Part shown: positions 1 through 64,000 of the stretch, in pieces
How positions within the stretch are numbered: the first letter of the stretch is position 1
Layout of the letters: each line of letters begins with the position of its first letter
Source of the DNA: a virus
Virus record (IMG/VR): IMGVR_UViG_3300046507_000526
Location: 1 to 64,000 of that record
Strand: one strand, 5' to 3'
Length of the DNA: 64,000 nt
The notes under the pieces: generated by a model
What the model was told of the DNA's origin: nothing
The model's input: only the letters and a program-made list of their open reading frames with translations
Databases searched by the model: none
Program-made: the position numbers and the translations under genes

Positions 1-31
1 ATATATATAAGACCCCCGGATTCTGTGACTG

Positions 32-65
32 TTAGGGTGAACCCTAAGTTTTTCTTTTTTTGTTT
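32..65 (+). terminator. Rho-independent terminator of an upstream gene
   Basis: TTAGGGT (32-38) and ACCCTAA (41-47) form a perfect 7-bp stem with a 2-nt loop, followed by a long T-rich run. It would end a transcript entering from left of the window. Confidence 0.7.
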
Positions 66-129
66 TTTATTTCTCTATTAGAAAGTGAGGTATGGTTTGA
101 AAAAAAACCAGGACAATTGGACAAATCGG

Positions 130-233
130 CTGAAAGCCAAGCCCAGTATAGGTTTGCGGCTGTCCAGTTTTATTTTTGATTTTGGACAAATTGGACACGC
201 TTCCCGCAAACCCTTACTGGACGGGCTTTTCAG
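130..233 (+). repeat. Long imperfect inverted repeat, candidate structured RNA or regulatory cruciform
   Basis: Nested complementary segments fold this stretch into one hairpin: CTGAAA 130-135 with TTTCAG 228-233, AGCCC 140-144 with GGGCT 223-227, AGTA 145-148 with TACT 215-218, GGTTTGCGG 151-159 with CCGCAAACC 204-212, and TGTCCA 161-166 with TGGACA 183-188. About 30 pairs in total. It lies between a terminator and the first plus-strand promoter. Function unknown. Confidence 0.6.
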
Positions 234-255
234 AGAATTGGCATGTGTCCAATTT
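188..255. promoter_or_regulatory. 11-bp perfect inverted repeat flanking the approach to promoter 1 (operator candidate)
   Basis: AAATTGGACAC (188-198) and GTGTCCAATTT (245-255) are perfect reverse complements. The right arm abuts and overlaps the TTTTTGGTATAAG element. More TTGGACA/TGTCCA copies occur at 111-123, 161-166 and 182-188. The layout suits a repressor or activator site, but this is inference. Confidence 0.4.
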
Positions 256-274
256 TTGGTATAAGAATATTGTA
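253..274 (+). promoter_or_regulatory. Phage promoter element 1 (GGTATAAG class)
   Basis: TTTTTGGTATAAG followed by AATATTGTA. One of about 19 matches, all on the plus strand and each ahead of a plus-strand gene. It drives the 127-aa gene at 314. Confidence 0.75.
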
Positions 275-313
275 AGCCCCTGTAGCATCTATAACTTGTC
301 AAGGAGCACCCCC

Positions 314-697
314 ATGATAATAAGACCTGAATGTATGAGTTGCCTTACCGTAGTGAGTCACCGTAGGAGTTTCGCATTTGTTAAGCTTGAAGCGGGACGA
401 GGAGAAGACTATTTTGCCAAGCCTCCCTTGTACTTACAGGATGACTGGCGTTGGAAATGTGAACGAAAAATTGCAATTTCAGAAGCAAGGATTTGGGTAG
501 AAGAAGACTCTATTCAAGGTCAGGTCCGTTACGAAGGTATTCTCTATGTATTCGGACCCAGCTCTGAGACTTACAAACTTCTTTACGATTTCCCCATTTT
601 GGCAAGACTTGCGTATAAGTGGCTATGGATGCAAGTCAAAGAGCATGACCTTAATTTGAAGATGAAAAATCAGGAAGTATACAATTATCCTGAGTAA
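314..697 (+). CDS. Hypothetical protein, 127 aa
   Basis: No family recognised. An in-frame opening begins at 176, but the promoter element at 253-274 lies inside that stretch. ATG 314 has a good AAGGAG Shine-Dalgarno at 301-306, so it is taken as the start. The protein is soluble-looking, with a Trp/Tyr-rich C-terminal half and four Cys near the N-terminus or scattered. It sits alone in its transcription unit, between promoter 1 and the terminator at 706. Likely an early or middle accessory gene, judged only from position. Confidence 0.75.
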   Translation: MIIRPECMSCLTVVSHRRSFAFVKLEAGRGEDYFAKPPLYLQDDWRWKCERKIAISEARIWVEEDSIQGQVRYEGILYVFGPSSETYKLLYDFPILARLAYKWLWMQVKEHDLNLKMKNQEVYNYPE

Positions 698-705
698 GTA
701 GTATA

Positions 706-726
706 CGAGGCTACGGCCTCGTTTTT
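706..726 (+). terminator. Rho-independent terminator
   Basis: CGAGGC (706-711), loop TACG, GCCTCG (716-721), then TTTTT. It closes the 127-aa gene unit. Confidence 0.85.
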
Positions 727-746
727 ATTGGTCAAGAAATTGTATA

Positions 747-768
747 TTTTTGGTATAACAATCTTGAG
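747..768 (+). promoter_or_regulatory. Phage promoter element 2 (GGTATAAC variant)
   Basis: TTTTTGGTATAAC followed by AATCTTGAG. It precedes the 42-aa gene and the reverse transcriptase cassette. Confidence 0.7.
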
Positions 769-847
769 CAGGCACGTACCCTACTCGAAGAAGCAGCGAC
801 CTATTCTTTTAGCCCCAGCCTTTGGGGTTCAAACTGGAGAATCGCTA

Positions 848-976
848 ATGGGTAAATTCCTAACGAAGCTCGTCATGTTTGTTAAGATTATCAAAGTCGC
901 ACTTCGTATCGCCACTACGGTGATTGAAGTTGTCGAGCATCTGACAAACACGCTGAGCGAACAAGAAGCAGTTTAA
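848..976 (+). CDS. Small amphipathic/membrane-associated protein, 42 aa
   Basis: ATG 848 is preceded by GGAGAA at 836-841. A longer in-frame opening from 728 contains promoter element 2 and is rejected. The peptide runs MGKFLTKLVMFVKIIKVALRI and continues as a hydrophobic/basic helix with an acidic tail (EVVEHLTNTLSEQEAV). It is the first gene of the unit that contains the reverse transcriptase. It could be a small membrane-active peptide, but no homolog is recognised. Confidence 0.6.
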   Translation: MGKFLTKLVMFVKIIKVALRIATTVIEVVEHLTNTLSEQEAV

Positions 977-1004
977 AAAAACCTCGCTTGGCTCTTTTAG
1001 AACC

Positions 1005-1023
1005 GCAGGTAGAAACTACCTGC
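1005..1023 (+). other. Perfect stem-loop upstream of the RT cassette
   Basis: GCAGGTAG (1005-1012), loop AAA, CTACCTGC (1016-1023). No T run follows, so this is not an intrinsic terminator. It lies between the 42-aa gene and the ORF at 1043 and is a candidate part of an RT-associated structured RNA or a translation control hairpin. Confidence 0.5.
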
Positions 1024-1042
1024 ATTAGAACAATGGTGCAAC

Positions 1043-1543
1043 ATGGATCTTTCATCCGTTAGCTCGAAGAACGTACCAAAGTTGATTACTGCGGAACTTA
1101 CAGTAAAAGACAATTACTACGTTGTGAAAACCGGATTGCTGTACAACTACTATCCTATCAAGGTGAAGACGTTCACAGAAACAGATAGTATTATCCGCTT
1201 TGAAAAGTCGCCACCGGTCTTAGTGGAAGGCATTGCGATTGTCGGCAAGAAGCCGTACCGCGTGACCCCTCAAGATCTTATGCGGCAAATTATTCGTAAG
1301 TCACGAGAAGTTGCTGTACCTAAAAGAGATAAAGTAAATGGAAAATCAGGAAAAGCTGAATCTAACAACGTCGTCGTCCCCGAAACCATTCAACATTCAG
1401 ACAAATCAGCAGCTAGCAGAGAAGCTGAAATGGAAGAATGCCAAGTTGCTGACGCTGCTTGGGAGGAGCAAATCGGAGCATTATTCGATTTTATCGCTGC
1501 GAAAGAGGGGGAGTTCGAAATTTCGGAAGATCCACAATCCTGA
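1043..1543 (+). CDS. Hypothetical protein, 166 aa, overlapping the reverse transcriptase
   Basis: The first ~95 residues look like a genuine folded protein (ELTVKDNYYVVKTGLLYNYY, then VEGIAIVGKKPYRVTPQDLM). The last ~68 codons (1338-1543) overlap the RT gene in the -1/+1 register and read as low-complexity acidic sequence. No clear Shine-Dalgarno precedes ATG 1043, and a hairpin sits just upstream. It may be an accessory partner of the RT, or the upstream part may be coding with a dispensable tail. No family recognised. Confidence 0.5.
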   Translation: MDLSSVSSKNVPKLITAELTVKDNYYVVKTGLLYNYYPIKVKTFTETDSIIRFEKSPPVLVEGIAIVGKKPYRVTPQDLMRQIIRKSREVAVPKRDKVNGKSGKAESNNVVVPETIQHSDKSAASREAEMEECQVADAAWEEQIGALFDFIAAKEGEFEISEDPQS

Positions 1544-2441
1544 TAACCTGATGCGAATGGTTCAGTACAAAATCCTAACCCAGGTACTGAACAAGATCGA
1601 GGTTCCGGAATACATCCATGCATTTGAGAAGGGCAAGAGTATTCCGCAGATGGCAGTAAGCCATGTGGGCAAGGATATGGTCGTAAGTATCGACCTCGAA
1701 GATTTCTTTACTTCTATCAAGCAATACCAAGTGTTTGATCTGTTCCAGCATATAGGTTTCGGCGAGAAATCTGCCCGAACCCTGTCAGAGCTTTGCACCT
1801 ACGATTCGTTCGTTCCCCAAGGCGCGCTGACAAGTCCTAAGCTCAGTAACATCATCACTGCGCTAACGTTCGGGCCTGCGATTAAAGACTACTGTGACAA
1901 AATGGGCTTTACGCTCACCATCTACGCAGATGACATCACAGTCTCTATGGATCAGGAAACACGAATAAAACATGGGAAAGGTGTTGTTAAGAATCTTTGT
2001 AAAGTAGTAGCGCGTGAAGTCGGTAGGTATCGATTCCGGATAAATACCGCCAAGACAAAAGTCATGCGTTATTTCCAGCGGCAGTATGTATGCGGAGCCG
2101 TTGTGAACGTCAAGGTCAATCTGCAAAAATCTGAGCGTAACAAACTCAGGGCTATGGTTTACAACTGCAATAAGAATGGTATCGAGGCGGAAGCCGAAAA
2201 GGCCGGTATCAGTGCAGAGTTGTTTTACAGTAAACTCATGGGGCGGTTGAATTGGTTCAGCCAGCTGAATCCCACAGCTGGTGATCGTTTGAAGTCAAAG
2301 TTAAAGAAAGCCGATATGGGCAAGCAAGAAAGTGATCCTATCGCCGACGGAGGAAACGTAAAAGAACTTATGTCGTTAGACTCCGGAGCACCAACAGGCA
2401 AACATCAGACCGCATCTGAGAATCCTGTTCAGTTTTACTGA
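1338..2441 (+). CDS. Retron-type reverse transcriptase, 367 aa
   Basis: RNA-templated DNA polymerase with RT fingers/palm motifs in order: KFRKIHNP near 62, HAFEKGKSI near 95, HVGKDMVVSIDLEDFFTSI near 108-126 (first catalytic Asp), PQGALTSPKLSN near 159 (motif 4 as QGxxxSP), IYADD near 195 (catalytic Asp pair), and VCGAVVN near 251 (the VTG-like motif of retron RTs). The retron NAxxH element appears as MAVSH. QGxxxSP rather than QGxxxSQ argues against a diversity-generating retroelement, and no maturase domain is seen. The C-terminal ~40 residues are Gly/Ser/Asp-rich. ATG 1338 has only a weak AGAGAT ribosome site. No msr-msd RNA could be assigned with certainty. Confidence 0.9.
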   Translation: MENQEKLNLTTSSSPKPFNIQTNQQLAEKLKWKNAKLLTLLGRSKSEHYSILSLRKRGSSKFRKIHNPDNLMRMVQYKILTQVLNKIEVPEYIHAFEKGKSIPQMAVSHVGKDMVVSIDLEDFFTSIKQYQVFDLFQHIGFGEKSARTLSELCTYDSFVPQGALTSPKLSNIITALTFGPAIKDYCDKMGFTLTIYADDITVSMDQETRIKHGKGVVKNLCKVVAREVGRYRFRINTAKTKVMRYFQRQYVCGAVVNVKVNLQKSERNKLRAMVYNCNKNGIEAEAEKAGISAELFYSKLMGRLNWFSQLNPTAGDRLKSKLKKADMGKQESDPIADGGNVKELMSLDSGAPTGKHQTASENPVQFY

Positions 2442-2488
2442 CTAGCTTTCTGGGTAAAAAGCTGTAGTCTGCTTCTTCGAATTGGCCT

Positions 2489-2503
2489 GTACTGTTACAG
2501 TAC
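2489..2503 (+). other. Stem-loop downstream of RT gene
   Basis: GTACTG (2489-2494), TTA, CAGTAC (2498-2503), extended by CCT/AGG outside. It sits immediately before the ribosome site of the 23-aa ORF. Confidence 0.45.
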
Positions 2504-2520
2504 GAACAGGGAGAGTTGTA

Positions 2521-2592
2521 ATGGGTAGCATAAATTCACATCTCCGTGCGGTAGATGAACTCGATTACCGCATTGAAATCATGCATGATTAA
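2521..2592 (+). CDS. Small ORF, 23 aa
   Basis: ATG 2521 has a strong GGGAGAG Shine-Dalgarno at about 5-nt spacing. It encodes MGSINSHLRAVDELDYRIEI plus MHD. It follows the RT and precedes the terminator, so it closes the RT unit. Support is only the ribosome site and position; it could be a leader peptide or an antitoxin-like peptide. Confidence 0.45.
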   Translation: MGSINSHLRAVDELDYRIEIMHD

Positions 2593-2624
2593 CTTCTTAG
2601 GAACCCAGTAGTAGAAATAAGAAA

Positions 2625-2651
2625 GCCCGGTTGGTGACCGGGCCTTTTTTT
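2625..2651 (+). terminator. Terminator between convergent units
   Basis: GCCCGGT (2625-2631), loop, ACCGGGC (2637-2643), then a T run. It ends the plus-strand RT unit where the minus-strand glycosyltransferase also ends. Confidence 0.85.
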
Positions 2652-3822
2652 AGCTTTTAGCAGTTAGTCTAGTAAGTTCTCTAAACCATGCTTTACGAGT
2701 CTTCTCGTTGTATTCACCGAGATTGTTGTGATTGCGATACACCCAGCCCTGAGCACGAGCATAGATATTTGCAATGAACAATTTCTCTGCAATGTCATTA
2801 GAATCGTTAGGATCTGCGATAAACATACCATCGACCCAATCCACTTCCTCTGACACAATAACCGGTACTCCCTGAGAAACCTGATCAGCTGTTACAATGT
2901 TGAAAGTTTCGGTGTATGATACTTGTAAACCAAAGTCCATTGTACCTACCAGTTTCAGAAACTCAGCATGAGGCATCCATTCATGTTCAACCAGTTCATG
3001 ATCAATGTTTTCAAAAATCATCTGCAGATTCTTAAGAACCTGATTTGCACCTGAGTTTTCCATACGAGTTGAGTTGATATGGAAGTACAGTTTCTTACCA
3101 AGTCTGTTAGCAAACTTAATAGCAGCAATAGCCTGAATAACGTGATTCTTTAGCGGGCGAATAGCACCGAAGCATCCGATATGAACTTCGTTATGGCGAG
3201 TGCAGTAATCAGGGCGATCCTTACGAAGCCTGTGAATTGGGTAATAATTCGGCAGGAACGGGCAGCGCTCCTTAGCTTCTTGCAGAGTCCAGTCCCCGTG
3301 ATGGTTATACACCAACTGAGCGATTTCGTCGTTTGTTACTTCCGAGTTAGAAGATACATAGACGTTGTCGTAATCCGTGTAGCGCATGGACCAGTCAAAA
3401 GCAATTCCTTCGTTTGCAAGGAAGGATGATTTACTGTGATTGCGGATAACCCACTTCACGTTAGGATGTAGTTTGTGGAGAACGTCGAATTTCTCCGGTA
3501 CAACCCAGTATGCTTCGATAATTACTACATCTGGACGGAAGCGCGTAACTTCACGATCAATTGCATTGTTGTCTTCTACATGGATAATTTCTGCTTCGTA
3601 GCGATCAGGCTCTTCGTTCAGCATTTCACACATAAAGCGTGCGCTGTTAAATAAGCCGCTCTCCAGCATACCTGAGCAGTTATATCCGTCTTCATTCGTA
3701 TAGCAATTCTCTCGGTACTTGAGAATGAATTGAATTTTAATAGGCACGGTCTCTCCTTGAGTTTGGGGCGTTTGTTTTGTGAATAGCGCCTCTATCCATT
3801 TAATCAGTTTGTTTAGCATCAT
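2650..3822 (-). CDS. GT-B type glycosyltransferase (group 1-like), 390 aa
   Basis: The C-terminal half has the nucleotide-sugar-binding Rossmann layout of GT4-like enzymes: IGCFGAIRPLKNHVIQAI near 215-235 and SYTETFNIVTADQVSQGVPV near 310-330, with the conserved Glu of the E-x7-E type region. The N-terminal half carries acceptor-domain features (VIIEAYWVV, VKWVIRNHSK). The start overlaps the spike stop codon by one base (TAATG), indicating coupled translation. Placement at the end of a virion operon suggests glycosylation of a virion protein, or modification of host surface glycans. The substrate is unknown. Confidence 0.8.
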   Translation of the reverse strand: MMLNKLIKWIEALFTKQTPQTQGETVPIKIQFILKYRENCYTNEDGYNCSGMLESGLFNSARFMCEMLNEEPDRYEAEIIHVEDNNAIDREVTRFRPDVVIIEAYWVVPEKFDVLHKLHPNVKWVIRNHSKSSFLANEGIAFDWSMRYTDYDNVYVSSNSEVTNDEIAQLVYNHHGDWTLQEAKERCPFLPNYYPIHRLRKDRPDYCTRHNEVHIGCFGAIRPLKNHVIQAIAAIKFANRLGKKLYFHINSTRMENSGANQVLKNLQMIFENIDHELVEHEWMPHAEFLKLVGTMDFGLQVSYTETFNIVTADQVSQGVPVIVSEEVDWVDGMFIADPNDSNDIAEKLFIANIYARAQGWVYRNHNNLGEYNEKTRKAWFRELTRLTAKS

Positions 3823-4856
3823 TATCCCATTTGAACGCCACCTGAGGTTACCTTTACATAGTGGCCATTGTACGTGGCGTTAACACCGCTGCTGCTTAAA
3901 TTAACTTCGGCACCACTACTATGTTTTAAGTCGATCTGACTTCCGTTGAGTGTAACAGTTTGTTGCCCTTCATAATCCAGTTTGATTTGAGTACCATCCC
4001 AGGTGGCGATATGGTTTCCCCCAAAATCAACTGTAACCTTAGTGTTATCCTGGTATATTTTTGTACTACCCACTACCTGTGTAACCGCTCCGCTGGATCC
4101 ATCAACGGTGCGATACATAATTCCAGATTCTTCCCTGAAAATTATGGAAGATGTAGCGGGCGATCCAGAGTAGTTTTGATAACCAGTCTTCACTGCTTGT
4201 GCAAGTGCAACATCGCCATAATACAGGTTATATCCGTAGTTTTCAATCTTTGCAGCATCTGATGTTGCAGCGTAACCAGTGTATCTATAGACGCGACCTT
4301 TGATGTTTTTAATAATGTCTGAGCTGACATCTGTGAAATGTTCGAAGTTACGTGATACTATTCTTACTACGTCGTCCCACTTTGATACAAAGATTTCAGC
4401 TAGACGAGAGCTTCGCATAAGAATAGACCCACCACGGAGGATAGCTAGCATGCCTCCTCCGCTGGATCCTATGACTCGATCTCCGACAGCCATGTCTCCC
4501 GGTTTGTTAATGTCATTGATAGCATTAATTCCTTCCGGGCTGAAGTTTCCAGTATCAGCGATAGAATCCCCGGTATCGATATGTTTTGGGTAAGCACTAT
4601 CCGAAGTCTGAGTTCTAGATAGAAAGCAGATAATCAGAGGATATCCGAGTCCATACATGACAACTACACGGTCTCCCATCGTTGGGGTCACTCTGTCTCC
4701 AGCTCGACTAGATCCTCCGGAACTTTGGCCCCATTGAACCTGATCAAGATTTTGACCACGTATAGTTTTAACCTTACAGAATCCTCTATAAGGGTCGACT
4801 TCCGACACATATCCTTCATCGAAATTGGAATCGATTCTCGATGGATTATTAAACAT
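3822..4856 (-). CDS. Baseplate spike protein (gpV/gp5-like), 344 aa
   Basis: The N-terminal OB-fold region is typical of phage baseplate spikes: EGYVSEVDPYRGFCKVKTIR near 14-33 and MGDRVVVMYGLGYPLIICFL near 61-80. The C-terminal third is a repetitive beta region (TVDFGGNHIATWDGTQIKLD, then short repeated strands ending in SGGVQMG), as expected for a triple-stranded beta-helix needle. It would form the membrane-piercing tip of the contractile tail. It is translationally coupled to the downstream glycosyltransferase. Confidence 0.8.
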   Translation of the reverse strand: MFNNPSRIDSNFDEGYVSEVDPYRGFCKVKTIRGQNLDQVQWGQSSGGSSRAGDRVTPTMGDRVVVMYGLGYPLIICFLSRTQTSDSAYPKHIDTGDSIADTGNFSPEGINAINDINKPGDMAVGDRVIGSSGGGMLAILRGGSILMRSSRLAEIFVSKWDDVVRIVSRNFEHFTDVSSDIIKNIKGRVYRYTGYAATSDAAKIENYGYNLYYGDVALAQAVKTGYQNYSGSPATSSIIFREESGIMYRTVDGSSGAVTQVVGSTKIYQDNTKVTVDFGGNHIATWDGTQIKLDYEGQQTVTLNGSQIDLKHSSGAEVNLSSSGVNATYNGHYVKVTSGGVQMG

Positions 4857-4871
4857 ATTTTTAACGCCTCA

Positions 4872-4889
4872 TTTGGTATAAGTATTATA
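4872..4889 (+). promoter_or_regulatory. Phage promoter element 3 (GGTATAAG class)
   Basis: TTTGGTATAAG followed by TATTATAG, 14 bases before ATG 4903. It faces away from the divergent minus-strand spike gene and starts the plus-strand operon 4903-7539. Confidence 0.75.
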
Positions 4890-4902
4890 GGAGAATCTCA
4901 TC

Positions 4903-5742
4903 ATGCTCATACAACCCATTTCTGACCTTCATCTAGACTGCCTTAGCGAAATGCATCTGGAAGACTTCATGGAGAAAACGCTTAACCCAGAAGCTGATAT
5001 CCTCATTATTGCAGGGGATGCAGCTGAAGGAGAGCACATTGATATTTTATTGAATCAGCTTTCAGGCATCAACAAACCTATTTACTATGTCGCTGGTAAC
5101 CATGAATATTGGGCCGACGTGCATTGTAAAGAGTTCATTCCTTGGCTCAAGCGGAGAGTATCTCATCTTTACAACGTAAAGGTCTTAGAGGATGACCATG
5201 TAGTTATCGATGACGTAGTTCTCATTGGAGGAACTTTGTGGACCAATCTACATAACCCTATCAATGCAAATCTAGTCCGTCATTACATGGCTGATTTCAG
5301 ACATTCTCCCGGCTTGACCACGGATTTCACGAACAAGAAGCATGATAACACCGTTGAGTACATTCAGCAGTGTTTGCGATTAGAGCAGTATAAAGACAAA
5401 AAGAAAATCGTAGTGACCCATCACGGCCCAAGCTTCCAGGCAGTTGATGAGTTTTATAAGTTCGACAGTGCTAACTGCGGATACCAGAGTAACCTTGATT
5501 ATATCCTTGAATCGGAATGGGCTCCAGAAGTTTGGATCCATGGCCATAGTCATAAATTCATGGATAAATTCATAGGCAATACTCGCGTCATCCGCAACCC
5601 CTCGGGATATAAATCTTTTGGTGAATTCAATACCGGATTTGATCCCAAGTTTCTGATCGACACGAACAGTATTAAAGCAACAAAGCAACAGGAGAAATCT
5701 TTTACCGATATCTGGGGTGATTTCGAAGACCAATTTAAATAG
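4903..5742 (+). CDS. Calcineurin-like metallophosphoesterase, 279 aa
   Basis: A dinuclear-metal phosphoesterase with all family motifs: SDLHLD near 7-12, IIAGDAAEGEH near 35-46, YVAGNHEYW near 62-70, VTHHGPSF near 167-174, and HGHSHKF near 210-216. Ribosome site TAGGAGA precedes ATG 4903. First gene of a plus-strand operon of small unknown genes. Family members cleave phosphodiesters or phosphomonoesters; the substrate here (nucleotide, RNA or protein) cannot be told. Confidence 0.9.
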   Translation: MLIQPISDLHLDCLSEMHLEDFMEKTLNPEADILIIAGDAAEGEHIDILLNQLSGINKPIYYVAGNHEYWADVHCKEFIPWLKRRVSHLYNVKVLEDDHVVIDDVVLIGGTLWTNLHNPINANLVRHYMADFRHSPGLTTDFTNKKHDNTVEYIQQCLRLEQYKDKKKIVVTHHGPSFQAVDEFYKFDSANCGYQSNLDYILESEWAPEVWIHGHSHKFMDKFIGNTRVIRNPSGYKSFGEFNTGFDPKFLIDTNSIKATKQQEKSFTDIWGDFEDQFK

Positions 5743-5754
5743 GAGTAAGGCGAA

Positions 5755-6177
5755 ATGCAGATCAGTTTTCTCAGAGTAGGGAAGTTGGGAGTAGACGGCC
5801 AGGTAGGTTTTCTCTGCCATTCGGATGGATCTGTAGCAGCATTCAAAAGTGCTGACGAAGCATTACGCACAATCGACTACAAAGGATCTGATCCGGTAAG
5901 TTCTGTAATACATTACACCATGTTTGATCCGGTGGCGTATGTGTTTAAGGTGCTTAATCCCGAAGATGCTCTGGATATTCTAAGAAGAGGGCTGTCTCAG
6001 GCCGGAAAGATCAAAAGTACGAAGCTGCACAATATCTCAGGATCCACAAAAGTTGTAACCTTCCCCGAGGGGAAAGATCCTTTTCCGAATGCCGTAAAGG
6101 TAGAGAAGCAACTCAGCTTGGAAACCTTGTATTCGGATAATTCAGAAGATGACGACACAACCCCGTGTTCAACCTAA
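5755..6177 (+). CDS. Hypothetical protein, 140 aa
   Basis: Good ribosome site (TAGGAGTAAGG) 12 bases after the phosphoesterase stop. No recognised family. N-terminal half is mixed alpha/beta (SFLRVGKLGVDGQVGF), C-terminus acidic (YSDNSEDDDTTP). Second gene of the operon. Its last 29 bases overlap the small basic ORF at 6149. Confidence 0.75.
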   Translation: MQISFLRVGKLGVDGQVGFLCHSDGSVAAFKSADEALRTIDYKGSDPVSSVIHYTMFDPVAYVFKVLNPEDALDILRRGLSQAGKIKSTKLHNISGSTKVVTFPEGKDPFPNAVKVEKQLSLETLYSDNSEDDDTTPCST

Positions 6178-6274
6178 GCGCAAACGTGCGCGCAAACGTA
6201 TTCGACAACTTCTGAAAGAGCAGTTACCGGAAGAAAAGAAGCGTGATATTCCTAACCGATCCAAGGAGAGTTAA
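6149..6274 (+). CDS. Small highly basic protein, 41 aa
   Basis: Reads MTTQPRVQPKRKRARKRIRQ then LLKEQLPEEKKRDIPNRSKES: a strongly Arg/Lys-rich first half and charged second half. ATG 6149 lies inside the end of the 140-aa gene (29-base overlap), with AGAAG just upstream. The next gene's ribosome site (AAGGAG) lies at its 3' end, as in a tight operon. It could bind nucleic acid. Moderate confidence because of overlap and size. Confidence 0.5.
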   Translation: MTTQPRVQPKRKRARKRIRQLLKEQLPEEKKRDIPNRSKES

Positions 6275-6275
6275 C

Positions 6276-6719
6276 TTGTTTACCAAAGATAAAGTAGAAG
6301 CCGTGTTCATGTTGGCAGGCGTTGAAGTTCAAGGCATGTACGAGATCCGGAATGAATATGGGTCCCAGGAATATCGAGGCCCGTGGTGGCTGGTGAAAAC
6401 GCCTTACGGGTTGGTTAAGATCGGTTGGCGGAAACGTGTTCTAAACATCGACTGGTCTGATACGCTGCTCCGTGTTAAGAAGGATGCTATTCGCGATTAT
6501 GAATTCCACTGCATGCCTCTTACTCGGGAGGATACGGATCAAGGAGAGACGTACATTCATGCCTGGAGTTACGGAGATGCTATCAAATATCTGGATGAAT
6601 TCGAAATCCGGATGCAACAAGTTGTATACGCTAATTCGCCTCAAGGTCTCATAGATCTTTCCGAAAGGAAGGTAAAGTATTTCAAGGAACAGGAAGCAAA
6701 AGACAAGGCTACCGCTTAG
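6276..6719 (+). CDS. Hypothetical protein, 147 aa (TTG start)
   Basis: The frame is open from GTG 6243, but AAGGAG at 6263-6268 sits 7 bases before TTG 6276, giving the start FTKDKVEAVFMLAGVEVQGM. No recognised family. The sequence is Trp/Tyr-rich in the middle (GPWWLVKTPYGLVKIGW), suggesting a compact beta domain, with a Lys-rich helical tail. Third or fourth gene of the phosphoesterase operon. Confidence 0.7.
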   Translation: MFTKDKVEAVFMLAGVEVQGMYEIRNEYGSQEYRGPWWLVKTPYGLVKIGWRKRVLNIDWSDTLLRVKKDAIRDYEFHCMPLTREDTDQGETYIHAWSYGDAIKYLDEFEIRMQQVVYANSPQGLIDLSERKVKYFKEQEAKDKATA

Positions 6720-6729
6720 AGGAGATTGG

Positions 6730-6930
6730 ATGTCAAGGCTTACAGATGAAATCGTAAAAGAATTGATGCTGTCCCCTGCGAAGAATGTCTTCACGGTATC
6801 CAGAGATGAACTGATAGAACTCATGTTCGCACAGGATCTCTATCGCACAGAAGGTCTTTTCGGGGCGGCAGTCGATATTCACAAAAGGGAAGAGTTAGAA
6901 AAAGAAAATCCCGGCATTGCACCGGGATGA
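6730..6930 (+). CDS. Hypothetical small protein, 66 aa
   Basis: Ribosome site GAGGAGA precedes ATG 6730. Predicted helical, acidic C-terminus (REELEKENPGIAPG). A GC-rich stem spans its last codons (ATCCCGG/CCGGGAT) but lacks a T run. No family recognised. Confidence 0.65.
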   Translation: MSRLTDEIVKELMLSPAKNVFTVSRDELIELMFAQDLYRTEGLFGAAVDIHKREELEKENPGIAPG

Positions 6931-7055
6931 ATCTCAGTAGAAAGGAGCGAAACAACTGAGAATAGACTTATTGTAGTTATTCTTTGAAGTGGCTGTACTT
7001 TGTTTCTCAAGAGTATATACGAATTTTAACACGTCAAGACCTTAAGGATCAAGCT

Positions 7056-7322
7056 ATGTCTGGAATGACCATTAGTGCTCAACGCTATGACGAAGCTGTC
7101 GCTCAAGTTCGAGTTGCAATCAAGGATCTGGAAAAAAACTCCGTGAAATTTGAGCAAGAGCGAACCAACCAAACTATGGCGGAGTATAAAGCGTCATATT
7201 GTTTGGCATATGGCATGTTGAGTATAATGAAGACGTTAGGTGTCAAAGCCGATATCGAAGCGTACATTCTGGAAAGCCATAAAAGTAAATGCGCTGTACC
7301 TTTCCTGAATTGGGAGAATTAA
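7056..7322 (+). CDS. Hypothetical helical protein, 88 aa
   Basis: The frame is open from a TTG at 6984 without a ribosome site. ATG 7056 has AAGGA about 9 bases upstream and is preferred. The sequence is a likely helical bundle (YDEAVAQVRVAIKDLEKNSV), ending LESHKSKCAVPFLNWEN. Unknown function; same operon as the phosphoesterase. Confidence 0.6.
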   Translation: MSGMTISAQRYDEAVAQVRVAIKDLEKNSVKFEQERTNQTMAEYKASYCLAYGMLSIMKTLGVKADIEAYILESHKSKCAVPFLNWEN

Positions 7323-7323
7323 G

Positions 7324-7539
7324 TTGACGAGAGTAGAAAAGTGCATAGCAATTGTATTTGTGATTGCGTTGCTGATGTCTGGTTTTCAATTCCTCGTCGA
7401 TTTTCTTCTGCATCGGTATTACGATTCCGGTAGTGCATTCACCAGAGTCCTCATCAGTATCTTCATAATTCGATGTGTCAACCGCTCTGTAAAACAAAGA
7501 GAAGATTTGCTATACCCATGGCGTAGAATCCTGGAGTAA
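7324..7539 (+). CDS. Small membrane protein, 71 aa (TTG start)
   Basis: TTG 7324 directly follows the preceding stop and has GGGAGA upstream. Two hydrophobic segments, CIAIVFVIALLMSGFQFLVDF near 7-27 and FTRVLISIFIIRCV near 39-52, suggest an inner-membrane hairpin with a basic C-terminus. Last gene of its operon; a terminator follows. Confidence 0.65.
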   Translation: MTRVEKCIAIVFVIALLMSGFQFLVDFLLHRYYDSGSAFTRVLISIFIIRCVNRSVKQREDLLYPWRRILE

Positions 7540-7556
7540 GCTTCTTCTCAGGATAG

Positions 7557-7582
7557 GCCCGGCTAATCACCGGGCTTTTTTT
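7557..7582 (+). terminator. Rho-independent terminator
   Basis: GCCCGG (7557-7562), loop, CCGGGC (7570-7575), then seven T. It closes the operon that starts at 4903. Confidence 0.9.
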
Positions 7583-7591
7583 AACCTACTC

Positions 7592-7612
7592 ATTTTGGTA
7601 TAAGGTATATAG
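7592..7612 (+). promoter_or_regulatory. Phage promoter element 4 (GGTATAAG class)
   Basis: ATTTTGGTATAAG followed by GTATATAG, 40 bases before GTG 7653. Confidence 0.75.
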
Positions 7613-7652
7613 AAACATCGCGTAGTATAACGCATTCATAAGGAGAAAAAAG

Positions 7653-7997
7653 GTGACATTAACTCCGTATGTAAAGACAAGAGTAAGTACCGGGGGTAAG
7701 TGTAAATTGATATCATTCGAAATACCAGGCGTAAGCCTGTTCCTTCTACAAGAGGAAGGTAAGCCTTTACAAGCTTTCAGTGAGAGACCAGGGCATGACA
7801 TTGAAAATCTGTTCAAGGCAGCTAAGTACAACATTGATCTGGAAATGGCAAGTATAGCTGGAGTTCGATACATGAAATCCAGAATCGAGGCTTTGCAAAA
7901 CGTTAAGCTGTACTTGGATGCCTTGATCGCTAACGATAAGATAGACTATATCAAGCGCGAGTCTTTAGAAGGCAGAGTAAAAGTATTTGAGATTTAA
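7653..7997 (+). CDS. Hypothetical protein, 114 aa (GTG start)
   Basis: GTG 7653 has an AAGGAG ribosome site. Single-gene unit between a promoter and a terminator. N-terminal half beta-like (KLISFEIPGVSLFLLQEEGK), C-terminal half helical with a repeated Lys/Asp pattern. No family recognised. Confidence 0.7.
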   Translation: MTLTPYVKTRVSTGGKCKLISFEIPGVSLFLLQEEGKPLQAFSERPGHDIENLFKAAKYNIDLEMASIAGVRYMKSRIEALQNVKLYLDALIANDKIDYIKRESLEGRVKVFEI

Positions 7998-8007
7998 ATC
8001 CCAAGAT

Positions 8008-8033
8008 AGCCCGAAGTAATTCGGGTTATTTTT
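8008..8033 (+). terminator. Rho-independent terminator
   Basis: CCCGAA (8010-8015), loop GTAA, TTCGGG (8020-8025), then TTATTTTTA. It ends the single-gene unit at 7653. Confidence 0.8.
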
Positions 8034-8042
8034 ACTTTGTCA

Positions 8043-8062
8043 AACTGGTATAAGTAGATTAG
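8043..8062 (+). promoter_or_regulatory. Phage promoter element 5 (GGTATAAG class)
   Basis: AACTGGTATAAG followed by TAGATTAG, about 46 bases before ATG 8100. Confidence 0.7.
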
Positions 8063-8099
8063 AAATAGAAGTACTTTACCAACTCACAAAGGGAAGGGT

Positions 8100-8543
8100 A
8101 TGTTTAAAAGTATATTGGAAGGCTTGTTCTGGCTGTACTTAATATATAGTCTCTTCATGTTCGGATTACACTACCTGGTGACCGCTAGTAATAAATCTGC
8201 TCTTGTCGAAATGCATAGGTTATCCGTTGAAAGGATAGCTAAAGCCTACGTGGATCAGAGGCTCTCGGTTGAACCGTGGATAGTTATCCCTCAGGTATTT
8301 CTAGTAGGACTATCAATGGTGATAATAGGAAGATACCTTTCAGTATCAACCTTCATCTGGTTCCTATTCAGTGTAGGGTATCTCGGATTGAATCTCACAG
8401 ACTTCGACAAATACTATCTCCCTGGCTGGGAATTAGGGGAAAGGATACGTAAAGAAAAAATTCGGAGTCATATTTCCAGGGCTCTTAGCAGTGTGGATCG
8501 AGTAAACAAAAAGAAGTTTGAAAATCCAAATGAGGAGCTTTAG
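8100..8543 (+). CDS. Membrane protein, 147 aa
   Basis: Ribosome site GGGAAGGG before ATG 8100. About three hydrophobic spans: residues 8-28 (GLFWLYLIYSLFMFGLHYLV), 60-78 (WIVIPQVFLVGLSMVII) and 84-100 (TFIWFLFSVGYLGLNL), then a basic helical tail. Probably in the host inner membrane. Single-gene unit; no family recognised. Confidence 0.75.
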   Translation: MFKSILEGLFWLYLIYSLFMFGLHYLVTASNKSALVEMHRLSVERIAKAYVDQRLSVEPWIVIPQVFLVGLSMVIIGRYLSVSTFIWFLFSVGYLGLNLTDFDKYYLPGWELGERIRKEKIRSHISRALSSVDRVNKKKFENPNEEL

Positions 8544-8548
8544 AAGTG

Positions 8549-8575
8549 AAAAAGCCCAGATTTCTCCGGGCTTTT
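8549..8575 (+). terminator. Terminator, first copy of a 27-base duplicated hairpin
   Basis: Stem AAAGCCC..GGGCTTT with the loop interior AGATTTCTCC. It sits between the convergent membrane-protein and tail-tube genes. The same 27 bases recur exactly at 10012-10038, on the far side of the tube and GIY-YIG genes. Confidence 0.85.
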
Positions 8576-8578
8576 CTT

Positions 8579-9256
8579 TTAGCTATTGAAGCTTACTGGA
8601 ACTGGTCGATCAAACTGAATTGAAACGTTTTCTGCGATGACCGGCTGTGCACTTGCGACTGCGAAGCTGTAGTTCTGGAACATACAGTATTCGAGGTACA
8701 GACCTGCAAGAGGAACACCGAAACCATCTGAGCCACCGCCACGAGTCTTGAATACCATCAGAAGACCAAACGGTACTGCGAATGTTTCGGAGTCTAGATT
8801 CATCTGAACGTAAGTGTTCGGAGAATCAGCGCCAGGAGCACCGAAACCACCGTTGTCCATAATCGGACGATATGCTTGCTGTGAAAGCGCATACAGAACG
8901 TTGCCCTGGTCAGCCAGGAATTTAGAAAGCGAAATTGCGTGTTGAGTTTTTCCGCGTGTGAAGAACGAACGGTTCGAACCAATTTCGAACAGTCGTGCTA
9001 GACCTGCGTCTGCACTCATTTGAATGTTATCGGTAAGACCGATGGGTACCAGGTCACCTACACCGCTCGAAAGACCGGTGAAACGTGCTGGGCCTGCGAA
9101 CAGGGCCGTGGTATCTGGAGATGCTGAATATTGTGAGAAGCGCTCGTAACCATCTTGGTTGAGCTTGGACATATATTCATTTTTCCAATCCCATCCGAGC
9201 CCAAATCCCGACTCCTGGATGGTTGTTAGACGATCATTTGTAGCGTCGGCTGCCAT
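8579..9256 (-). CDS. Probable tail tube protein, 225 aa
   Basis: Position next to the tail sheath and size suit the inner tube of a contractile tail. It contains SADAGLARLFEIGSNRSFFT near 78-97, followed by a Q/G/N-rich beta section, with no recognised catalytic motif. The AAGGA ribosome site lies in the short region shared with the divergent GIY-YIG gene. In most myoviruses sheath and tube are adjacent in one operon; here a homing endonuclease on the other strand separates them. The assignment rests mainly on context. Confidence 0.6.
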   Translation of the reverse strand: MAADATNDRLTTIQESGFGLGWDWKNEYMSKLNQDGYERFSQYSASPDTTALFAGPARFTGLSSGVGDLVPIGLTDNIQMSADAGLARLFEIGSNRSFFTRGKTQHAISLSKFLADQGNVLYALSQQAYRPIMDNGGFGAPGADSPNTYVQMNLDSETFAVPFGLLMVFKTRGGGSDGFGVPLAGLYLEYCMFQNYSFAVASAQPVIAENVSIQFDRPVPVSFNS

Positions 9257-9280
9257 ACTGTGTTAGTCCTTAAATTATGA

Positions 9281-9302
9281 ATTTTTGGTACAAGGTAGTT
9301 GA
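9281..9302 (+). promoter_or_regulatory. Phage promoter element 6 (GGTACAAG variant)
   Basis: ATTTTTGGTACAAG followed by GTAGTTGA, ahead of the GIY-YIG gene. It shows that the in-frame ATG at 9277 lies upstream of the probable transcript start. Confidence 0.55.
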
Positions 9303-9345
9303 ACAACCTAGTACTCTACGGTTGTATTTTAATGGAAGTTTGGAA

Positions 9346-10008
9346 GTGAAACTTATAAACGAAAACAACTATGATTTGACACTACCTGGAATTTACTGCA
9401 TAAAAAACACAGTTAATGAGAAGGTCTACATCGGATCTGCAAAAGTGTTAAGAAACAGAATTTGGGAGCATCGGTCTGATCTTAAGAGAAAACGTCATAA
9501 AAATATACATCTGACTCGTGCATATGAGCAGTATGGAGTCGAAGCTTTCGAAATTTTTATCCTCGAAGTAATTGAAAATTTAGATAAGTTGAAGGAACGT
9601 GAGCAATATTGGATGGATACCTACCGAAGCCATGACAAGGAAAAAGGATATAACATTTCTAAATTAGCCGAACGCTCCACGATGTCTGAAGATGGTAAAA
9701 AACGATTATCCGAGTTGAGAAAAGGAAGACCTTTATCTGAAGCTCATAAAAAAGCTATATCAGAAGGAGGTAAGGGCCGCAAATTTACAGAGGAACATAG
9801 AAAAAGAATCGGAGATGCGCATAGAGGAAGGGCTAGGTCTGATGAAGTAAAGAAAATTCTCTCAGAGGCTAAAAAGAAATCAACGTATAGACCTGATACT
9901 GAAAAACTCAGACTTGCAAATATCGGTAGGATACATTCTGAAGAAGAGCGTAGAAAAAGAGGAGATTCGATTCGTAGTTTCCACGAAAACAAAAAGAAAG
10001 CTTCGTAA
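9346..10008 (+). CDS. GIY-YIG homing endonuclease with NUMOD3 repeats, about 220 aa (GTG start)
   Basis: The nuclease domain begins with GIYCIKN (GIY) and KVYIGSA (YIG), followed by LRNRIWEHRSDLKRKRHKN with the catalytic Arg, and a Glu later in EREQYWMDTY. The C-terminal half holds NUMOD3-type DNA-binding repeats (KGRPLSEAHKKAIS, KGRKFTEEHRKRIGDAHRGR). GTG 9346 with GGAAG upstream fits better than ATG 9277, which overlaps the promoter element. It lies in the opposite orientation between tube and sheath, a typical site for a mobile free-standing homing endonuclease. Confidence 0.9.
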   Translation: MKLINENNYDLTLPGIYCIKNTVNEKVYIGSAKVLRNRIWEHRSDLKRKRHKNIHLTRAYEQYGVEAFEIFILEVIENLDKLKEREQYWMDTYRSHDKEKGYNISKLAERSTMSEDGKKRLSELRKGRPLSEAHKKAISEGGKGRKFTEEHRKRIGDAHRGRARSDEVKKILSEAKKKSTYRPDTEKLRLANIGRIHSEEERRKRGDSIRSFHENKKKAS

Positions 10009-10011
10009 ATA

Positions 10012-10044
10012 AAAAAGCCCAGATTTCTCCGGGCTTTTTTTAGC
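10012..10044 (+). terminator. Terminator, second copy of the duplicated hairpin
   Basis: The first 27 bases are identical to 8549-8575, followed by further T. It ends the GIY-YIG transcript convergent with the sheath gene. Confidence 0.85.
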
Positions 10045-10054
10045 TTATCTAAGG

Positions 10055-12691
10055 TTAGATAATCAGGTATAGATTGATGTAGTTCATCGGGTAGACGACT
10101 GAAATATTCAAATTGATGATTACCTGATCTTTATTATTCGGATCTTGAGCTAGACTCGTAATCTTATAACCTAAAAGCGGTGCACCGATCTTAGGAAGTT
10201 TCTGACCTTTGTAAAGCTCAGAAGCCGAAATAATAGTTTGACGCAAAGTATTCAAACTATCGGGTGTGATGTTCCATTTTCCGATGAATGATTTCAATGT
10301 GTCTGAGTAGGCATATGATAACCAATCCCAGTTCTTAACTACAAGCAATTCACGATACTCAAGAACAGACATATCCGTGGTAAGTTCGTGACGAACGTAA
10401 GGAATTGAACCTTGGGTTTCTTGTACGAACAGGAACGTACCAGCAGCAGCCATCGTATTCATCTGTGCTCTTGTGAAGAAAAAGTTTGAATACTTCAGAT
10501 CTGCAATACCAGCCACACCAACGTTTGTAAATCCTTGTTGCACAGGGAAGCCTGCAACCATACCGCCAAGAGCAGCACACAGATAGTAACCCGGCAGATA
10601 CTTAACCACGCCACCGATAGTCACACCAACCGTATCCGGCTGAACGTGAATAACACGCTTGTCCGTAAACGTAGTGCTAACAGCAGCAACCGCAGCGGCC
10701 TTCTGAGCCTTAGTCAGCGTGCGAGTTACATAGTAGCTCACAGCTGTAGCAGTGCCCGTAGCAGCGACAACGACTTGCTGATTGCTCAGAACTTGTTGAA
10801 CTTGCAGCGAACCAACTTGAGTCGGCGTACCTGTAGCAGCCGTAACCACAACAGAGTCACCAGGAACAACACCGTCGCTCAGGAACGTAGCGTTAGAAGC
10901 CGTAAGCACGTAGTTACCGTTGATAACAGTAATTGCGTTGTTACCGCCATTAGCGTTTACAAAACCTGACGAGTAAGGACCGATATCCTGAACAGTAGGA
11001 ATAGCAGTGTTAACCAGAGCTACACGCCAAGCAGCCATTTGCGGAGTAGACATTTGATCTACGTGAGCTTGGAACATTGCCAGAATATCTTCTTCTTGCG
11101 TCAGCGGAACCAGTGCGTACAGGCGATGACCTTCAGCAAGCTCCAGAGCCGTTTCGTAACCAATCAGGTCATTTGAAGGCACAGCGATAACATTGATTTG
11201 CGTCGTCGTGTTGGCCATACAAAGAACTGAAGCCAGACCCAGCGGATTCGCTTCGGAAGTATCACCTAGGATACCTTCGATATCACCAGTCGTAGTCAGA
11301 ACCTGGATAGTTCCCGACAGATCTGTACGAAGACCACGGTACGCAAAGTGCACTTCACCGCTAACCACACGACCGTAAACGATGTACGGATTAGGTTCGA
11401 TAGAAATCTGACCTGTCGTAGGAGCATTCGAAGCATCGTAGTTAGACGAGCTTGTATGCGGGTTTGTAGCAGGAAGAAGCTGGTTGTTATATACCTTGCG
11501 AGTCTTAACAGTGAACAGGGCCTTCTTGATAACAGCAACACCGCTCGACACAGTTGTACCGACAGCAGGCGAAATGGTAAGGACGTTAGATGCGACTGCA
11601 GAAACAGTAGCAACCAGGTCGGCATTGTTAGCACCAGCGCCGCGAATCAGGATCGTGTCACCAACGATGATACCTGTTGCGCTAGTAACAGTAACCGATG
11701 TAGCACCTGACGTAGCACCTGCTGAAAGCGTAGTTTGAACGCTAAGGTCAGAGGGAAGCACATCAGTCGTGTTCAGGGTAATAAGCGTAGACGTAGGATT
11801 AGTTACTTGGGTAACCGTCGTCGTAAACGTCGAAGCTACAGCACTTACATTCGTATAATCGATTTCGATCTGATCACCGGCTTCAACCAGAAGGGTAGAA
11901 GTTGTCGAATTAACGTTTGAAATAGCCGCTTTGGTAATTACAGCGCCAGCTGCAGTCGTACCAGCTTGAGCAGAAATCGTGAACGTAGTACCCGAGATAT
12001 TGGTAATCGTTGCAGTAAGTGCTGCACCAGCTGCACCTGCGCCTGCGATAGTGATCTGGTCACCGATAACAAAGCGTGTAGCGTTAGTCACCGAAGTGAT
12101 AGAAGCTGAACCAGAAGTTGCAGAACCAGTACCGGTAGGAGCCGAAATATCCAGTTCGTTAGAACCAGAATAACCAAGGAATCCGCTTACAAGCGTTTCG
12201 ATTTTTGCGTTGTTCAGATAAACCTGAACTGAGGTCGTATCTACAACTTGGCCAGGTTTGGTCGAAGGAAGACCGAACGTATTAACTACGCCAGAGTTGC
12301 TGATAACAGCCGTTTTCGTAACAGTAACACCGCTTACAGTTGTACCTGCAGCCGTGTCAGTCGTTGCCGTAAAGCCAGCTACTGAAAGAACTGTTGCGCT
12401 AAGTGTACTACCCGTGGAAGAAGCACCCGGAATAAGCAGAACATCACCGATAGCGAAAGGAACAGGCGCAGTAAAAGTAACCACAGCCGAACCTGCTGTC
12501 ATGCTACCAGAGGCGGAGACCGCTGGAACTGCTGCAGTTTGGATGAGAGATGCGGTCGAACCAGCTACGTAGCTAACTACGTTGTAAGCCGGACCGACAA
12601 GGCACACTTCCAGATCAGGGGTAGTATTAGCAACACCGCCAGAGCTTTGCAGCTGTTGATAAACTAGTACTGATGGAATGACATATGACAT
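10055..12691 (-). CDS. Tail sheath protein with three tandem surface-repeat insertions, 878 aa
   Basis: Contractile sheath subunit. The N-terminus SYVIPSVLVYQQLQSSGGV and the C-terminal ~250 residues (KYSNFFFTRAQMNTM, YRELLVVKNWDWLSYAYSDT, DQVIINLNISVVYPMNYINL) follow the sheath layout. Between them lie three related ~70-residue segments, about 59-132, 190-260 and 323-393. They share SGSA..T......IGD.I.I.GAG......AT......GTTVS....TK.A. At 878 aa it is longer than many sheath proteins because of these. They probably decorate the outer tail surface. Ribosome site AGGA; late element at 12765. Confidence 0.9.
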   Translation of the reverse strand: MSYVIPSVLVYQQLQSSGGVANTTPDLEVCLVGPAYNVVSYVAGSTASLIQTAAVPAVSASGSMTAGSAVVTFTAPVPFAIGDVLLIPGASSTGSTLSATVLSVAGFTATTDTAAGTTVSGVTVTKTAVISNSGVVNTFGLPSTKPGQVVDTTSVQVYLNNAKIETLVSGFLGYSGSNELDISAPTGTGSATSGSASITSVTNATRFVIGDQITIAGAGAAGAALTATITNISGTTFTISAQAGTTAAGAVITKAAISNVNSTTSTLLVEAGDQIEIDYTNVSAVASTFTTTVTQVTNPTSTLITLNTTDVLPSDLSVQTTLSAGATSGATSVTVTSATGIIVGDTILIRGAGANNADLVATVSAVASNVLTISPAVGTTVSSGVAVIKKALFTVKTRKVYNNQLLPATNPHTSSSNYDASNAPTTGQISIEPNPYIVYGRVVSGEVHFAYRGLRTDLSGTIQVLTTTGDIEGILGDTSEANPLGLASVLCMANTTTQINVIAVPSNDLIGYETALELAEGHRLYALVPLTQEEDILAMFQAHVDQMSTPQMAAWRVALVNTAIPTVQDIGPYSSGFVNANGGNNAITVINGNYVLTASNATFLSDGVVPGDSVVVTAATGTPTQVGSLQVQQVLSNQQVVVAATGTATAVSYYVTRTLTKAQKAAAVAAVSTTFTDKRVIHVQPDTVGVTIGGVVKYLPGYYLCAALGGMVAGFPVQQGFTNVGVAGIADLKYSNFFFTRAQMNTMAAAGTFLFVQETQGSIPYVRHELTTDMSVLEYRELLVVKNWDWLSYAYSDTLKSFIGKWNITPDSLNTLRQTIISASELYKGQKLPKIGAPLLGYKITSLAQDPNNKDQVIINLNISVVYPMNYINLYLII

Positions 12692-12764
12692 ATTTATTTC
12701 CTAAAAGGATTTTGATACTTGCAGCCACACGGCTACAAGCGAGAATTTTGACACGTTATGCAGG

Positions 12765-12772
12765 TATTTTAA
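12765..12772 (-). promoter_or_regulatory. Late-type promoter element TTAAAATA (sheath)
   Basis: TTAAAATA followed by CCTGC on the minus strand, 74 bases before the sheath start. It overlaps the end of the 203-aa gene. Confidence 0.5.
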
Positions 12773-13380
12773 TTTAAATTGATGCCGTCAGCCTGCATGT
12801 TGATGACGAAGTTTTTAATTTTTATACTATCGTTCGTCACCCTCCAACGTTCCTCTTTCATATAAGGCACAGAAATAGAAACTCTGAATTTACCATTTGT
12901 TTCGTCCCCTACAAACTCACATGGACTTACTGATAGCGGAGAAGCAAAGTCTTTGAATCCTTGGGTTTCGCAGAGATAGGGCCTTGACCATAGAAGAAAA
13001 TGCTGCACCATATCGGTAAGAATTTCGCAACTACCTTGTTGGGCAGCTTCTATAACTATCGTCGCTTGTCCTTGATACAATACGAAATTATTAATATCTT
13101 TTAAGCCAAAAGTTTCATTCATTGTTTTCCCTTCTGCAAGGTTATCAGTGAGAGAAAACTTGTTGACCGAATAAGGTCCCCTATCTACGAGGATACGAGG
13201 TCTTTCATTGAACGTGATCTTGTGCATGTTATTAGAATACTCAAGTTCAACAGTTCTTTTCTTTTCATCAATGTCCCAATAAAAACTGGTAGGAGATGTG
13301 TATGTATTAAAAAAATAACGCAAAGGGCCAAGGATAAGTGAACTTAGATCCACTGGGCTGAAAAATGCTGCATCACTCAT
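12769..13380 (-). CDS. Virion/neck protein candidate, 203 aa
   Basis: Unrecognised. It lies between the sheath and other neck-region genes, the usual place of tail terminator or neck proteins. Contains ELEYSNNMHKITFNERPRIL near 48-67 and a C-terminal beta-rich region. Its start overlaps the stop of the preceding 293-aa gene by one base (TAATG), so the two products are probably made in linked amounts. Confidence 0.6.
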   Translation of the reverse strand: MSDAAFFSPVDLSSLILGPLRYFFNTYTSPTSFYWDIDEKKRTVELEYSNNMHKITFNERPRILVDRGPYSVNKFSLTDNLAEGKTMNETFGLKDINNFVLYQGQATIVIEAAQQGSCEILTDMVQHFLLWSRPYLCETQGFKDFASPLSVSPCEFVGDETNGKFRVSISVPYMKEERWRVTNDSIKIKNFVINMQADGINLN

Positions 13381-14261
13381 TAATATGGCTCCAAATACTG
13401 TGTTGGGAAGTCAGGTAGATTTCTTGTAACCAGTTGATATTCAACGTCCCCTTTGCTTAGCTGAATCAAGGTCAGCATTTGACGTACAACATTTCCTTGA
13501 AGCTCAGTCGTACGAATGTTTGAAACTTCGTATAGATTCCAATCTCCTATCCGTACTAGAACGTCGCCTAACCGAATATCAGGCATAGAAATAGTCCATG
13601 CTCCGATAGTGTTTTCTTCATCATGGCCTATGTATGACTTTACTTCCTGGTTTGGAGTTGGATCATACTGAAGGAATAGTTTCACGGGATCAAAGAATCC
13701 TCCTTGAAACGAAGTTCCCAAACACTGAGGGCAATGATCGTCAGTCACCTGTTCAGTAGTTGCATTCCAGCAGCGAGTACAGCGCATTCCATAAGTCTTT
13801 TTACGAAACAGATAAGAGCCAATACCTGCGAATCTACTAAGCAACCAGTATTCTCTGCGCTGAACTTCAATGCTTCGCAGAGTGACCCAATTTCGTTGGT
13901 TTGTGTTCCATGTTGCAGGATCTGATCTAAGGGTAACATTATTTTTATCCTGTAGTATTGCTTCTACTACGTAGTACCCTTTGTTATATTTTGAATATTC
14001 TTCCGTAGTAGGATCTGCAAAAGTAGTTCCCGTTATCGGTGTTGAATTTAACTTTACAAATCCGCTATCTTCTACAGGAGAGAAATATACATCGAATAAG
14101 CAGTGGCCAAAAGAAGCCGGTACAGACCACTCTACAGTCACCTGTTTGAACCATTGAGGGTAGACCTTCACTCGGATAGCCGAAGCCCTCCTAGCCGTTT
14201 CTAGGGGCAATTGAAGGGTTTGTATTAAGAACCCTGGGGTGACTGAGAGGTTGAATGCCAT
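13380..14261 (-). CDS. Structural protein with FN3-like domain and zinc ribbon, 293 aa
   Basis: Residues ~25-120 resemble a fibronectin type III fold (VTVEWSVPASFGHCLFDVYF, then GYYVVEAIL). Residues ~158-180 hold two Cys pairs, CTRCWNAT and CPQCLGTS, typical of a zinc ribbon. The C-terminus is beta-rich (IRLGDVLVRIGDWNLYEVSN). Probably a head-tail joining or neck protein by position. A late element sits only 9 bases before ATG, implying an almost leaderless mRNA. Confidence 0.6.
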   Translation of the reverse strand: MAFNLSVTPGFLIQTLQLPLETARRASAIRVKVYPQWFKQVTVEWSVPASFGHCLFDVYFSPVEDSGFVKLNSTPITGTTFADPTTEEYSKYNKGYYVVEAILQDKNNVTLRSDPATWNTNQRNWVTLRSIEVQRREYWLLSRFAGIGSYLFRKKTYGMRCTRCWNATTEQVTDDHCPQCLGTSFQGGFFDPVKLFLQYDPTPNQEVKSYIGHDEENTIGAWTISMPDIRLGDVLVRIGDWNLYEVSNIRTTELQGNVVRQMLTLIQLSKGDVEYQLVTRNLPDFPTQYLEPY

Positions 14262-14269
14262 AGTACCTG

Positions 14270-14277
14270 TATTTTAA
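14270..14277 (-). promoter_or_regulatory. Late-type promoter element TTAAAATA (293-aa gene)
   Basis: TTAAAATACAGGTAC on the minus strand, directly after a terminator and just before ATG 14261. If start sites fall as in T4 late promoters, the transcript would be nearly leaderless. Confidence 0.5.
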
Positions 14278-14303
14278 AAGCAAAAGCCTCCCGAAGGAGG
14301 CCT
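14276..14303 (-). terminator. Minus-strand terminator with TTCG loop
   Basis: On the minus strand GCCTCC, loop TTCG, GGAGGC, then TTTTGCTTTT. It follows the 149-aa gene and precedes the next late element. Confidence 0.85.
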
Positions 14304-14323
14304 TGTATTAAGTATTGCTTAGA

Positions 14324-14773
14324 TCACCAAATTGGCATAATTGCCAGATCTGAAGATACATGTCCCCAACCGCTTTCCATGTTCAATTGAATCTTCAGCT
14401 TTGTAGCCGATTCCATAAACTGTTGCTGGAAGTTAGCAGCTAGACTTCTATACAACTCGGCTCTTTCTTCGATTGGGATCTGAAGCCCACCGTCGCTGTA
14501 TTGCATTGTGTTACGAGCTAAAAGCAAAGCTTTACCATCGTATGCGTGCCAAAGAGTTCCATAAAGAAGCAAAACTTTCGAAGGAAAGTTCTGAACTCCT
14601 ATGTTTCCCTTGGGAGGAATCACGTTGAATGAATCTGCCGCAAAGGTCATACAAAGCTCAATGAACGTATCGGTCATTTCCTCACCTTCGATGAGGTAAT
14701 TATTTACTGCGTAATCACTTGTATATTCTCTAACCTCTTGCGGGGTGAGAACCTGCGGCATATTCACTGACAT
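14324..14773 (-). CDS. Head-tail connector candidate, 149 aa
   Basis: Mostly helical (LTPQEVREYTSDYAVNNYLI, then FIELCMTFAADSFNVIPP). Size and position suit a head-completion or adaptor protein, but no family is certain. It begins 4 bases after the 146-aa gene stop and is followed by a strong terminator. Confidence 0.5.
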   Translation of the reverse strand: MSVNMPQVLTPQEVREYTSDYAVNNYLIEGEEMTDTFIELCMTFAADSFNVIPPKGNIGVQNFPSKVLLLYGTLWHAYDGKALLLARNTMQYSDGGLQIPIEERAELYRSLAANFQQQFMESATKLKIQLNMESGWGHVSSDLAIMPIW

Positions 14774-14777
14774 CTAA

Positions 14778-15218
14778 TTACTCCGTAGCTTCAGTTTTAT
14801 CTGCTGCTTTGCGACCGCGTTTACCGGTATTCGTTTCTTCTGCTGACTTACCGATTGCTGTCGATGCTGCAGCTTCTCCAGTCTTTTCTACACCGCTTTG
14901 GCCGAGGGCTACACTGCTTGCAGTGCTTTCAGCGGGAGTATCTGTTGACTTAAGCAGTTCTTCTGCAGTCAGGCCTTTATAGCCTTCTGTTTCGATAATC
15001 GGAACGATTGGCTTCGGAAGATCAGCAGCGTCAGGCACTTCAGAATGAACTTCAACCCAACCCTTGTTCACGGAATCCATGATGTCCGGATGTTCGAGAT
15101 CAGATTCTAGAACCTTTGCAAAACCACCTACTTTTAGGGAGATATAACCCGCTTTCATAACCAGGCCAGTTTGGAGTTTGTTGACCAGGTAAAAATTCTT
15201 AAATACTACTTTTGACAT
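14778..15218 (-). CDS. Virion protein candidate with disordered tail, 146 aa
   Basis: ATG 15218 has AAAGGA at about 7-base spacing; a TTG two codons upstream sits too close to it. The first ~80 residues look folded (VVFKNFYLVNKLQTGLVMKA, GYISLKVGGFAKVLESDLEH). The remainder is Ala/Ser/Thr/Glu-rich and ends in a basic GKRGRKAADKTEATE. Likely a small neck or head accessory protein; not recognised. Confidence 0.6.
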   Translation of the reverse strand: MSKVVFKNFYLVNKLQTGLVMKAGYISLKVGGFAKVLESDLEHPDIMDSVNKGWVEVHSEVPDAADLPKPIVPIIETEGYKGLTAEELLKSTDTPAESTASSVALGQSGVEKTGEAAASTAIGKSAEETNTGKRGRKAADKTEATE

Positions 15219-15232
15219 TGTCAATTCCTTTC

Positions 15233-15556
15233 TTAAGAGTTACCATTGTAAGGCGCGCCGTATAGTTTGTCAATCCGAGCAAGAATCTTATTATCTTGAT
15301 GTTGCATGTACTTATGCAAGCCCAGGAATCCACCACCTACGACAGCAGCTCCACCAACACCCAATTTAACCCTTGTCTGAAATGTTCTTCCAGCTTCTAC
15401 TTTGGCCTTCCGTCTAGCTCTACCTGAAGTAAGACCGGATTTCTCCGCCTCTTCTAAAACTGAAGCTTTGTTAGCCCATGACTTAGCAGACTTACCAGAA
15501 GCAGTGTCTAGCATTTTCAAGGTCTTGGATAGGTATTTATTAAATGCACCTGCCAT
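15233..15556 (-). CDS. Internal virion protein candidate with variant tag (AFNKYLSKTL), 107 aa
   Basis: The N-terminus MAGAFNKYLSKTLKML is a divergent form of the MNKYLEKIA tag seen on several other proteins here. A basic helical region (SGRARRKAKVEAGRTFQTRV) and a Gly-rich hydrophobic stretch (LGVGGAAVVGGGFLGL) follow, the same composition as the tagged 147-, 155- and 106-aa proteins. Preceded by a late element at 15581. Proposed head-internal or membrane-interacting protein. Confidence 0.6.
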   Translation of the reverse strand: MAGAFNKYLSKTLKMLDTASGKSAKSWANKASVLEEAEKSGLTSGRARRKAKVEAGRTFQTRVKLGVGGAAVVGGGFLGLHKYMQHQDNKILARIDKLYGAPYNGNS

Positions 15557-15580
15557 GTTGGTTTCCTTAAATTACAGAGT

Positions 15581-15588
15581 TATTTTAA
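15581..15588 (-). promoter_or_regulatory. Late-type promoter element TTAAAATA (107-aa gene)
   Basis: TTAAAATAACTC on the minus strand, 25 bases before ATG 15556. Confidence 0.5.
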
Positions 15589-15607
15589 CAGAGTAAATGG
15601 ATCTTGG

Positions 15608-15628
15608 AAATTGGTATAAGGAATATAG
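15608..15628 (+). promoter_or_regulatory. Phage promoter element 7 (GGTATAAG class)
   Basis: AAATTGGTATAAG followed by GAATATAG, 41 bases before ATG 15669. It is divergent from the late element at 15581. Confidence 0.75.
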
Positions 15629-15668
15629 AAAGACCGTGTAGCTGTATCTTTGTTATAAGGAGATATTA

Positions 15669-15941
15669 ATGAAGATTAGTGAAATGACAGAATTCGTCAG
15701 CAGAGCCCCTTGGCCTTGCGTTGTTGCTTTGGACAGACTTGGGGAGAAAGATCCGGAAATAAAACGAAGGGTCGTTGCAGTAGATCATGCACTCGTCATG
15801 GAATACAGCGAGCGGGTGATCAAGGTTTTGCTCGAAGAGCTTTTCCAGTACGTCGAGACCAAGTACCTCGTGCGTAAGCCTAAGCTGGAATCGCGGGTCG
15901 TGATGTTCATAGCGGATGCCCGCAGAAAGAAATCCGCTTAA
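15669..15941 (+). CDS. Hypothetical protein, 90 aa
   Basis: Ribosome site AAGGAG. Helical, charged sequence (ERVIKVLLEELFQYVETKYL) with a basic C-terminus (DARRKKSA). First gene of a three-gene plus-strand insertion within the virion block. No family recognised. Confidence 0.7.
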   Translation: MKISEMTEFVSRAPWPCVVALDRLGEKDPEIKRRVVAVDHALVMEYSERVIKVLLEELFQYVETKYLVRKPKLESRVVMFIADARRKKSA

Positions 15942-15969
15942 TTAATAGTCAATCTGTACGGAGGGTATT

Positions 15970-16092
15970 ATGAGCAATGACGTAACGACCAAAGAACCGA
16001 GCAGTATGGATTTCTTACTTCTTATTATTGGTTGTATTATCCTGATAGGATTGTTTGGTAAAAAAACTGAAGACGATCATGAATCACGTTGA
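15970..16092 (+). CDS. Small single-span membrane protein, 40 aa
   Basis: ATG 15970 has ACGGAGG upstream. The sequence has a soluble N-terminus, a hydrophobic helix at about 14-30 (MDFLLLIIGCIILIGLFG), then KKTEDDHESR. It overlaps the next gene by 14 bases. Confidence 0.6.
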   Translation: MSNDVTTKEPSSMDFLLLIIGCIILIGLFGKKTEDDHESR

Positions 16093-16273
16093 AAATAAAA
16101 GGATAATACAGGAGCTTGCTGATAACCCTGAACAGGTAAAAAGATTTACGCAATCTCGTAAATTCGTAAATCGTATAACAAAAGACCCCAATAGACCTCC
16201 TCCGAGCCCGATCTTAATGGGTGCGTTAGCAGCTGCAGGGATGATAATGACCCTGCTAATTGTGACGCGATAA
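16079..16273 (+). CDS. Small tail-anchored membrane protein, 64 aa
   Basis: The start ATG 16079 is preferred to a TTG-type opening at 16055. Basic, helical N-terminal domain (NPEQVKRFTQSRKFVNRITK), Pro-rich hinge, then a C-terminal hydrophobic helix (LMGALAAAGMIMTLLIVTR). Same architecture as the small membrane proteins at 48.5-50.2 kb. Confidence 0.6.
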   Translation: MNHVENKRIIQELADNPEQVKRFTQSRKFVNRITKDPNRPPPSPILMGALAAAGMIMTLLIVTR

Positions 16274-16280
16274 CCTTAAT

Positions 16281-16311
16281 AAAAAGCCCCGATTTCTCAG
16301 GGCTTTTTTTA
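16281..16311 (+). terminator. Terminator between convergent units
   Basis: AAAAGCCC..GGGCTTTT stem with T run; convergent with the end of phoH. Confidence 0.85.
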
Positions 16312-16316
16312 GTCTT

Positions 16317-17036
16317 TCAAGTTTCGTACGCTTCTACAATCTTCTGCACAAGACCACTTCTTACAATATCTGCTCTAGTAAATTCGATCACTCTTACTTC
16401 TGGGATATGAGACAGCCTCTCTACTGCATCTGTAAGGCCACAGGTGCCTTTGATATCCATCTGGGTAGCATCCCCATTCACAATCGCAGTACAGCCCTCT
16501 CCAAGCCTTGTTAAGAACATCTTCATCTGCTTTGGTGTTGTATTCTGGGCTTCATCAAGAATAACAATAGCATTTCTGAAAGTACGTCCTCGAATATAAG
16601 CTAGCGGAACTGCCTCTATTCTTTTACTGTTAATAAGATAATCTGTAAAAGATCTGCCTAGTCTACGATTTAAAACATCTCTGAAAGGTTGAAGGTATGG
16701 ATCGAATTTCTCTTCAATTTCACCCGGCAAATGTCCTAGACTTTCTCCTGCTTCAATAGCGGGTCTAGTGATAATAATGCGATCTATTTTCTTTTCTGTG
16801 AGTAACTTTGCTGCAAACGCTGTGGCTAGAAAAGTTTTACCAACACCTGCAGGCCCTGTTGCGAATATCAGATTATTACCAGACATAGCTTTAAGGTATT
16901 GTTTCTGATTATCAGTCTGTCCAACTAAAGGACTATTATCTACGTGCTCTTTTCTAGGTTCTGGTTCTTGAAAATTATCAACTTGATCATACTGCTTAGT
17001 GCCACGCTTATTTCTTGTAGTGTCAGATCTTTTCAT
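16317..17036 (-). CDS. phoH: PhoH-like P-loop ATPase, 239 aa
   Basis: A PhoH/RNase-associated ATPase common in large phages. Walker A ATGPAGVGKT near 58-67, ITRPAIEAGESLGHLPG near 88-104, Walker B VILDEAQNT near 152-160, and VNGDATQMDIKG near 184-195. The N-terminal ~40 residues are charged and Lys/Arg-rich. It follows the capsid-gene terminator and has a hairpin in its leader (GTGAAT/ATTCAC, 17062-17078). Family members probably act on RNA; the role in infection is unclear. Confidence 0.9.
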   Translation of the reverse strand: MKRSDTTRNKRGTKQYDQVDNFQEPEPRKEHVDNSPLVGQTDNQKQYLKAMSGNNLIFATGPAGVGKTFLATAFAAKLLTEKKIDRIIITRPAIEAGESLGHLPGEIEEKFDPYLQPFRDVLNRRLGRSFTDYLINSKRIEAVPLAYIRGRTFRNAIVILDEAQNTTPKQMKMFLTRLGEGCTAIVNGDATQMDIKGTCGLTDAVERLSHIPEVRVIEFTRADIVRSGLVQKIVEAYET

Positions 17037-17061
17037 AGGTATCTCTAGTTACGTGAACCCT

Positions 17062-17078
17062 GTGAATTCCGGATTCAC
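17062..17078 (-). other. Stem-loop in phoH leader
   Basis: GTGAAT and ATTCAC form a perfect 6-bp stem with a 5-base loop, 26 bases upstream of the phoH start. A possible operator or RNA hairpin. Confidence 0.35.
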
Positions 17079-17097
17079 AATTTATTGTAGCACCAAA

Positions 17098-17132
17098 TAA
17101 AAAAGCCCGGAATAACCGGGCTTTCTTTTTTA
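17098..17132 (-). terminator. Terminator of the major capsid gene
   Basis: AGCCCGG/CCGGGCT stem with A runs and T runs on both sides, so it can act in either direction. It lies 22 bases past the capsid stop. Confidence 0.85.
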
Positions 17133-17153
17133 AATCTATTCTTCCAATTTTGA

Positions 17154-18047
17154 TTAGAAGTTCAGCACAACTGCGCCGTTAACGTTACCGATACCTGCGC
17201 CAACAGCTTCGTAGGCGTGGAATTCGATAATGTCAGCTTCAGTCTTCAGGAAGACCGTCGGAGCTTGAAGTTCATAGAACTGACCAAGGTAGTTCTGCGG
17301 TGCAAACACAAGTGCTTGGTTCGTCGGCAGAATGTTTGCCTTGTTCGTCGTGATGATCTTGTAACCGAAGAACGTATCCAGCGAACCTTCACCACGGAAC
17401 AGGTCCGAAGCAGCAGGCGAACCGATATCCGTTGCAGCGAAAGTCAGCAGATCAGCATACATCGATTGCGTCATCAGGATACAACCAACAGGCAGCTTGT
17501 TCAGCAGCATGAACTTGATACCAGCCATCAGGTTAGCCTTTGTAAAGCCACCAGCGATAGTGTGGACATTGCTGTTTGCCGTAGCAATCGAAACAATGTT
17601 GTTGTAGAAGTTCACGTCTTCTTGCTCTTGAATATCCTTAACGCTGTTTTCCTGAAGGATCGTGCGAATGTCGGTACGGTACGTAGCGAGTTCGAACTTG
17701 CTCTTGCGGAAATCTTGCGATTGAATCTTCTGGAAGGTCACCGGATAACGCGAAGTCTTCCAGTAACGAATTTCCGGACGGCCCAGGAACGGAGCAGTAG
17801 CTGCAACCGAGTCAGGTTCCTTTTCAACGATAACCGTCGGTTCTTCCGTCAGTTGGCGGTCGAGTTCCGAAGCAGTGATCTGAACAGGAGTCAGGATCTT
17901 ACGGGTAAATCCGTCTTCACGAAGCTTCTGACGTACGAAAGCTGACATAGCATTCGAAGCTTCTTTGGTATGACCTTGGTCAATCTTATCGAGGAAAGAT
18001 TGATTCAGGAATTGTACGTTTACAGTTTCTGTGGAATATGCGCTCAT
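17154..18047 (-). CDS. Major capsid protein (HK97-like), 297 aa
   Basis: Layout of a phage capsid subunit: N-terminal helical arm with a Glu-rich segment, then RYPVTFQKIQSQDFRKSKFE near 100, a spine-helix-like stretch (DIRTILQENSVKDIQEQEDV near 127-146), NLMAGIKFMLLNKLPVGCIL near 170-190, and FFGYKIITTNKANILPTNQA near 222. Codon use favours highly expressed genes. It sits downstream of a decoration-like gene and ahead of a strong terminator. The N-terminus contains HTKEAS near 26-31, similar to the proposed processing motif. Confidence 0.85.
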   Translation of the reverse strand: MSAYSTETVNVQFLNQSFLDKIDQGHTKEASNAMSAFVRQKLREDGFTRKILTPVQITASELDRQLTEEPTVIVEKEPDSVAATAPFLGRPEIRYWKTSRYPVTFQKIQSQDFRKSKFELATYRTDIRTILQENSVKDIQEQEDVNFYNNIVSIATANSNVHTIAGGFTKANLMAGIKFMLLNKLPVGCILMTQSMYADLLTFAATDIGSPAASDLFRGEGSLDTFFGYKIITTNKANILPTNQALVFAPQNYLGQFYELQAPTVFLKTEADIIEFHAYEAVGAGIGNVNGAVVLNF

Positions 18048-18059
18048 TTTATTTTCCTA

Positions 18060-18482
18060 TTACGCTACTTTAATTGTAAGATGAGCAGTTTCCGTCGTTG
18101 AACCAGTAACAACGTCGAGTACAAAGCCCACAATCGGATCAGTACCGACAACCCCAAGTGCGACTTGACCGCTCTTGACAGTAATCGGCGAACCGGGAGC
18201 ATAAGCACCTGCAGCATAGTTTGAAATCTTAGCCAGGAAATTGCCCCAAAGAACAAGTGCCTTGCCTGCATACGCTGCTGAACCACTATCGCCATTTCCG
18301 ACGATAACCAGGCCTACTGAATTTGACGACGTCGCACCCGATTTATTGACAGTGTTATCGCTCTGCTTGGCAACCCAGTCACCATTCTGCAGAGTAGCAG
18401 CAGCTGTAATCGGTTCGACGCGCTCTAGAGAACCATCGTACGGCCAGCCACGGATGATCTCTGCGTTACGTTCCATTAACAT
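18060..18482 (-). CDS. Probable capsid decoration protein, 140 aa
   Basis: Small, Gly/Ala/Ser/Val-rich beta protein immediately upstream of the capsid gene (VEPITAAATLQNGDWVAKQS, then SGQVALGVVGTDPIVGFVLD). This composition and position are typical of head decoration/stabilisation proteins. Codon use is similar to the capsid gene. A late element lies 86 bases upstream. Confidence 0.65.
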   Translation of the reverse strand: MLMERNAEIIRGWPYDGSLERVEPITAAATLQNGDWVAKQSDNTVNKSGATSSNSVGLVIVGNGDSGSAAYAGKALVLWGNFLAKISNYAAGAYAPGSPITVKSGQVALGVVGTDPIVGFVLDVVTGSTTETAHLTIKVA

Positions 18483-18567
18483 ATTTGTTTCCTTGTATAT
18501 GTTTCTTATTAAAAGAAGCTAAGTAAAACATTATTCAACTTAGCTCAAAATTTGTTCACAACATTCC

Positions 18568-18575
18568 TATTTTAA
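18568..18575 (-). promoter_or_regulatory. Late-type promoter element TTAAAATA (decoration/capsid)
   Basis: TTAAAATAGGAATG on the minus strand. The extended TAAAATAGGAA form is shared with the elements at 26264 and 31855. Confidence 0.55.
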
Positions 18576-18621
18576 TACGTCGTAAACGTGATGTAGGAAT
18601 TTGTTATTTCTTTTTAGTTTT

Positions 18622-19218
18622 TTAACTCAGCATAAACTCAAGCAGAGGATCGGTTTTAGGACGTGCTACTCCTACGCCATTACCCATGCCCCACGGTTCT
18701 TCAATAGCAGACGCCATTTTAGTTAGAAGTTCCGGAGAAACGCGTTGGAGTTCTTCCAGATCTTCCTGCGTGAATTGAGCGGCAGAAGCAATCTTGGTAA
18801 TCTGTTCGGGCATATGCGCGACAGCATCAATATGATCGAGCTGTGATTGATGATCTGAAGCCTGCTTTTCGATATTCAGCTTAAGACCTTCGATTTGAGC
18901 TTCAAGAGCTTCTACATACTCAGCTGCTTTTTGAAGAAGTTCAACCGTGGGGTTAGCTTCGATTTGAACCTTAAAACTATTCAGTTCAGCAAGGTTAAGA
19001 TTTGCAGCCTTAACCATTTTTACAGCGTCTTCGTGATCCACGCCTTTCATAGCGAGAACGGAAGCTGCTTCTTTTTCCATTACATGCTGAGCAACTTGAA
19101 GATACGCATCTTCTTCAGTGAAACCCGCTTGTTTAAGATGTTCTACGGCAACTGCCTCAGGCGTCGAAAGACGAACGGTTTCAGCATGTTGTCTAAGAAT
19201 TGATGATAGATTACTCAT
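18622..19218 (-). CDS. Scaffold/internal head protein candidate with repeat motif, 198 aa
   Basis: Almost wholly helical, with a long coiled coil (residues ~85-125). It contains two copies of the helical motif shared with the frameshift protein: AGFTEEDAYLQVAQHVMEKE and KGVDHEDAVKMVKAANLNL. It carries many hydrophobic-x-Lys-x-Ala sequences (MEKEA, LQKAA, IEKQA, LTKMA) that may be protease sites. Position between protease and capsid genes fits a scaffold. Confidence 0.6.
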   Translation of the reverse strand: MSNLSSILRQHAETVRLSTPEAVAVEHLKQAGFTEEDAYLQVAQHVMEKEAASVLAMKGVDHEDAVKMVKAANLNLAELNSFKVQIEANPTVELLQKAAEYVEALEAQIEGLKLNIEKQASDHQSQLDHIDAVAHMPEQITKIASAAQFTQEDLEELQRVSPELLTKMASAIEEPWGMGNGVGVARPKTDPLLEFMLS

Positions 19219-19678
19219 TGTCTTTTCTCTTTTTTTCCATTACGCCTTTGGCGTGATTGTGTCTAACGTGATCCAGGATACTAGCGCCAGGAGTTGCGCC
19301 TATTACGCCACCCGCCAGAGTTCCAGCAGGTCTTAGGATAGCGTGCGTTTTTAAGCCCTTTTTAAGTGAGTCAGTAACATCGTAGGATCCTTCCCCGATT
19401 TTGCCAACACCCTTGATGACATTTTTATTAAGTGCACGTCTTGAAAGTACCTGGGCCAATTTCTTGCCACCAGCCATACCTCCGACTACACCTACTGCAG
19501 CGCCTATCGTACTCACTACATTCCCACCGGCTACTTTAGCTGCATTCTTAAAAGAAGAAATTCCAGCATCTCGGTACTCTTGCGTGTATGTATGCTTCTC
19601 TTCTTTGCTCAGAGATTTATGGTACCCAATACTCGGGAAAAGCGCAGCGGCTTTTTCAAGATACTTGTTTGTCGACAT
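19211..19678 (-). CDS. Tagged internal head protein candidate (MSTNKYLEKAA), 155 aa
   Basis: The N-terminal tag is followed by a charged helix, then a long Gly/Ala/Val-rich region (GGNVVSTIGAAVGVVGGMAG) and a second Gly-rich segment (AGTLAGGVIGATPGASI). These could insert in a membrane on injection. Overlaps the 198-aa gene by 8 bases. No catalytic motif. It may be packaged in the head like T4 internal proteins. Confidence 0.65.
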   Translation of the reverse strand: MSTNKYLEKAAALFPSIGYHKSLSKEEKHTYTQEYRDAGISSFKNAAKVAGGNVVSTIGAAVGVVGGMAGGKKLAQVLSRRALNKNVIKGVGKIGEGSYDVTDSLKKGLKTHAILRPAGTLAGGVIGATPGASILDHVRHNHAKGVMEKKRKDNE

Positions 19679-20099
19679 GTTTACTTATCATTTTGTTAAT
19701 CTTAACGCCAGCATAATCCGCAGCAAGACTTGTAGCACCGGTTAGAGCTAGAAGTTTTGCATTGTGCATTCTTCCGCCAGTACCGATAAGTTTGGGGGTT
19801 AGCTTGTTAACAGCGAAGCCTGTACCCGCACCAAGTGTACCGATAACTCCAGTATCTATAGCGTCATGCTTCCAATTAGGATTTCGTTCCTGAAACGTTG
19901 AAGCCACTTTGTGTAAAGCTCTATTGAACAATGTCTTTGCTCCTTCAGATAGTTTAGCACCTGGAGAAACAACATGTTCAGGCTTTGCAACTTGGCCGAG
20001 ATGTGTGCCCTTGTCGATCTCCATACCGGCTACTTTAATTCTACCGTGTTCATCGAGATCAATATCAAGGTTTGCAATTTTTTCGAGATATTTATTCAT
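19656..20099 (-). CDS. Tagged internal head protein candidate (MNKYLEKIA), 147 aa
   Basis: ATG 20099 gives MNKYLEKIANLDIDLDEHGR; a TTG two codons upstream (20105) is an alternative start. A second half Gly/Ala-rich with hydrophobic stretches (TGVIGTLGAGTGFAVNKLT, LLALTGATSLAADYAGVKI). Contains ALHKVAS, a variant of the Lys-x-Ala motif. It overlaps the 155-aa gene by 23 bases. Function not recognised. Confidence 0.65.
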   Translation of the reverse strand: MNKYLEKIANLDIDLDEHGRIKVAGMEIDKGTHLGQVAKPEHVVSPGAKLSEGAKTLFNRALHKVASTFQERNPNWKHDAIDTGVIGTLGAGTGFAVNKLTPKLIGTGGRMHNAKLLALTGATSLAADYAGVKINKMISKHVDKQVS

Positions 20100-20108
20100 A
20101 GCCAATAT

Positions 20109-20144
20109 GAAAAAAACCCCTCCATACCGAGGATACAGAGGGGC
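20109..20144 (-). terminator. Minus-strand terminator after the frameshift gene
   Basis: On the minus strand CCCCTC and GAGGGG pair around a ~15-base loop and are followed by seven T. It may reduce transcription of the tagged genes downstream. Confidence 0.75.
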
Positions 20145-20170
20145 TTAGTACTTAGTTGTAATGCAGCTAA

Positions 20171-21852
20171 TTAGTCTTTCTTTTCGCCGTGATGTTTCAT
20201 AGCGGAATAAGCTTTGCCGCCGTAGAAACCACCTGCAACTTCGCCACCGATAGCAGCGGCCACAGCAGCGCCTGAGCTAAATTTGCGACCTAGTGCATAA
20301 CCTAGTGCTGTCCCAGCCGAACCTCCAAGACCACCGCCTAGGATTGTACCGCCAACTTTGTCGCCTTTCTTGGAGCCCATGTACCCGGCTACCAAACCAG
20401 CAACAGCAGCTTTTTCGATTTCAGCAGCTTTTTCGATTTCAGCAGCTTTCTTTTCAACCATTTCAACGGCTGAATCAAAATCAAGGCCATTTTCGACTAG
20501 CATGTCAACTGCGGCTTTCTTTTCACGGTCTTTGTCTTTTTTAGACATTGCGGCAGCAGCGACACCAGCACCCACTGCAGCAGCACCAGCACCGATAGCT
20601 GCCTTAGCACCCATCCCCATGCCTTTCTTTGCAACAGCTACAGCCCGTGAAGGAAGTGCTTTAGGACCAAATGCTACTTTTTCCAACTCAGATGCTTTCT
20701 TTTCAACCATTTGCACAGCTGAATCAAAGTCCACGCCTGATTCGATCAGGAGACCAACTGCGGCTTGCTTCTCTTGATCATTATTCTTTACAGCGGCGGT
20801 CACACCAGCACCAATCGCAGTTGCACCAAGTGCAGTAGCAGCGACGCGTGCTTTGTTAAGCTTCCGACCTTCGCCGAGAGCGTTTTTAACGCCCCCGCCC
20901 GTACCCGGAATACGTGTAACCTTCTGAGCTAACGACGTGCCTGGAACTTTACCTACTAGTTGCAGGACACCCGCTTCTTTCGTTAGCCCAGCTTTTTTAC
21001 CAAGTTTACTGCAGTTTCGAAGTCGAAACCAGCTTCCATGAAGTGGTTAAGAGCAGCTTGCTTGATTTGAGCATCTTCTTCACGTTGAATTTCTTCCGCA
21101 GCAGCCTTTACCAGGTTAACTGCATCTTCGAAATCATGACCTTGCTCGACCAGTGCTGAAACAGCAGCAGCCTTTTCTTGAGCATCGCCAGCAACGGTAA
21201 ATGCACCAGTAGCGACTTGGTTAGGAGTCTGTGCAGCAACTTGTGCGCCTTCTTCCTTAGCAACGCCAGGCGTAGGATTTTGATCAACAGGAGCTGCGCC
21301 ACGAGCCATTGCGTCAGCAACGATTGCGTCGAAAATCTGGTTAATAGAACCACCATTACCACGACCATCCGTACCCGGTTGGTTTTGGATAATGCGATCT
21401 TGTTCTGCTACTTGAGCAGCCAGGTCTACCTGGGTCTTAGTCGGCGTTGCGCTAGCAATACCGTTAGTAGTATTCATGTCACCAACTGAAGCCAGCTTCT
21501 CAAGAAGAGCTTCGGCCAGTGCCTTACCTGCGTCAGCAGCTTGTTTGTTCATAGTATCCTCTGTTGTTACTTGATCAAGTTTAATGGATGCAACCTTTTG
21601 CATTACTTCTTTAGCTAACTCTGCACCCTTAGCCGCAGCTTCTTTGGTACGTTCGTCAGCATCGTTTTCCTTTTTGGCGTCTTTGACATCTTTCTCAGTC
21701 TTTTCTACATCTTTCTTGACTTCCTTGACGTCCTTATCGGCCTTTTCTTCATCTTTCTTCTCATCTTTCTCTGTCTCTTCGCTGGCGGACTTATTAAGAC
21801 CGGCGCTCTTTTCAAGATCCTGGATGAGATCATCAAGACTTAGATTCATCAT
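20171..21852 (-). CDS. -1 frameshift fusion protein, about 560 aa, internal head/scaffold candidate
   Basis: Two ORFs joined by a predicted -1 ribosomal frameshift at A_AAA_AAG (20998-20992). Before the slip: residues 1-287 of the 289-aa ORF. After it the -1 frame reads AGLTKEAGVLQLVGKVPG and continues open to the stop at 20171, adding about 273 residues. The distal frame has no usable start before GTG 20803. Yet its extension (ARVAATALGATAIGAGV) is clearly homologous to a later segment (AKAAIGAGAAAVGAGVAAAA), so it is coding. Repeats GVDFDSAVQMVEKKA and GLDFDSAVEMVEKKA occur in the distal part. A GTG 20803-started 210-aa product is the alternative. Confidence 0.7.
20983..21852 (-). CDS. Zero-frame product of the frameshift gene, scaffold-like, 289 aa
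   Basis: Starts MMNLSLDDLIQDLEKSAGLN. Residues ~25-75 are an extreme Lys/Glu/Asp coiled-coil stretch (KKDEEKADKDVKEVKKDVEK). Then a low-complexity middle and two C-terminal repeats, QGHDFEDAVNLVKAAAEEI and AGFDFETAVNLVKKLG, ending just past the slippery site. Composition is that of a phage scaffold or prohead core protein. Several Lys-x-Ala motifs (LEKSA, MQKVA, LEKLA, IKQAA) may be protease sites. Confidence 0.75.
   Translation of the reverse strand: MMNLSLDDLIQDLEKSAGLNKSASEETEKDEKKDEEKADKDVKEVKKDVEKTEKDVKDAKKENDADERTKEAAAKGAELAKEVMQKVASIKLDQVTTEDTMNKQAADAGKALAEALLEKLASVGDMNTTNGIASATPTKTQVDLAAQVAEQDRIIQNQPGTDGRGNGGSINQIFDAIVADAMARGAAPVDQNPTPGVAKEEGAQVAAQTPNQVATGAFTVAGDAQEKAAAVSALVEQGHDFEDAVNLVKAAAEEIQREEDAQIKQAALNHFMEAGFDFETAVNLVKKLG
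20992..20998 (-). other. Programmed -1 frameshift slippery heptamer A_AAA_AAG
   Basis: On the minus strand the zero frame is GTA AAA AAG CTG GGC TAA. The heptamer A AAA AAG is the efficient bacterial -1 slip site (as in E. coli dnaX). The zero-frame stop follows two codons later. Slippage enters the long open -1 frame. No strong downstream stem was identified by eye. Confidence 0.75.
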
Positions 21853-21904
21853 GACTAATATCCTTTTTTAACGAGGCTACTGAATTGTAGCCTTATGAAA
21901 ATCT

Positions 21905-23422
21905 TCAGTCAATCTTTTTGTTCTGAATCAACTTTAACATTGCCGATTTGGCTAATCTGTAAGTCAATTTGTAGTCAGAAGCAGATTTAACTAAAGGTAT
22001 TTTAACACCAACTGAAACCCTATTCAATTCTTGATCTTTCATTTTTTTCTCAATTACTTGAGTGATATACCATTTAGCAGCCAGAGCAGCACCACCGATG
22101 GCAACAATTGTATTTAGGATCTTTAGAAGTTGAGGTGTTTTATCAGCTGATTCAGTGAGATTCTGCTCACGGAATTTTTCATATACTGTAGACTCGATGT
22201 GTGGGCCGTTACCGCTATAGCCTACGTTTGTGCCTTGTACAAAGCCATACGCTGAAGCCTGTTTATTAAATGCTACACGCTCCTCTACGTATTCCGGGAA
22301 ATACGAAGCATCTTGCATGTGGGGAAGCAGAGCATAAGCGATACCAAGATTAGGTTCTGTAATTTCGCCGAAATCTTTATCGAAATCCATTAACCCGTCG
22401 ATTCCAACTTTGTTGATATAAGCAGCTGTAAGAGGACCTATACCACGAGCATCACTGCCTAGTATTTTCCTACCAATCAGTTCAGCGAGAAAACCCAATG
22501 AAGGGCTAATGCCAAGATGACCCAAGGTACTAAGAATCTCGTTAAGCTTATAGTTCTTAATAACGTCGATAACGTCACCTTGCGGATCCGAAACTCGTGA
22601 TACAAGATTATCAAAATTAGAATCGATAGATACAACATCACCGTCAACCTCTTTAAGCAATTCCGATAGCTTTTTAAGAGCAGCGGATTTGTTCATTGTT
22701 ATCTCTTCGAGGCCAGCCGCCAATGCTTCATCAACAGAGCTAATAGCAGGTTGAGCAGAAGCTACTTTTTGTAGAACTGCGCTTGTAACATCGGCAGGGC
22801 GGAATACGATAGAAATATCGAAGAACTTAAGTGGCGCAAGATTTAGCGCCATAACCTTACGACCGTCTGGATAGACACGGCCAAGTTGTTCGCTAAGATG
22901 CTCGCAATATTGTTCACGGGTCTTAGCTTTGTTGCCACAAATACTGCAAACGTCAAAAGGCGTGCGGCATGCCATAGAAGTTTTGGGCCAATCTCCGCTA
23001 CCAATACGTTCTGCAATATCAGGAGCCTTATCGTTCCAAAGTTCAGCGATAAGTTCAACGCGATGCATACGTTCATTGTAAACAGAGAACACAACTCTAC
23101 CGATAGCGATGGCAGGATCTTTGTTTACGTGATTGCGGAAAATATGAGCAGGAGATGTTTCGAACGTCTTGTGATAATCGATCAGCGTAGATTCTGGAAA
23201 ATAATCAGCGTTGCGATTGGCACCATAGAACTCACCAGCTCCCATGGCCAGGATGTGAAGATACGTTTTACCATCTACGGGTGTAATTTTAGAGGCGAAC
23301 TCCTGTACTCTAGAGTCCGTGGCTTGTTTAACAAGACTGCCTGTAAGATCCCTATTGTCAAGTACAGTAACATGAGGTTCGTCTTGATAAAAAGAAGAGG
23401 TGTCGATTAATTTCGTTAGCAT
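21905..23422 (-). CDS. Prohead (head maturation) protease with C-terminal extension, 505 aa
   Basis: N-terminal ~200 residues match the herpes/phage prohead serine protease fold: MGAGEFYGANRNADYFPES near 57-75, catalytic His in HIFRNHVNKDPAIAIGRV near 92-110, VELIAELWN near 122, and Ser in DWPKTSMACRT near 143-153. A Cys cluster (CSICGNKAKTREQYCEH) right after it looks like a zinc-binding insert. The ~300-residue C-terminal part is helical with many hydrophobic-x-Lys-x-Ala motifs and may be a scaffold domain removed on maturation. Likely processes scaffold, capsid and tagged proteins. Confidence 0.8.
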   Translation of the reverse strand: MLTKLIDTSSFYQDEPHVTVLDNRDLTGSLVKQATDSRVQEFASKITPVDGKTYLHILAMGAGEFYGANRNADYFPESTLIDYHKTFETSPAHIFRNHVNKDPAIAIGRVVFSVYNERMHRVELIAELWNDKAPDIAERIGSGDWPKTSMACRTPFDVCSICGNKAKTREQYCEHLSEQLGRVYPDGRKVMALNLAPLKFFDISIVFRPADVTSAVLQKVASAQPAISSVDEALAAGLEEITMNKSAALKKLSELLKEVDGDVVSIDSNFDNLVSRVSDPQGDVIDVIKNYKLNEILSTLGHLGISPSLGFLAELIGRKILGSDARGIGPLTAAYINKVGIDGLMDFDKDFGEITEPNLGIAYALLPHMQDASYFPEYVEERVAFNKQASAYGFVQGTNVGYSGNGPHIESTVYEKFREQNLTESADKTPQLLKILNTIVAIGGAALAAKWYITQVIEKKMKDQELNRVSVGVKIPLVKSASDYKLTYRLAKSAMLKLIQNKKID

Positions 23423-23427
23423 AGTTA

Positions 23428-23435
23428 TATTTTAC
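23428..23435 (-). promoter_or_regulatory. Late-type promoter element GTAAAATA (protease)
   Basis: GTAAAATATAACT followed directly by the protease ATG. No Shine-Dalgarno is visible. Either a nearly leaderless late transcript or a chance match. Confidence 0.35.
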
Positions 23436-23449
23436 AGGCGAATCTAGTT

Positions 23450-23770
23450 TTAGTTGGACTCTGGATTGTCTTGATGGAGACGAAGGTTAACCGTTACCTT
23501 AGGTTTCTTCTTAAGAGACTCTGAAATAACTTTCAATTGGTTAAGAGATTGAGCTTCCAGTTCCGCCATATGTCGGCCTCGCTGTTTACTCTCTGTACTA
23601 TTTTTAAAATTAGCAACGCCCAGTCCTAGACCAGATGCAGACATTGCTAATCCAATTTTCGAAGTGGTAGAACTACGTTTCCACCCTCTAGCGAAATCCT
23701 TACCAACCGCCTTAATGCCTTCTTTAACAGCCGACATTGAAGCAATCTTTTCAAGGTATTTATTTTCCAT
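23450..23770 (-). CDS. Tagged internal head protein candidate (MENKYLEKIA), 106 aa
   Basis: Tag MENKYLEKIASMSAVKEG, then a basic stretch (KDFARGWKRSSTTSKIG), a short Ala/Gly-rich hydrophobic segment and a charged C-terminus. Lies in the operon between the tagged ADP-ribosyltransferase and the prohead protease. No known domain. Confidence 0.65.
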   Translation of the reverse strand: MENKYLEKIASMSAVKEGIKAVGKDFARGWKRSSTTSKIGLAMSASGLGLGVANFKNSTESKQRGRHMAELEAQSLNQLKVISESLKKKPKVTVNLRLHQDNPESN

Positions 23771-23772
23771 AA

Positions 23773-24555
23773 TTACTTCTTAAGTTGTTTGCTTGAATAA
23801 TACGCACCAGCTCCAGCAAGAGCGGTTCCCAGGATAGATTTACCCAGGCCTTTTGCGAATCTCCCAGGCTTGGCTTTAATAAAGCTTTTAATTTCGCCAA
23901 GGGAGTTTTTTGCATAAGCATCAGAACCCTTCATATACTTGTTAGATACTGAGCCTTTATTCGTAAATACCGACTTTTCAAGGGTATCGTATATTTTCTT
24001 CTTTTGCAATTTTTTGGCAAAAGGTGGAGTGAAAGGGTCTCCCTTCATATCCTTGAAAATCTTTTTAACTTCTGGATTACGTACTTTTTTAAACTCATCA
24101 GATTTCCACGTAGGTGCATTGACATGAACTACTCCTTTAGAACTTTTAGTTCCGGGAATCATATCTTTGAACCTACTCATGGCATCGTGTATTTTGAAAG
24201 TGCCTTCGTGAATTCTTTGGGCCTGATTTGCGTACGTATGAGCTTGATGTTTAGACTTTGTCATAAACACATGCTCTTTTGACTTCAACGCATCTTCACC
24301 ATGAACTTCTTCTGCGACGTCAATAATACCTTTAGAAGCTCGTGGTTTAAGCCCTTCTTTGAGAATCTTCTTTTTATGTTCTACTGCAGTTCCGTGATAA
24401 AGAGTTTCACGCCCAGTAAGATGGCCACGATCATATTGATCCTTGGCCATGCCGACGCCTGCTACGACTGCAGCACCACCAGCTATCGTCTTATTGGTTT
24501 TGTTCTCATCTTTACCCCGGGAAGACTCTGCGACTTTCTCAAGGTATTTGTTCAT
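23773..24555 (-). CDS. Tagged putative ADP-ribosyltransferase, 260 aa
   Basis: Tag MNKYLEKVAESS. The region ~50-110 has the ART/KptA-type signature: ETLYHGTAVEHKKKILKEGL (motif with YHGT at 53-56), followed by HVFMTKSKHQAHTYANQAQ near 95-113, equivalent to the second conserved strand and helix of the fold. The remainder is very basic, and the C-terminus is Gly/Ala-rich (ILGTALAGAGAYYSS). T4 packages the ART Alt in its head and injects it to modify host RNA polymerase; this gene could play the same role. The third catalytic residue is not certain. Target unknown. Confidence 0.65.
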   Translation of the reverse strand: MNKYLEKVAESSRGKDENKTNKTIAGGAAVVAGVGMAKDQYDRGHLTGRETLYHGTAVEHKKKILKEGLKPRASKGIIDVAEEVHGEDALKSKEHVFMTKSKHQAHTYANQAQRIHEGTFKIHDAMSRFKDMIPGTKSSKGVVHVNAPTWKSDEFKKVRNPEVKKIFKDMKGDPFTPPFAKKLQKKKIYDTLEKSVFTNKGSVSNKYMKGSDAYAKNSLGEIKSFIKAKPGRFAKGLGKSILGTALAGAGAYYSSKQLKK

Positions 24556-24558
24556 TTT

Positions 24559-25107
24559 TTAAACCAGTGACTTAGGATTCATCGCACCGTTTTCACGATA
24601 ACGACCTTGAAGATCCGTTAGGCTTTTGATAGTCATAAGATCAATACCATCGCCAAGAACAGCGTTAGTAAGGACAGATTGTAGCAGGTTCGGGTCGACA
24701 GCGACCATAGGTGCAAATCGATAAATAGTATCTGCGTACTTCAGGACTTTCTTGTTATCATGTTCACGAAGAACGTGGGAATTAGCAATAGCTTGGTGCA
24801 ATGCTTTTAGGAAACGCTGATAACGGAATTGATCTACTACCGTGCGGTATCCACCGATAAGAGCATTGACTGCCATATTTGACACGAATCCTGCAGACGA
24901 CTTACCAGCTTCTGTAGCCATACCTTTCAGATAGTCACCAGTAATATCTTGCTGATGAGGTCCAGCTGCTTCTTTTTGTAGCTGTTCGACTTCTTGTGCT
25001 TCTTTTTCAATCATCACATGAGCGATAAACCCGGCAACGAATTGGTCGGCAAGTTCTTCATTCCCGGCAAATTTCTCAAGACCGAGTTCTTTAATTTTTT
25101 CTAGCAT
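24559..25107 (-). CDS. Virion/head protein candidate, 182 aa
   Basis: Ribosome site AAAGGA. N-terminus MLEKIKELGLEKFAGNEE contains LEKFAG, reminiscent of the tag, followed by IEKEAQ and LQKEAAG. The rest is helical (YRTVVDQFRYQRFLKALHQA, then VDPNLLQSVLTNAVLGDGI). Not recognised; located in the scaffold/protease operon. Confidence 0.6.
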   Translation of the reverse strand: MLEKIKELGLEKFAGNEELADQFVAGFIAHVMIEKEAQEVEQLQKEAAGPHQQDITGDYLKGMATEAGKSSAGFVSNMAVNALIGGYRTVVDQFRYQRFLKALHQAIANSHVLREHDNKKVLKYADTIYRFAPMVAVDPNLLQSVLTNAVLGDGIDLMTIKSLTDLQGRYRENGAMNPKSLV

Positions 25108-25134
25108 TTTAAATTATTCCTTTGAGTTTCTTAA

Positions 25135-26238
25135 TTAATCACGTTGAAGAGCTGTCCACGCGTCATTGCTTCTTCCCGTAGTTGAATCCGTACCTGGGTC
25201 ATACAGGGCAGCGTCAATAGCAGGGCCAGTAGCAAGTCCGATAGCACCCTTAAGTACTGAACCGGAAGTTTTACCGACAGCCTTCACAATAGCCTTGGGT
25301 TTACCGACTCCCCCGCTCATAAGGTTATTGACGTTTGATTTTACGCTATTAGAAGCTGCTCTGCCTACTGCTGCAACACCTTTAAAAGGCATAGCCGCAG
25401 CAGCTCCTACTGCCCTGCCTGCGACATAGCCAGGATTACCAAGATTCTTGGCAAATTGTCCTGACTTCTTACTGATATTTTTCATCGCATCTGAGAAGTT
25501 ATTCTGATTAATTCCCTGTGCGGTAGCAGCGGCTTGTTTCTGAAGTTCTGAACGCTGACGCTGTTCACGAACTAGTTCCCGGGCTTGCTTATACAAATCT
25601 GCAAATCCTTTAACTTCGCTTAGCTGAGCTTCTTTAAAAAGACCTACACTTGCGATATCACGATACTTTTGTACGGAGCCTGAAACTAGAATAGAGAGTT
25701 CTTTGAACTCCTGTTCCGTTGTAACACAGGCCAGTTTATCCATCCATTTCTCATCACTGTTGATTGCCTTAGCTGTTTTCACAAGCCTCTCAGCGACGTT
25801 CATGCTTTCAATCTGGATACGTTCAAGTGCCTCTTTATTAGCAGCTGCAGATTTTATGAAGTAAGCCAGCTTTTCGCCGTGCTCAAGTTCACGATTTTCA
25901 TAAGCAGAAGCTTGTTTTTCCATTGCGTCTTTTTGTTCAACGCTAATAGCTGCAGCAGATTTTTCTTGGAAGTTATCAGGCACTGTAGCTGCGGTCATGA
26001 CTTCCGCGTATTTAGCAAGCGGAAATTCGATAGTGCGATCTTCTTTACTCAGTTGTAGAACTTTAAGGTATGCGATATTGTTCGTTGATTCCACAGCACG
26101 CTTAACCTGTTCACTATTCAATTCGTAGGCGGCAGCTTGCTTTGCAAGACCCGCGCTAAGGGGAACGTTGTTGTTCAGGAAGTCTTCGACTGCCTTTACT
26201 GAGATATCTCTAATTTCTTCTGGGCTGATATTAGCCAT
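25135..26238 (-). CDS. Scaffold-like protein rich in processing motifs, 367 aa
   Basis: Helical protein in which the hydrophobic-x-Lys-x-Ala pattern occurs about nine times, roughly every 20-30 residues (LAKQAAAYE, LAKYAEV, MEKQASAYE, FIKSAAANK, LVKTAKA, MDKLACV, LFKEAQL, LYKQARE, LQKQAAATA). The C-terminal ~100 residues are Gly/Ala/Pro-rich. Such regular spacing would fit a core/scaffold protein cut into peptides during maturation. Late element at 26264. Confidence 0.6.
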   Translation of the reverse strand: MANISPEEIRDISVKAVEDFLNNNVPLSAGLAKQAAAYELNSEQVKRAVESTNNIAYLKVLQLSKEDRTIEFPLAKYAEVMTAATVPDNFQEKSAAAISVEQKDAMEKQASAYENRELEHGEKLAYFIKSAAANKEALERIQIESMNVAERLVKTAKAINSDEKWMDKLACVTTEQEFKELSILVSGSVQKYRDIASVGLFKEAQLSEVKGFADLYKQARELVREQRQRSELQKQAAATAQGINQNNFSDAMKNISKKSGQFAKNLGNPGYVAGRAVGAAAAMPFKGVAAVGRAASNSVKSNVNNLMSGGVGKPKAIVKAVGKTSGSVLKGAIGLATGPAIDAALYDPGTDSTTGRSNDAWTALQRD

Positions 26239-26386
26239 TGTGTCCTCGTTTTGACGATGTTCCTATTTTAGCATTGAGCGCTATAAAGGGCTTGCTTTTG
26301 GGGTGACGAATCGATTTTTGACCAGTCCTCATACGAAGTTGGCCTTGTTTCTTTTTAGCCGCGATTTTCTCTAGATATTTATTCAT
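26231..26386 (-). CDS. Tagged small basic protein (MNKYLEKIAA), 51 aa
   Basis: Reads MNKYLEKIAAKKKQGQLRMR then TGQKSIRHPKSKPFIALNAK and IGTSSKRGHNG. The tag makes the ORF credible despite its size. About a third of the remainder is Lys or Arg, as in DNA-condensing internal head proteins. Its stop overlaps the start of the 367-aa gene by 8 bases. GGAAG lies upstream at a somewhat long spacing. Confidence 0.7.
   Translation of the reverse strand: MNKYLEKIAAKKKQGQLRMRTGQKSIRHPKSKPFIALNAKIGTSSKRGHNG
26264..26271 (-). promoter_or_regulatory. Late-type promoter element CTAAAATA (367-aa gene)
   Basis: CTAAAATAGGAAC on the minus strand, 26 bases before ATG 26238. It lies inside the 51-aa tagged ORF. 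Confidence 0.5.
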
Positions 26387-26463
26387 GTGTGTTATTTAAC
26401 TTCCAGATACAAACAGGGCCTACCAGTATAAAACTTAGTAAGCCCTTGTTTTTAGCTATATTC

Positions 26464-27186
26464 TTATTTTTCGGATTCGTCTTCTTCTGATTCTTTATCG
26501 TTCAACTCTTGTGATGCATCCCTTGCAGGTAGTTCACTCAACTCTTTAATATCGAATCCTTCCAAGCTATCGAAACCGTTAAAGTCCGGTACAACTTCTC
26601 TAATAGCGATTTCAAGCTCTTGACGTGCTGCATGCGTATCTGTAGTCCATACTTTAAGCAATCTGGCAATATCCATGGACAGTTTCGTCCATTTCGTAGC
26701 CTCTTTAGAAGCTTCAGCGACATTACCGCTGAACATTGCTTCCTTGCTTTTATAAACGCATGTCGTGAATAAATCGACCAGGCCATCAATCGGGGATATC
26801 GTAACTGCTTTCCCCATTCTCCACGCTATAAATTCGAGTCCTTGACTCAAAGCCCATAACTTAAGGTTTGCTTCGTCTTTATCTCGAACATCTAAAAGCT
26901 CCATCTTGGTAAGCTTGTCGCATTCCGTAACATCGTAGAAAATCTTGGAATACATTTCTACGACATCTACCGGGAGTTCAAGGATATTAGAGATAGCTTC
27001 AAAATCATTGCTACATAAAAGCGCAGCTTCTACGTAGCCTTTTTTAAGCTTGGATTCCTTGATCGGAATAATTTTCAGATATGCGCGTCGTTCAGGGCAG
27101 TCCACCTCGCTAAGCAATAAATCTACTAGCGGGTCAACTCCCCTTTTCGTGTTGCGGATATGTAATTCGCGTTGATTTGGTCTCAT
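26464..27186 (-). CDS. Hypothetical protein, 240 aa
   Basis: Helical, acidic C-terminus (ELNDKESEEDESEK). Residues ~60-85 (NDFEAISNILELPVDVVEMY) resemble a helix-turn-helix, so DNA binding is possible but unproven. It lies 10 bases after the 653-aa gene stop in the late operon. Could be a virion or polymerase-associated protein; not recognised. Confidence 0.6.
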   Translation of the reverse strand: MRPNQRELHIRNTKRGVDPLVDLLLSEVDCPERRAYLKIIPIKESKLKKGYVEAALLCSNDFEAISNILELPVDVVEMYSKIFYDVTECDKLTKMELLDVRDKDEANLKLWALSQGLEFIAWRMGKAVTISPIDGLVDLFTTCVYKSKEAMFSGNVAEASKEATKWTKLSMDIARLLKVWTTDTHAARQELEIAIREVVPDFNGFDSLEGFDIKELSELPARDASQELNDKESEEDESEK

Positions 27187-27195
27187 TGCACATGT

Positions 27196-29157
27196 TTACT
27201 CTTTAACGCTTAATTGTTTTCCAGAAGATTCAGTATCAATAACGTCAGCAGTAGCCGAGTATTCTTTCAGCTTCAGGTAATTATCACCAAGAAGTCGATA
27301 CACTGTTTTGAGACCTGCCAGGAATGCGTAGACTTGATCTGCGTCATTGGCTTCAGCAAGACGACCGATATGAACACGAGCCATAAACAATGTACGTCCG
27401 AGTTTATCGATAGCTTCCTCGATGTCGGGAAGATATTCGTTAATCAGCTCGAACATGTCTGGGGCTTGAAGAAGTTCAGAAATAATCGTCGCCTCTGTAA
27501 CCTGAGCATCACCCGTAGCAAGAGCACCTTGAACATTAGGGATAAATTGACCGTTAGGTTTATAAGCCCCATTCATGGTAACTTCGTCAGGATCAATACC
27601 GGTTTGATCTTCTTCCCCGTATTGCGGCATATTACCGTCATCCTGCGCATTCGTGAAGCCAGCTTTCTTAGTCATGTAGATTTTTACGAACTTCACTTCC
27701 TTAGCCTGTTTCACAAAGCTTGTCGCTACTTCTGGATCAATGCCTTCACCTACAACAAGGCGTTTCATAACATCTGATTCTACTCCAGCGGTTTTACCGT
27801 TAATGGCAAACTCTACGCCATCATATCCCAGGTTCATTTCCTGACCGAGCCACTGAATATCATGAAGTTTACGCTTATGCGAAGCAGAGTTTACATTACG
27901 CTCAAGATCCCCTGTCAGATTCTTACCAAGCTTTAGAACGATGGAATTATAAGGGAGATAGATTTCCTTGCTACGACCACTGCCACATACTGCAGGACCT
28001 GGCTTAGCATTACGATATCCGTAAAGAACCATCTCATATCCATACCCCATTTCTGAAGAAGAGCCTTTTACTTCAACGCCTAGGCTGCTGAGAACAACTT
28101 GATCCACAGATACTGGACCTAGAAACTCTCCTGAATTAAGCACGATTACAATTCTATCACCATTCTCCACATCTTTCAACATGATAGGAGGATTGTATTC
28201 AAACATCGTTTTGAGAACTTCTTTACGATCAAGAGTTTCCCCGACGGAAACAAAGCTGTCAGATAGAGCGTAGTCCCCTGTTGTGAAAATAGCCATTGAA
28301 GTCTTAGCGGCATCGCCAAGATCATTGGTTACACGTTTTGGGCTAGAACCCAAAGTATACATCTTAGGAATGTAAGCCTCACGAGACGTACCGTTAGACA
28401 GCATAATTTCAAAATCTCTATCTCCATCAAGATTTGAAATATTACGGAAAGTACCTGCTGTATCGAAATTATCAATAGCAACAGCAACCCGGGAAGTAGG
28501 TTGTTCGCCTTCAATGTGGTAACCGTCGTTCAGGATTGAGGAGATCTGATCATTGGTCATCGAAGGGTTTGCGGCAGTTACAACCGAGATCGGCGAATAA
28601 TTAGTAACTGCTGCCATACTTTCAGGACGGCTTTTTAGAACATCAAAAATGGCCTTTAGTCCGTACATTTCATCAAGAGAATCGTACACCGATTTTTCGG
28701 CTGCGATCTTCTCCATTGTTGCCTGTTTGATATAGTCCGGCAGACTAGCCATGAATTCAGTCAGGCGACTAGAACTAGCATAGACATGCTTGCCAGTACG
28801 GGGCGGGTTAATCATATCCGCTACGCTTGGGTTACCAACCACAGTTTTAGGAATATCTGTAGGTTTACCTTGACCGAGCTGGCTCGAAGTAACAACAAGG
28901 GCTACAGTTTTTTTCGTAAGCGGGAAGAATTTCTTCTCGTTATCAAAAAAGATAGAGTCAATAGGGTACACGTTATCATTCTTCGATACTACGGGGACGA
29001 AGAAGATTTCAGTTCCGACGCGTAATACGAAAACACCGACCTGAATGCCGGTATCGTCTTGGAGTTCTTCAGAAACATCCTTAAACGTGATAATGTAATT
29101 CCCTAGCTCAGGAACAGTTTGAAGCAGTTTTGCTAGAGCAATGTCGGAGAAATCCAT
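27196..29157 (-). CDS. Large virion protein candidate, 653 aa
   Basis: No family recognised. N-terminal region mixed alpha/beta, then IKQATMEKIAAEKSVYDSLD near 140-160 and FVKQAKEV and MTKKAGF near 500-515, which match the proposed Lys-x-Ala processing motif. Middle region contains MLSNGTSREAYIPKMYTLGS and YGYEMVLYGYRNAKPGPAVC. Strong late-element association and position beside the tail lysozyme suggest a structural or injected protein. Confidence 0.6.
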   Translation of the reverse strand: MDFSDIALAKLLQTVPELGNYIITFKDVSEELQDDTGIQVGVFVLRVGTEIFFVPVVSKNDNVYPIDSIFFDNEKKFFPLTKKTVALVVTSSQLGQGKPTDIPKTVVGNPSVADMINPPRTGKHVYASSSRLTEFMASLPDYIKQATMEKIAAEKSVYDSLDEMYGLKAIFDVLKSRPESMAAVTNYSPISVVTAANPSMTNDQISSILNDGYHIEGEQPTSRVAVAIDNFDTAGTFRNISNLDGDRDFEIMLSNGTSREAYIPKMYTLGSSPKRVTNDLGDAAKTSMAIFTTGDYALSDSFVSVGETLDRKEVLKTMFEYNPPIMLKDVENGDRIVIVLNSGEFLGPVSVDQVVLSSLGVEVKGSSSEMGYGYEMVLYGYRNAKPGPAVCGSGRSKEIYLPYNSIVLKLGKNLTGDLERNVNSASHKRKLHDIQWLGQEMNLGYDGVEFAINGKTAGVESDVMKRLVVGEGIDPEVATSFVKQAKEVKFVKIYMTKKAGFTNAQDDGNMPQYGEEDQTGIDPDEVTMNGAYKPNGQFIPNVQGALATGDAQVTEATIISELLQAPDMFELINEYLPDIEEAIDKLGRTLFMARVHIGRLAEANDADQVYAFLAGLKTVYRLLGDNYLKLKEYSATADVIDTESSGKQLSVKE

Positions 29158-29184
29158 TTATAACAGTCCTTTGAAATATGCAGA

Positions 29185-29192
29185 TATTTTAG
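29185..29192 (-). promoter_or_regulatory. Late-type promoter element CTAAAATA (653-aa gene)
   Basis: CTAAAATATCTG on the minus strand, 28 bases before ATG 29157. Confidence 0.5.
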
Positions 29193-29223
29193 CAGGATAA
29201 GCCGCGTTTAGTCTATTGTGATT

Positions 29224-30003
29224 TTAACATCCGGGTGGATGCTGATTATCACCAGAAGCAACGGTAATCGTCCCCGTGCCAGTACTAGACCCATTTGCAA
29301 CAGCCACACCCCCGCCTGAGCTATTTGCCTGATTGTAGGCAGCTCCGTAGTAAATACTTGCTACGTACGCCGAAGTAGAACTTCCGTTTCCTCGATCCGT
29401 AGCCGCTAATCCAATATAAGCCTGGAAAGTTGCTTCCATTCTGCTGTTATACGTGAATTGACCTATTGTGAATTTACTACCCGATTGTTTCACTGCTTTA
29501 TATTTGGATTCTAAAACTACGAGCCCTGCAAGCAGTTGATTTGATACAGTAGATGAGCCATTAAATTTAGCAGAAAGGCTCTCTCCTGGATTTACACAAA
29601 GTATAGACACAAGATCAGGTCTTGCAGTCTCGATCAGGCACTTACCTGTTTTCTGAGAAGCGCCTTTCACCTGGTTCCAACCCATAGTCTGTAGAAGACC
29701 CCAAGCTCGAAGGCCCTGATCTACGTTGACAGATTGCTGATTAATACCTCTTCCAACTATATTCTGTACAGCGCTAGAATTGTAATAATCCCTGGCACCT
29801 GACGAGTTTATAACGCTCAAAGCAGGGCCTTGAGCATTTACATTGAAATGGCTCTCGTATTGAATCTGAGCCATAACCAACTTTACAATATCGTTCTCTT
29901 TGCCAAGAGTATTGGGAAAATACTGATCAAGTAACTGTCTGATCGTTGTAGCACAAATCTGTTTAATAGAGGTATCTACGACGGTTCCTGTAACAGCACC
30001 CAT
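29224..30003 (-). CDS. Virion lytic transglycosylase (SLT-like), 259 aa
   Basis: Peptidoglycan-cleaving domain of lysozyme-like fold: IVKLVMAQIQYESHFNVNAQ near 40-60 with catalytic Glu in the ES pair, RAWGLLQTMGWNQVKG near 98-113 (the Gly-Leu-x-Gln motif), and FTYNSRMEATFQAYIGLA near 178-195. The Gly/Ser/Thr-rich tail ends in HPPGC. No signal peptide, so it probably acts as a tail-borne lysozyme that opens the cell wall during DNA entry. Its start overlaps the beta' C-part stop (TAATG). Confidence 0.75.
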   Translation of the reverse strand: MGAVTGTVVDTSIKQICATTIRQLLDQYFPNTLGKENDIVKLVMAQIQYESHFNVNAQGPALSVINSSGARDYYNSSAVQNIVGRGINQQSVNVDQGLRAWGLLQTMGWNQVKGASQKTGKCLIETARPDLVSILCVNPGESLSAKFNGSSTVSNQLLAGLVVLESKYKAVKQSGSKFTIGQFTYNSRMEATFQAYIGLAATDRGNGSSTSAYVASIYYGAAYNQANSSGGGVAVANGSSTGTGTITVASGDNQHPPGC

Positions 30004-31829
30004 TAGTACTTACCTCCCTCTCCTTCACCGAATTCATTGCCGATAATATACGAAGTAATGGGATCAGTACTGTGAATATGTGATTCAGATCCTACAGCTG
30101 CACTTTCACGTAAGGTGTTTTTAAGACCTGAGAATGAAAGCTTAGATACCCAGTTATCATCGAGTAATTTAGCTGTCTTAAGACCAGGCACAATCGGAAC
30201 TACTCGAAGTCCAGTCGGAGCCACAGGCACCTTGGTTACCCCCTTTTCACGCAATTCCTGAATATGATTACCGTCAAGAAGTGTTCCCGGCGTAAGCTCA
30301 TAAACGCCTTTTGCTAAAAGTTTACCTTCAGCCTGGTCAAGAGGAACTTCTCCATGAGTGTCAGCAAAATACTTGCGCACTGTATTCACATCAATCTTTT
30401 GGCCAGGTAGGAAACCAGTTTCAGCAGGATCAATTACTTCAACGTGCTTGACCAGGTTCTTGGCAATCATTTCGAAATGGCGAGGATCAAGGCCTCCGCC
30501 GTATATTCCACGAAGCTCATGGGCCATGTACAGCCGACCTGCACCCAGACCTTTCAGTCCAACCAGTTTTCGAGGATTTACAACACCGGTAGAAAGGGCA
30601 TCGCCTTTGAGAATCTTTTCGCCAACAGCAACTTTAAGATTCTGATTGTTAGGCACGAAGTGTGCCTGCTCGTTTACGAACACATTATGGTCACCAAGAG
30701 GGGTTTGCTTAATTGCGGAAACCACGCCATTGATATTCGAGATCGTTGCTTCGTCTTTGAAGTTTTCCGAAGGATTACGCAGAAGATTCGAGGCTTGATC
30801 GTAAGAGTTACCCTTACGAGCACCAACAGAAGCTTTGTGCTTCGTAGAAAGCATGGACTGCGTCAAAACTTCAGATACAGATTGAGCAGCGATAACACCA
30901 ACGTTTTCACCAATCTCAGCAGGTTTACCATTTCCCATTAATCCATAGCATTTCTTGCAAACACCATCATGTGCTTCGCATGTCAATACACTACGCACCT
31001 TCATGTCTTTATGGCCTGAATTTACAAGTTCTTTGTAATAGTGCTCATCGATTAAGGTGTTCGTACCAACTTCGTAGCGGCCAATAGCTCCCTTTTTGTC
31101 GGCGATTGGCAAAGTTATACCGTTTGTCGTCCCGCAATCGTCAATAGTAATTACTTCATGGAATACGGTAGGGGAAAGTTCCTTAAACAGAGCGCCTGGA
31201 AGAGCTGTAGACAACTGAGATAGAACGGTAGATCCACGACCCATATACGACATTGCGATAACCTCTGCAGGAGTCATACCTTGAGCAAAAGAATGCTTAA
31301 TAACGAAAGGAACAAGTTCCCCTTTAAGGTTGATCGACATAAGAGGGGTCGATGTACCAGTAGCAAGCTGCGTGGGATTACCACGCGCACCAGTACGAGC
31401 CATCTTTGCAGCAGTCGAGCCTTTGCTCAAAAGATAGTCAAGGTTTTGTTTTTCGATCTTACCGTTGTATTCGCCAGTTAGATTTCCCAGCGCATCATTC
31501 TCTTCTTTCTTTGAAAATTTCTTTGCAAAGATTTGATCAACCTTTGTTTGAAATTCATCGATGATAGCCTGACGTTCGTCAGATTCATTTATGTAATCGC
31601 TGAGCGGAGTAGTAGCACCAATCTCGGTTGCCTTGTTGAAGAACTTCTTACCGAGATCATTAATCGTTTCATGGCTATTAGGCCCGCCGTGCTTAAGAAG
31701 TACATTGACCAAGTCGCTGATAGCGCCTTTATCAAGAGGCCTGTACAGATCGAAGTTGTCCTTCGCTTCTTGAGTGGGAAGTTCTGATTTGAGCCTAATG
31801 GCTCCAGGCGTGGTATATTTTTCAGTCAT
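30003..31829 (-). CDS. RNA polymerase beta' subunit, C-terminal part, 608 aa
   Basis: Matches bacterial beta' from the secondary-channel region onward: MARTGARGNPTQLATGTSTP near 143, LSQLSTALPGALFKEL near 210, TIDDCGTTNGI near 228, zinc-site Cys in CEAHDGVCKKCYG near 278, and VGVIAAQSVSEVLTQSMLS near 303 (trigger-loop approach). The catalytic Asp triad is on the separate beta' N-part gene at 38439, some 6.6 kb away. Splitting of beta' is known in phiKZ-type and AR9-type phage polymerases. Late element at 31855. Confidence 0.9.
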   Translation of the reverse strand: MTEKYTTPGAIRLKSELPTQEAKDNFDLYRPLDKGAISDLVNVLLKHGGPNSHETINDLGKKFFNKATEIGATTPLSDYINESDERQAIIDEFQTKVDQIFAKKFSKKEENDALGNLTGEYNGKIEKQNLDYLLSKGSTAAKMARTGARGNPTQLATGTSTPLMSINLKGELVPFVIKHSFAQGMTPAEVIAMSYMGRGSTVLSQLSTALPGALFKELSPTVFHEVITIDDCGTTNGITLPIADKKGAIGRYEVGTNTLIDEHYYKELVNSGHKDMKVRSVLTCEAHDGVCKKCYGLMGNGKPAEIGENVGVIAAQSVSEVLTQSMLSTKHKASVGARKGNSYDQASNLLRNPSENFKDEATISNINGVVSAIKQTPLGDHNVFVNEQAHFVPNNQNLKVAVGEKILKGDALSTGVVNPRKLVGLKGLGAGRLYMAHELRGIYGGGLDPRHFEMIAKNLVKHVEVIDPAETGFLPGQKIDVNTVRKYFADTHGEVPLDQAEGKLLAKGVYELTPGTLLDGNHIQELREKGVTKVPVAPTGLRVVPIVPGLKTAKLLDDNWVSKLSFSGLKNTLRESAAVGSESHIHSTDPITSYIIGNEFGEGEGGKY

Positions 31830-31854
31830 AGTTGTAGAAATTAAAATGCTTTCC

Positions 31855-31862
31855 TATTTTAG
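31855..31862 (-). promoter_or_regulatory. Late-type promoter element CTAAAATA (beta' C-part)
   Basis: CTAAAATAGGAAAG on the minus strand, 26 bases before ATG 31829. Confidence 0.55.
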
Positions 31863-31913
31863 CGCTAAGGCATGTCCGGCCCTACTCATTCCCTTTGCAC
31901 ATATTACCCTAAA

Positions 31914-31933
31914 ACTTGGTATAAGTAAATTAC
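31914..31933 (+). promoter_or_regulatory. Phage promoter element 8 (GGTATAAG class)
   Basis: ACTTGGTATAAG followed by TAAATTAC. It starts the plus-strand block 31971 onward and is divergent from the late element at 31855. Confidence 0.75.
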
Positions 31934-31970
31934 GGATAAACAATCCATCTTAACTTTAGTCGGAGGAAAT

Positions 31971-32237
31971 ATGAACGGTGCATGGCGTATTGAAATGACA
32001 GAAGTAGAGCATGGCTGGGGTCCCAGGCCTGACGGCTATCTTTATTCCCTGAACAAGGAAGCTGTTGAAGCAGCAGCCAAAGAAAGAACTTCCAAGAAAT
32101 GGAAGGGAGTTACCATCGAATCTGGCCGGGCAGAATTTGTCCCGATAACTCCGGAACTTCACGTTGTCCTGATGGAAACTGTCTGCATCATTACCGCTGT
32201 TGGGAAAAAGGCAGGCGATCTGACCATCGTTTCGTAA
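31971..32237 (+). CDS. Hypothetical protein, 88 aa, paralog A
   Basis: Ribosome site CGGAGGA. Begins MNGAWRIEMTEVEHGWGPRP, then DGYLYSLNKEAVEAAAKERT. The first ~50 residues align with the next gene (shared xRxExxE..GW..DGYLYS pattern), so the two are tandem duplicates. No known family. Confidence 0.75.
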   Translation: MNGAWRIEMTEVEHGWGPRPDGYLYSLNKEAVEAAAKERTSKKWKGVTIESGRAEFVPITPELHVVLMETVCIITAVGKKAGDLTIVS

Positions 32238-32262
32238 CCGCAGTACAACATAGAGGTGAGCT

Positions 32263-32607
32263 ATGTTTGCAGCATATCGAGTGCAGATCGAGGAATACGT
32301 TCCGGGTCAAGGTTGGGTCGACGATGGATACCTGTATAGTCCGGATCAGGTCAAACTTAAAGTCGAGGTAGAACGCCGTTTGACCTCCTGTTACTTCAAC
32401 CAGGAACGAGTACGTGCCAACGAAGCAAAGATTGTCGTTGTGCATGAAACGTTCTTGCGGGACCTGAAGACGACGCCTGTACTTTCAACGATCAAAGGAT
32501 TGCATCCCGCTGATCAAGGTACCCTTGAAGAGCATAAGAAAACCTTCAAGGCTCCGAAGGTCTCGAAGTATCAAGGTAGAAGTAATGGCCTTTCAATGCT
32601 TCGTTAA
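32263..32607 (+). CDS. Hypothetical protein, 114 aa, paralog B
   Basis: Paralog of the preceding gene: FAAYRVQIEEYVPGQGWVDD then GYLYSPDQVKLKVEVERRLT. It has a longer basic C-terminus (KTFKAPKVSKYQGRSNG). Its last 62 bases overlap the convergent minus-strand ORF ending at 32546. Confidence 0.75.
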   Translation: MFAAYRVQIEEYVPGQGWVDDGYLYSPDQVKLKVEVERRLTSCYFNQERVRANEAKIVVVHETFLRDLKTTPVLSTIKGLHPADQGTLEEHKKTFKAPKVSKYQGRSNGLSMLR

Positions 32608-32947
32608 CCTCGACAAGAGAGTAGTGTAGATCCCAGACTGGACTGAGCGGAGTGAGATAGATTCTCTCCGCCAGTCCGTATTTTTTAATCAAATCAGAAA
32701 TATGTTGGTATAAAGACTTAAAGATCCCCTTACCTTTATTTTTACTCTTTGCAAATGTCTTTGCAGTTCCTCCAAATTCACCAACAGAGTTTAGGATAAG
32801 GCAATTATCGTGAATCGTTATATCTATAGGCATTCCTGAAATCCAGGCGGTTCCAGGCAATATTTTTTCATCTTTGAATTCGATGGTCGTGTTTGCTGAT
32901 TCAGCAAGGGCCTTTAGGAATTCGTTTTCTTTAACATGTGTATACAT
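32546..32947 (-). CDS. Hypothetical protein, 133 aa (possible acetyltransferase-like)
   Basis: ILNSVGEFGGTAKTFAKSKN followed by GKGIFKSLYQHISDLIKKYG has the look of a GNAT acetyl-CoA loop (basic, GKG) and helix, but the match is weak. It is divergent from, and shares its first ~12 bases with, the 32948 gene, and overlaps paralog B at its end. A GGTATAAAG element on the other strand (32703) lies inside it. Real coding is likely but not certain. Confidence 0.5.
   Translation of the reverse strand: MYTHVKENEFLKALAESANTTIEFKDEKILPGTAWISGMPIDITIHDNCLILNSVGEFGGTAKTFAKSKNKGKGIFKSLYQHISDLIKKYGLAERIYLTPLSPVWDLHYSLVEVNEALKGHYFYLDTSRPSEP
32703..32722 (+). promoter_or_regulatory. Promoter-like element 9 (GGTATAAAG variant)
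   Basis: TGTTGGTATAAAG followed by ACTTAAAG. About 225 bases before the 32948 gene and inside the opposite-strand ORF. A weaker match than the others. Confidence 0.4.
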
Positions 32948-34102
32948 ATGGCAATTAAAAATAAGGCTGTTGAACTTCCAAAGGCGGCGCTTCCAAAAGC
33001 TACTACTAACGTAAATGCTTCATACTGGACCCAACTTCCTAAAACCAGCGATGAATACGGAAAAATTCTCGATAAAGTAATTGATGAACTAAATAAGTCG
33101 CATAAGAACTCAGGATATAGCATTTATGTTCGTAAATCTAACAGATTCAAGGAACTCTCGTCTGCTAAGTATACAGAGAAAATGTTCCTGTTTTTGGAAG
33201 CTAACTATTGGTCATACACTACAAAGGCCGGTGCTGAAGCTATCCAGTACATCATAGATCATTTCCAGCTTAACGATCAAAACGCAAGGCTTAGTCCGGA
33301 CCGCAAGCACGTAGAATTTATGTACGACGGCGTACTTGTTGAAATTGGAGATCCGAGTGAACGACTTAGGAAAGCCAATAGTAACCCTGAGTCTCAGATC
33401 ACCAATGTTATATACGGATACGGAGGAGAGCTGTATAAGGTGATCAAGATCCTGCTTAACAAGTTTGGATTTGATTTTACAGACGAAGCCAAGTTTCAGT
33501 TCAAGCTTATGGAAGGAGAGTCCGTATATAAAACGTACGAAGTTGCTACGGGTCTAGATAGTTTATATAAACTCCTGGGCACGAGTTCCAGAAACGCACC
33601 GTATATGTTTAATTTTACAAAGCGGTCTGAATTCGCAGACTGGGCAATGGGTTCACGCTACATCGGTAAATCAACATTTGATATCGATGAGCACAATAAC
33701 TATGTAGGGCCAGTGGATTATTACGGGTCATCTCTGTACAGGGAACTGGTTCATATTATTCGTGAGAAATACGTTTCTGACGCAGACAAGGCTACGCCTG
33801 AAGTTTTGCCAGAAACGATCCGTAAGTATCAGAATAAATTCTGGGAAGCCAGAAGCGTTTACGAATATAAAAAGATGCTGAAAGATATGGCAGTGTATCA
33901 GGAACGTAAGATCATTCGGAATAAATTTACTGATACTATGATCATGGAAGTAACTGGTACAAATAACAAAGAAGAAATAGATTCCTTCAAGTTGAGATTT
34001 GAAAATCATATCTCCAACAGCGAAGATTTCTCGTTCTTCTTGCTGAGTTCTTCCGAAGATACTATCCGTGAGAAAATAGCAGCATTCAGAGCTTCGAACT
34101 AA
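32948..34102 (+). CDS. Hypothetical protein, 384 aa
   Basis: ATG 32948 preferred; another in-frame ATG is at 32936. Neither has a clear ribosome site, and the start region is a near-palindrome shared with the divergent gene. Unrecognised: mixed fold, many Tyr/Phe/Lys, with YGYGGELYKVIKILLNKFGF near 155-175 and YQERKIIRNKFTDTMIMEVT near 320-340. Upstream of the repair trio but separated from it by a terminator. Confidence 0.7.
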   Translation: MAIKNKAVELPKAALPKATTNVNASYWTQLPKTSDEYGKILDKVIDELNKSHKNSGYSIYVRKSNRFKELSSAKYTEKMFLFLEANYWSYTTKAGAEAIQYIIDHFQLNDQNARLSPDRKHVEFMYDGVLVEIGDPSERLRKANSNPESQITNVIYGYGGELYKVIKILLNKFGFDFTDEAKFQFKLMEGESVYKTYEVATGLDSLYKLLGTSSRNAPYMFNFTKRSEFADWAMGSRYIGKSTFDIDEHNNYVGPVDYYGSSLYRELVHIIREKYVSDADKATPEVLPETIRKYQNKFWEARSVYEYKKMLKDMAVYQERKIIRNKFTDTMIMEVTGTNNKEEIDSFKLRFENHISNSEDFSFFLLSSSEDTIREKIAAFRASN

Positions 34103-34113
34103 GTTTTAAAATA

Positions 34114-34148
34114 GTCTAGACGTGATATAATGCGTCTAGGCTTTTTTT
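34114..34148 (+). terminator. Rho-independent terminator
   Basis: CTAGACG (34116-34122), loop, CGTCTAG (34133-34139), GC, then seven T. Just before the LigD-type phosphoesterase gene. Confidence 0.85.
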
Positions 34149-34174
34149 AGCTTTTCAAAGGCGTCCGACAATAA

Positions 34175-34642
34175 ATGCTACAACCTAACGATGAATTCCT
34201 TTTTACCCGTCAACGTCACGAAGCTGATGTAATGGGCCTGCATTACGATCTGAGACTCGTTCATGGAGACAAAGCGTATTCTTTTGCAACTCTCAAGGAT
34301 ATGCCTAAACCTGGTGAAATCATTGCCGTCTATGAGCAGCCTGTACATGATCGTGCATACGCACTTAGCAAGAAGGTTGTCATTCCTAAAGGTCAGTACG
34401 GCGCAGGGACTACGTATCTGGATTGGGTTCGTAAAGCAGTTGTAGCCCCGCATAGCACAGAAACTAGTCTGGTTATATTCACGAAGGATGGTGAGAAGTT
34501 TCTTCTGAAGAAATCTCCGACCAAAGAAAATGAAAAGTCCTGGATTTTTAGAAACATCACAGGCATGGGGAAGAGTCAGAATCCTTATTTGAAGAAAGTA
34601 GAGGAAATGCAGAAAAAAGCGATGCAGGCATTTTATGAATAA
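34175..34642 (+). CDS. LigD-type 3'-phosphoesterase (PE) domain protein, 155 aa
   Basis: Matches the PE domain that trims 3' ends in bacterial NHEJ ligase LigD. FLFTRQRHEADVMGLHYDLR near 8-27 gives the His and the HYDLRL core. YSFATLKDMPKPGE and VHDRAY near 60 correspond to the metal-site strand. VVIPKGQYGAGTTYLDW near 70-86 is the IPxGxYGxGT signature. A Lys pair (LLKKSPTKENEKSW) follows. Stand-alone, with no ligase or polymerase domain. The C-terminus has MQKKAMQ, a Lys-x-Ala motif. Its last 8 bases overlap the tagged helicase, forming a repair operon. Confidence 0.85.
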   Translation: MLQPNDEFLFTRQRHEADVMGLHYDLRLVHGDKAYSFATLKDMPKPGEIIAVYEQPVHDRAYALSKKVVIPKGQYGAGTTYLDWVRKAVVAPHSTETSLVIFTKDGEKFLLKKSPTKENEKSWIFRNITGMGKSQNPYLKKVEEMQKKAMQAFYE

Positions 34643-36095
34643 GTACCTTGAAAAAATTGCCAAGAAGCAGCCTAAGGAAGATCTTCAACCGCATCAAAAC
34701 GATGCCTTGGATCATCTCGACAAAGAGAAAGGCGTTGTCCTTCATCACAGCCTTGGCAGTGGCAAGACAAAGACGTTCCTTAAGGCTGTACAACGCTATC
34801 AGGAAGAGAACCCGAAGAAACGGGCTCTTGTTATTGCCCCAGCGAGCCTCGTTACTAACGTCGATAAAGAACTTCAGAAACATCACATCACGATTGATAA
34901 AAATCGACTGGATGTAATGTCTTATGAAAAGGCTGTAAATGAAGCCCATCACCTTCGAAAGAATCACTACGCAATCGCAGTTGCGGATGAAGCCCACCGT
35001 CTCCGCAATACAAATACCAAACGTGTAAAAGAGCTTCGTGACATTATCAGCGGGGCTGACCATAGACTTCTCGCTACTGCTACTGGTAATTACAATAAGC
35101 TTTCTGATATTTCGGCACTGGTTAACATAGCGGCTAACGATAATGTTCTTCCCGAAGATTCCAAGAAAATGGAAGACAAGTACACGAAGGACGAAACGAT
35201 TAAGCCTAGCTTCAAAAATAGATTGCTCGGTGCTAAACCTGAAGTAGTAAAAACCCTTGACCGTAAAAAAGAACTTCGAGACATTCTTCAACAATATGTG
35301 AGCTTTTACGATAGCAAGGATGATCCGAAGGCTAGAGACCATTTCCCCGAAAAGCATGAGAAATTTGTAGATGTTGAGATGTCTCCAGAGCAGCTCCGTT
35401 ACTACAAATATGCTGAAGGTAAAATTCCATTCTTGCTTAGAATGAAGATCCGTCACAATATGCCGCTCGATAAAAAAGAGAAGTCGAATCTCAATGCTTT
35501 CTCAACCGGTGTTAGACAGGTTTCTAACGGTCACAGGCATCTCGTTGCTGACGGTAAGGCCGAGTACTCACCAAAGATACAGAAGGCCGTGGCGAGCCTC
35601 CAGGATGGCTTAAAACTGGATAAGAACTTCAAGGCTCTAGTGTATTCCAATTACTTGGATGCGGGCCTTAAAGATTACTCCCGCAAACTTAACGAGCTTA
35701 AGATTCCACACGCTTTATACGATGGATCATTGTCTCGCAAAGAGAAAGACGATCTTGTAAAAGCATACAACTCTGGGAAGACAAAGGTTCTTCTTATTTC
35801 TTCAGCGGGTTCAGAAGGTCTGGATAGTAAAGGCACTAAGAGAGTGCAGGTTCTTGAGCCTCACTTTAATAAAGCCAAGGTTGACCAGGTAGTTGGACGT
35901 GCCGTACGTTTTGGAAGTCATGACCATCTGCCGAAAGAAGAGCGTAAAGTAGAAGTAGAGCATTTCCGTAGCGTGCATCCAAAACCGTTGTGGGGCAAAG
36001 CTCCGTATAGTATCGACAGGTATCTTTCGGAGAATTCGGATACGAAGCAGGATCTGTTTGAAGAAGTCAAAGGACTGATGAAGAAAGATGATTAA
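34635..36095 (+). CDS. Tagged SNF2-family helicase/translocase, 486 aa
   Basis: Begins with the tag MNKYLEKIAKKQP. SF2/SNF2 motifs follow: Q-like region LQPHQNDALDHL near 17-28, Walker A HHSLGSGKTKTF near 37-48, VIAPASLVTNV near 72, Walker B-type VADEAHRLRN near 115-124, ATATGN motif III near 140, and C-terminal ISSAGSEGLDSKG near 385 and VVGRAVRFGS near 420 (motif VI). The tag suggests packaging in the head and injection. It lies between the PE-domain gene and the HhH-ligase gene, both of which it overlaps by 8 bases. Confidence 0.85.
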   Translation: MNKYLEKIAKKQPKEDLQPHQNDALDHLDKEKGVVLHHSLGSGKTKTFLKAVQRYQEENPKKRALVIAPASLVTNVDKELQKHHITIDKNRLDVMSYEKAVNEAHHLRKNHYAIAVADEAHRLRNTNTKRVKELRDIISGADHRLLATATGNYNKLSDISALVNIAANDNVLPEDSKKMEDKYTKDETIKPSFKNRLLGAKPEVVKTLDRKKELRDILQQYVSFYDSKDDPKARDHFPEKHEKFVDVEMSPEQLRYYKYAEGKIPFLLRMKIRHNMPLDKKEKSNLNAFSTGVRQVSNGHRHLVADGKAEYSPKIQKAVASLQDGLKLDKNFKALVYSNYLDAGLKDYSRKLNELKIPHALYDGSLSRKEKDDLVKAYNSGKTKVLLISSAGSEGLDSKGTKRVQVLEPHFNKAKVDQVVGRAVRFGSHDHLPKEERKVEVEHFRSVHPKPLWGKAPYSIDRYLSENSDTKQDLFEEVKGLMKKDD

Positions 36096-37464
36096 TAAAT
36101 ACCTTGAAAAGATCGCAGTACAGCTTAAAGAACCTGCCAGCCCAGAAGGGTTAGGATTTGACCTGTCCAAAGGTGATGAAAAAGAGCTATATAAATGGCT
36201 TACAGCTGTTACTCTTTTTTCAAGGCCTATTCAACGCTCGGTAGCTACGATGGCTGCAAAGCATATGGCTGATAAAGGTTTCCATTCTCCAGAAGCTGTA
36301 GAATCTGCAGGATGGGAGACTCTTAGAGATAATCTCGTACAAGGTCATTATGCTCGGTTCGATGAGTCAACTGCTACGACTATGCTCGCCCAGGCTAAGC
36401 ATTTGAAAGAGAAGTATGGAACTCTCGGCAACATGATCGCCAGTCGAACCCCTGAAGAAATTCGTGCCGAGATTCAGACATTCAGAGGTATCGGTCCCCT
36501 CGGCAGTCAGTTATTTCTCAATGGCGTAGTCCCTCATCTCGATGTATACAAAAATAAATACCTTCAAAAAGCGGCTTTCATCGAAGACTACGTTAGACAT
36601 AAATATGTAGAGAAAGACTGGACTCAGCTCGAACACCCCGTTGCATCAAAGAAATGGGATGGCGCTCACTTTGTCGCTGATATTATGCCGGATGGTAAAA
36701 TCCGTTTCTTTTCCCGTAGACCAAGTGTAAGAGGTGGCTATCCGGAACGTACAGATCAGTTACCTCATATTACTTCAAAGCTAATTCCCGAGTATGCAGG
36801 TAATAGATTTGCCGTTGAACTTGTCCATACTGGAAAGGAAAAAACAGAGAAGGAATCTCACCCTACTGTTTCAGGTATCCTCAATTCAAAAACGGAACGT
36901 TCAATTGCTACTCAAGAAGAGAAAGGCCCAGTTAGGGCAGTTCTTATTGACGTTAAAAAACCGGAACTGCCGACATATAAAGATAAGATTGAGTATCTCC
37001 AAGGCTTTGAAAAAGACTTTGGAAATAGCAATGTATTGTTCGCACCTCATCTTGAGCATGGCGTTGAGAACATCAATAAGTATCTTGACAAGATTAAATC
37101 ACTAGGTGGAGAAGGCCTGATCGTTGCGGATTATGAAAGTCCTGAAAATGAGTCTGTACGATATAAGGTCAAGAACTTCAACACTTATAATCTCAAGGTT
37201 GTTGGATTCCAGCAGGAAATCGACATACATGGCAATCCGAAAGATAGCATGGGTGCACTATTGTTAGAAGATGCTACTGGAAGAATGGTTGGAAAGGTTG
37301 GAACTGGGTTTGACCGTGCTACCAGAATAGATGCATGGAAGAATCCAGAGAAATGGAGAAACAGATTAATTCAGATAAGAGCGTATCCACCTAGCGTACC
37401 TGGAGGCCAAGTAAGATTTCCTATCTATAATGGCTATGCAGATGGTGAAATAGACACGGTTTAA
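36088..37464 (+). CDS. Tagged HhH-ATP-dependent DNA ligase fusion, 458 aa
   Basis: Tag MINKYLEKIAVQL. Residues ~30-150 are helical with FRGIGPLGSQLFLNGVVPHL near 132-151, a helix-hairpin-helix as in HhH-GPD glycosylases. An internal tag-like NKYLQKAA follows at about 156-163. The ligase domain has motif I KKWDG at 188-192 (adenylated Lys), FAVELVHTG (motif III-like), GGEGLIVADY (motif IV) and YKVKNFNTYNLKVVG (motif V), plus an OB-like C-terminus. It could seal ends of injected DNA. The HhH part lacks a confirmed glycosylase active site. Confidence 0.85.
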   Translation: MINKYLEKIAVQLKEPASPEGLGFDLSKGDEKELYKWLTAVTLFSRPIQRSVATMAAKHMADKGFHSPEAVESAGWETLRDNLVQGHYARFDESTATTMLAQAKHLKEKYGTLGNMIASRTPEEIRAEIQTFRGIGPLGSQLFLNGVVPHLDVYKNKYLQKAAFIEDYVRHKYVEKDWTQLEHPVASKKWDGAHFVADIMPDGKIRFFSRRPSVRGGYPERTDQLPHITSKLIPEYAGNRFAVELVHTGKEKTEKESHPTVSGILNSKTERSIATQEEKGPVRAVLIDVKKPELPTYKDKIEYLQGFEKDFGNSNVLFAPHLEHGVENINKYLDKIKSLGGEGLIVADYESPENESVRYKVKNFNTYNLKVVGFQQEIDIHGNPKDSMGALLLEDATGRMVGKVGTGFDRATRIDAWKNPEKWRNRLIQIRAYPPSVPGGQVRFPIYNGYADGEIDTV

Positions 37465-37476
37465 TATTGACCCTTC

Positions 37477-37498
37477 GATTTGGTATAAGAAAAATGTA
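37477..37498 (+). promoter_or_regulatory. Phage promoter element 10 (GGTATAAG class)
   Basis: GATTTGGTATAAG followed by AAAAATGTA, ahead of the 259-aa gene. Confidence 0.75.
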
Positions 37499-37561
37499 AG
37501 GAGATACCCTTTACTTCTTACATTCATTCTAATTATACTTTTTTCAAGAAGGACCAACTAA

Positions 37562-38341
37562 ATGTCAACCTCTATTGCCAAGCAACAGATCATGAAGGCT
37601 CGTCAGCCGAAGGTGGTTAATGTGGAAAGTCTGATTTATGCTACTAACTCTGATGCAGTTTACCAGCTCATCAAGAAGTATGCAGGTGGACTTTCCAGAT
37701 CTGACCTATGCACCGCACTTGTTCACAGCAAGTCGGACCTTAAGGAACACAGCGTGGATAACGCTTTGCTGCACCTTAAGAACAACGGCTTTATTCGCGG
37801 GGAAGTAGGCAAAGATCGTGATGGTACGACCGTCTACTTCATCAACGAAGATAAGGAGTACAGGCCTCGCTCCAACAAAGTTGCACGGAAAATAGCACCG
37901 AACGATAAGAAAGCTCAAAAGGCTGTTCGGCGTATGACTCGTGTGAAGGCAGTAGACCTCACCGAGGAACAGCAAGGTAACCTGCCTTTGGAGAATGCGA
38001 ATGGCTCATCTGAAGCCCCTTCCGCACAGGCCAAGAAGAAGCCTGTTCAATCTCAAGATGCGAACCTTAAGGTCACGAAAAAGGCTGAGGGGAAATCTGG
38101 AGGTTTTGAATTCATTCAAGGGATGGCAGCGTTGGATCCGAGCAGCCCGCACTTTGGAGAGACGGCGCTTGACCTTGCTCAAAAGACGGGTCAGGTAGTA
38201 GAAATCCCGGAACCTACGGGCCCGGTAAAGCCTATCGCTTCGATGTTCTTTGAACTAGATGGAGGTCAATCGGTGGTTCTGTCCCCCGCCAGAGCTTACC
38301 AGTTGTATCTCGAACTCCACGCTGCATTTGGTAAGAAATAA
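37562..38341 (+). CDS. Winged-helix-like DNA-binding protein candidate, 259 aa
   Basis: Residues ~25-100 look like a winged helix: AVYQLIKKYAGGLSRSDLCT, then HSVDNALLHLKNNGFIRGEV and GTTVYFINEDKE (wing strands). A long basic low-complexity linker follows (KVARKIAPNDKKAQKAVRRM), then a C-terminal folded segment with MFFELDGGQSVVLSPARAYQ. Single-gene unit with its own promoter and strong terminator. It could be a regulator of phage or host genes. The target is unknown. Confidence 0.65.
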   Translation: MSTSIAKQQIMKARQPKVVNVESLIYATNSDAVYQLIKKYAGGLSRSDLCTALVHSKSDLKEHSVDNALLHLKNNGFIRGEVGKDRDGTTVYFINEDKEYRPRSNKVARKIAPNDKKAQKAVRRMTRVKAVDLTEEQQGNLPLENANGSSEAPSAQAKKKPVQSQDANLKVTKKAEGKSGGFEFIQGMAALDPSSPHFGETALDLAQKTGQVVEIPEPTGPVKPIASMFFELDGGQSVVLSPARAYQLYLELHAAFGKK

Positions 38342-38406
38342 GTTGGCTCTTGAACGGCGGAGACGTATCATATTCTCTGCGACCGGCTCTGCCGTTCGAG
38401 GAGGTT

Positions 38407-38440
38407 GAGGAAGGGGTTCCTCCCCTCTTCCTCTTTTTTT
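38407..38440 (+). terminator. Rho-independent terminator
   Basis: GAGGAAGGGG (38407-38416), loop TTCCT, CCCCTCTTCCTC (one small bulge), then a T run. A second pair, GAACGGC 38352-38358 with GCCGTTC 38391-38397, encloses the sequence upstream. Confidence 0.85.
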
Positions 38441-39605
38441 ACGCTTCGATTTTGATCGGCGTATTATCGTTGATTTCTCCACGCTCAAGAGCAGATAGTA
38501 CTTCAGCTTCTGATTTGAATACACGAGGAGCTTGGGTCATGTCAGGCTCAGTCAAGGCCATAGATCCGATAACAGCTTCGTGTCCAGGAGCCACCATTGA
38601 TGCTCCCTGTCCTTTACGATAATCGTAAATGTGTTGTTGCGGCAATAGCTTCTTTTTAGCCTCTTCAACTGCCTCTGGCGTCATCGGTACATGCAGTGTT
38701 AAAGCATCTCCGTCAAAGTCGCCTGCGTACATAGGAAGATGCAACGGATTAATACCTAGCGTCTTACCTTCAATAGGGACGGGGAAGTGAGCCGTGATGT
38801 TGGTACGCATAAGCGTTGGAGCACGGTTAAGGATAACCGGAATTTGCTTGATAACCTTGTTAAAGCTATTCGTTGCAGATACGTCTCTATTCGCTACAGC
38901 CTTACGAGCGGCCATCATATCGTATCCGTTACGGACAAGATCCCGAATGATATGGAACTCGTACATCGTCCAAAGCATGTCCTTCGGAGCAGCTACCTCA
39001 TTGAAACCTAGATTAGGCTCAGCGTAAATCGTTGCACGTCCAGAGAAATCCTGTTTCTTCTTCAAAAGCTTATTGTGAAAAAAGCCGCCTTTAGGACCAG
39101 TATCTCCTGCAATTTGCTGGATGTAGCCCTTCAGATCTTTCCCACGTGCGCCGCCAGAAACTGCATCCCCAAGACCGAACACTGCTTTAAGACCGTTATA
39201 TGAATCCTTGCGCTCATTAACAAGCATGTCATGAGGCAGAAATTCAAGGTTGTCTTTAAGCCCATTGTTAATCAGCATATGGTCTCGGTATAGAGTATTC
39301 ACATCGGCGAACTCGATACGGTTCCCTCCCATAGGAATACTGGGCCTTACTAACGGAGGAGTAACAGGCACATTGTGTAAGATATACGCATTTTCAGGAC
39401 GTAGATCCATTTTCTGAAGCCCAGCAAGATATTTGATCTTCTTGATAATAGCATCACGCTTAGAAGGAGATTTCGTATCTTTGATTTCAGCTTTCAAAGC
39501 TTTAATCTGTGTATCTACATCAATTGTAGAAAGCATTTTATGAATTGCATCTCCTGAAACGGAGAGGCTATCTGTATCTACGCTGAGTTTTGTATTGTTA
39601 TCCAT
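38439..39605 (-). CDS. RNA polymerase beta' subunit, N-terminal part (catalytic), 388 aa
   Basis: Carries the beta' double-psi barrel with the Mg-binding Asp triad: AGDFDGDA near 292-299, preceded by ILNRAPTLMRTNITAHFPVP near 255 and IEGKTLGINPLHLPMY. KKQDFSGRATIYAEPNLGF near 187 matches the bacterial KRVDYSGRSVI region. Compared with E. coli, about 200 N-terminal residues (first zinc ribbon and clamp start) are absent: the ORF opens near LRPENAYILHNVPVTPPLVR. It pairs with the C-part at 30003-31829. Confidence 0.9.
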   Translation of the reverse strand: MDNNTKLSVDTDSLSVSGDAIHKMLSTIDVDTQIKALKAEIKDTKSPSKRDAIIKKIKYLAGLQKMDLRPENAYILHNVPVTPPLVRPSIPMGGNRIEFADVNTLYRDHMLINNGLKDNLEFLPHDMLVNERKDSYNGLKAVFGLGDAVSGGARGKDLKGYIQQIAGDTGPKGGFFHNKLLKKKQDFSGRATIYAEPNLGFNEVAAPKDMLWTMYEFHIIRDLVRNGYDMMAARKAVANRDVSATNSFNKVIKQIPVILNRAPTLMRTNITAHFPVPIEGKTLGINPLHLPMYAGDFDGDALTLHVPMTPEAVEEAKKKLLPQQHIYDYRKGQGASMVAPGHEAVIGSMALTEPDMTQAPRVFKSEAEVLSALERGEINDNTPIKIEA

Positions 39606-39617
39606 GTTCTATGTTTG

Positions 39618-40403
39618 TTACCTGATATATGCAAAAGTTCGTCTTTTTACTCGTTTAGGATTATAGCTTATCCTGATCTGGCCACCCGCACCGTTACCGC
39701 CCGCTGATGAGCCCCAGCCGCCGCCGCCACCGCCACCTCCTGGAAAACCGCCATCTCCACCAAAGGGTCCGCTACCATTACCTACAGAACCACCGCCACC
39801 ACCGCCACCATTTGCGTTTGCAGTCCCAACAACACCGCTACCTCCGTTGCTACTGCTGCCGCCAGCTCCCCCAGTACCGCCTTTACTGTTATCGCCAGAA
39901 CCCCCATTACCTCCAACGCTCGAAGTAAACGTACTTCCGGCTACACCTGGTCCGTCTGGACCTGCAGAACCCCCTCCTCCACCGCCAGCTTGATTGGTAT
40001 TATCTGTACCGACACCACCGCTCCCGCCTGCGTATTTTATAGTTCCAACTGTGCCTGTTGTTGCCCCACCGGCACCTGGTGTTGCAGAGTTTGTGCCAGA
40101 ACCGCCCTTTGCGCTACACGTACAACTTCCAATAACTGATCCGTTGAAAATTGTCGCTCCACCATCGGTGCCAGTACCGTTGCCACCGCCATTACCGAGA
40201 ATGTAGGGAATAGTTCCGCTAATATTTACGTTTGAAACACTCGAATATGCACCTCCTCCAGCTCCTCCGCCAGAAGCCGGGGGTCCACTTCCAGATGCAC
40301 CTCCTGCGCCAAAACACTCTATAAGGTTATCAGAGGGGTTGAAATCTGAAGGCACAGAAAATGATGTGCCAGATACCAATAGAATTACTTTAGAATAAGC
40401 CAC
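39618..40403 (-). CDS. Glycine-rich tail fibre tip/adhesin, 261 aa
   Basis: Central ~200 residues are dominated by Gly runs (GGGGGGSVGNGSGPFGGDGG, FPGGGGGGGGWGSSAGGNG) with short N/S/T spacers and a conserved end QIRISYNPKR. The N-terminus is a small beta domain. Such sequences occur in phage fibre-tip adhesins built of polyglycine-II helices, as in T-even gp38-type proteins. Lies in the fibre operon 39.6-42.7 kb; probable receptor recognition. Confidence 0.7.
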   Translation of the reverse strand: MAYSKVILLVSGTSFSVPSDFNPSDNLIECFGAGGASGSGPPASGGGAGGGAYSSVSNVNISGTIPYILGNGGGNGTGTDGGATIFNGSVIGSCTCSAKGGSGTNSATPGAGGATTGTVGTIKYAGGSGGVGTDNTNQAGGGGGGSAGPDGPGVAGSTFTSSVGGNGGSGDNSKGGTGGAGGSSSNGGSGVVGTANANGGGGGGGSVGNGSGPFGGDGGFPGGGGGGGGWGSSAGGNGAGGQIRISYNPKRVKRRTFAYIR

Positions 40404-40415
40404 TGTTTAACCTAG

Positions 40416-40940
40416 TTAAGGACGTGTACCCATAAGGTAAAATCTTGTTCCAGCTAACGTAGTATCTGCTGTCGCTGGACCTACTATTTCAAAAATGTCG
40501 CCAACTGAGAAAGTTACTGGTGAAGAGAAAGTAAGAGTGGCTACAGTTCCAGAAGCTGCGAAAACGGCAGTGCCGATAGAGGTCCCATTTTTAGTAAATG
40601 TAATTGTGGTCGAAGCCGTCGCTGCAGTCTTTGCATCAACGAGACTTCCTGTTAAACCGGTAGGTAATGTGAAGCTACGTCTTACATTCATGGAAAATAC
40701 AGTTTCTGCATTACTCCATGTACCTTCTACGAATACGGGGATATCAAAAATTCCGGCTACTGTGATCGTAACATCGCCTGTACCGGAATCGGCTCCTGTG
40801 CTAGAAATACTCGTAGTTGTAGTATTGCCTACAAGTATTTTGGTAATGATGGCGCTACCCGCCGTAGACGTATTAATATCCGCTCGTACTATCGTTCCGC
40901 TTGCGCCTTGCTCGCCGAGGTTAAGCTGCGTTCGTGCCAT
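40416..40940 (-). CDS. Tail fibre protein, 174 aa
   Basis: Ser/Thr/Ala/Gly-rich beta protein beginning ARTQLNLGEQGASGTIVRAD. Strands such as TITVAGIFDIPVFVEGTWSN and a C-terminal small domain (FSVGDIFEIVGPATADTTLA) are typical of trimeric fibre parts. Part of the fibre operon; a ligand cannot be inferred. Confidence 0.65.
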   Translation of the reverse strand: MARTQLNLGEQGASGTIVRADINTSTAGSAIITKILVGNTTTTSISSTGADSGTGDVTITVAGIFDIPVFVEGTWSNAETVFSMNVRRSFTLPTGLTGSLVDAKTAATASTTITFTKNGTSIGTAVFAASGTVATLTFSSPVTFSVGDIFEIVGPATADTTLAGTRFYLMGTRP

Positions 40941-41180
40941 TTATATTCTCTTTTTTCGCTGAGGCTGAACCACCTCTTTTAGCTCTGTATTAGCCTGCTC
41001 TAATTTTAGGATTCTTTCCTTGAGGTGAGATATCAATTCAGCGTCCTGCAAGACCTTCGCAGCCAGCCGTTCTTTCTGAATTTCAAGTAACCACATATTA
41101 GAATATAAAACACCCAGCTCGTTTTGAATTTTCCCGAGCCAGGCGTCCTGTTCTGGTACTGTATTTTTTAGATCAATCAT
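40941..41180 (-). CDS. Coiled-coil fibre-associated protein, 79 aa
   Basis: ATG 41180 overlaps the stop of the preceding fibre gene (ATGA). The body is a heptad-repeat coiled coil (LLEIQKERLAAKVLQDAELI, then ERILKLEQANTELKEV) with a basic end (QPQRKKRI). It may trimerise or chaperone the fibres. Confidence 0.65.
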   Translation of the reverse strand: MIDLKNTVPEQDAWLGKIQNELGVLYSNMWLLEIQKERLAAKVLQDAELISHLKERILKLEQANTELKEVVQPQRKKRI

Positions 41181-42274
41181 TTCCAATAGTATGCTCTTAG
41201 CTTATCTCCACTCAATGGAGCGAACAGCATAGTTATAGCTGCTCCGCTAACAGTATAATCGTTTCCTGCGCCGGGTTCAAGCAGCTGACCGTTCAGGAAA
41301 AGCTCAAGCGATGAAACCTGAGGGGTATTGGCAAGTGAAAATGCTGTGTTTGAGCCATTAATAGTTCCGCTCGGAGTTTCGTTGTTTACCATGTTCCCGT
41401 ATTTCAGGAAGCCAGTACCAGCCGTGTTATTGACTGCGAATACCCCTGCGTTTGAAACTGTTACATCCCCGCTTGCACTTACCCATGCAGCCTGGTTAGA
41501 AGCGTTGGATACGATAAGTTGAGCTGCAGAACTAGAGTTAGTAATACCTACTCCACCCGCAGCAACAGTAAGCAAGCCGCCTGTAGCTGGAGTAATAGTT
41601 ACATTATTCGAACCATCAAATGCCATGCCGTTACCAAGCTTAACCGCAAAAGTGGTTCCTGTAAGCGAAATACCCTGGCCATTAGTGTATGAAGTTCCTG
41701 ACGTGTCTTGAGCCCATGTCGTAGTAGTTGTATCCACGGTTATAGCTCCAATATTAGAGCAATACCATTTGCTGTTCTTATACGTAGTGCCATCAGGATC
41801 GACGAGAACGTATGCTCCTTCCTTTTGTGAACTTGCAGCAGCCCAGTCTGAGGGTCTGGTCCAGGAACCTGACTGAACCGTCCATAGACCATTCTGTGCA
41901 CCTGTAGTCTGACCAGTAAGAAGTACACGATCACTAACTGCCAGAGCTACACCATCTATGGTTTGGGTTCCTGACAGAGTTACGTTAGAAGAACCGAGTG
42001 CCTTAACCGCATTTTTGAAACTTAGGCCATTGGCCAAGGCGTCGACGTAAGACTTTGTTGCACTATCAGTTCCGTTTACAGGAGTACCGAGATTTGTGAT
42101 TGTGAATCCACCCATACTAAGGGAAGCAGCCATTGCGACTGATCCAGTAGAACGGATAAACGAAGCGCCATCTTGTAATTGAGATGTCGGCAATGCGAGT
42201 CCAGATACCAGCGCAGAAGCTGGAATGCTTTGTGCCATTATCTGGGTTGAACCGCGAATTAGAGATTGGGCCAT
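41177..42274 (-). CDS. Tail fibre protein, 365 aa
   Basis: Repetitive beta protein with the fibre-type N-terminal segment (GGFTITNLGTPVNGTDSATK followed by SYVDALANG), a WxxAxxSxxKEGAYVLVDPD module near 140-160, and a C-terminal domain NGQLLEPGAGNDYTVSGAAI that recurs in related form in the 120-aa gene next door. Ends KLRAYYWK. Probable long or short tail fibre. Late element at 42335. Confidence 0.75.
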   Translation of the reverse strand: MAQSLIRGSTQIMAQSIPASALVSGLALPTSQLQDGASFIRSTGSVAMAASLSMGGFTITNLGTPVNGTDSATKSYVDALANGLSFKNAVKALGSSNVTLSGTQTIDGVALAVSDRVLLTGQTTGAQNGLWTVQSGSWTRPSDWAAASSQKEGAYVLVDPDGTTYKNSKWYCSNIGAITVDTTTTTWAQDTSGTSYTNGQGISLTGTTFAVKLGNGMAFDGSNNVTITPATGGLLTVAAGGVGITNSSSAAQLIVSNASNQAAWVSASGDVTVSNAGVFAVNNTAGTGFLKYGNMVNNETPSGTINGSNTAFSLANTPQVSSLELFLNGQLLEPGAGNDYTVSGAAITMLFAPLSGDKLRAYYWK

Positions 42275-42293
42275 TTAGGCTTTCCTTTATTAT

Positions 42294-42325
42294 TGAAAGA
42301 AAGGCCTTAAATAAGCCAGGCCTTA
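42294..42325 (-). terminator. Weak minus-strand terminator
   Basis: On the minus strand AAGGCC and GGCCTT pair, followed by TCTTTC. It lies between the 120-aa and 365-aa fibre genes. Confidence 0.5.
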
Positions 42326-42334
42326 GCTATTGGT

Positions 42335-42342
42335 TATTTTAG
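42335..42342 (-). promoter_or_regulatory. Late-type promoter element CTAAAATA (fibre operon)
   Basis: CTAAAATAACC on the minus strand, 61 bases before the 365-aa fibre gene. Confidence 0.45.
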
Positions 42343-42355
42343 AATCTGCAACAAA

Positions 42356-42718
42356 TTATTTCAGATATACGAATATTATGGTATCTCCCGTCATCAGATT
42401 TAGCTCTTCATGCAATGTCAAAGACGAAGTATTTATAGTATATGAACTCTTATGTTGTATAAATCCATTTACAAATAACATTGAACTTGTACCTATCGTA
42501 TCTCCTACAGATAGGATTTGAGCCCCACCTGTAGTAAGAGTCTGTTCAAACTGAATTAAAGACGACGCTCCAGAAGACGTCGGAGCAGGAGTAGCGGATG
42601 GAACTACTACCGGAGTAGAAGGGTTTTGAAGTATTACCTCTGGCCCTTCTATACAAGGACTGTCTACTATATCGGAAATATCCGACAGGCCTCTTATAAA
42701 CCGGTTAGGGTTTTGCAT
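42356..42718 (-). CDS. Small fibre/baseplate protein, 120 aa
   Basis: Pro/Ser/Thr-rich linker (STPVVVPSATPAPTSSGASS) followed by a C-terminal beta domain (NGFIQHKSSYTINTSSLTLH..GDTIIFVYLK) resembling the end of the 365-aa fibre. Starts 2 bases after the beta-subunit stop. Possibly a fibre attachment or tip protein. Confidence 0.6.
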   Translation of the reverse strand: MQNPNRFIRGLSDISDIVDSPCIEGPEVILQNPSTPVVVPSATPAPTSSGASSLIQFEQTLTTGGAQILSVGDTIGTSSMLFVNGFIQHKSSYTINTSSLTLHEELNLMTGDTIIFVYLK

Positions 42719-42720
42719 TC

Positions 42721-45700
42721 TTACTCTCCTGCGTCTGCTACATTGGCGCTATTAACTTTGATAGTTTTGATATGTTTGCCATCTGCTGTGCTGTGCAAAG
42801 CAAAAGATCCCTCCCCCATATCTTTAACTCCGATAGTTCCTTGTACAATACCTTCGAACTCGCTAGACTTAAGACCTAGAAGGCTCTTGATAGGACGTTC
42901 GAATACAGGATTCGGAAGAGGCTCTGCAAGTTCGTAGTGAGTCCACTTGTTACCGCGTAGTCCACCCGTAGTAGCAGGATCATACAGTCCACCCTTTTCA
43001 GGCTCAAGATTCTTTGCACTAAGAAGCTCCGGAGATTCAATCTTACCATTAGACATTTCGATAATATCAGTATCAGTTAAAGGAGAAGCAGTAACAACGC
43101 CATTCCTGATACTTGTCTTAATTCCTGAACCTTTCAGATAATCGAAAAACTTCTCTGTAGCAAAAGTCATGCGTGGCTTAGGAAGAGCCTGGCCCATCTT
43201 GAACTTAGCCCAATAGTCAGAGTTGTCCTGAGACTTAAGGGTAGAAATTTCCTTAAGATTCTTTCTTGCATTGGAACCTAGGAGACCAAGCATTTCCATG
43301 TACCCAACTGACTTAGAACCTTCCTCACCACCTTTTTGAGGTTGAAGGACGTTATCATATGCGCCTACATTTCTAGCAGACCAGTTCTGGTCAGTCGTCT
43401 TATATAGTTTCAAGAAATACTGAGGTCCTGTAAGGATTCTCCCCAGATCTTTACCACTCTTAGGATCGACCATCATCTCAGTATCGCTGATTCCCAGATT
43501 ATCCAACTCTTTCTTCAAATCAGAAACGTTGCTTCCTTTGCTGAAATTATGAAGAAAGTAAGGCTTACCCGTGGTTTTTGCAATTTTACCTGCTGCAGTT
43601 TCCATCAGCTGGCCAAGGTTAATACGAGAAGTAACGGATGCCGGGTTAAGAAGAATATCGACAGCTTCGCCATTTTCTTTCTTATAAGGCATTTCATGAT
43701 CCTCAAGAATCTTGGAGACGATACCTTTGTTACCATGCAGGCCGGTCAGTTTATCGCCAATTTCCAAAGGCTTAACTGAACGAACCAGGATACGGATATT
43801 CTTACCTTCTGTGTGAGCATCCACGACAGTACCGTTTTCTTCATGGGTCCAAAGTTCCGCTGCAAGACGGAAAGGCGTAACCAGCGATTTATGAAGCCGT
43901 GCAAGTAGCTTATCTTCAGCAGAAGGTTCACGTTTTTCCAGAACTGCATAAACGGGATCTCCATGCTTAAGGATAGCCCCGACTTTTGCAAAGCCTTGAT
44001 CATCAAGATTTTCAAGTTGATCCTTGGTAAACTTTCCAGGATACCAACGATTGATCAAAGCCTTATTCATTGTCGTAATAGGCTGCACTGCATAGTCAAT
44101 CTTATACGCATGATGACTGCTCAGGCTTTCTGCGCATGAACGGCTGATCACCAAACCATCTTCGTGGTTGTAGCCCTTGTACGGCATGTACGCAACTTCG
44201 AGATTTTTCCCAAGCGCCAGTTCACCATCAACGGTGTAGTTGTTATCAGCTACAGGCTGATTCACAGAAACTTTATCGCCAACCTTAACCAATGGCTTTT
44301 CATCATCCAGGAATCCTTTCATATTAAAAGGAAGGTTTTTAACAAGGTCTATCTTGTGAGTCTTACCATCATCATCCTTGATATGAATCTGGGTTTTTGT
44401 AATATTAGTTACTGTGCCTGCAGAAGGAGAAACTGTGCTTACAACTTGACCGATTGCTTTAACGAAGCTTGTACCGGCACCGTTAACAGTCTGGACCAGA
44501 GGCTTCTCACGTTCAACAAGAGATAGAGCTTGGGGAATAGCTTTGCCTGCCATCGTAAGACGGCCAGGATGATTACTATTAAGGAACGGTACCAGATTAG
44601 TTGTAATCGTGTACATGTCTGTAGTATCCCCAAGCCAGTAGTCTACGCTTGAGAACGGAACTTCTTTAAGATCTCCCTTAACCTGAGCCTGTACTATCTT
44701 TTTGCCTTCTTGATGAGGAAAGCCAATAGTATGGGTCATCATTTCCTGAACTGACAGGTAATGTTGTTTCCCTTGTTTATCAATAACACGTGCGTACAAA
44801 TTCCCGCTATCGTCACGACGAGCTGAGATAGTGAAACGCTGGTCGATACCTGCATGGCCAGATTCTGGCGTACGGCTAGGATCGATAATACCAAGATGTG
44901 ACGGATCGATATCTCGTGCAGACATAGGTACGCCACGGTCAGAAGCAATACCGCCTTCGCCCGCGCCAAGAACTGTTACCTTACCCACGCTTTCCAAAGA
45001 TTCAATCGGATTAGTTTCCGAAGGTGTCGAAACAAGATTACTTTCAATGATGTAGTTAGACATAACCTTGTTATATGGCTTGCTTACTACAACATCTCGA
45101 ATTGAAGGATTTTTTGTCTTATCCAAATTAGCAAGCAACTTCCTACGAATACCGGGAAGAAGCTCATGCTTGTTAAATCTGGTAGTAATAAAATCGGGCA
45201 GATTCTGAACACGTTTAAATTGCAGAGAATCTCGATTGTCTTCCGGCCTTTCGCCTGCGTGAACCTGGACCAGATTACGCATAGCTCTGAGAATTGAGTC
45301 AGAGTTAACTGAGGGGACAGATTTACCAAGAGTAACAAGAGTCGTTTGCGGAGAAAGAGACGAAGCTTCCATGGATTCACGAAGCTGCATCATTTTCTCT
45401 TCTGTGCTTGCAGTAGGCTTTTGCTTTCCAGTGGATACTAGCTTACCGTAGAGATCATTGATGATCTTTTGTTCTTTCCCAGCAGAAGCCGCAAGATTAG
45501 CTTCCCAAACCTGAGCAGGAATGTACTGAGAAACTTCTTTAGGTCCAATGCCAAAAACCTTGGATACTAAAGGTCCAAGGGGGATTGTTGAAGACGAGCT
45601 TGCAGGATGAACTGAAAACTGGAATGTCTGCGGATCTAGCGTGATAGAAAAGCTACGTCCAGAACCGGTGTTGAAGTGAGACTCCAATTCCCCGGTTTCT

Positions 45701-46098
45701 TTGCTACGCGTATACACTCCTGGATTAAGCTGAAGCTGATTTGCAACGGAATAGTTATTTCCCTTGTAAACCATGGTGTGCTTAGGAGTGATATAAAAAG
45801 CATCCATCAACGAGAAGTTCTTATTCTCGTCCACTACTTTACCGGTAGCCTTATCAATCAACTTGATATGGCCTTTAATAGGATACGACAGGGACTTCGA
45901 TTTAAGAATCGCGTCTTTCTCATCTGCATGAGTAAACTCTTTAGGCTCAGCCCGAAGATCAGAGAGTGTGAGAATGTAATTCTTACCTTCGATAGGGAAC
46001 TGCGACACAATGCCTTGCATCAATGAGCCGTCAACACGGGTATTGATTTCCCGTGGAGAAGAGAAGATTAATTGTAGATTAGTCGCGGGCGTTGGCAT
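42721..46098 (-). CDS. RNA polymerase beta subunit, intact, 1125 aa
   Basis: Multisubunit RNA polymerase beta in one polypeptide (E. coli 1342 aa). Landmarks: VAYMPYKGYNHEDGLVISRS near 630-650, IGDKLTGLHGNKGIVSKILE near 775-795 followed by ILLNPASVTSRINLGQLMET, and WSARNVGAYDNVLQPQKGGE near 900-920 (ring near the beta C-terminal clamp). In phiKZ-group phages beta is itself split, so an intact beta with split beta' is distinctive. No alpha, omega or clear sigma gene is visible in the window. Encoded among virion genes, so it may be late-made and packaged. Confidence 0.95.
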   Translation of the reverse strand: MPTPATNLQLIFSSPREINTRVDGSLMQGIVSQFPIEGKNYILTLSDLRAEPKEFTHADEKDAILKSKSLSYPIKGHIKLIDKATGKVVDENKNFSLMDAFYITPKHTMVYKGNNYSVANQLQLNPGVYTRSKETGELESHFNTGSGRSFSITLDPQTFQFSVHPASSSSTIPLGPLVSKVFGIGPKEVSQYIPAQVWEANLAASAGKEQKIINDLYGKLVSTGKQKPTASTEEKMMQLRESMEASSLSPQTTLVTLGKSVPSVNSDSILRAMRNLVQVHAGERPEDNRDSLQFKRVQNLPDFITTRFNKHELLPGIRRKLLANLDKTKNPSIRDVVVSKPYNKVMSNYIIESNLVSTPSETNPIESLESVGKVTVLGAGEGGIASDRGVPMSARDIDPSHLGIIDPSRTPESGHAGIDQRFTISARRDDSGNLYARVIDKQGKQHYLSVQEMMTHTIGFPHQEGKKIVQAQVKGDLKEVPFSSVDYWLGDTTDMYTITTNLVPFLNSNHPGRLTMAGKAIPQALSLVEREKPLVQTVNGAGTSFVKAIGQVVSTVSPSAGTVTNITKTQIHIKDDDGKTHKIDLVKNLPFNMKGFLDDEKPLVKVGDKVSVNQPVADNNYTVDGELALGKNLEVAYMPYKGYNHEDGLVISRSCAESLSSHHAYKIDYAVQPITTMNKALINRWYPGKFTKDQLENLDDQGFAKVGAILKHGDPVYAVLEKREPSAEDKLLARLHKSLVTPFRLAAELWTHEENGTVVDAHTEGKNIRILVRSVKPLEIGDKLTGLHGNKGIVSKILEDHEMPYKKENGEAVDILLNPASVTSRINLGQLMETAAGKIAKTTGKPYFLHNFSKGSNVSDLKKELDNLGISDTEMMVDPKSGKDLGRILTGPQYFLKLYKTTDQNWSARNVGAYDNVLQPQKGGEEGSKSVGYMEMLGLLGSNARKNLKEISTLKSQDNSDYWAKFKMGQALPKPRMTFATEKFFDYLKGSGIKTSIRNGVVTASPLTDTDIIEMSNGKIESPELLSAKNLEPEKGGLYDPATTGGLRGNKWTHYELAEPLPNPVFERPIKSLLGLKSSEFEGIVQGTIGVKDMGEGSFALHSTADGKHIKTIKVNSANVADAGE

Positions 46099-46372
46099 TT
46101 GTCTCTAGTTCCAGATAGCTTACTACCATATAGTATTTGTCCATGAAGGTGAATGTGTCTTTAGTCAAAACAATTACGCCTTGATTCTTAATAGCTCTAG
46201 TTTCTATGATTTCAAGTTCAGCACGTGAACCCGGATCCATAATATCGATTTGAGCATATCGGACCCGATAATTAGTCACGTCCGAGTCATCTACCTTTTT
46301 AGGGCCGAAGCCCGGAAAGGTATTTTCTTCTTGAATAACGAGTGAGTTTGTAACTCCGTTAGACTTCGCCAT
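46079..46372 (-). CDS. Hypothetical virion-region protein, 97 aa
   Basis: Beta-rich small protein (NYRVRYAQIDIMDPGSRAEL, then YYMVVSYLELETNANARD). Its end overlaps the beta-subunit start by 20 bases, and it starts 9 bases after the portal stop. It could be a neck adaptor or a polymerase-associated protein; not recognised. Confidence 0.55.
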   Translation of the reverse strand: MAKSNGVTNSLVIQEENTFPGFGPKKVDDSDVTNYRVRYAQIDIMDPGSRAELEIIETRAIKNQGVIVLTKDTFTFMDKYYMVVSYLELETNANARD

Positions 46373-46381
46373 CTCTTATCC

Positions 46382-48271
46382 TTACTGTTTGTCAGGAGGG
46401 CCACCAGCAGAATCTTCCTGCTTTTCCTCACCTGAACCATTTTGACTATCAGAAGTGCCTACTCCATTAGTAGACTCTTCTTCCTCTTGACCGGGAGCTT
46501 GGCCTTGTGCCTGTCCAGGTTGTCCTGGCTGACCTGGAATCGGTTTCCCGTCTGGGCCTACTTGTTGCACTTGAGTTGCCTGCTCTTCGGCATATTCTTC
46601 AAGAAGTTTACCGACAAGCATGTACATTGCGTAATCTTCTAATTTTAGACGGTTAAGTATAGCACGTTTTGTACCATCATCAGCAGTATAAAGCTGTTCT
46701 GCAATCTGTTGAGCTTTGGCAAGTGCAACTTTGTAATCACCGCTTCTATCGAAGGTATCGCCAGTTTCTTTTGCAGCAAGATAAGTACTTTGATCAACCT
46801 GAAGCTTAGTCTTAACTTCATTAACTGCACGAGCTACAGCATCTTCACGCATATTGTCCAGTTCATCACTAAACTTCATGCCGAAAGATTCATACAGACT
46901 TGACAGCGAACCGTTATTGGTTTGTACAGTCTGGATAAGCATCTGTTGAAGGTTAGGATCATCCGTAAGCTTAAACGGTGTAAGGTCTACTTCGCAGCTT
47001 TCCACTCCAAGATACTTGGATACCCGAGACATTACCCAGGAGATAAGTTCCGTGATTTGCCCCGTATAGCAAAGCATAGTATTTTCTAGAAGGCGAAGAC
47101 CTGTCGTGGAACTAGTCCAATTGGTTGTGCCAGCTAGCAATTCTCTCGAAACCCCAAGGGCCAAGAGGATCGAGTCTTCAGCCTGCTGAATCTCAGTAGC
47201 TACAAGCAGATTTTTACCTTCACCACTGATTGCCTGGTATCCGATAGGAGTCGGTGCCACTACAACGTGGTTATTATCTTGCTTATGCTTTACAAGGTTT
47301 GCCTGCATCCGTTCTACGAAATTGCGCAAGCTAATGCTCGATACCGGATCACTGTTTGCAGTCTGTGCCTGAGGAAAAATCACTCTAAGCGGAGACATGA
47401 AATCCGTAGCAATAGACTCATTTGCTTTACGTAGCGTTGCCTGGTAAAAAACCAGATAGAACAGCGACACTAGCGGAGGTACTGCAACGCCATTAATCTG
47501 TTGGCCTGCTGACAGATTCTTCAAATGGAAGATGTTGTTCTTATCGAATTTGAAGTCTTGATTATTCTGAACAGCCTCGATGAAGCCCCATGGAACGCTA
47601 TTTACAAAAAGCTTATCCCCTTCTCGAATTCTACGCTTAACGTCATTCGGGATTTTGTAGTAATACTCGTATTCTCCAGTAATAGGATTGAAGTTTACGT
47701 TGATATTTATAGGATCCCATTGGATCAAATTCATATCTTCAATATTTACAGACTTAGTATCACGGCGATGAAAAGTAACACCTTTAGCATCACAGTGTGG
47801 GCAATTGCCTACGAACTGATAATTCTTGAATTGTGCAAATTCTGCAGCTTTTGCAGCTGTGTTGCCATTACATACTGGGCAATACAGGGTTCTATGGATC
47901 GGGAAGTAGATCGATACAAATACGTTCCCTACTGTGTAGTACTCGAAACCAATGTTATGAAGAGCTGATTTGAGTTTGAAGCTTTTGAAAATCTCTTCAT
48001 ACTTTGACTTAGTTGCTTCTGACTTAGTTTTTACAATGAAATCAGTAATGGGGTACGTCGCAAACTTCCGGATAACCTCTGTAGTAACAGGAGATTGCAC
48101 GGTAATGTACTTAGCCCAACGAATAACATCGTGCAGGTTCCGAGGGAGAAACTGATTAGATACTGAAAACCAAGGACTGCTTGATGTTGCAAAGTTGCCG
48201 CCTTGTAATTGCCCGGAAGTTCCAGGAATCGGAGGAGGCTGGTATGGAGTGTAAAAACCGTTAGTTGACAT
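46382..48271 (-). CDS. Portal protein with zinc-finger insertion, 629 aa
   Basis: Portal-type N-terminus (LHDVIRWAKYITVQSPVTTE, residues ~42-62), a helical stem region and YKIPNDVKRRIREGDKLFVN near 215-235, VSISLRNFVERMQANLVKHK near 315, and ATEIQQAEDSILLALGVSRE near 375. Four Cys around 133-165 (CPVCNGN..CPHCDAK) form a probable zinc ribbon insert. The C-terminal ~60 residues are Gln/Gly/Pro-rich and disordered. Forms the DNA-entry vertex. Late element at 48298. Confidence 0.8.
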   Translation of the reverse strand: MSTNGFYTPYQPPPIPGTSGQLQGGNFATSSSPWFSVSNQFLPRNLHDVIRWAKYITVQSPVTTEVIRKFATYPITDFIVKTKSEATKSKYEEIFKSFKLKSALHNIGFEYYTVGNVFVSIYFPIHRTLYCPVCNGNTAAKAAEFAQFKNYQFVGNCPHCDAKGVTFHRRDTKSVNIEDMNLIQWDPININVNFNPITGEYEYYYKIPNDVKRRIREGDKLFVNSVPWGFIEAVQNNQDFKFDKNNIFHLKNLSAGQQINGVAVPPLVSLFYLVFYQATLRKANESIATDFMSPLRVIFPQAQTANSDPVSSISLRNFVERMQANLVKHKQDNNHVVVAPTPIGYQAISGEGKNLLVATEIQQAEDSILLALGVSRELLAGTTNWTSSTTGLRLLENTMLCYTGQITELISWVMSRVSKYLGVESCEVDLTPFKLTDDPNLQQMLIQTVQTNNGSLSSLYESFGMKFSDELDNMREDAVARAVNEVKTKLQVDQSTYLAAKETGDTFDRSGDYKVALAKAQQIAEQLYTADDGTKRAILNRLKLEDYAMYMLVGKLLEEYAEEQATQVQQVGPDGKPIPGQPGQPGQAQGQAPGQEEEESTNGVGTSDSQNGSGEEKQEDSAGGPPDKQ

Positions 48272-48297
48272 GTCTTGACCGGATTGTTAGATACCCG

Positions 48298-48305
48298 TAT
48301 TTTAA
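48298..48305 (-). promoter_or_regulatory. Late-type promoter element TTAAAATA (portal)
   Basis: TTAAAATACGGGTATC on the minus strand, 27 bases before the portal ATG. Similar to the element at 14270. Confidence 0.5.
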
Positions 48306-48356
48306 ACTGACCTATAGTTTAGGTCAAGTACGCAAAATTCAATTTTCTAACATATG

Positions 48357-48377
48357 ATTTGGTATAAGTAAAGTACC
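48357..48377 (+). promoter_or_regulatory. Phage promoter element 11 (GGTATAAG class)
   Basis: ATTTGGTATAAG followed by TAAAGTAC. First of two tandem elements ahead of the 103-aa gene. Confidence 0.7.
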
Positions 48378-48431
48378 GGGAAAACATATTCATTTCGGTT
48401 AGCCCGCCCACAATTCCATTTTCAGGTAGAA

Positions 48432-48452
48432 ACCTGGTATAAGCGAATTGTA
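48432..48452 (+). promoter_or_regulatory. Phage promoter element 12 (GGTATAAG class)
   Basis: ACCTGGTATAAG followed by CGAATTGTA, 40 bases before ATG 48493. The second tandem copy suggests strong or dual control. Confidence 0.75.
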
Positions 48453-48492
48453 GGAAAATCTATATTCTTTCATACCTCCCAGGAGAGCTAGC

Positions 48493-48804
48493 ATGACAAC
48501 CGCAAATCAAGGCAAGGCAGCACGTGACAGCGAAACGACGTCGCAAGACGAACGCAATGCCCAGGAAGCACGTGGCCATTCGGAGCGCGTCGAGCGTGAA
48601 GAAACGGTTCATCGCCGGACCGTCGACATCGACGACACCAACAAGTTCAAGCAGTCGTTGCGTCGTGTCGGCGGCATGTGGATTCAGGCAGCATGCGTGG
48701 CAGCAGGCGCTGCAGTTGGCGTCGGCGGAACGTTGCTGGTTCAGAAGCGCATGAACCGCTCGGCTGTCAACAGCGCACACGATACCGGTGCGCACCAGGA
48801 GTAA
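48493..48804 (+). CDS. Tail-anchored membrane protein, 103 aa
   Basis: Ribosome site CAGGAGAG. N-terminal ~50 residues extremely charged and Arg/Glu/Asp-rich, then a hydrophobic helix MWIQAACVAAGAAVGVGGTL near 62-81, with a short basic end. Codon use is more GC-rich than in most neighbours. Two tandem promoters suggest high expression. One of several proteins here with a charged soluble part and one C-terminal span. Confidence 0.75.
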   Translation: MTTANQGKAARDSETTSQDERNAQEARGHSERVEREETVHRRTVDIDDTNKFKQSLRRVGGMWIQAACVAAGAAVGVGGTLLVQKRMNRSAVNSAHDTGAHQE

Positions 48805-48811
48805 GAGGTAT

Positions 48812-48878
48812 GAGCTGGAAACCCCAGCTCGCCTCTTCTTCGCCAAGAAGAAACCGGCACCCCCTGCCCGGTTTTTTT
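48812..48878 (+). terminator. Cluster of three hairpins ending in a terminator
   Basis: GAGCTGG/CCAGCTC (48812-48830), CTTCTT/AAGAAG (about 48835-48850) and ACCGGCA/TGCCCGGT (48853-48872, one bulge), the last followed by seven T. The first two may stabilise or regulate the mRNA 3' end. Confidence 0.75.
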
Positions 48879-48900
48879 AGTCTTTCAAAGTAAAGTCAGT

Positions 48901-48922
48901 ATTTTGGTATAAGGATATTGTA
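48901..48922 (+). promoter_or_regulatory. Phage promoter element 13 (GGTATAAG class)
   Basis: ATTTTGGTATAAG followed by GATATTGTA. It starts the membrane-protein operon 49030-50599. Confidence 0.75.
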
Positions 48923-49029
48923 CAGAAGCATTACTCTTTGTACGTTCGCCTACCTTAAAAATTCAAATAGTGGTAGTTAACACATTGACTTATCAGCAGG
49001 AAGGTCTATCAAAATCGGGAGTGTGCATC

Positions 49030-49182
49030 ATGTTTCAGTCCAAGCCCAATCCGGAGAAACGAAACGCTAAACAAGACCAAATCTTTAGCAGCGCCTTCAA
49101 AGAACTGTTTCACTCTGCAGGTGTTGTTATCGGGGGTTTGCTCGTTACGGCATTGCTAGTTTCGCAAGAAGGGCGGCACTGA
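49030..49182 (+). CDS. Small tail-anchored membrane protein, 50 aa
   Basis: ATG 49030 has GGGAG upstream; a GTG opening at 48970 is less likely. Charged, Lys-rich N-terminus (SKPNPEKRNAKQDQ), then a hydrophobic helix (AGVVIGGLLVTALLVS) and EGRH. Same architecture as its neighbours. Confidence 0.6.
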   Translation: MFQSKPNPEKRNAKQDQIFSSAFKELFHSAGVVIGGLLVTALLVSQEGRH

Positions 49183-49188
49183 CGACTA

Positions 49189-49278
49189 ATGCCTGCAAAA
49201 GGGGTAGTCAAAAGAAGCCCTTGGCGATTACAAAAAGCAGTAATAAGTGTTGCAATTGTTGGTTCATCAGGTATTTAA
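49189..49278 (+). CDS. Very small membrane peptide, 29 aa
   Basis: Reads MPAKGVVKRSPWRLQKAVIS then VAIVGSSGI. Basic stretch followed by a short hydrophobic segment, matching the pattern of the surrounding genes. The ribosome site is weak. Confidence 0.4.
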   Translation: MPAKGVVKRSPWRLQKAVISVAIVGSSGI

Positions 49279-49300
49279 CGTGTTCCTAGGAGCATTGATC

Positions 49301-49525
49301 ATGGCTACAAAACAGTATAAAGCGGGGACCCGAGACGGGGGCGTCGAAGTTGAAATTGACGCAGAGGAGGGGGAGTTCCCAAGACTTGCAGCAGAGGGCT
49401 TAAGAGGTCTGTTGCGTATTACCGGATACGCAGCATTGGCGATGATAGCGGGTTACAGCGCTGGATTCGCAATGTCGAATTACCAGGAAACTCGTGGACG
49501 TCACCCGAACGTTCCGGGTCACTGA
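49301..49525 (+). CDS. Small tail-anchored membrane protein, 74 aa
   Basis: ATG 49301 with TAGGAG upstream. Acidic N-terminal half (GGVEVEIDAEEGEFPRLA), then a hydrophobic helix ITGYAALAMIAGYSAGFAMS, ending in a charged NYQETRGRHPNVPGH. Member of the same cluster. Confidence 0.65.
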   Translation: MATKQYKAGTRDGGVEVEIDAEEGEFPRLAAEGLRGLLRITGYAALAMIAGYSAGFAMSNYQETRGRHPNVPGH

Positions 49526-49572
49526 TTAACACCCTGACATATTGATAAACCAAATTCCCTATTGAGGACAAA

Positions 49573-50184
49573 ATGTCAGGGGTAGAAGAAAACCTTCGCG
49601 CCGATTGGAAAGACCGACTCGCAACGCTTCGGGGTCAGGTTCCTTCGGCCTTCGACGATGAGATTGGAGAAATTGGAGGATTTAAATCCATACGCAACAA
49701 TCGTCGAGGAAATAGTAGCACTAGACGGGTCATCGATCCGTTTGGAGAAGAAATCGTAGTAAAGGCAAGACGAAGAGACCGCAGTGGCAAGTCTGAGGAT
49801 GAGTGCCGGGGGGCCGAAACTTTGTTTCGTAAGATTCCTGAAGACATCGGAAGTTCAGCCACTGAAAATGCTATTGGCGAAGAAGAGGTTCCTATTATGA
49901 GTAAAAACTCAGACCAACCTTCGAACGATGAAAATCCGGAGAGGGATTATTCCTCAACCACCAGGAGTAGACGTAGTAAGGCTGAAGGCGAATTTCAGGA
50001 AGAATATGAGCAGAGTCCTGAAGAAATTGAAAAGAAACGTAAACTAGACTCTACGAATGCATCTATCAAAAGAGTCGTTAAGCTAGGTATACTTAGCATA
50101 GGTACGCTTGCAGTGATGTCCGGTGTTGCAGCCATCAGCATGGGACTGTTTGGAAAGCATAAGTCTAACATCATGAATATGTGA
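49573..50184 (+). CDS. Tail-anchored membrane protein, 203 aa
   Basis: Long charged, probably disordered soluble part (RRDRSGKSEDECRGAETLFR, many Ser/Glu/Arg), then a C-terminal hydrophobic helix VVKLGILSIGTLAVMSGVAA near 168-187 and KHKSNIMNM. Largest of the cluster and the last before a terminator. A role at the host inner membrane is inferred from topology only. Confidence 0.7.
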   Translation: MSGVEENLRADWKDRLATLRGQVPSAFDDEIGEIGGFKSIRNNRRGNSSTRRVIDPFGEEIVVKARRRDRSGKSEDECRGAETLFRKIPEDIGSSATENAIGEEEVPIMSKNSDQPSNDENPERDYSSTTRSRRSKAEGEFQEEYEQSPEEIEKKRKLDSTNASIKRVVKLGILSIGTLAVMSGVAAISMGLFGKHKSNIMNM

Positions 50185-50203
50185 TGTTACAATGAGAAGA
50201 TAG

Positions 50204-50230
50204 GGACCTGAGATACTTCAGGTCCTTTCC
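50204..50230 (+). terminator. Rho-independent terminator
   Basis: GGACCTGA (50204-50211), loop, TCAGGTCC (50218-50225), then TTTCCT. Between the 203-aa and 115-aa genes. Confidence 0.65.
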
Positions 50231-50251
50231 TACCTTAAACAGGATTTTTTT

Positions 50252-50599
50252 ATGTCTCTTAATGATTTCAGTTTTAAAAATACGCAGATCAAAGCTTACT
50301 TCGAAGGTTCTGACGAATACGTGCCTTCATCGGAATTGATTTATATTCATTCTCACCCATTAGTAAAACCTAATTTTTTAGATGAGATGGAATCCATCAT
50401 TCTGAAGACTGCCGCTCTGATAGAAAAGAAGAGTATACGAGGCGCAGTAATTGATAAACTTACGAATCTCACAATGCAATTCGGAGCAGAACTCCCAACT
50501 ATCAGTCAGGAGAACGCTCCGAAAATTTTAGGTCACTTACGTGATATCTACAAGCTTTGTACCGGGTTATTGAAAAACAACAACATCGTGTATTCGTAG
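50252..50599 (+). CDS. Hypothetical protein, 115 aa
   Basis: Helical protein (LDEMESIILKTAALIEKKSI, then NAPKILGHLRDIYKLCTGLL). No strong ribosome site is apparent (AGGA at a longish spacing). It overlaps the end of the convergent minus-strand 395-aa gene by 33 bases. Not recognised. Confidence 0.65.
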   Translation: MSLNDFSFKNTQIKAYFEGSDEYVPSSELIYIHSHPLVKPNFLDEMESIILKTAALIEKKSIRGAVIDKLTNLTMQFGAELPTISQENAPKILGHLRDIYKLCTGLLKNNNIVYS

Positions 50600-51754
50600 A
50601 TTACCAGTATTAGTATCTGCAACGTTAGCGCCAAGACGATTCAGGGTAAGGAAAAGCTTCTCGCAATTGATAGCCCAGTTGTTATTAACGAAGCCAGAAA
50701 ATGCTGTAGCCGGAATAATAGCAGTAGCAGTAGCGTAGGTTTGCATCGCATTCGCAGTTACGTTCATAGCTACAGTTTCGATTGAGGTATTAGTTAGACC
50801 TGTCGTAGTACTGGCTCCGACTCCTACTGCAAGATACGAAAGCTGAAGCGCGTAATTTCCGCCTGCTGTATCCCCTGAGAACGCAAGACGGAGTTTGACA
50901 GGCACATACGGATTCGTGTTCTGGCTACGCAAAGGAACTGGTACTGCAATTCCCTGGGTAGATCCGTCTGCAAACGAGAACGAAGGTATACCGGCAACGT
51001 TTACCTGCGTAGCAGATGCCGTCGTAAGTAGACTTGGACTCGTCGAATGATTTAGACCTTTGATTGCTGGTGCACTGGCTTGGGCATATACAGTAGGATT
51101 AGTTACACCGTACGTTACAACGATAGTGTAAAGTCCAAACCATCCTGGATCAATAGAAGGCTCAACTTGGGTACCGGTTGCTGCTTGAGTACCTGCCTTA
51201 AGTTGCAGCTTCAATTCTTTGTTAAGAAGCAAACATGGTAGGAACGTATTTGTCGAATCCAGGAATGATGCAGGCAGTCCTGATGAAGGCATATTGGCCG
51301 AAGAGATATCCGAAAATTGTGCTTCGATTACATATGCAATGGAAGTACCCGCATTGGACGGCGATACCAGGTTGAAACTTACTGGGGCAAATAAAAGTGC
51401 CTGTTTTACAATCGTTTGAGCAACAGTATCATTGGTAGCCTGAGCTTGATACACGGCACCAGGGTTGACAGTGATGATGTTAGAGCCTGGATAACTTACC
51501 GAAAGTCCAGACATGACGAACGAGTTATTCGCATTGGTGAATAGCTCTTGGTAAACCGATGAGATTGCAAGTTGATTGAGAAGAACCGCGCGTCTAGCCG
51601 AGTCTCCGCCGCCAGAGCTGATCGTGGTAATATTTTGGGCAAGATCCGTTAGCGGTCTGTTATCAACTGCGTAATGATACGGATCGAACTGAGTATAGTA
51701 ACGGACTTGTGCTAGGGAGTTACTATCCTGAGCGATGAAACCTGGTGTAGACAT
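50567..51754 (-). CDS. Baseplate/fibre structural protein, 395 aa
   Basis: Begins with the segment YYTQFDPYHYAVDNRPLTDL near 18-37, a DNRPL-type motif frequent in phage baseplate or fibre proteins. The rest is a Ser/Thr/Ala/Val beta-rich sequence (GLSVSYPGSNIITVNPGAVY, then LRIHDVVVFQ). Ends a separate minus-strand unit with its own late element at 51798. Confidence 0.7.
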   Translation of the reverse strand: MSTPGFIAQDSNSLAQVRYYTQFDPYHYAVDNRPLTDLAQNITTISSGGGDSARRAVLLNQLAISSVYQELFTNANNSFVMSGLSVSYPGSNIITVNPGAVYQAQATNDTVAQTIVKQALLFAPVSFNLVSPSNAGTSIAYVIEAQFSDISSANMPSSGLPASFLDSTNTFLPCLLLNKELKLQLKAGTQAATGTQVEPSIDPGWFGLYTIVVTYGVTNPTVYAQASAPAIKGLNHSTSPSLLTTASATQVNVAGIPSFSFADGSTQGIAVPVPLRSQNTNPYVPVKLRLAFSGDTAGGNYALQLSYLAVGVGASTTTGLTNTSIETVAMNVTANAMQTYATATAIIPATAFSGFVNNNWAINCEKLFLTLNRLGANVADTNTGNLRIHDVVVFQ

Positions 51755-51773
51755 ATGGGTTGAATTCCGATTT

Positions 51774-51795
51774 AAGTGTGGTACAATATCTGTGG
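51774..51795 (+). promoter_or_regulatory. Promoter-like element 14 (GGTACAAT variant)
   Basis: AAGTGTGGTACAATATCTGTGG, the same GGTACAA form as the element at 9281. About 36 bases before ATG 51830. Confidence 0.5.
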
Positions 51796-51797
51796 CT

Positions 51798-51805
51798 TAT
51801 TTTAC
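51798..51805 (-). promoter_or_regulatory. Late-type promoter element GTAAAATA (395-aa gene)
   Basis: GTAAAATAAGCC on the minus strand, 44 bases before ATG 51754. Confidence 0.45.
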
Positions 51806-51829
51806 AGCAATTATATTTCGACTTCAACA

Positions 51830-52294
51830 ATGAAACTTACAGACAAAGGAATTGTCTTCGGATACCACGGAGATACTATTACGCGGCGCTGGCCCTGGAA
51901 AGATCGTCATGGGTCTAAGTTTTTCAGCCAAGAATACTCTATGTATTTTAACGATTTCAACACTTACTGGAAGCATGTTGGGGTCGCACAGATTGCATTT
52001 TCTGGTCGAAGCGAGAAACTACAAGGCTTCACGTATGGAGAAATCATCGGCCAATGGGTCCAACTCAAGTATCCGTATGAAAGTATAGTGGTGTTAAAAG
52101 ATGTGAATGTGAGTGAGCGTGGTCTATCCTTCTGGGCAAGAATTCCTAAGGATAAAATCCAGCACATTCAAAAAGATATTATCGTTCTTCGTTGCGGAAG
52201 CAAAGAAAACGCATGTGAAATCGTAGATTCTATAGAACGTACTTTTGCAGAAGCGTTTGCTTTCTCAGGTGGAATACTTATTAACTATAACTAA
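51830..52294 (+). CDS. Hypothetical protein, 154 aa
   Basis: ATG 51830; an opening from GTG 51776 contains the promoter-like element. Mixed fold rich in aromatic residues (GYHGDTITRRWPWKDRHGSK, then YGEIIGQWVQLKYPYESIVV). It is followed after one base by the 96-aa gene. Not recognised. Confidence 0.7.
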   Translation: MKLTDKGIVFGYHGDTITRRWPWKDRHGSKFFSQEYSMYFNDFNTYWKHVGVAQIAFSGRSEKLQGFTYGEIIGQWVQLKYPYESIVVLKDVNVSERGLSFWARIPKDKIQHIQKDIIVLRCGSKENACEIVDSIERTFAEAFAFSGGILINYN

Positions 52295-52295
52295 T

Positions 52296-52586
52296 ATGAA
52301 AGGTTACGCTTTTTTAGACGTGGATTTCAGACTCCAGTACAGGAGCAAAGAATACATTGAGGTAGACAATCCCTTTTTCTGGCAACAGAACAAGTATGAT
52401 ATTCTCAATAAGTGGAAATTCGATACCGATGATCTGGATTCCATGTTTTTTATGTTTAGACAGATACGTGACGTTTTTCGAGGCAGCAAATTAAGCCAGG
52501 AAACGGTTAAGGACTTCTGCAAGATTATCGGTTTCGATATGAAGGTTTTAAAAGATGCGTATAAAATTCAACCAGAACAAGACTAA
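52296..52586 (+). CDS. Hypothetical protein, 96 aa
   Basis: ATG 52296 immediately follows the previous stop, giving MKGYAFLDVDFRLQYRSKEY. Asp/Phe/Lys-rich, alpha/beta. It overlaps the SNF2 helicase start by 32 bases, so the three genes form an operon. Confidence 0.65.
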   Translation: MKGYAFLDVDFRLQYRSKEYIEVDNPFFWQQNKYDILNKWKFDTDDLDSMFFMFRQIRDVFRGSKLSQETVKDFCKIIGFDMKVLKDAYKIQPEQD

Positions 52587-54357
52587 GGTATATTTCATCA
52601 ACGATGATATACAGGAGTATAAGTTCCTGTTCAACTATCCGGCCTTTCTTCGTGAAGGGCCTTATTTTTTCGTACCTGCTAAATGGGCAGTAGCACGTAA
52701 TGTGTTCAATCGCCTTAGACATGACGCCCCGAAAAAGACGAAATGGGCAATAGACAAGGATGTACATGAATTTCTTAATACGCAGCCCAAGCTTAAAGAG
52801 ATCCCTGAATCATTCAAGTTCTTCACAGAGCCTATGGATTTCCAACGCATTGCGCTTAGATTCATGTACACCGTTGGCAGTGGAGGTATTCTTCTCGATC
52901 CAGGTATGGGCAAATCCAAGGTAACTCTGGATTACATTGCATTACAGGGATTTAAAAGGGTAATGATTGTTTGTCCTAAACCGTTGCTATTCGTTTGGGA
53001 AGATGAAATTGGAATTCATAGACCAGACCTTAGCTTCCATACGGTAAAAACCACTGACTGGGAAAAAGAGAAAGTGGGGATTATGTCCAAGCAGGTTACG
53101 ATAATAAACTACAACAAAGCAATCACCTTCGCAGAGGAATTAGCTGAGGTTGGATACGAGTATATCCATCTTGACGAGTTTCTAATTAAAGATCCTAAAA
53201 CGGATCGTACAAAAATACTGACAAAGTTAGCATTGAAAATCCCTTATAGATCTGGGGGATCGGGAACTCTTATTAATAATAGCATTATGGATGTGTATTG
53301 CCCGGTTAGGTATCTGGAGCCTTCCCTGGTAGGTTTGAATTATAAGAACTTCCTGGATCGTCATGCTGTAAAGAAACTGATGACACGGGGGGAAGGTGCA
53401 TCTGTGCAGCAAATTGTTGCTTTTAAAGGAATGGATATTGCTAGATCCGTTCTTGAGTCATGCTCGATAGTTATGACAAAAGAAGAATGGCTTAAAGGTA
53501 AGATTCCTGAAAAGAGATTCCATGATATATACGTAACTCCTTCCCAAACTCAAAAGGAATTAATCGATTCTTTGACTCGTAACTATATTGCAGAATACAA
53601 AGGCGAGTTTATAGAAATAGATAATCCTCTTGTTATGCTGAGTAAACTTTATCAGATTTCAAATGGATTTCTATATAAGGCTGATAAAGAAGAAACTGGA
53701 ATGAAGGAGTCTGATGCAATGGCTGTTAATGATCTGGATGATTTGCTTCAAAATACAGATCGTAAAAGACGTCCCAAACGTAAAACGCTGCTGTTCGATG
53801 AACAGCCAAAGATCGAAGCTCTACGTGAACTGGTCTGTAACAAGATCCCTGAACGCAAAGCAATTATATGGTTTAATATGTCAGCCGAATTTGAACTGAT
53901 TAAAACCTTGTTGGAGAAAGAAGGTAAGAAATATGAAAGTATTAGGGGCGGGGAAGCGAATATCGGCAAGAAGGTTAGACAGTTTAATGCTGATCCTTCG
54001 ATACAGTATCTGGTTTGTCAAGCCAAGGCTGTCAATTACGGAATTACAGTACTTGGAACGACGATTGAAAAACTCGAAGAAGAAGATAATGAATTTGAAA
54101 TAATGCCAAATATCAATCCTGAGGTTCATACCGAGATATTCTACAGTATGAATTTCAGCTTGGAAGTATATCTACAACAGCAAGACCGTATTCACCGTAT
54201 AGGTCAAAAACATGTATGCGATTATTATAGGATTTTCCTTAATACCTCAATTGAGCATCAGATTCGTAAAGCGGCTATTGAGAAAATGACCATCAGAGAA
54301 GAGATGCTTATTGACATTGCGCATAAACTTCGAGAATCAGATGGTAATTTGGTATAA
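52555..54357 (+). CDS. SNF2-family helicase-like ATPase, 600 aa
   Basis: N-terminal ~90 residues resemble a HARP/substrate module; then FQRIALRFMYTVGSGGILLD near 98-117 and Walker A DPGMGKSKVTL near 117-127, VCPKPLLFVWEDEI near 141, and LDEFLIKDPKTDRTKI near 206 (Walker B written LDEF instead of DEAH). GSGTLINNS is motif III. The C-terminal motif VI is QQQDRIHRIGQKHVCDYYR near 540-558. Not tagged, unlike the SNF2 protein at 34635. Likely remodels DNA or displaces protein during replication or repair. Confidence 0.9.
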   Translation: MRIKFNQNKTKVYFINDDIQEYKFLFNYPAFLREGPYFFVPAKWAVARNVFNRLRHDAPKKTKWAIDKDVHEFLNTQPKLKEIPESFKFFTEPMDFQRIALRFMYTVGSGGILLDPGMGKSKVTLDYIALQGFKRVMIVCPKPLLFVWEDEIGIHRPDLSFHTVKTTDWEKEKVGIMSKQVTIINYNKAITFAEELAEVGYEYIHLDEFLIKDPKTDRTKILTKLALKIPYRSGGSGTLINNSIMDVYCPVRYLEPSLVGLNYKNFLDRHAVKKLMTRGEGASVQQIVAFKGMDIARSVLESCSIVMTKEEWLKGKIPEKRFHDIYVTPSQTQKELIDSLTRNYIAEYKGEFIEIDNPLVMLSKLYQISNGFLYKADKEETGMKESDAMAVNDLDDLLQNTDRKRRPKRKTLLFDEQPKIEALRELVCNKIPERKAIIWFNMSAEFELIKTLLEKEGKKYESIRGGEANIGKKVRQFNADPSIQYLVCQAKAVNYGITVLGTTIEKLEEEDNEFEIMPNINPEVHTEIFYSMNFSLEVYLQQQDRIHRIGQKHVCDYYRIFLNTSIEHQIRKAAIEKMTIREEMLIDIAHKLRESDGNLV

Positions 54358-54368
54358 GAGTATTGGGT
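54346..54368 (+). promoter_or_regulatory. Phage promoter element 15 (GGTATAAG class)
   Basis: AATTTGGTATAAG followed by AGTATTGGGTA, overlapping the helicase stop. Confidence 0.75.
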
Positions 54369-54399
54369 AAAACTGTAACTTTTACAGGGCTAAAAGGAA

Positions 54400-54681
54400 A
54401 TGTGGATTTGTAAATTCTGTATTGTGCGCATGAAGAAGAAGGTTCCTGAGGTACTGACCTTTAATGCGTGCGGACAGTGCTTTAACCCGATGGCGGAATG
54501 TGCTGAAGAGTCAGCTCTTTTCAATATTGGATCCTCAAATTGGCATAAGCATACTGAGGAAAACAACCATTCTTCTAGCCCTGCGGATCTTCCGATTCCG
54601 GAGAATGGATTATACCTCTGGCTCAGGCCAATAACTCAAACCAGCAGTAAGACCGACTTAAAAGGCGCTAGCAATGAATAA
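54400..54681 (+). CDS. Small zinc-ribbon protein, 93 aa
   Basis: Two Cys pairs, CKFC at 4-7 and CGQC near 24-27, suggest a zinc ribbon; both are kept only with ATG 54400 as start. The ribosome site is close. C-terminal half is Ser/Pro/His-rich and flexible. Overlaps the next gene by 8 bases. Function unknown; possible nucleic-acid or protein binder. Confidence 0.65.
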   Translation: MWICKFCIVRMKKKVPEVLTFNACGQCFNPMAECAEESALFNIGSSNWHKHTEENNHSSSPADLPIPENGLYLWLRPITQTSSKTDLKGASNE

Positions 54682-55315
54682 CGCAGAAATGAAACACATT
54701 TTCAACGAAGAAGCTATCAACAACGCTGTCAATGCGGCAGTCGTGGGTTGGATGGCAAAGAACCCGACGCATACGTCTGAAGAACGTGCTGCAGTATCCG
54801 ACAGCATCCGTGCAAACATCCTCTCCTCGCGGACCAAGGACAAGTTCCTGAATTCCAAAGCGAATCGCTCGGCTCGGCGTGCACATGTCGCTGAAGAAGT
54901 GGCGAAGCATGGTCTGCAGTTCACGACGGCAACGGATCTGGCCGAAGTCGACGACACGTTCCGATTCACGGACGAAGAAAGTCGTGGTATTCCGCTCCTG
55001 TCGATACTCATCGAAGAGTTCGTCAACAGTTTCGGAATGACGAAACAAGTCGAACGTGCAGTGACGTTCTGCTTCAAGGCCGAAGAAATCGGTTACGGCC
55101 ACATCGGCATCAAGGTTGCAATGTCCTTCCAGAATCCGGCGGATGAACCGGACTCGCTGGTGGCACGAGAATACGCCTTGTCCAGGTTCCTGGATGGCAA
55201 GTTCGTCGAAGTTGCAGTACCGAAGCTAGCCGTCGAAAAGCTCGGCCTCAATCGCGTTATCCGTGAATGTCTGAATTCCGACGTTCCGGCGCGGTACATA
55301 GCGAAGTATCTGTAA
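54674..55315 (+). CDS. Hypothetical GC-rich protein, 213 aa
   Basis: Helical N-terminal half (INNAVNAAVVGWMAKNPTHT, Arg/Ala-rich), C-terminal half mixed. Third codon positions are clearly more G/C-rich than in the flanking helicase or lipase genes, as in the next genes, hinting at recent acquisition or selection for high expression. No family recognised. Confidence 0.7.
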   Translation: MNNAEMKHIFNEEAINNAVNAAVVGWMAKNPTHTSEERAAVSDSIRANILSSRTKDKFLNSKANRSARRAHVAEEVAKHGLQFTTATDLAEVDDTFRFTDEESRGIPLLSILIEEFVNSFGMTKQVERAVTFCFKAEEIGYGHIGIKVAMSFQNPADEPDSLVAREYALSRFLDGKFVEVAVPKLAVEKLGLNRVIRECLNSDVPARYIAKYL

Positions 55316-55392
55316 CAAAGTTTCGGGGGCGGGGAGACCAAAATTCCCCTCCGAATTGCTCTACGGGACCGCCAATCCAATAAGAGTGTAGT

Positions 55393-55415
55393 TTCCTGGC
55401 ATAATAACCTTGTAG
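55393..55415 (+). promoter_or_regulatory. Promoter-like element 16 (GGCATAAT variant)
   Basis: TTCCTGGCATAATAACCTTGTAG keeps TGG-ATAA and TTGTA with the usual spacing. It precedes the secreted protein at 55447. Confidence 0.45.
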
Positions 55416-55446
55416 TAAAAACCAAACCTTTCTCAGGAGAAGCACC

Positions 55447-55983
55447 ATGCGTAAATTCAACAAGTTCGTAGCAGCAATCGCTCTGGCATTCGGCGCAACG
55501 GCAGCAATGGCAAATCCGGTCGGCGATCACGGCAATCAGGTCGCTGGTGGTTCGGTGTCGGGCGGCCTGTCCGTCGGCGGCGAATACACCCTGGGCACCG
55601 TGTCGGGCGCAGTTTCGGCAAACAGCTCGACGTCGGGCAACGCAGTGTCGGCAACCCGTGTGAACGGAAACGGCTACAGCGCTCAGCAAACGACGTCGGT
55701 TGGCGTGGGTTCGGCTACCGCTGGCATCAACGTGACGCCGACTTCGGTGACGACCGTGACCGGTCAAACCGCATCGTCCAACGTGGTGTCGGTCGGCGTG
55801 TCGAACGGCAATACCCCGGCAACGGATAGCAGCGGCCTGATCGTCAACGGCACCGCTGGCGTGGCACAAGTCACGAACAACGCTGCAGCCACGGCAACGC
55901 AGACGTTCGTCGGCGCAACGGGTCAGCTGGGCATTGCTGGCACCGCTGGCTATCAGGCAACCGGCGCTCTCGCAGGCTGGTAA
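55447..55983 (+). CDS. Secreted low-complexity Gly/Ser/Thr/Val protein, 178 aa
   Basis: Ribosome site CAGGAGA. Clear signal peptide: MRKFNKFVAAIALAFGATAA then MA before NPVGDHGNQ. The mature part is nearly free of charged residues and made of short Gly/Ser/Thr/Val/Asn repeats (GGSVSGGLSVGGEYTLGTVS), as in fibre or amyloid-forming extracellular proteins. High GC. A secreted phage protein of this sort is unusual: it might alter the host surface or block superinfection. Confidence 0.75.
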   Translation: MRKFNKFVAAIALAFGATAAMANPVGDHGNQVAGGSVSGGLSVGGEYTLGTVSGAVSANSSTSGNAVSATRVNGNGYSAQQTTSVGVGSATAGINVTPTSVTTVTGQTASSNVVSVGVSNGNTPATDSSGLIVNGTAGVAQVTNNAAATATQTFVGATGQLGIAGTAGYQATGALAGW

Positions 55984-56012
55984 GCAGGGCAGTAGGCAAG
56001 TAAGGACCAGGC

Positions 56013-56036
56013 GGATCGGGGAACTGATCCGTCTTT
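56013..56036 (+). terminator. Possible weak terminator
   Basis: GCGGATC and GATCCGT flank an 8-base loop, followed by CTTTC. It lies between the two secreted-protein genes. Confidence 0.4.
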
Positions 56037-56065
56037 CATAACAACAAGCTTGGGGTAGTGAAATC

Positions 56066-56761
56066 ATGAACAAGAAAATCATTGTTGCTTTGGGCATTGC
56101 TCTGAGCTTTGCTGTCAGCGGTGCATATGCACAAATCAGCGCAGGTTCCACGAGCACCAACACCAATGGTTCGCAAAGCACTTCTGCGAATCAAGGTGTG
56201 AATCAAGGTATTACGTTTAATTCGGTTACGCCGACTGAAACGACGGTTCACGAACACATCAGTGGCATCACGGGCTCCAACCAGTCCATCGGTCTGAGCG
56301 GTTACGCTGGCTCGTTTTCTCCCAATTACTGCGGTGGTACAGCACAAGCGGGGGTGAGCGCCCCGTACGTTACCATCGCTGCAGGTAAGCCGGTTCTTGG
56401 CGAACCCGGCGTCGCCTGTGTCACGGAAGTGGCATCGGTCCATACGATGGAATTTTCGGCCACGTATGGCACAGCCGCTGCAAAGGCCGCTCAAGCTGGA
56501 AATAGTGAATTGGCCAAGCAGTATGCGGATATGTCCGGTAAGCTTGCAAACGCTGCTGTGAACATGCAGTGCAGCGTTTCGGACATCGTTCGTAAAAGCA
56601 TGCGTGATGCTGGTATCAATTGTCCGCTGTCGGATGCTGAGAAATCGGCAAAGTCGGCTGCGGATGCAGAGCTGGTCAAGAAGGAAGTTGTTGCACGAGG
56701 CGAGTCCCTGGACCCGTTCGTGCGTCGTCGTGAAGGCCTGCCTGTACTGGCAGCGCAATAA
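56066..56761 (+). CDS. Secreted protein with conserved Cys, 231 aa
   Basis: Signal peptide MNKKIIVALGIALSFAVSGA ending YAQ. The mature part starts Ser/Thr/Asn/Gly-rich, then a region with four Cys (NYCGG, VACVTE, MQCSV, NCPLS), which could form two disulfides in the periplasm, and a helical Ala/Lys tail. GC-rich like its neighbour. No family recognised. Confidence 0.75.
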   Translation: MNKKIIVALGIALSFAVSGAYAQISAGSTSTNTNGSQSTSANQGVNQGITFNSVTPTETTVHEHISGITGSNQSIGLSGYAGSFSPNYCGGTAQAGVSAPYVTIAAGKPVLGEPGVACVTEVASVHTMEFSATYGTAAAKAAQAGNSELAKQYADMSGKLANAAVNMQCSVSDIVRKSMRDAGINCPLSDAEKSAKSAADAELVKKEVVARGESLDPFVRRREGLPVLAAQ

Positions 56762-56836
56762 CAGGGCTAGGGCAGGATACATAAGAACTTCTGCCCTGTT
56801 CTGAATTCTAATATAACTTGTCAAAGGTAATCGACC

Positions 56837-57190
56837 ATGAAAATTCTGAATCTGTTTTCCCGTAAGAACAATCTCATCGAAGACGGCGTAGTTCTCGACA
56901 AGCAATTCAAACCCAGTCTGCCGCTGGACATCTACCAAGAACTTCCCCCGATGCCGATCAGCAAGGTCGGACCGAACGGCGAAGGCCTCTTCAAGATGAT
57001 CGCCGACGCATATCCCGAGGGCGTGCTCTATCCGCAAGCTCGGGAAAATCGTATCAAGTTGTATCAAGCAATTCACTTCCTTCGTACGACAAGTTCCACA
57101 CCGTGGGTGTACGACGTGGAAGAACCTGCCTATGTAGCTAAGGTACCTTTGCTTACACGTGTTGCACGCACGCAACACATGGTGCACTGA
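56837..57190 (+). CDS. Hypothetical protein, 117 aa
   Basis: Starts MKILNLFSRKNNLIEDGVVL, Pro-rich middle (SLPLDIYQELPPMPISKVGP), then helical and Thr/Arg-rich. No signal peptide. GC-rich codon use continues. Preceded by a hairpin (GGGCAG/CTGCCC, 56770-56796) and followed by a terminator. Confidence 0.65.
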   Translation: MKILNLFSRKNNLIEDGVVLDKQFKPSLPLDIYQELPPMPISKVGPNGEGLFKMIADAYPEGVLYPQARENRIKLYQAIHFLRTTSSTPWVYDVEEPAYVAKVPLLTRVARTQHMVH

Positions 57191-57221
57191 AGCAGGGTGA
57201 ATGGGTTAAACTCATTCAAAG

Positions 57222-57253
57222 GGCTCTCGACGTAAGTCGCCGAGCCTTTTTTT
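57222..57253 (+). terminator. Rho-independent terminator
   Basis: GGCTC..CGAGCC stem with inner CGAC/GTCG pairing, then seven T (57247-57253). It ends the GC-rich unit. Confidence 0.85.
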
Positions 57254-57276
57254 ATTCACTTATGGAGGTTTACCTA

Positions 57277-57930
57277 ATGGCTTACATCCGACGATGGGTA
57301 GGTGTTTTCTCTGCACTAGTAGTATCGGTGCTACTCTCGGCGTGCGGCTCACAAGAAGTCAAACTTGATACTCAAATCAAAACGCCTGTTTTATCAACAA
57401 CCCCTCTCAGCAGTTCAACCGACGTAATAACCGTTTTCCAGCAGCAAAACTTCTCCTTGACGGGACTTGGGAATCTTCCAGATCCTACTTTTGAAGAAGA
57501 TCAACATACGTTACGCTTGATCCAATTTGTTGCAAGTAGATTCAATAAGCCGGAATCGCTCATCTCAAAGATAGTTCATTATGCGCAGAAATACGCACGA
57601 GATGATTTTCCGAAAACGGAAGACATCCTCGCTATCATAGCGGTGGAGTCTACTTACAACACTAACGCACGTCATCGGGGCTCATGGGGCTTGATGCAAA
57701 TAGAAGCCAAATCTCACCGGAGTAAGTATTCTGGTGGAAATTTGACAAGCATCGATACGAATATTCGTGTCGGTTCAGAGATACTGAATGAATACTATGT
57801 CTCAACGGGATCCAGATCGAATGCGATCATGGCATACAACGTTGGCATAGGAAGCTTTCTAAAGGGTCGACGGCCTCACGAGTACCTGAGTAAGGTAAAC
57901 CGTGAACGGGACGCTCTAAGACGCATCTGA
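57277..57930 (+). CDS. Lipoprotein lytic transglycosylase, 217 aa
   Basis: ATG 57277 has GGAGG upstream. N-terminal signal with lipobox LLSAC (Cys 23) indicates a lipoprotein. Catalytic domain: ILAIIAVESTYNTNARHRGS near 113-132 (catalytic Glu), WGLMQIEAKSH near 133-143, then NEYYVSTGSRSNAIMAYNVG. It cleaves peptidoglycan from the periplasmic side. Membrane anchoring differs from a typical endolysin, suggesting wall remodelling, lysis help or superinfection exclusion. Confidence 0.85.
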   Translation: MAYIRRWVGVFSALVVSVLLSACGSQEVKLDTQIKTPVLSTTPLSSSTDVITVFQQQNFSLTGLGNLPDPTFEEDQHTLRLIQFVASRFNKPESLISKIVHYAQKYARDDFPKTEDILAIIAVESTYNTNARHRGSWGLMQIEAKSHRSKYSGGNLTSIDTNIRVGSEILNEYYVSTGSRSNAIMAYNVGIGSFLKGRRPHEYLSKVNRERDALRRI

Positions 57931-57949
57931 CGTCAATACGGCTACCCTG

Positions 57950-57972
57950 ACTTGGTATAAGAGTATTGGGTA
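57950..57972 (+). promoter_or_regulatory. Phage promoter element 17 (GGTATAAG class)
   Basis: ACTTGGTATAAG followed by AGTATTGGGTA, nearly identical downstream to element 15 at 54346. Confidence 0.75.
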
Positions 57973-58003
57973 TAACAATATTTTTTGGAAAGGTGAGTTC
58001 CAA

Positions 58004-58237
58004 ATGAACATGATCAACATTGACGGACGTCATATCCTCGAAGGTCAGAAAGCTCAGAAGTTTGACGCTCGAATGAGAACTGCCTTCTTTGCTGTTGCGA
58101 CGGTGGTTATCGTGGGTCTTGCCGCAACGTACAACAATTATGTCCGTCTTCCGGAGAAAGCCGTGTGTGCCAACTCGGCTCAATCCTCAAAGCTGGATGC
58201 GAAATTCTCTGCATACTACGTAGAGTGCAATCGCTAA
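58004..58237 (+). CDS. Single-span membrane protein, 77 aa
   Basis: Short cytoplasmic N-terminus, hydrophobic helix TAFFAVATVVIVGLAATYNN near 26-45, then a C-terminal part with two Cys (VCANS, VECNR) that could form a disulfide in the periplasm. Followed closely by a second membrane protein. Confidence 0.7.
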   Translation: MNMINIDGRHILEGQKAQKFDARMRTAFFAVATVVIVGLAATYNNYVRLPEKAVCANSAQSSKLDAKFSAYYVECNR

Positions 58238-58253
58238 CAGCCAGGAGGCTGTC

Positions 58254-58412
58254 GTGTTAACCTTCATAGCTAAATTTATAATCATTCTGCTATTTCTCGG
58301 AGTCTTGATGATCGTTGCTGGCGCTATGATAGTCTCGGCGATAGCAGGAGGAATTGCAGGATTATGCTCATATTTCTTCGGTGGGAAATCCCACACCGAC
58401 GATATAGACTAA
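58254..58412 (+). CDS. Small membrane protein, 52 aa (GTG start)
   Basis: GTG 58254 with CCAGGAGG upstream. Two hydrophobic stretches (LTFIAKFIIILLFLGVLMIV and AMIVSAIAGGIAGLCSYFF), ending GGKSHTDDID. It pairs with the 77-aa membrane protein upstream. Confidence 0.65.
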   Translation: MLTFIAKFIIILLFLGVLMIVAGAMIVSAIAGGIAGLCSYFFGGKSHTDDID

Positions 58413-58415
58413 GAA

Positions 58416-58445
58416 GGCGCTCCGAATTCTGGAGCGTCTTTTTTT
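58416..58445 (+). terminator. Rho-independent terminator
   Basis: GCGCTCC/GGAGCGT stem followed by seven T. A second weaker stem-T run element follows at about 58450-58478. Confidence 0.85.
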
Positions 58446-58517
58446 ATTGGCTTTAAAATCCGAGGCCTTTTTTTAGCTTAATAATCAAGTATAGGCTAAC
58501 CTCCGGAGTGCTTAAAG

Positions 58518-58844
58518 ATGGACAAAATTAAACCCAAAGATTACAATAAGATGCCAACCAAGGTGAGGGTACTTGGTAAGAATTTCAAAATCGTTGAAAT
58601 GCAAGAAGGCGTGGATGAAGACGCAGACGGTTTATGCAAAATCGCTGAACAGGAGTTGCATGTAAGGCTTCAACCAGCAATTTCGTATTGTCAAGACACG
58701 CTTTTACATGAAACGATACATGCTATCGACGAGACATTAGTCTTGAAAATGTCAGAAAGACAGGTAAGTAATTTAGCCAGTGTTCTTCTGGCTGTATTTA
58801 AGGATAACCCCGAATACATTAAATGGATTTTGCAAGATGAGTAA
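58518..58844 (+). CDS. Small zinc metallopeptidase-like protein, 108 aa
   Basis: Contains LLHETIHAIDE near 62-72, an HExxH zinc-protease core in a short single-domain protein similar in layout to ImmA/IrrE-like or phage metallopeptidases. Rich in charged residues. Overlaps the lipase start by 8 bases, indicating a coupled pair. The substrate is not known; it could cleave a host regulator. Confidence 0.7.
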   Translation: MDKIKPKDYNKMPTKVRVLGKNFKIVEMQEGVDEDADGLCKIAEQELHVRLQPAISYCQDTLLHETIHAIDETLVLKMSERQVSNLASVLLAVFKDNPEYIKWILQDE

Positions 58845-59511
58845 CGAAAACAGTAAGCGGCCAGAAGTATGGTTCATTCATGGCGCTAATGCAACACCGC
58901 TATCTTTTACCCATATTCAGGAAGGGCTCAAGAATAGTGACGGTATAGAAAGTATGAAATTTGTGAATGTACGATATGATTGTCAAGATCCTATCTCTAC
59001 AACTACTGAGATAATTGCAGATAATTTACCAAGTAATACTCCAGTGTATCTAGTGGGACATAGCTTAGGCGGCGTATTAGCTGTAGCAGTTTCTCAACGC
59101 GTTAAACATTTCGGTCTAAGCAAAGATATCAAAGCAGTTGTCACATTAGCTTCACCTCTAGGTGGATGCGAAGGAGCAGATTACCTTCAATGGATGTTCC
59201 CTCACTACCATCTATTCAAAAATATATCTACGAAAAATAGGGTGATCAATGATTTACGAGCAGTAGGTGCCGTAGTTCCTACTTTGAGTTTCATTACAAC
59301 TTCAGGTAATAATCCTATCTACCCAGAAGCTAATGATGGAGTAGTAACTGTAAATTCCCAGAGAGCGCTTGTTAATTCCAAGAAAATAGAAGCTCCCTAT
59401 AATCATTTTGAAGTTTTACTAAGCAGCGATATTGTTGAGCATATAAAGAACGTGATTATCAACCCTGAAACTGTTTTTGGATTAGGCTTCGATGTCAAGG
59501 AAGCGAATTAA
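58837..59511 (+). CDS. Alpha/beta-hydrolase, lipase/esterase-like, 224 aa
   Basis: Start ATG 58837; an opening from 58780 overlaps the metallopeptidase gene. Oxyanion strand VWFIHGANATPLSF near 11-24, nucleophile elbow VGHSLGGVLA near 72-81, TLASPLGG near 108, Asp in EANDGVVTV near 167, and His in YNHFEVLL near 190: a full Ser-Asp-His triad as in lipases or PGAP1-like enzymes. No signal peptide, so it acts inside the cell. Rare in phages outside lysis. Confidence 0.8.
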   Translation: MSNENSKRPEVWFIHGANATPLSFTHIQEGLKNSDGIESMKFVNVRYDCQDPISTTTEIIADNLPSNTPVYLVGHSLGGVLAVAVSQRVKHFGLSKDIKAVVTLASPLGGCEGADYLQWMFPHYHLFKNISTKNRVINDLRAVGAVVPTLSFITTSGNNPIYPEANDGVVTVNSQRALVNSKKIEAPYNHFEVLLSSDIVEHIKNVIINPETVFGLGFDVKEAN

Positions 59512-59532
59512 TTTGGTATAAGCCTCTTGTAA
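59511..59532 (+). promoter_or_regulatory. Phage promoter element 18 (GGTATAAG class)
   Basis: ATTTGGTATAAG followed by CCTCTTGTA, overlapping the lipase stop and 15 bases before ATG 59547. Confidence 0.75.
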
Positions 59533-59546
59533 ACATAGGAGGCATT

Positions 59547-60803
59547 ATGCAAATTTTTCATGTAGTTCCGGATAAAGAATGTCGAGATAATCATCTTTTA
59601 GCTATCGGAAGTGATGCTTATAACAAAATCAGGTACAGGGCTGGCTTTCGCGGTTCTATACCTGGTTGGATTTCTAATCTTAAACGGGACCTTTTGCAAA
59701 AACAGAACGGCACATTTGTAAGTGAAAGAAAAGAGAGTGGGCGAATACTGAGCCCTGCAGCAGCTGGTCTAAGGCGAGATTTTAAAGACTGTGTATATAC
59801 CAATCTTCACTTTAAATCAAAAACGTTTGAGTATAATGCAACGACTTACGAATTCAAAGTTAATGGCAAATATGTCGCAACGTTAGATTTTGAAAAAGGT
59901 GTGGTGGGACATTTTTCTATTCAATATATAAATGATAAGTATAGTCGTTATAGATTGAGAGATTTGGGTATTCGTCTAATTTCAAAAGATGGAAAAACAT
60001 TTTGGAAATTCGGGGTCGAAAAAGGATACTATGATTACCTCATGTCTATCCATGGATCTTTAGCAAATTTACGTAAATTCTTTAAACCGGTATTTCCAAC
60101 TATAAAAGTTGAGAAGAAGGGTGATATCGATGAGGAATTAATTGATTATGTAATTGTTTTTGTATGCGAATTACGTAACGATATTAAATATCCAGTATGC
60201 CCTTCTGCTGAATTGCATTCGTTTTATGTAGGTGGGAATTCTTCATTCGGATACGTAAGTGGTATATTCCATAATTACAAAGAAGAGTACGGCTCGATAT
60301 CTAAGGTAGATACCAAGAGTGAGTCATATAAGAGTTCTGAACGATTCACGACAGAACTTAACAATATACTTCTAGTTCCTGAGCAAGAACGTATTTATCA
60401 TTTAAAAATGCTGCTTACGTCTTCTCTACAAAATTTCAATATAATTATACATTTAAATAGATCATTGAAAAACAGAAGTATTTGGACGTATTCTACTTAC
60501 GGAGTAGATATCTCTATGGATACCCTGAAGAGGGAAGTAAAACTGGAGGATAAAAATACCGTAGTAGTAGCATCCTTCGATGAATTAGAAATAGATAGAT
60601 ACTTCAAAGGAGACAAACTTGTATTTATTCCTGAGAGCACCTGGGAACTTGTACAGCTAAAAGATGAATGTACTGCTCCTGATACCTTAACCATTAACGT
60701 TAACACCGAAGAGGGACTGATACCATTGCCTCTTCATCATAGATTTTTCAGAACAAATGATATACTTGAAAAACTGGTTGGCAAAGAGTTGCTAATCGGA
60801 TAA
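59547..60803 (+). CDS. Hypothetical protein, 418 aa
   Basis: Ribosome site AGGAGG before ATG 59547. Begins MQIFHVVPDKECRDNHLLAI. The body is rich in Tyr/Phe/Lys/Asn, mixed alpha/beta, with long beta stretches (RDLGIRLISKDGKTFWKFGV) and no recognised catalytic motif. AT-rich codon use differs from the GC-rich 54.7-57.2 kb genes. Function unknown. Confidence 0.75.
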   Translation: MQIFHVVPDKECRDNHLLAIGSDAYNKIRYRAGFRGSIPGWISNLKRDLLQKQNGTFVSERKESGRILSPAAAGLRRDFKDCVYTNLHFKSKTFEYNATTYEFKVNGKYVATLDFEKGVVGHFSIQYINDKYSRYRLRDLGIRLISKDGKTFWKFGVEKGYYDYLMSIHGSLANLRKFFKPVFPTIKVEKKGDIDEELIDYVIVFVCELRNDIKYPVCPSAELHSFYVGGNSSFGYVSGIFHNYKEEYGSISKVDTKSESYKSSERFTTELNNILLVPEQERIYHLKMLLTSSLQNFNIIIHLNRSLKNRSIWTYSTYGVDISMDTLKREVKLEDKNTVVVASFDELEIDRYFKGDKLVFIPESTWELVQLKDECTAPDTLTINVNTEEGLIPLPLHHRFFRTNDILEKLVGKELLIG

Positions 60804-60824
60804 GCTGTAGTTTTTGAGGTAGTT

Positions 60825-61331
60825 ATGGAAGAGATTTACAAACTTACATCCAGAGGTCTTGACGAGTACCTCGAAAATGAGAAATATGTCCAAGCTGAAG
60901 ATCTTATCTCTGCTTGTAATTTGAATATCCTAAGCTCATCAGTTGGGATTATGTGTTCGATGTACGAGGTTAGAGGTCTGGGTGAAAAACCAAATGATAA
61001 AAACATACGCAAAGATCTTCAAATCATAGTAGAGCATATAGGTATTCTCGCTCATTGCCTTGATATTGAAATTCCTGAACTGGAAGAGCTTGAGGAATAT
61101 TTCGAAGACGAAGTAATGATGTCATTGAAAATGGATGTAACTATGGCATGTACAAACATTAACTTCATTACTTCTAACATTACACTTGAATATTTCTCTA
61201 CAGAATTCGGTGACGAAGACCTGGTTGACAAAGATATGCTCCAGGTTGGAATCCTTGATATGATTACTTCTGTAATGGCTATGTGCAGTAGACTTAAATA
61301 CGATTTTATCGATGTAATCGTCCGTGGTTAA
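60825..61331 (+). CDS. Hypothetical acidic helical protein, 168 aa
   Basis: Mainly helical and acidic (ELEELEEYFEDEVMMSLKMD), with IIVEHIGILAHCLDIEIPEL near 68-87. The all-alpha, Glu/Asp-rich layout recalls MazG-type NTP pyrophosphohydrolases, but the metal motif is not clear, so no function is assigned. No strong ribosome site. Confidence 0.7.
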   Translation: MEEIYKLTSRGLDEYLENEKYVQAEDLISACNLNILSSSVGIMCSMYEVRGLGEKPNDKNIRKDLQIIVEHIGILAHCLDIEIPELEELEEYFEDEVMMSLKMDVTMACTNINFITSNITLEYFSTEFGDEDLVDKDMLQVGILDMITSVMAMCSRLKYDFIDVIVRG

Positions 61332-61340
61332 AACCTCGGG

Positions 61341-61362
61341 TTTTTGGTATAAGAATGTTGGG
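61341..61362 (+). promoter_or_regulatory. Phage promoter element 19 (GGTATAAG class)
   Basis: TTTTTGGTATAAG followed by AATGTTGGG. It lies 140 bases before ATG 61503, leaving a long structured leader. Confidence 0.75.
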
Positions 61363-61382
61363 AAAGGCTATCGCTGATCATT

Positions 61383-61466
61383 GAACGCTCACCTCGTTCG
61401 ATTTCCAGTCTGTCGCCAAGGTTGGCACGCTAAGGCGCTACTATCAATACCCGTTGGTAAGATAGT
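61383..61466 (+). other. Structured 5' leader with three consecutive hairpins
   Basis: GAACG/CGTTC (61383-61399), GCCAA-GG-TTGGC (61415-61426) and ACTATC..TACC-CGTT-GGTA..GATAGT (61440-61466) lie between the promoter and the helicase gene. No T run follows. A candidate cis-regulatory RNA or small RNA. Confidence 0.5.
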
Positions 61467-61502
61467 CCTTTCCCGCTTTCTAATTAATCTGGTGAAACAT
61501 CC

Positions 61503-63122
61503 ATGCAACAAACCGATATTCTTTCTTTTTTCCCTCTCGAAAAACCAAGAGCGAATCAGAAAGCAGTTCTTCTGGAAATTGAAAAAGCATTTGCAGAAGG
61601 TAAGAAATTCATCATACTGGAAGCACCTGTTGGCTCTGGTAAATCTCCAGTAGCAATGACTTTCGCAAGAAAGTTTCAAGACTCTCATATCCTAACACCG
61701 CAGAAATCTCTGCAAAACCAATACTACGAAGATTTTGAGGAAGATTCTGTCCTTATGAAAGGCCGGAATGCTTATCCGTGTACTCGTGGTAAAAGTAAAC
61801 GCATATATCTCAAAGCTATTAACGATATCAACAAAGGGCAGATTAGACAGCCTGGCCGTGACGAGGATAACTGTGCAACAGCTCCTTGCCGTAACAGTGA
61901 AGCTATTTTCAATCTGTGTGTGCAATCTCAAGGCATGTGTCCTTACACTGCAGCCATAGAGACTGCGCAGAAGCACCACACGGTTATTCACAACATTCAT
62001 TCTTTTATCTTTCAGACTAACTTTGGTGAGAAATTTGAAAAACGGAAGCTACTCGTAGTTGACGAAGCTCACTTGATTGAAGGTATCATTCGAGACTTCA
62101 TAACCAAGAAGATTACAGTCAAGGGATTGGTCGAAGCTATCGATACCCCTAATGATAACAAGGTAGAAGCGTGGTGTGACTTCTTTGAGACTGAACGTTT
62201 TCTTCCGCCTTTGACAAAAGCAGAACAGTCTATGAAAGAAGTAGACGAAACGTATGTAACTGAACAAGATAGGTATCTTGAACAGATTATATCGTTCCGT
62301 GAAAAAGCAGATTACTACGGAGAAGCGTTCACTGTTAAACGAATCCCTAATTATGTTGGGGAGCGCTGCGTAAGCACTACTTTTGAGTTCATCCCTCATA
62401 GTGTAGGTAATGCGCCTACAAATTTGATTTTCCAGTACGGTGAACACGTTCTTCTGATGTCAGGTACGATTTACGATAAGAATATGTTTTGCAAGAGTAT
62501 CGGGGTTAAACCTGATGACGCTTATTTTATTCGTGTACCTTCTACGTTTCCGTTGAAGACTCGTCCTATTTACTTGAAGCCGGATTATCAGGTTGATACT
62601 TCATTTGCAAACTGGGATGGTAATTTTAGGGAGATGATCGAGAAGATCAACAAGATTCTTAAAATCTTCCACGATGCTAAAGGATTAATACATGTTCCGT
62701 CCTATCAGGCAGCTGAAGACATTGCGAGCTGGCTTCCCCCAGGTCGTGTCGTTTATCACGACAAATCAAATGTCCAGGAGAAACTTCAAGAATTTTACAA
62801 CTCCACAGAACCTAAGGTCTTTCTATCTCCTGTATGCCAACAAGGAGTTGACTTCAAATACGACCGTGCGAGATTCCAGATCGTACTACGTATCCCGTAC
62901 CTCAACACGTCGGATGAGTTTGTAAACTATAAAGTTAAAAACGATTTTTCATGGTACAATTACCAAGCAATGCTTACCTTCGGCCAGCAGATAGGTCGAG
63001 TTAATCGTGCAGAAGATGATTTCGGAGTAACGTTTCTGATGGATTCCCGGTTCAACAAGTTTATCCAAAAGAATTCAGCTAAATTTCCGAAGTGGCTTAA
63101 AGACTCATTCATTTACAAGTAG
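61503..63122 (+). CDS. XPD/DinG-family helicase with Fe-S Cys motif, 539 aa
   Basis: SF2 DNA helicase: Walker A EAPVGSGKSPVAM near 39-51, Cys cluster between motifs I and II (AYPCTRG near 91, CATAPC near 124, NLCVQSQGMCPY near 138-149) that fits a 4Fe-4S-binding domain, DEAH box VVDEAHLIEG near 184, MSGTIYDK motif III near 319, and motif VI QQIGRVNRAEDD near 495. A 5'-3' helicase role in phage replication or repair is likely from the family. Confidence 0.9.
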   Translation: MQQTDILSFFPLEKPRANQKAVLLEIEKAFAEGKKFIILEAPVGSGKSPVAMTFARKFQDSHILTPQKSLQNQYYEDFEEDSVLMKGRNAYPCTRGKSKRIYLKAINDINKGQIRQPGRDEDNCATAPCRNSEAIFNLCVQSQGMCPYTAAIETAQKHHTVIHNIHSFIFQTNFGEKFEKRKLLVVDEAHLIEGIIRDFITKKITVKGLVEAIDTPNDNKVEAWCDFFETERFLPPLTKAEQSMKEVDETYVTEQDRYLEQIISFREKADYYGEAFTVKRIPNYVGERCVSTTFEFIPHSVGNAPTNLIFQYGEHVLLMSGTIYDKNMFCKSIGVKPDDAYFIRVPSTFPLKTRPIYLKPDYQVDTSFANWDGNFREMIEKINKILKIFHDAKGLIHVPSYQAAEDIASWLPPGRVVYHDKSNVQEKLQEFYNSTEPKVFLSPVCQQGVDFKYDRARFQIVLRIPYLNTSDEFVNYKVKNDFSWYNYQAMLTFGQQIGRVNRAEDDFGVTFLMDSRFNKFIQKNSAKFPKWLKDSFIYK

Positions 63123-63128
63123 GTAGTT

Positions 63129-63329
63129 ATGTTTTTCCAATTCGATGAAAAGACCCTCAAGGACGCTATTGAGAACCAGAAGCGCAGAGAGGCAGAAGCT
63201 AAGGCTAATGAACCGAAGTTTGAGTATGAAGGTCATAAGCTGAAGTTCTTCCACGCTGTCGACGGTGAACTTATCGTAGATGCAGATCCACCGCTTGTGA
63301 CTGAAGTAAAGGAAAAAACAAGCGAGTAG
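63129..63329 (+). CDS. Hypothetical small protein, 66 aa
   Basis: Follows the helicase by 6 bases. Charged helical N-terminal half (KTLKDAIENQKRREAEAKAN), then a short beta part (KLKFFHAVDGELIVDADPPL). No strong ribosome site is visible; position in the operon supports it. Confidence 0.65.
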   Translation: MFFQFDEKTLKDAIENQKRREAEAKANEPKFEYEGHKLKFFHAVDGELIVDADPPLVTEVKEKTSE

Positions 63330-63331
63330 GT

Positions 63332-63610
63332 ATGTATATAATGTTGTTGATTTATTTGATAACTCTAGGGCTTTGTACTTGGTTCGGCCCTAAAGTAGCG
63401 GCTGTAATAGAAGAACGTGACGCAAGAGCGGAAGCCAGTAATGTTCACGCCATTGCGGCATTTTTGCTGGGTATCATCCCTGCATTAAATGTCCTGTTCT
63501 TGTTCTTCGGAGCTATATTGTTAGTTGATATAGCAAAGGTGCTTAAAGCGGATGACAAGGCGGGCATTTATGAATTTAATAAAAAACTAAGAGAATTGTT
63601 TGATGAGTAA
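63332..63610 (+). CDS. Membrane protein, 92 aa
   Basis: Two hydrophobic regions, MYIMLLIYLITLGLCTWFGP at 1-20 and AAFLLGIIPALNVLFLFFGA near 42-61, separated by a charged loop. Starts 2 bases after the previous gene; a second ATG at 63341 is possible. Overlaps the deaminase start by 8 bases. Confidence 0.7.
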   Translation: MYIMLLIYLITLGLCTWFGPKVAAVIEERDARAEASNVHAIAAFLLGIIPALNVLFLFFGAILLVDIAKVLKADDKAGIYEFNKKLRELFDE

Positions 63611-64000
63611 CAGTATCCAAAAACATATGGCTCATGCAAAATTCATTGGTGAGCTATACAGTAAAGATCCATCTAGTAAAGTTGGTGCCCTTATCCTTGG
63701 TTCCGATAACGAACCATTATCCTGGGGATACAACGGATTTCCGAGAGGAGCAAATGATGATCCGGATCAACACCCTGAAAGACATGATAGGACAAAAGAG
63801 AAGTACCAGTGGGCAGAGCATGCTGAACGCAATGCTATCTACAGTGCTGCCCGCTCTGGCCATCAGTTGCGCGGTAGTAGAATCTTCGTATCTACTTTAC
63901 CTACCTGTGTGGATTGTGCTCGTGCAATAGTTCAAGCCGGTATCAAGGAAGTGTATGTAGAAGCTGACGCTTTGCTGGTTGAACGCTGGCAGGAAAGTTG
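63603..64000 (+). CDS. dCMP deaminase family protein, truncated by window end
   Basis: ATG 63603 overlaps the preceding stop. The ~132 visible residues begin MSNSIQKHMAHAKFIGELYS and hold the zinc deaminase motifs: HAE at 73-75 (AEHAERNAIYSAA) and PTCVDCARAI at 100-109 (PCxxC type). WGYNGFPRGANDD is typical of dCMP deaminases, which supply dUMP for thymidylate synthesis. No stop is reached before base 64000. Confidence 0.9.
   Translation, partial: MSNSIQKHMAHAKFIGELYSKDPSSKVGALILGSDNEPLSWGYNGFPRGANDDPDQHPERHDRTKEKYQWAEHAERNAIYSAARSGHQLRGSRIFVSTLPTCVDCARAIVQAGIKEVYVEADALLVERWQES

Follow-up and report, generated by a model that had tools for sequence, protein, structure and literature searches.

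The question raised by this stretch of viral DNA (64,000 nucleotides, hereafter the window) is why proteins with little else in common should begin with the same peptide of about nine residues, MNKYLEKIA. The original prediction took this tag for an address that sends proteins into the prohead for delivery with the DNA. Our analysis leads to a similar answer, in which the tag is probably a two-part capsid-targeting propeptide, removed by a gp21-like protease and serving head packaging and injection. Because the tag ends in what appears to be the cut site of the head-maturation protease, it probably loads proteins into the head and is then clipped off.

Copies of the tag in the window

Seven open reading frames start with an MNKYLEKIA-type tag, each at the position originally predicted. 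On the minus strand, the tag opens a 155-aa protein (MSTNKYLEKAA at 19646-19678; gene 19211-19678), a 147-aa protein (MNKYLEKIA at 20073-20099; gene 19656-20099), a 106-aa protein (MENKYLEKIA at 23741-23770; gene 23450-23770), a 260-aa protein (MNKYLEKVA at 24529-24555; gene 23773-24555) and a 51-aa basic protein (MNKYLEKIA at 26360-26386; gene 26231-26386). On the plus strand, it heads an SNF2-type helicase (MNKYLEKIA at 34635-34661; gene 34635-36095) and a protein that joins an HhH-like domain to an ATP-dependent DNA ligase (MINKYLEKIA at 36088-36117; gene 36088-37464). The divergent copy proposed for a 107-aa protein (15233-15556, minus strand), which starts with the degenerate tag MAGAFNKYLSKTL, is genuine, since its homologue in a relative starts with MNKYLEKIAS. 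Two further copies, both on the plus strand, had been overlooked: NKYLQKAA (36553-36576), which separates the N-terminal from the ligase domain in the ligase protein, and the variant NPYLKKVEEMQKKA (34580-34621), near the C-terminus of a LigD 3′-phosphoesterase-like protein (gene 34175-34642). The weak, sub-threshold PARP/KptA matches of the 260-aa protein make it a probable ADP-ribosyltransferase, and its AlphaFold model (pLDDT 36) is uninformative. The HhH-like domain found no match among solved structures.

Selection on the peptide

Ten related genomes and further contigs contain 166 tagged proteins, whose bodies fall into 59 sequence clusters; the tagged proteins are thus unrelated past the tag, as had been claimed, and simple paralogy is ruled out. 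As in a T4-type capsid-targeting sequence (CTS), a short N-terminal peptide is common to otherwise unrelated proteins, 76 of which, in the 10 genomes, are strictly tagged. Nearly all tags differ in their codons, and selection therefore acts on the peptide: the 76 strict tags have 73 different DNA spellings, with synonymous positions almost saturated and the peptide itself retained. Among the strict tags, conservation drops from 3.0 bits at the final A to 0.5 bits one position later, where S, A, E and G predominate.

A chance origin is ruled out by the backwards control pattern, with 0 matches in the window's genome and in 18 related records, and by a scan of 84,980 bacterial and archaeal species genomes, where the tag pattern occurred once. 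That single match is internal to an unrelated, acetyltransferase-like protein, and a host or prophage origin was rejected on this ground. The genome-wide motif search that had been suggested, run on N-termini without the tag as input, ranked the tag first among motifs for the window's genome and for two of the three relatives searched. No paper containing the string NKYLEKIA was found in a literature search, and no cultured phage carrying the tag was found. Some members of the tag family have degenerate sites (KTL, KIS), and a distant lineage carries another N-terminal tag, F-x-x-G/A-F-x-D-E-L/M, with the same ending motif.

The second half of the tag and the head-assembly proteins

In its second half, LEK(I/V)A followed by S, A or G, the tag matches a motif that is abundant in the head-assembly proteins of the phage. 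Head-cluster proteins contain 458 copies of the pattern [hydrophobic]xKxA versus 75.8 ± 8.2 in shuffled sequences (96 versus 74 expected for the reversed motif), with a density of 15.7 per 1000 residues versus 1.7 in other proteins. The logo around KxA in head proteins, (L/M)(E/V)K-x-A-(S/A/G), is that of the second half of the tag, and a genome-wide motif ranking blind to gene labels placed mostly the head cluster on top in each genome. The control motif hydrophobic-x-ExA is not enriched in head proteins. We infer that the shared motif belongs to the phage's own prohead protease, in which case the tag would end, as expected of a CTS, in the motif of that enzyme.

In the window, these genes lie on the minus strand. 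The major capsid protein (17154-18047) carries a candidate propeptide site, HTKEA followed by S, at residues 26-30 (17958-17972), and matched solved structures only weakly (gp27 capsid protein 6wkk, E 0.03). The acidic scaffold/core-like protein (20983-21852), which has no PHROG or Pfam match, holds 6 motif copies versus about 1 expected, and a core-like head-cluster protein (25135-26238) holds 10 versus 1.3; other head-cluster proteins have 6 versus 0.56 (18622-19218), 4 versus 0.45 (24559-25107) and 5 versus 1.3 (20171-20803). The same motif-rich head cluster, with its protease sites, occurs in the Salmonella phage Arash and in Vibrio D69, yet neither has the tag; head assembly as such can thus do without it. 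The cut site predicted for the Arash capsid protein is LVKEA followed by GAAM; virion data for Arash were sought and none were found.

The prohead protease

The prohead protease gene (21905-23422, minus strand) encodes a catalytic domain at residues 37-222, in which H98 and S149, the putative catalytic residues, are invariant among 19 homologues. The profile of the protease gave no useful match to solved structures. Foldseek searches with its model found the fold of gp21 and herpesvirus-type prohead proteases, with many viral prohead proteases at E<1e-3; T4 gp21 (5jbl; probability 0.99, TM 0.54 by target) and HCMV protease (2wpo) were matched with E-values of only 0.02-0.03.

In all 19 homologues, the most distant at 26% identity, the motif stands at both borders of the folded domain. 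In the window's protease, these sites are LVKQA at the N-terminal border (residues 30-34; 23321-23335, minus strand) and LQKVA at the C-terminal one (residues 217-221; 22760-22774, minus strand), where K219 and A221 are invariant in the 19 homologues. The motif occurs 2.8 times per 1000 residues inside the domain, near background, versus 30 and 15 in the two flanking parts; the window's protease has six sites, each in a low-confidence or border segment.

Cargo and fused genes

Tagged genes gather around the protease gene, 68 of 76 lying within 20 kb of it versus 513 of 2163 genes overall. Their products resemble T4 internal proteins in being basic, with net positive charge in 92% of tagged bodies versus 36% of other genes (p about 1e-23), and many are small and Gly/Ala-rich. 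Across relatives, the set includes helicase, DNA-repair, probable ADP-ribosyltransferase, zinc-protease-like and J-domain-like proteins. The suggestion that the tag defines a whole injected proteome is too broad: the RNA polymerase subunits of the phage and other candidate virion proteins are untagged, the LigD-like protein has its tag internally or at the C-terminus, and Arash and Vibrio D69 have the protease sites alone.

Internal tags number 22, versus 2 for reversed controls, and stand mostly at junctions between domains that are encoded elsewhere as separate genes. Ligases of several relatives start just past the position of the window's internal tag, and untagged homologues of the helicase and the ligase, the Arash helicase homologue among them, begin directly after the tag position. 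At the site of the LigD-like variant, relatives have a full tag, which is either followed by additional fused domains or forms the end of the protein. Adjacent tagged genes often overlap, recombine or fuse.

Proposed mechanism and alternatives

The first part of the tag, M-N-K-Y, would dock on the scaffold or core during prohead assembly, and the second, L-E-K-I/V-A, would be recognised by the gp21-like prohead protease that the phage itself encodes, and cut by it just after the A at head maturation. The mature cargo (SNF2 helicase, ligase, LigD-like repair enzymes, the probable ADP-ribosyltransferase and many small basic proteins) would then lie alongside the packaged DNA and enter the host together with it, while the products of fused cargo genes would be separated in the prohead by cleavage at internal tags. 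The capsid-targeting reading of the original prediction agrees with each sequence test run, namely the protease-site motif, the prohead protease fold, the fusion-junction sites, the basic cargo and the clustering with head genes. As a prediction from sequence, removal of the tag is well supported; we infer the actual cutting and its exact bond, as well as scaffold docking, packaging and injection.

The tag and the LEKxA repeats could instead form an uncut helix that binds scaffold or capsid, so that the proteins would stay in the head as structural parts and would not be injected. The many motif copies in scaffold-like proteins would suit a repeated docking helix, as would the small, Gly/Ala-rich character of many tagged proteins, but we consider this unlikely: the motif borders the protease's own catalytic domain, in disordered segments, internal tags mark domain junctions, tags and head proteins share the choice of S, A or G after the A, and enzymes such as helicase and ligase are improbable components of a shell. 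Still less probable is that the tag sends proteins elsewhere, to the host membrane or a replication compartment, with a coincidental or secondary likeness to the head motif. The DNA enzymes among the tagged proteins could act in replication, and some Gly/Ala-rich members could touch membranes, yet the peptide is charged and lacks a hydrophobic core, its second half follows the head-cluster motif in detail, a second lineage pairs a different N-terminal tag with the same ending, and the genes cluster close to the protease gene. The frequent overlap, recombination and fusion of neighbouring tagged genes could also suggest a duplicated 5′ gene fragment or expression element with no role in the protein; this we regard as highly improbable, as the codon diversity of the tags rules out a copied DNA element as their origin, and copies also occur internally and close to protein ends.

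Beyond the capsid-targeting propeptide itself, we lean towards a general modular address code, made of a lineage-specific docking half and a common protease-cut half (hydrophobic-x-K-x-A). Such a code would be attached to whatever these phages inject and also used inside fused polyproteins, and in distant relatives its docking half would be swapped for the F-x-x-G/A-F-x-D-E-L/M tag.

Comparison with known systems

In T4, gp21 cleaves the CTS, a propeptide of 10 residues, and the internal proteins are basic (PMC9026906). The present tag is likewise a short N-terminal peptide on otherwise unrelated, basic proteins, as in IPI-IPIII and Alt, and it would likewise end in the motif of the phage's own prohead protease, an enzyme of gp21 fold. 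Five residues of the tag (M1, Y4, E6, I8 and A9) coincide with MKTYQEFIAE, the start of T4 IPIII. Alt of T4 is an ADP-ribosyltransferase, and the cargo here likely includes one as well. Unlike in T4, the putative cut motif is [L/M]xKxA instead of [L/I]xE, the tag is spread, within one phage group, over about 60 sequence clusters with large enzymes as cargo, it also occurs at fusion junctions and C-termini, and the capsid and core proteins are not recognisably T4-like by sequence. A T4 CTS proper, by homology, was rejected given the KxA motif, the lack of enrichment of hydrophobic-x-ExA and the scaffold without family match; the tag would work like a T4-type CTS while lacking the [L/I]xE that homology would call for.

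In phage P1, N-terminal residues direct DarB, a large protein, to the head from which it is injected (PMC9024508), a packaging signal in the same place as that proposed here; the Dar proteins have no common consensus (PMC9024508), whereas that of the tag is nearly invariant. The gp245-type prohead protease of phiKZ and SPN3US uses a motif of three residues to mature the capsid protein, ejection proteins and its own chain, which is a likeness to the present case, but this motif is (S/A)xE, the propeptides mostly exceed 100 residues and no single short tag extends over unrelated cargo. The gp53 and gp54 proteins of SPN3US have identical 15-residue N-termini (PMC5694885).

Significance

The proteins that phages inject are normally learned virion by virion. 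If the proposed mechanism is true, a nine-residue tag and a protease motif would single out about 166 proteins of uncultured phages as testable candidates for injection, and the tag would be usable for loading chosen proteins into a phage head, as has been done with T4. T4-style targeting would also, under this mechanism, exist in a form that differs in its cleavage code, its range of cargo and its use of gene fusions. If the address code is true, injected proteins would be predictable directly from sequence.

A shared N-terminal tag on unrelated proteins

All seven reading frames originally predicted to open with a MNKYLEKIA-type peptide were recovered by six-frame search and in the translations, and the divergent copy claimed for a 107-aa protein turned up in the six-frame search as a degenerate tag at 15556. 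The window covers bases 1-64000 of an IMG/VR virus record of 134,192 bases, and an N-terminal motif search that was not given the tag ranked it top in this genome and in two of the three relatives tried, the third having a different repeated N-terminus in first place; the internal controls of this search yielded one or two matches. Searching with the capsid protein retrieved about 30 IMG/VR loci, Salmonella phage Arash and three Vibrio phages. Tags of the strict pattern, in which N, Y, L/I, K and A/S are set and the E and I positions unconstrained, number 76 over ten related genomes (this one counted), with 4 to 10 in each. Counts are approximate throughout, since gene calling simply took the longest ORF. 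The bodies behind the tag had been described as unrelated, and this extends to the larger set: with further contigs added, 166 tagged proteins form 59 clusters of unrelated bodies.

The pattern read backwards has no match in this genome and 18 related records, and the tag pattern itself finds a single match in 84,980 prokaryote species genomes, internal to an unrelated protein. We found no mention of the tag in the literature searched and no cultured phage carrying it; Arash and Vibrio phage D69 were searched and lack it. The 76 strict tags have 73 different DNA spellings, and therefore the peptide has been retained while its codons diverged. The unconstrained E and I positions are retained in 61 and 62 of these tags, respectively.

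A candidate cleavage signal and its protease

Judging from sequence, the second half of the tag would be a protease cut site. The motif [hydrophobic]xKxA occurs 458 times in the head-cluster proteins (protease, scaffold-like, capsid and five others) versus 75.8 +/- 8.2 in shuffles, whereas the reversed motif shows hardly any enrichment (96 vs 74) and RxA or ExA versions little or none. The logo around it, (L/M)(E/V)K-x-A-(S/A/G), equals the tag's second half. When all genes are ranked by motif, the top ones in each genome are mostly the same head-cluster orthologues, and the enrichment is also present in Arash, D69 and distant relatives. At about residue 28-30 of the capsid protein, almost every aligned homologue shows K-x-A/G/S, mostly with A. 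Since conservation drops after the tag's last A (3.0 bits, vs 0.5 at the following residue, mostly S, A, E or G) and S/A/G are preferred next, the cut bond may be placed after this A. The tagless SNF2 helicase homologue of Arash and the tagless ligases of several relatives start directly behind the tag position.

The prohead protease gene (21905-23422) has a PHROG match, to a head maturation protease. Its AlphaFold model, confident over residues 37-222, resembles T4 gp21 (5jbl; probability 0.99, E 0.03) as well as HCMV protease, phage G gp19 and annotated prohead proteases, and H98 and S149 are invariant among homologues. [hydrophobic]xKxA motifs flank the protease domain on both sides in 19/19 homologues, with identity down to 26%; per 1000 residues, the domain has 2.8 motifs (near background) and the flanks 30 and 15, and 6/6 sites of the window protease fall in low-confidence or border segments of the model. 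Such a layout is as expected for an enzyme that would trim itself; C-terminal self-trimming is the case for the proteases of SPN3US and phiKZ (PMC5694885).

Outside the head cluster, an unannotated protein of ~295 aa starting MLAYTLKEIL (L100, G004:69365-70252), which has orthologues in further genomes, among them Arash (174466-175335), holds 8-11 KxA motifs and is likely another core-type protein.

A second tag with the same cut half

NKYLEKIA is absent from a distant lineage (genome G012 and loci L030, L034 and L035). Eight ORF starts of G012 (L215-L221) resemble F(F/L)x(G/A)FxDE(L/M)xKx(A/G), with none for the reversed pattern, and so do several starts in L030, L034 and L035; copies are sometimes in tandem. 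Because this second tag swaps the first half and keeps the cut half (KxA), it supports a composite tag in which one half would serve for docking and the other for cleavage. A parallel is T4 IPIII, where mutagenesis separated residues for targeting (4 and 7) from those for processing (8 and 10) (PMC9026906).

Other shared N-termini were observed. Three or four protein starts of G014 (L204-L207) have a possible third form, N-x-Y-F-x-(Q/K)-G-(F/L). Neighbouring genes at G008:103766-106372 share KPFNLE(A/E)A, with no relation to the tag. The adjacent gp104 and gp105 of Mycobacterium phage Ghost (Bxz1 species; L226:107-3287), near its protease/capsid cluster, share TAREQFEMLxPW-(x)REA, in two copies only within the stretches read.

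Cargo and fused genes

Tagged bodies are rich in Gly and Ala and basic, 92% being net positive, vs 36% (p about 1e-23); 68/76 tagged genes are found no more than 20 kb from the protease gene, vs 24% of all genes. They include an SNF2 helicase, an ATP-dependent ligase, a LigD phosphoesterase-like protein, a weak PARP/KptA-type match and, in G010 (L167:6805-8523), a weak EncFtn-like (encapsulated ferritin) domain followed by an SNF2 helicase. The window's RNA polymerase genes, a beta' split over two genes and a beta subunit (30003-31829, 38439-39605 and 42721-46098), have no tag.

We infer that tagged proteins are cleaved, packaged and injected, and the closest system in function is the T4 CTS. 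By descent the tag does not appear to be a T4 CTS, as far as tested, because its cleavage code is a different one and core proteins of T4 type could not be recognised. In P1 there is an N-terminal packaging signal but, unlike the tag, one without a consensus (PMC9024508), and SPN3US propeptides are mostly long (PMC5694885).

Fused genes hold 22 internal tags, vs 2 with the reversed pattern, and a few of the 22, in unrelated proteins, are probably due to chance. G004 and G007 encode LigD-like/SNF2 fusions with an internal tag, and G007 also a fusion of the 106-aa protein with an ADP-ribosyltransferase-like protein. A further fusion with an internal tag, the tagged 633-aa protein of G009 (L163:11403-13304), combines a HELGH zinc-protease-like motif with a DnaJ J-domain match that is weak (E 3e-4, under the Pfam cut-off). 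Within the window, NKYLQKAA precedes the ligase domain in the ligase protein, and NPYLKKVEEMQKKA plus six residues form the end of the LigD-like protein. Fused cargo would be cut at its internal tags in the head, giving separate mature enzymes.
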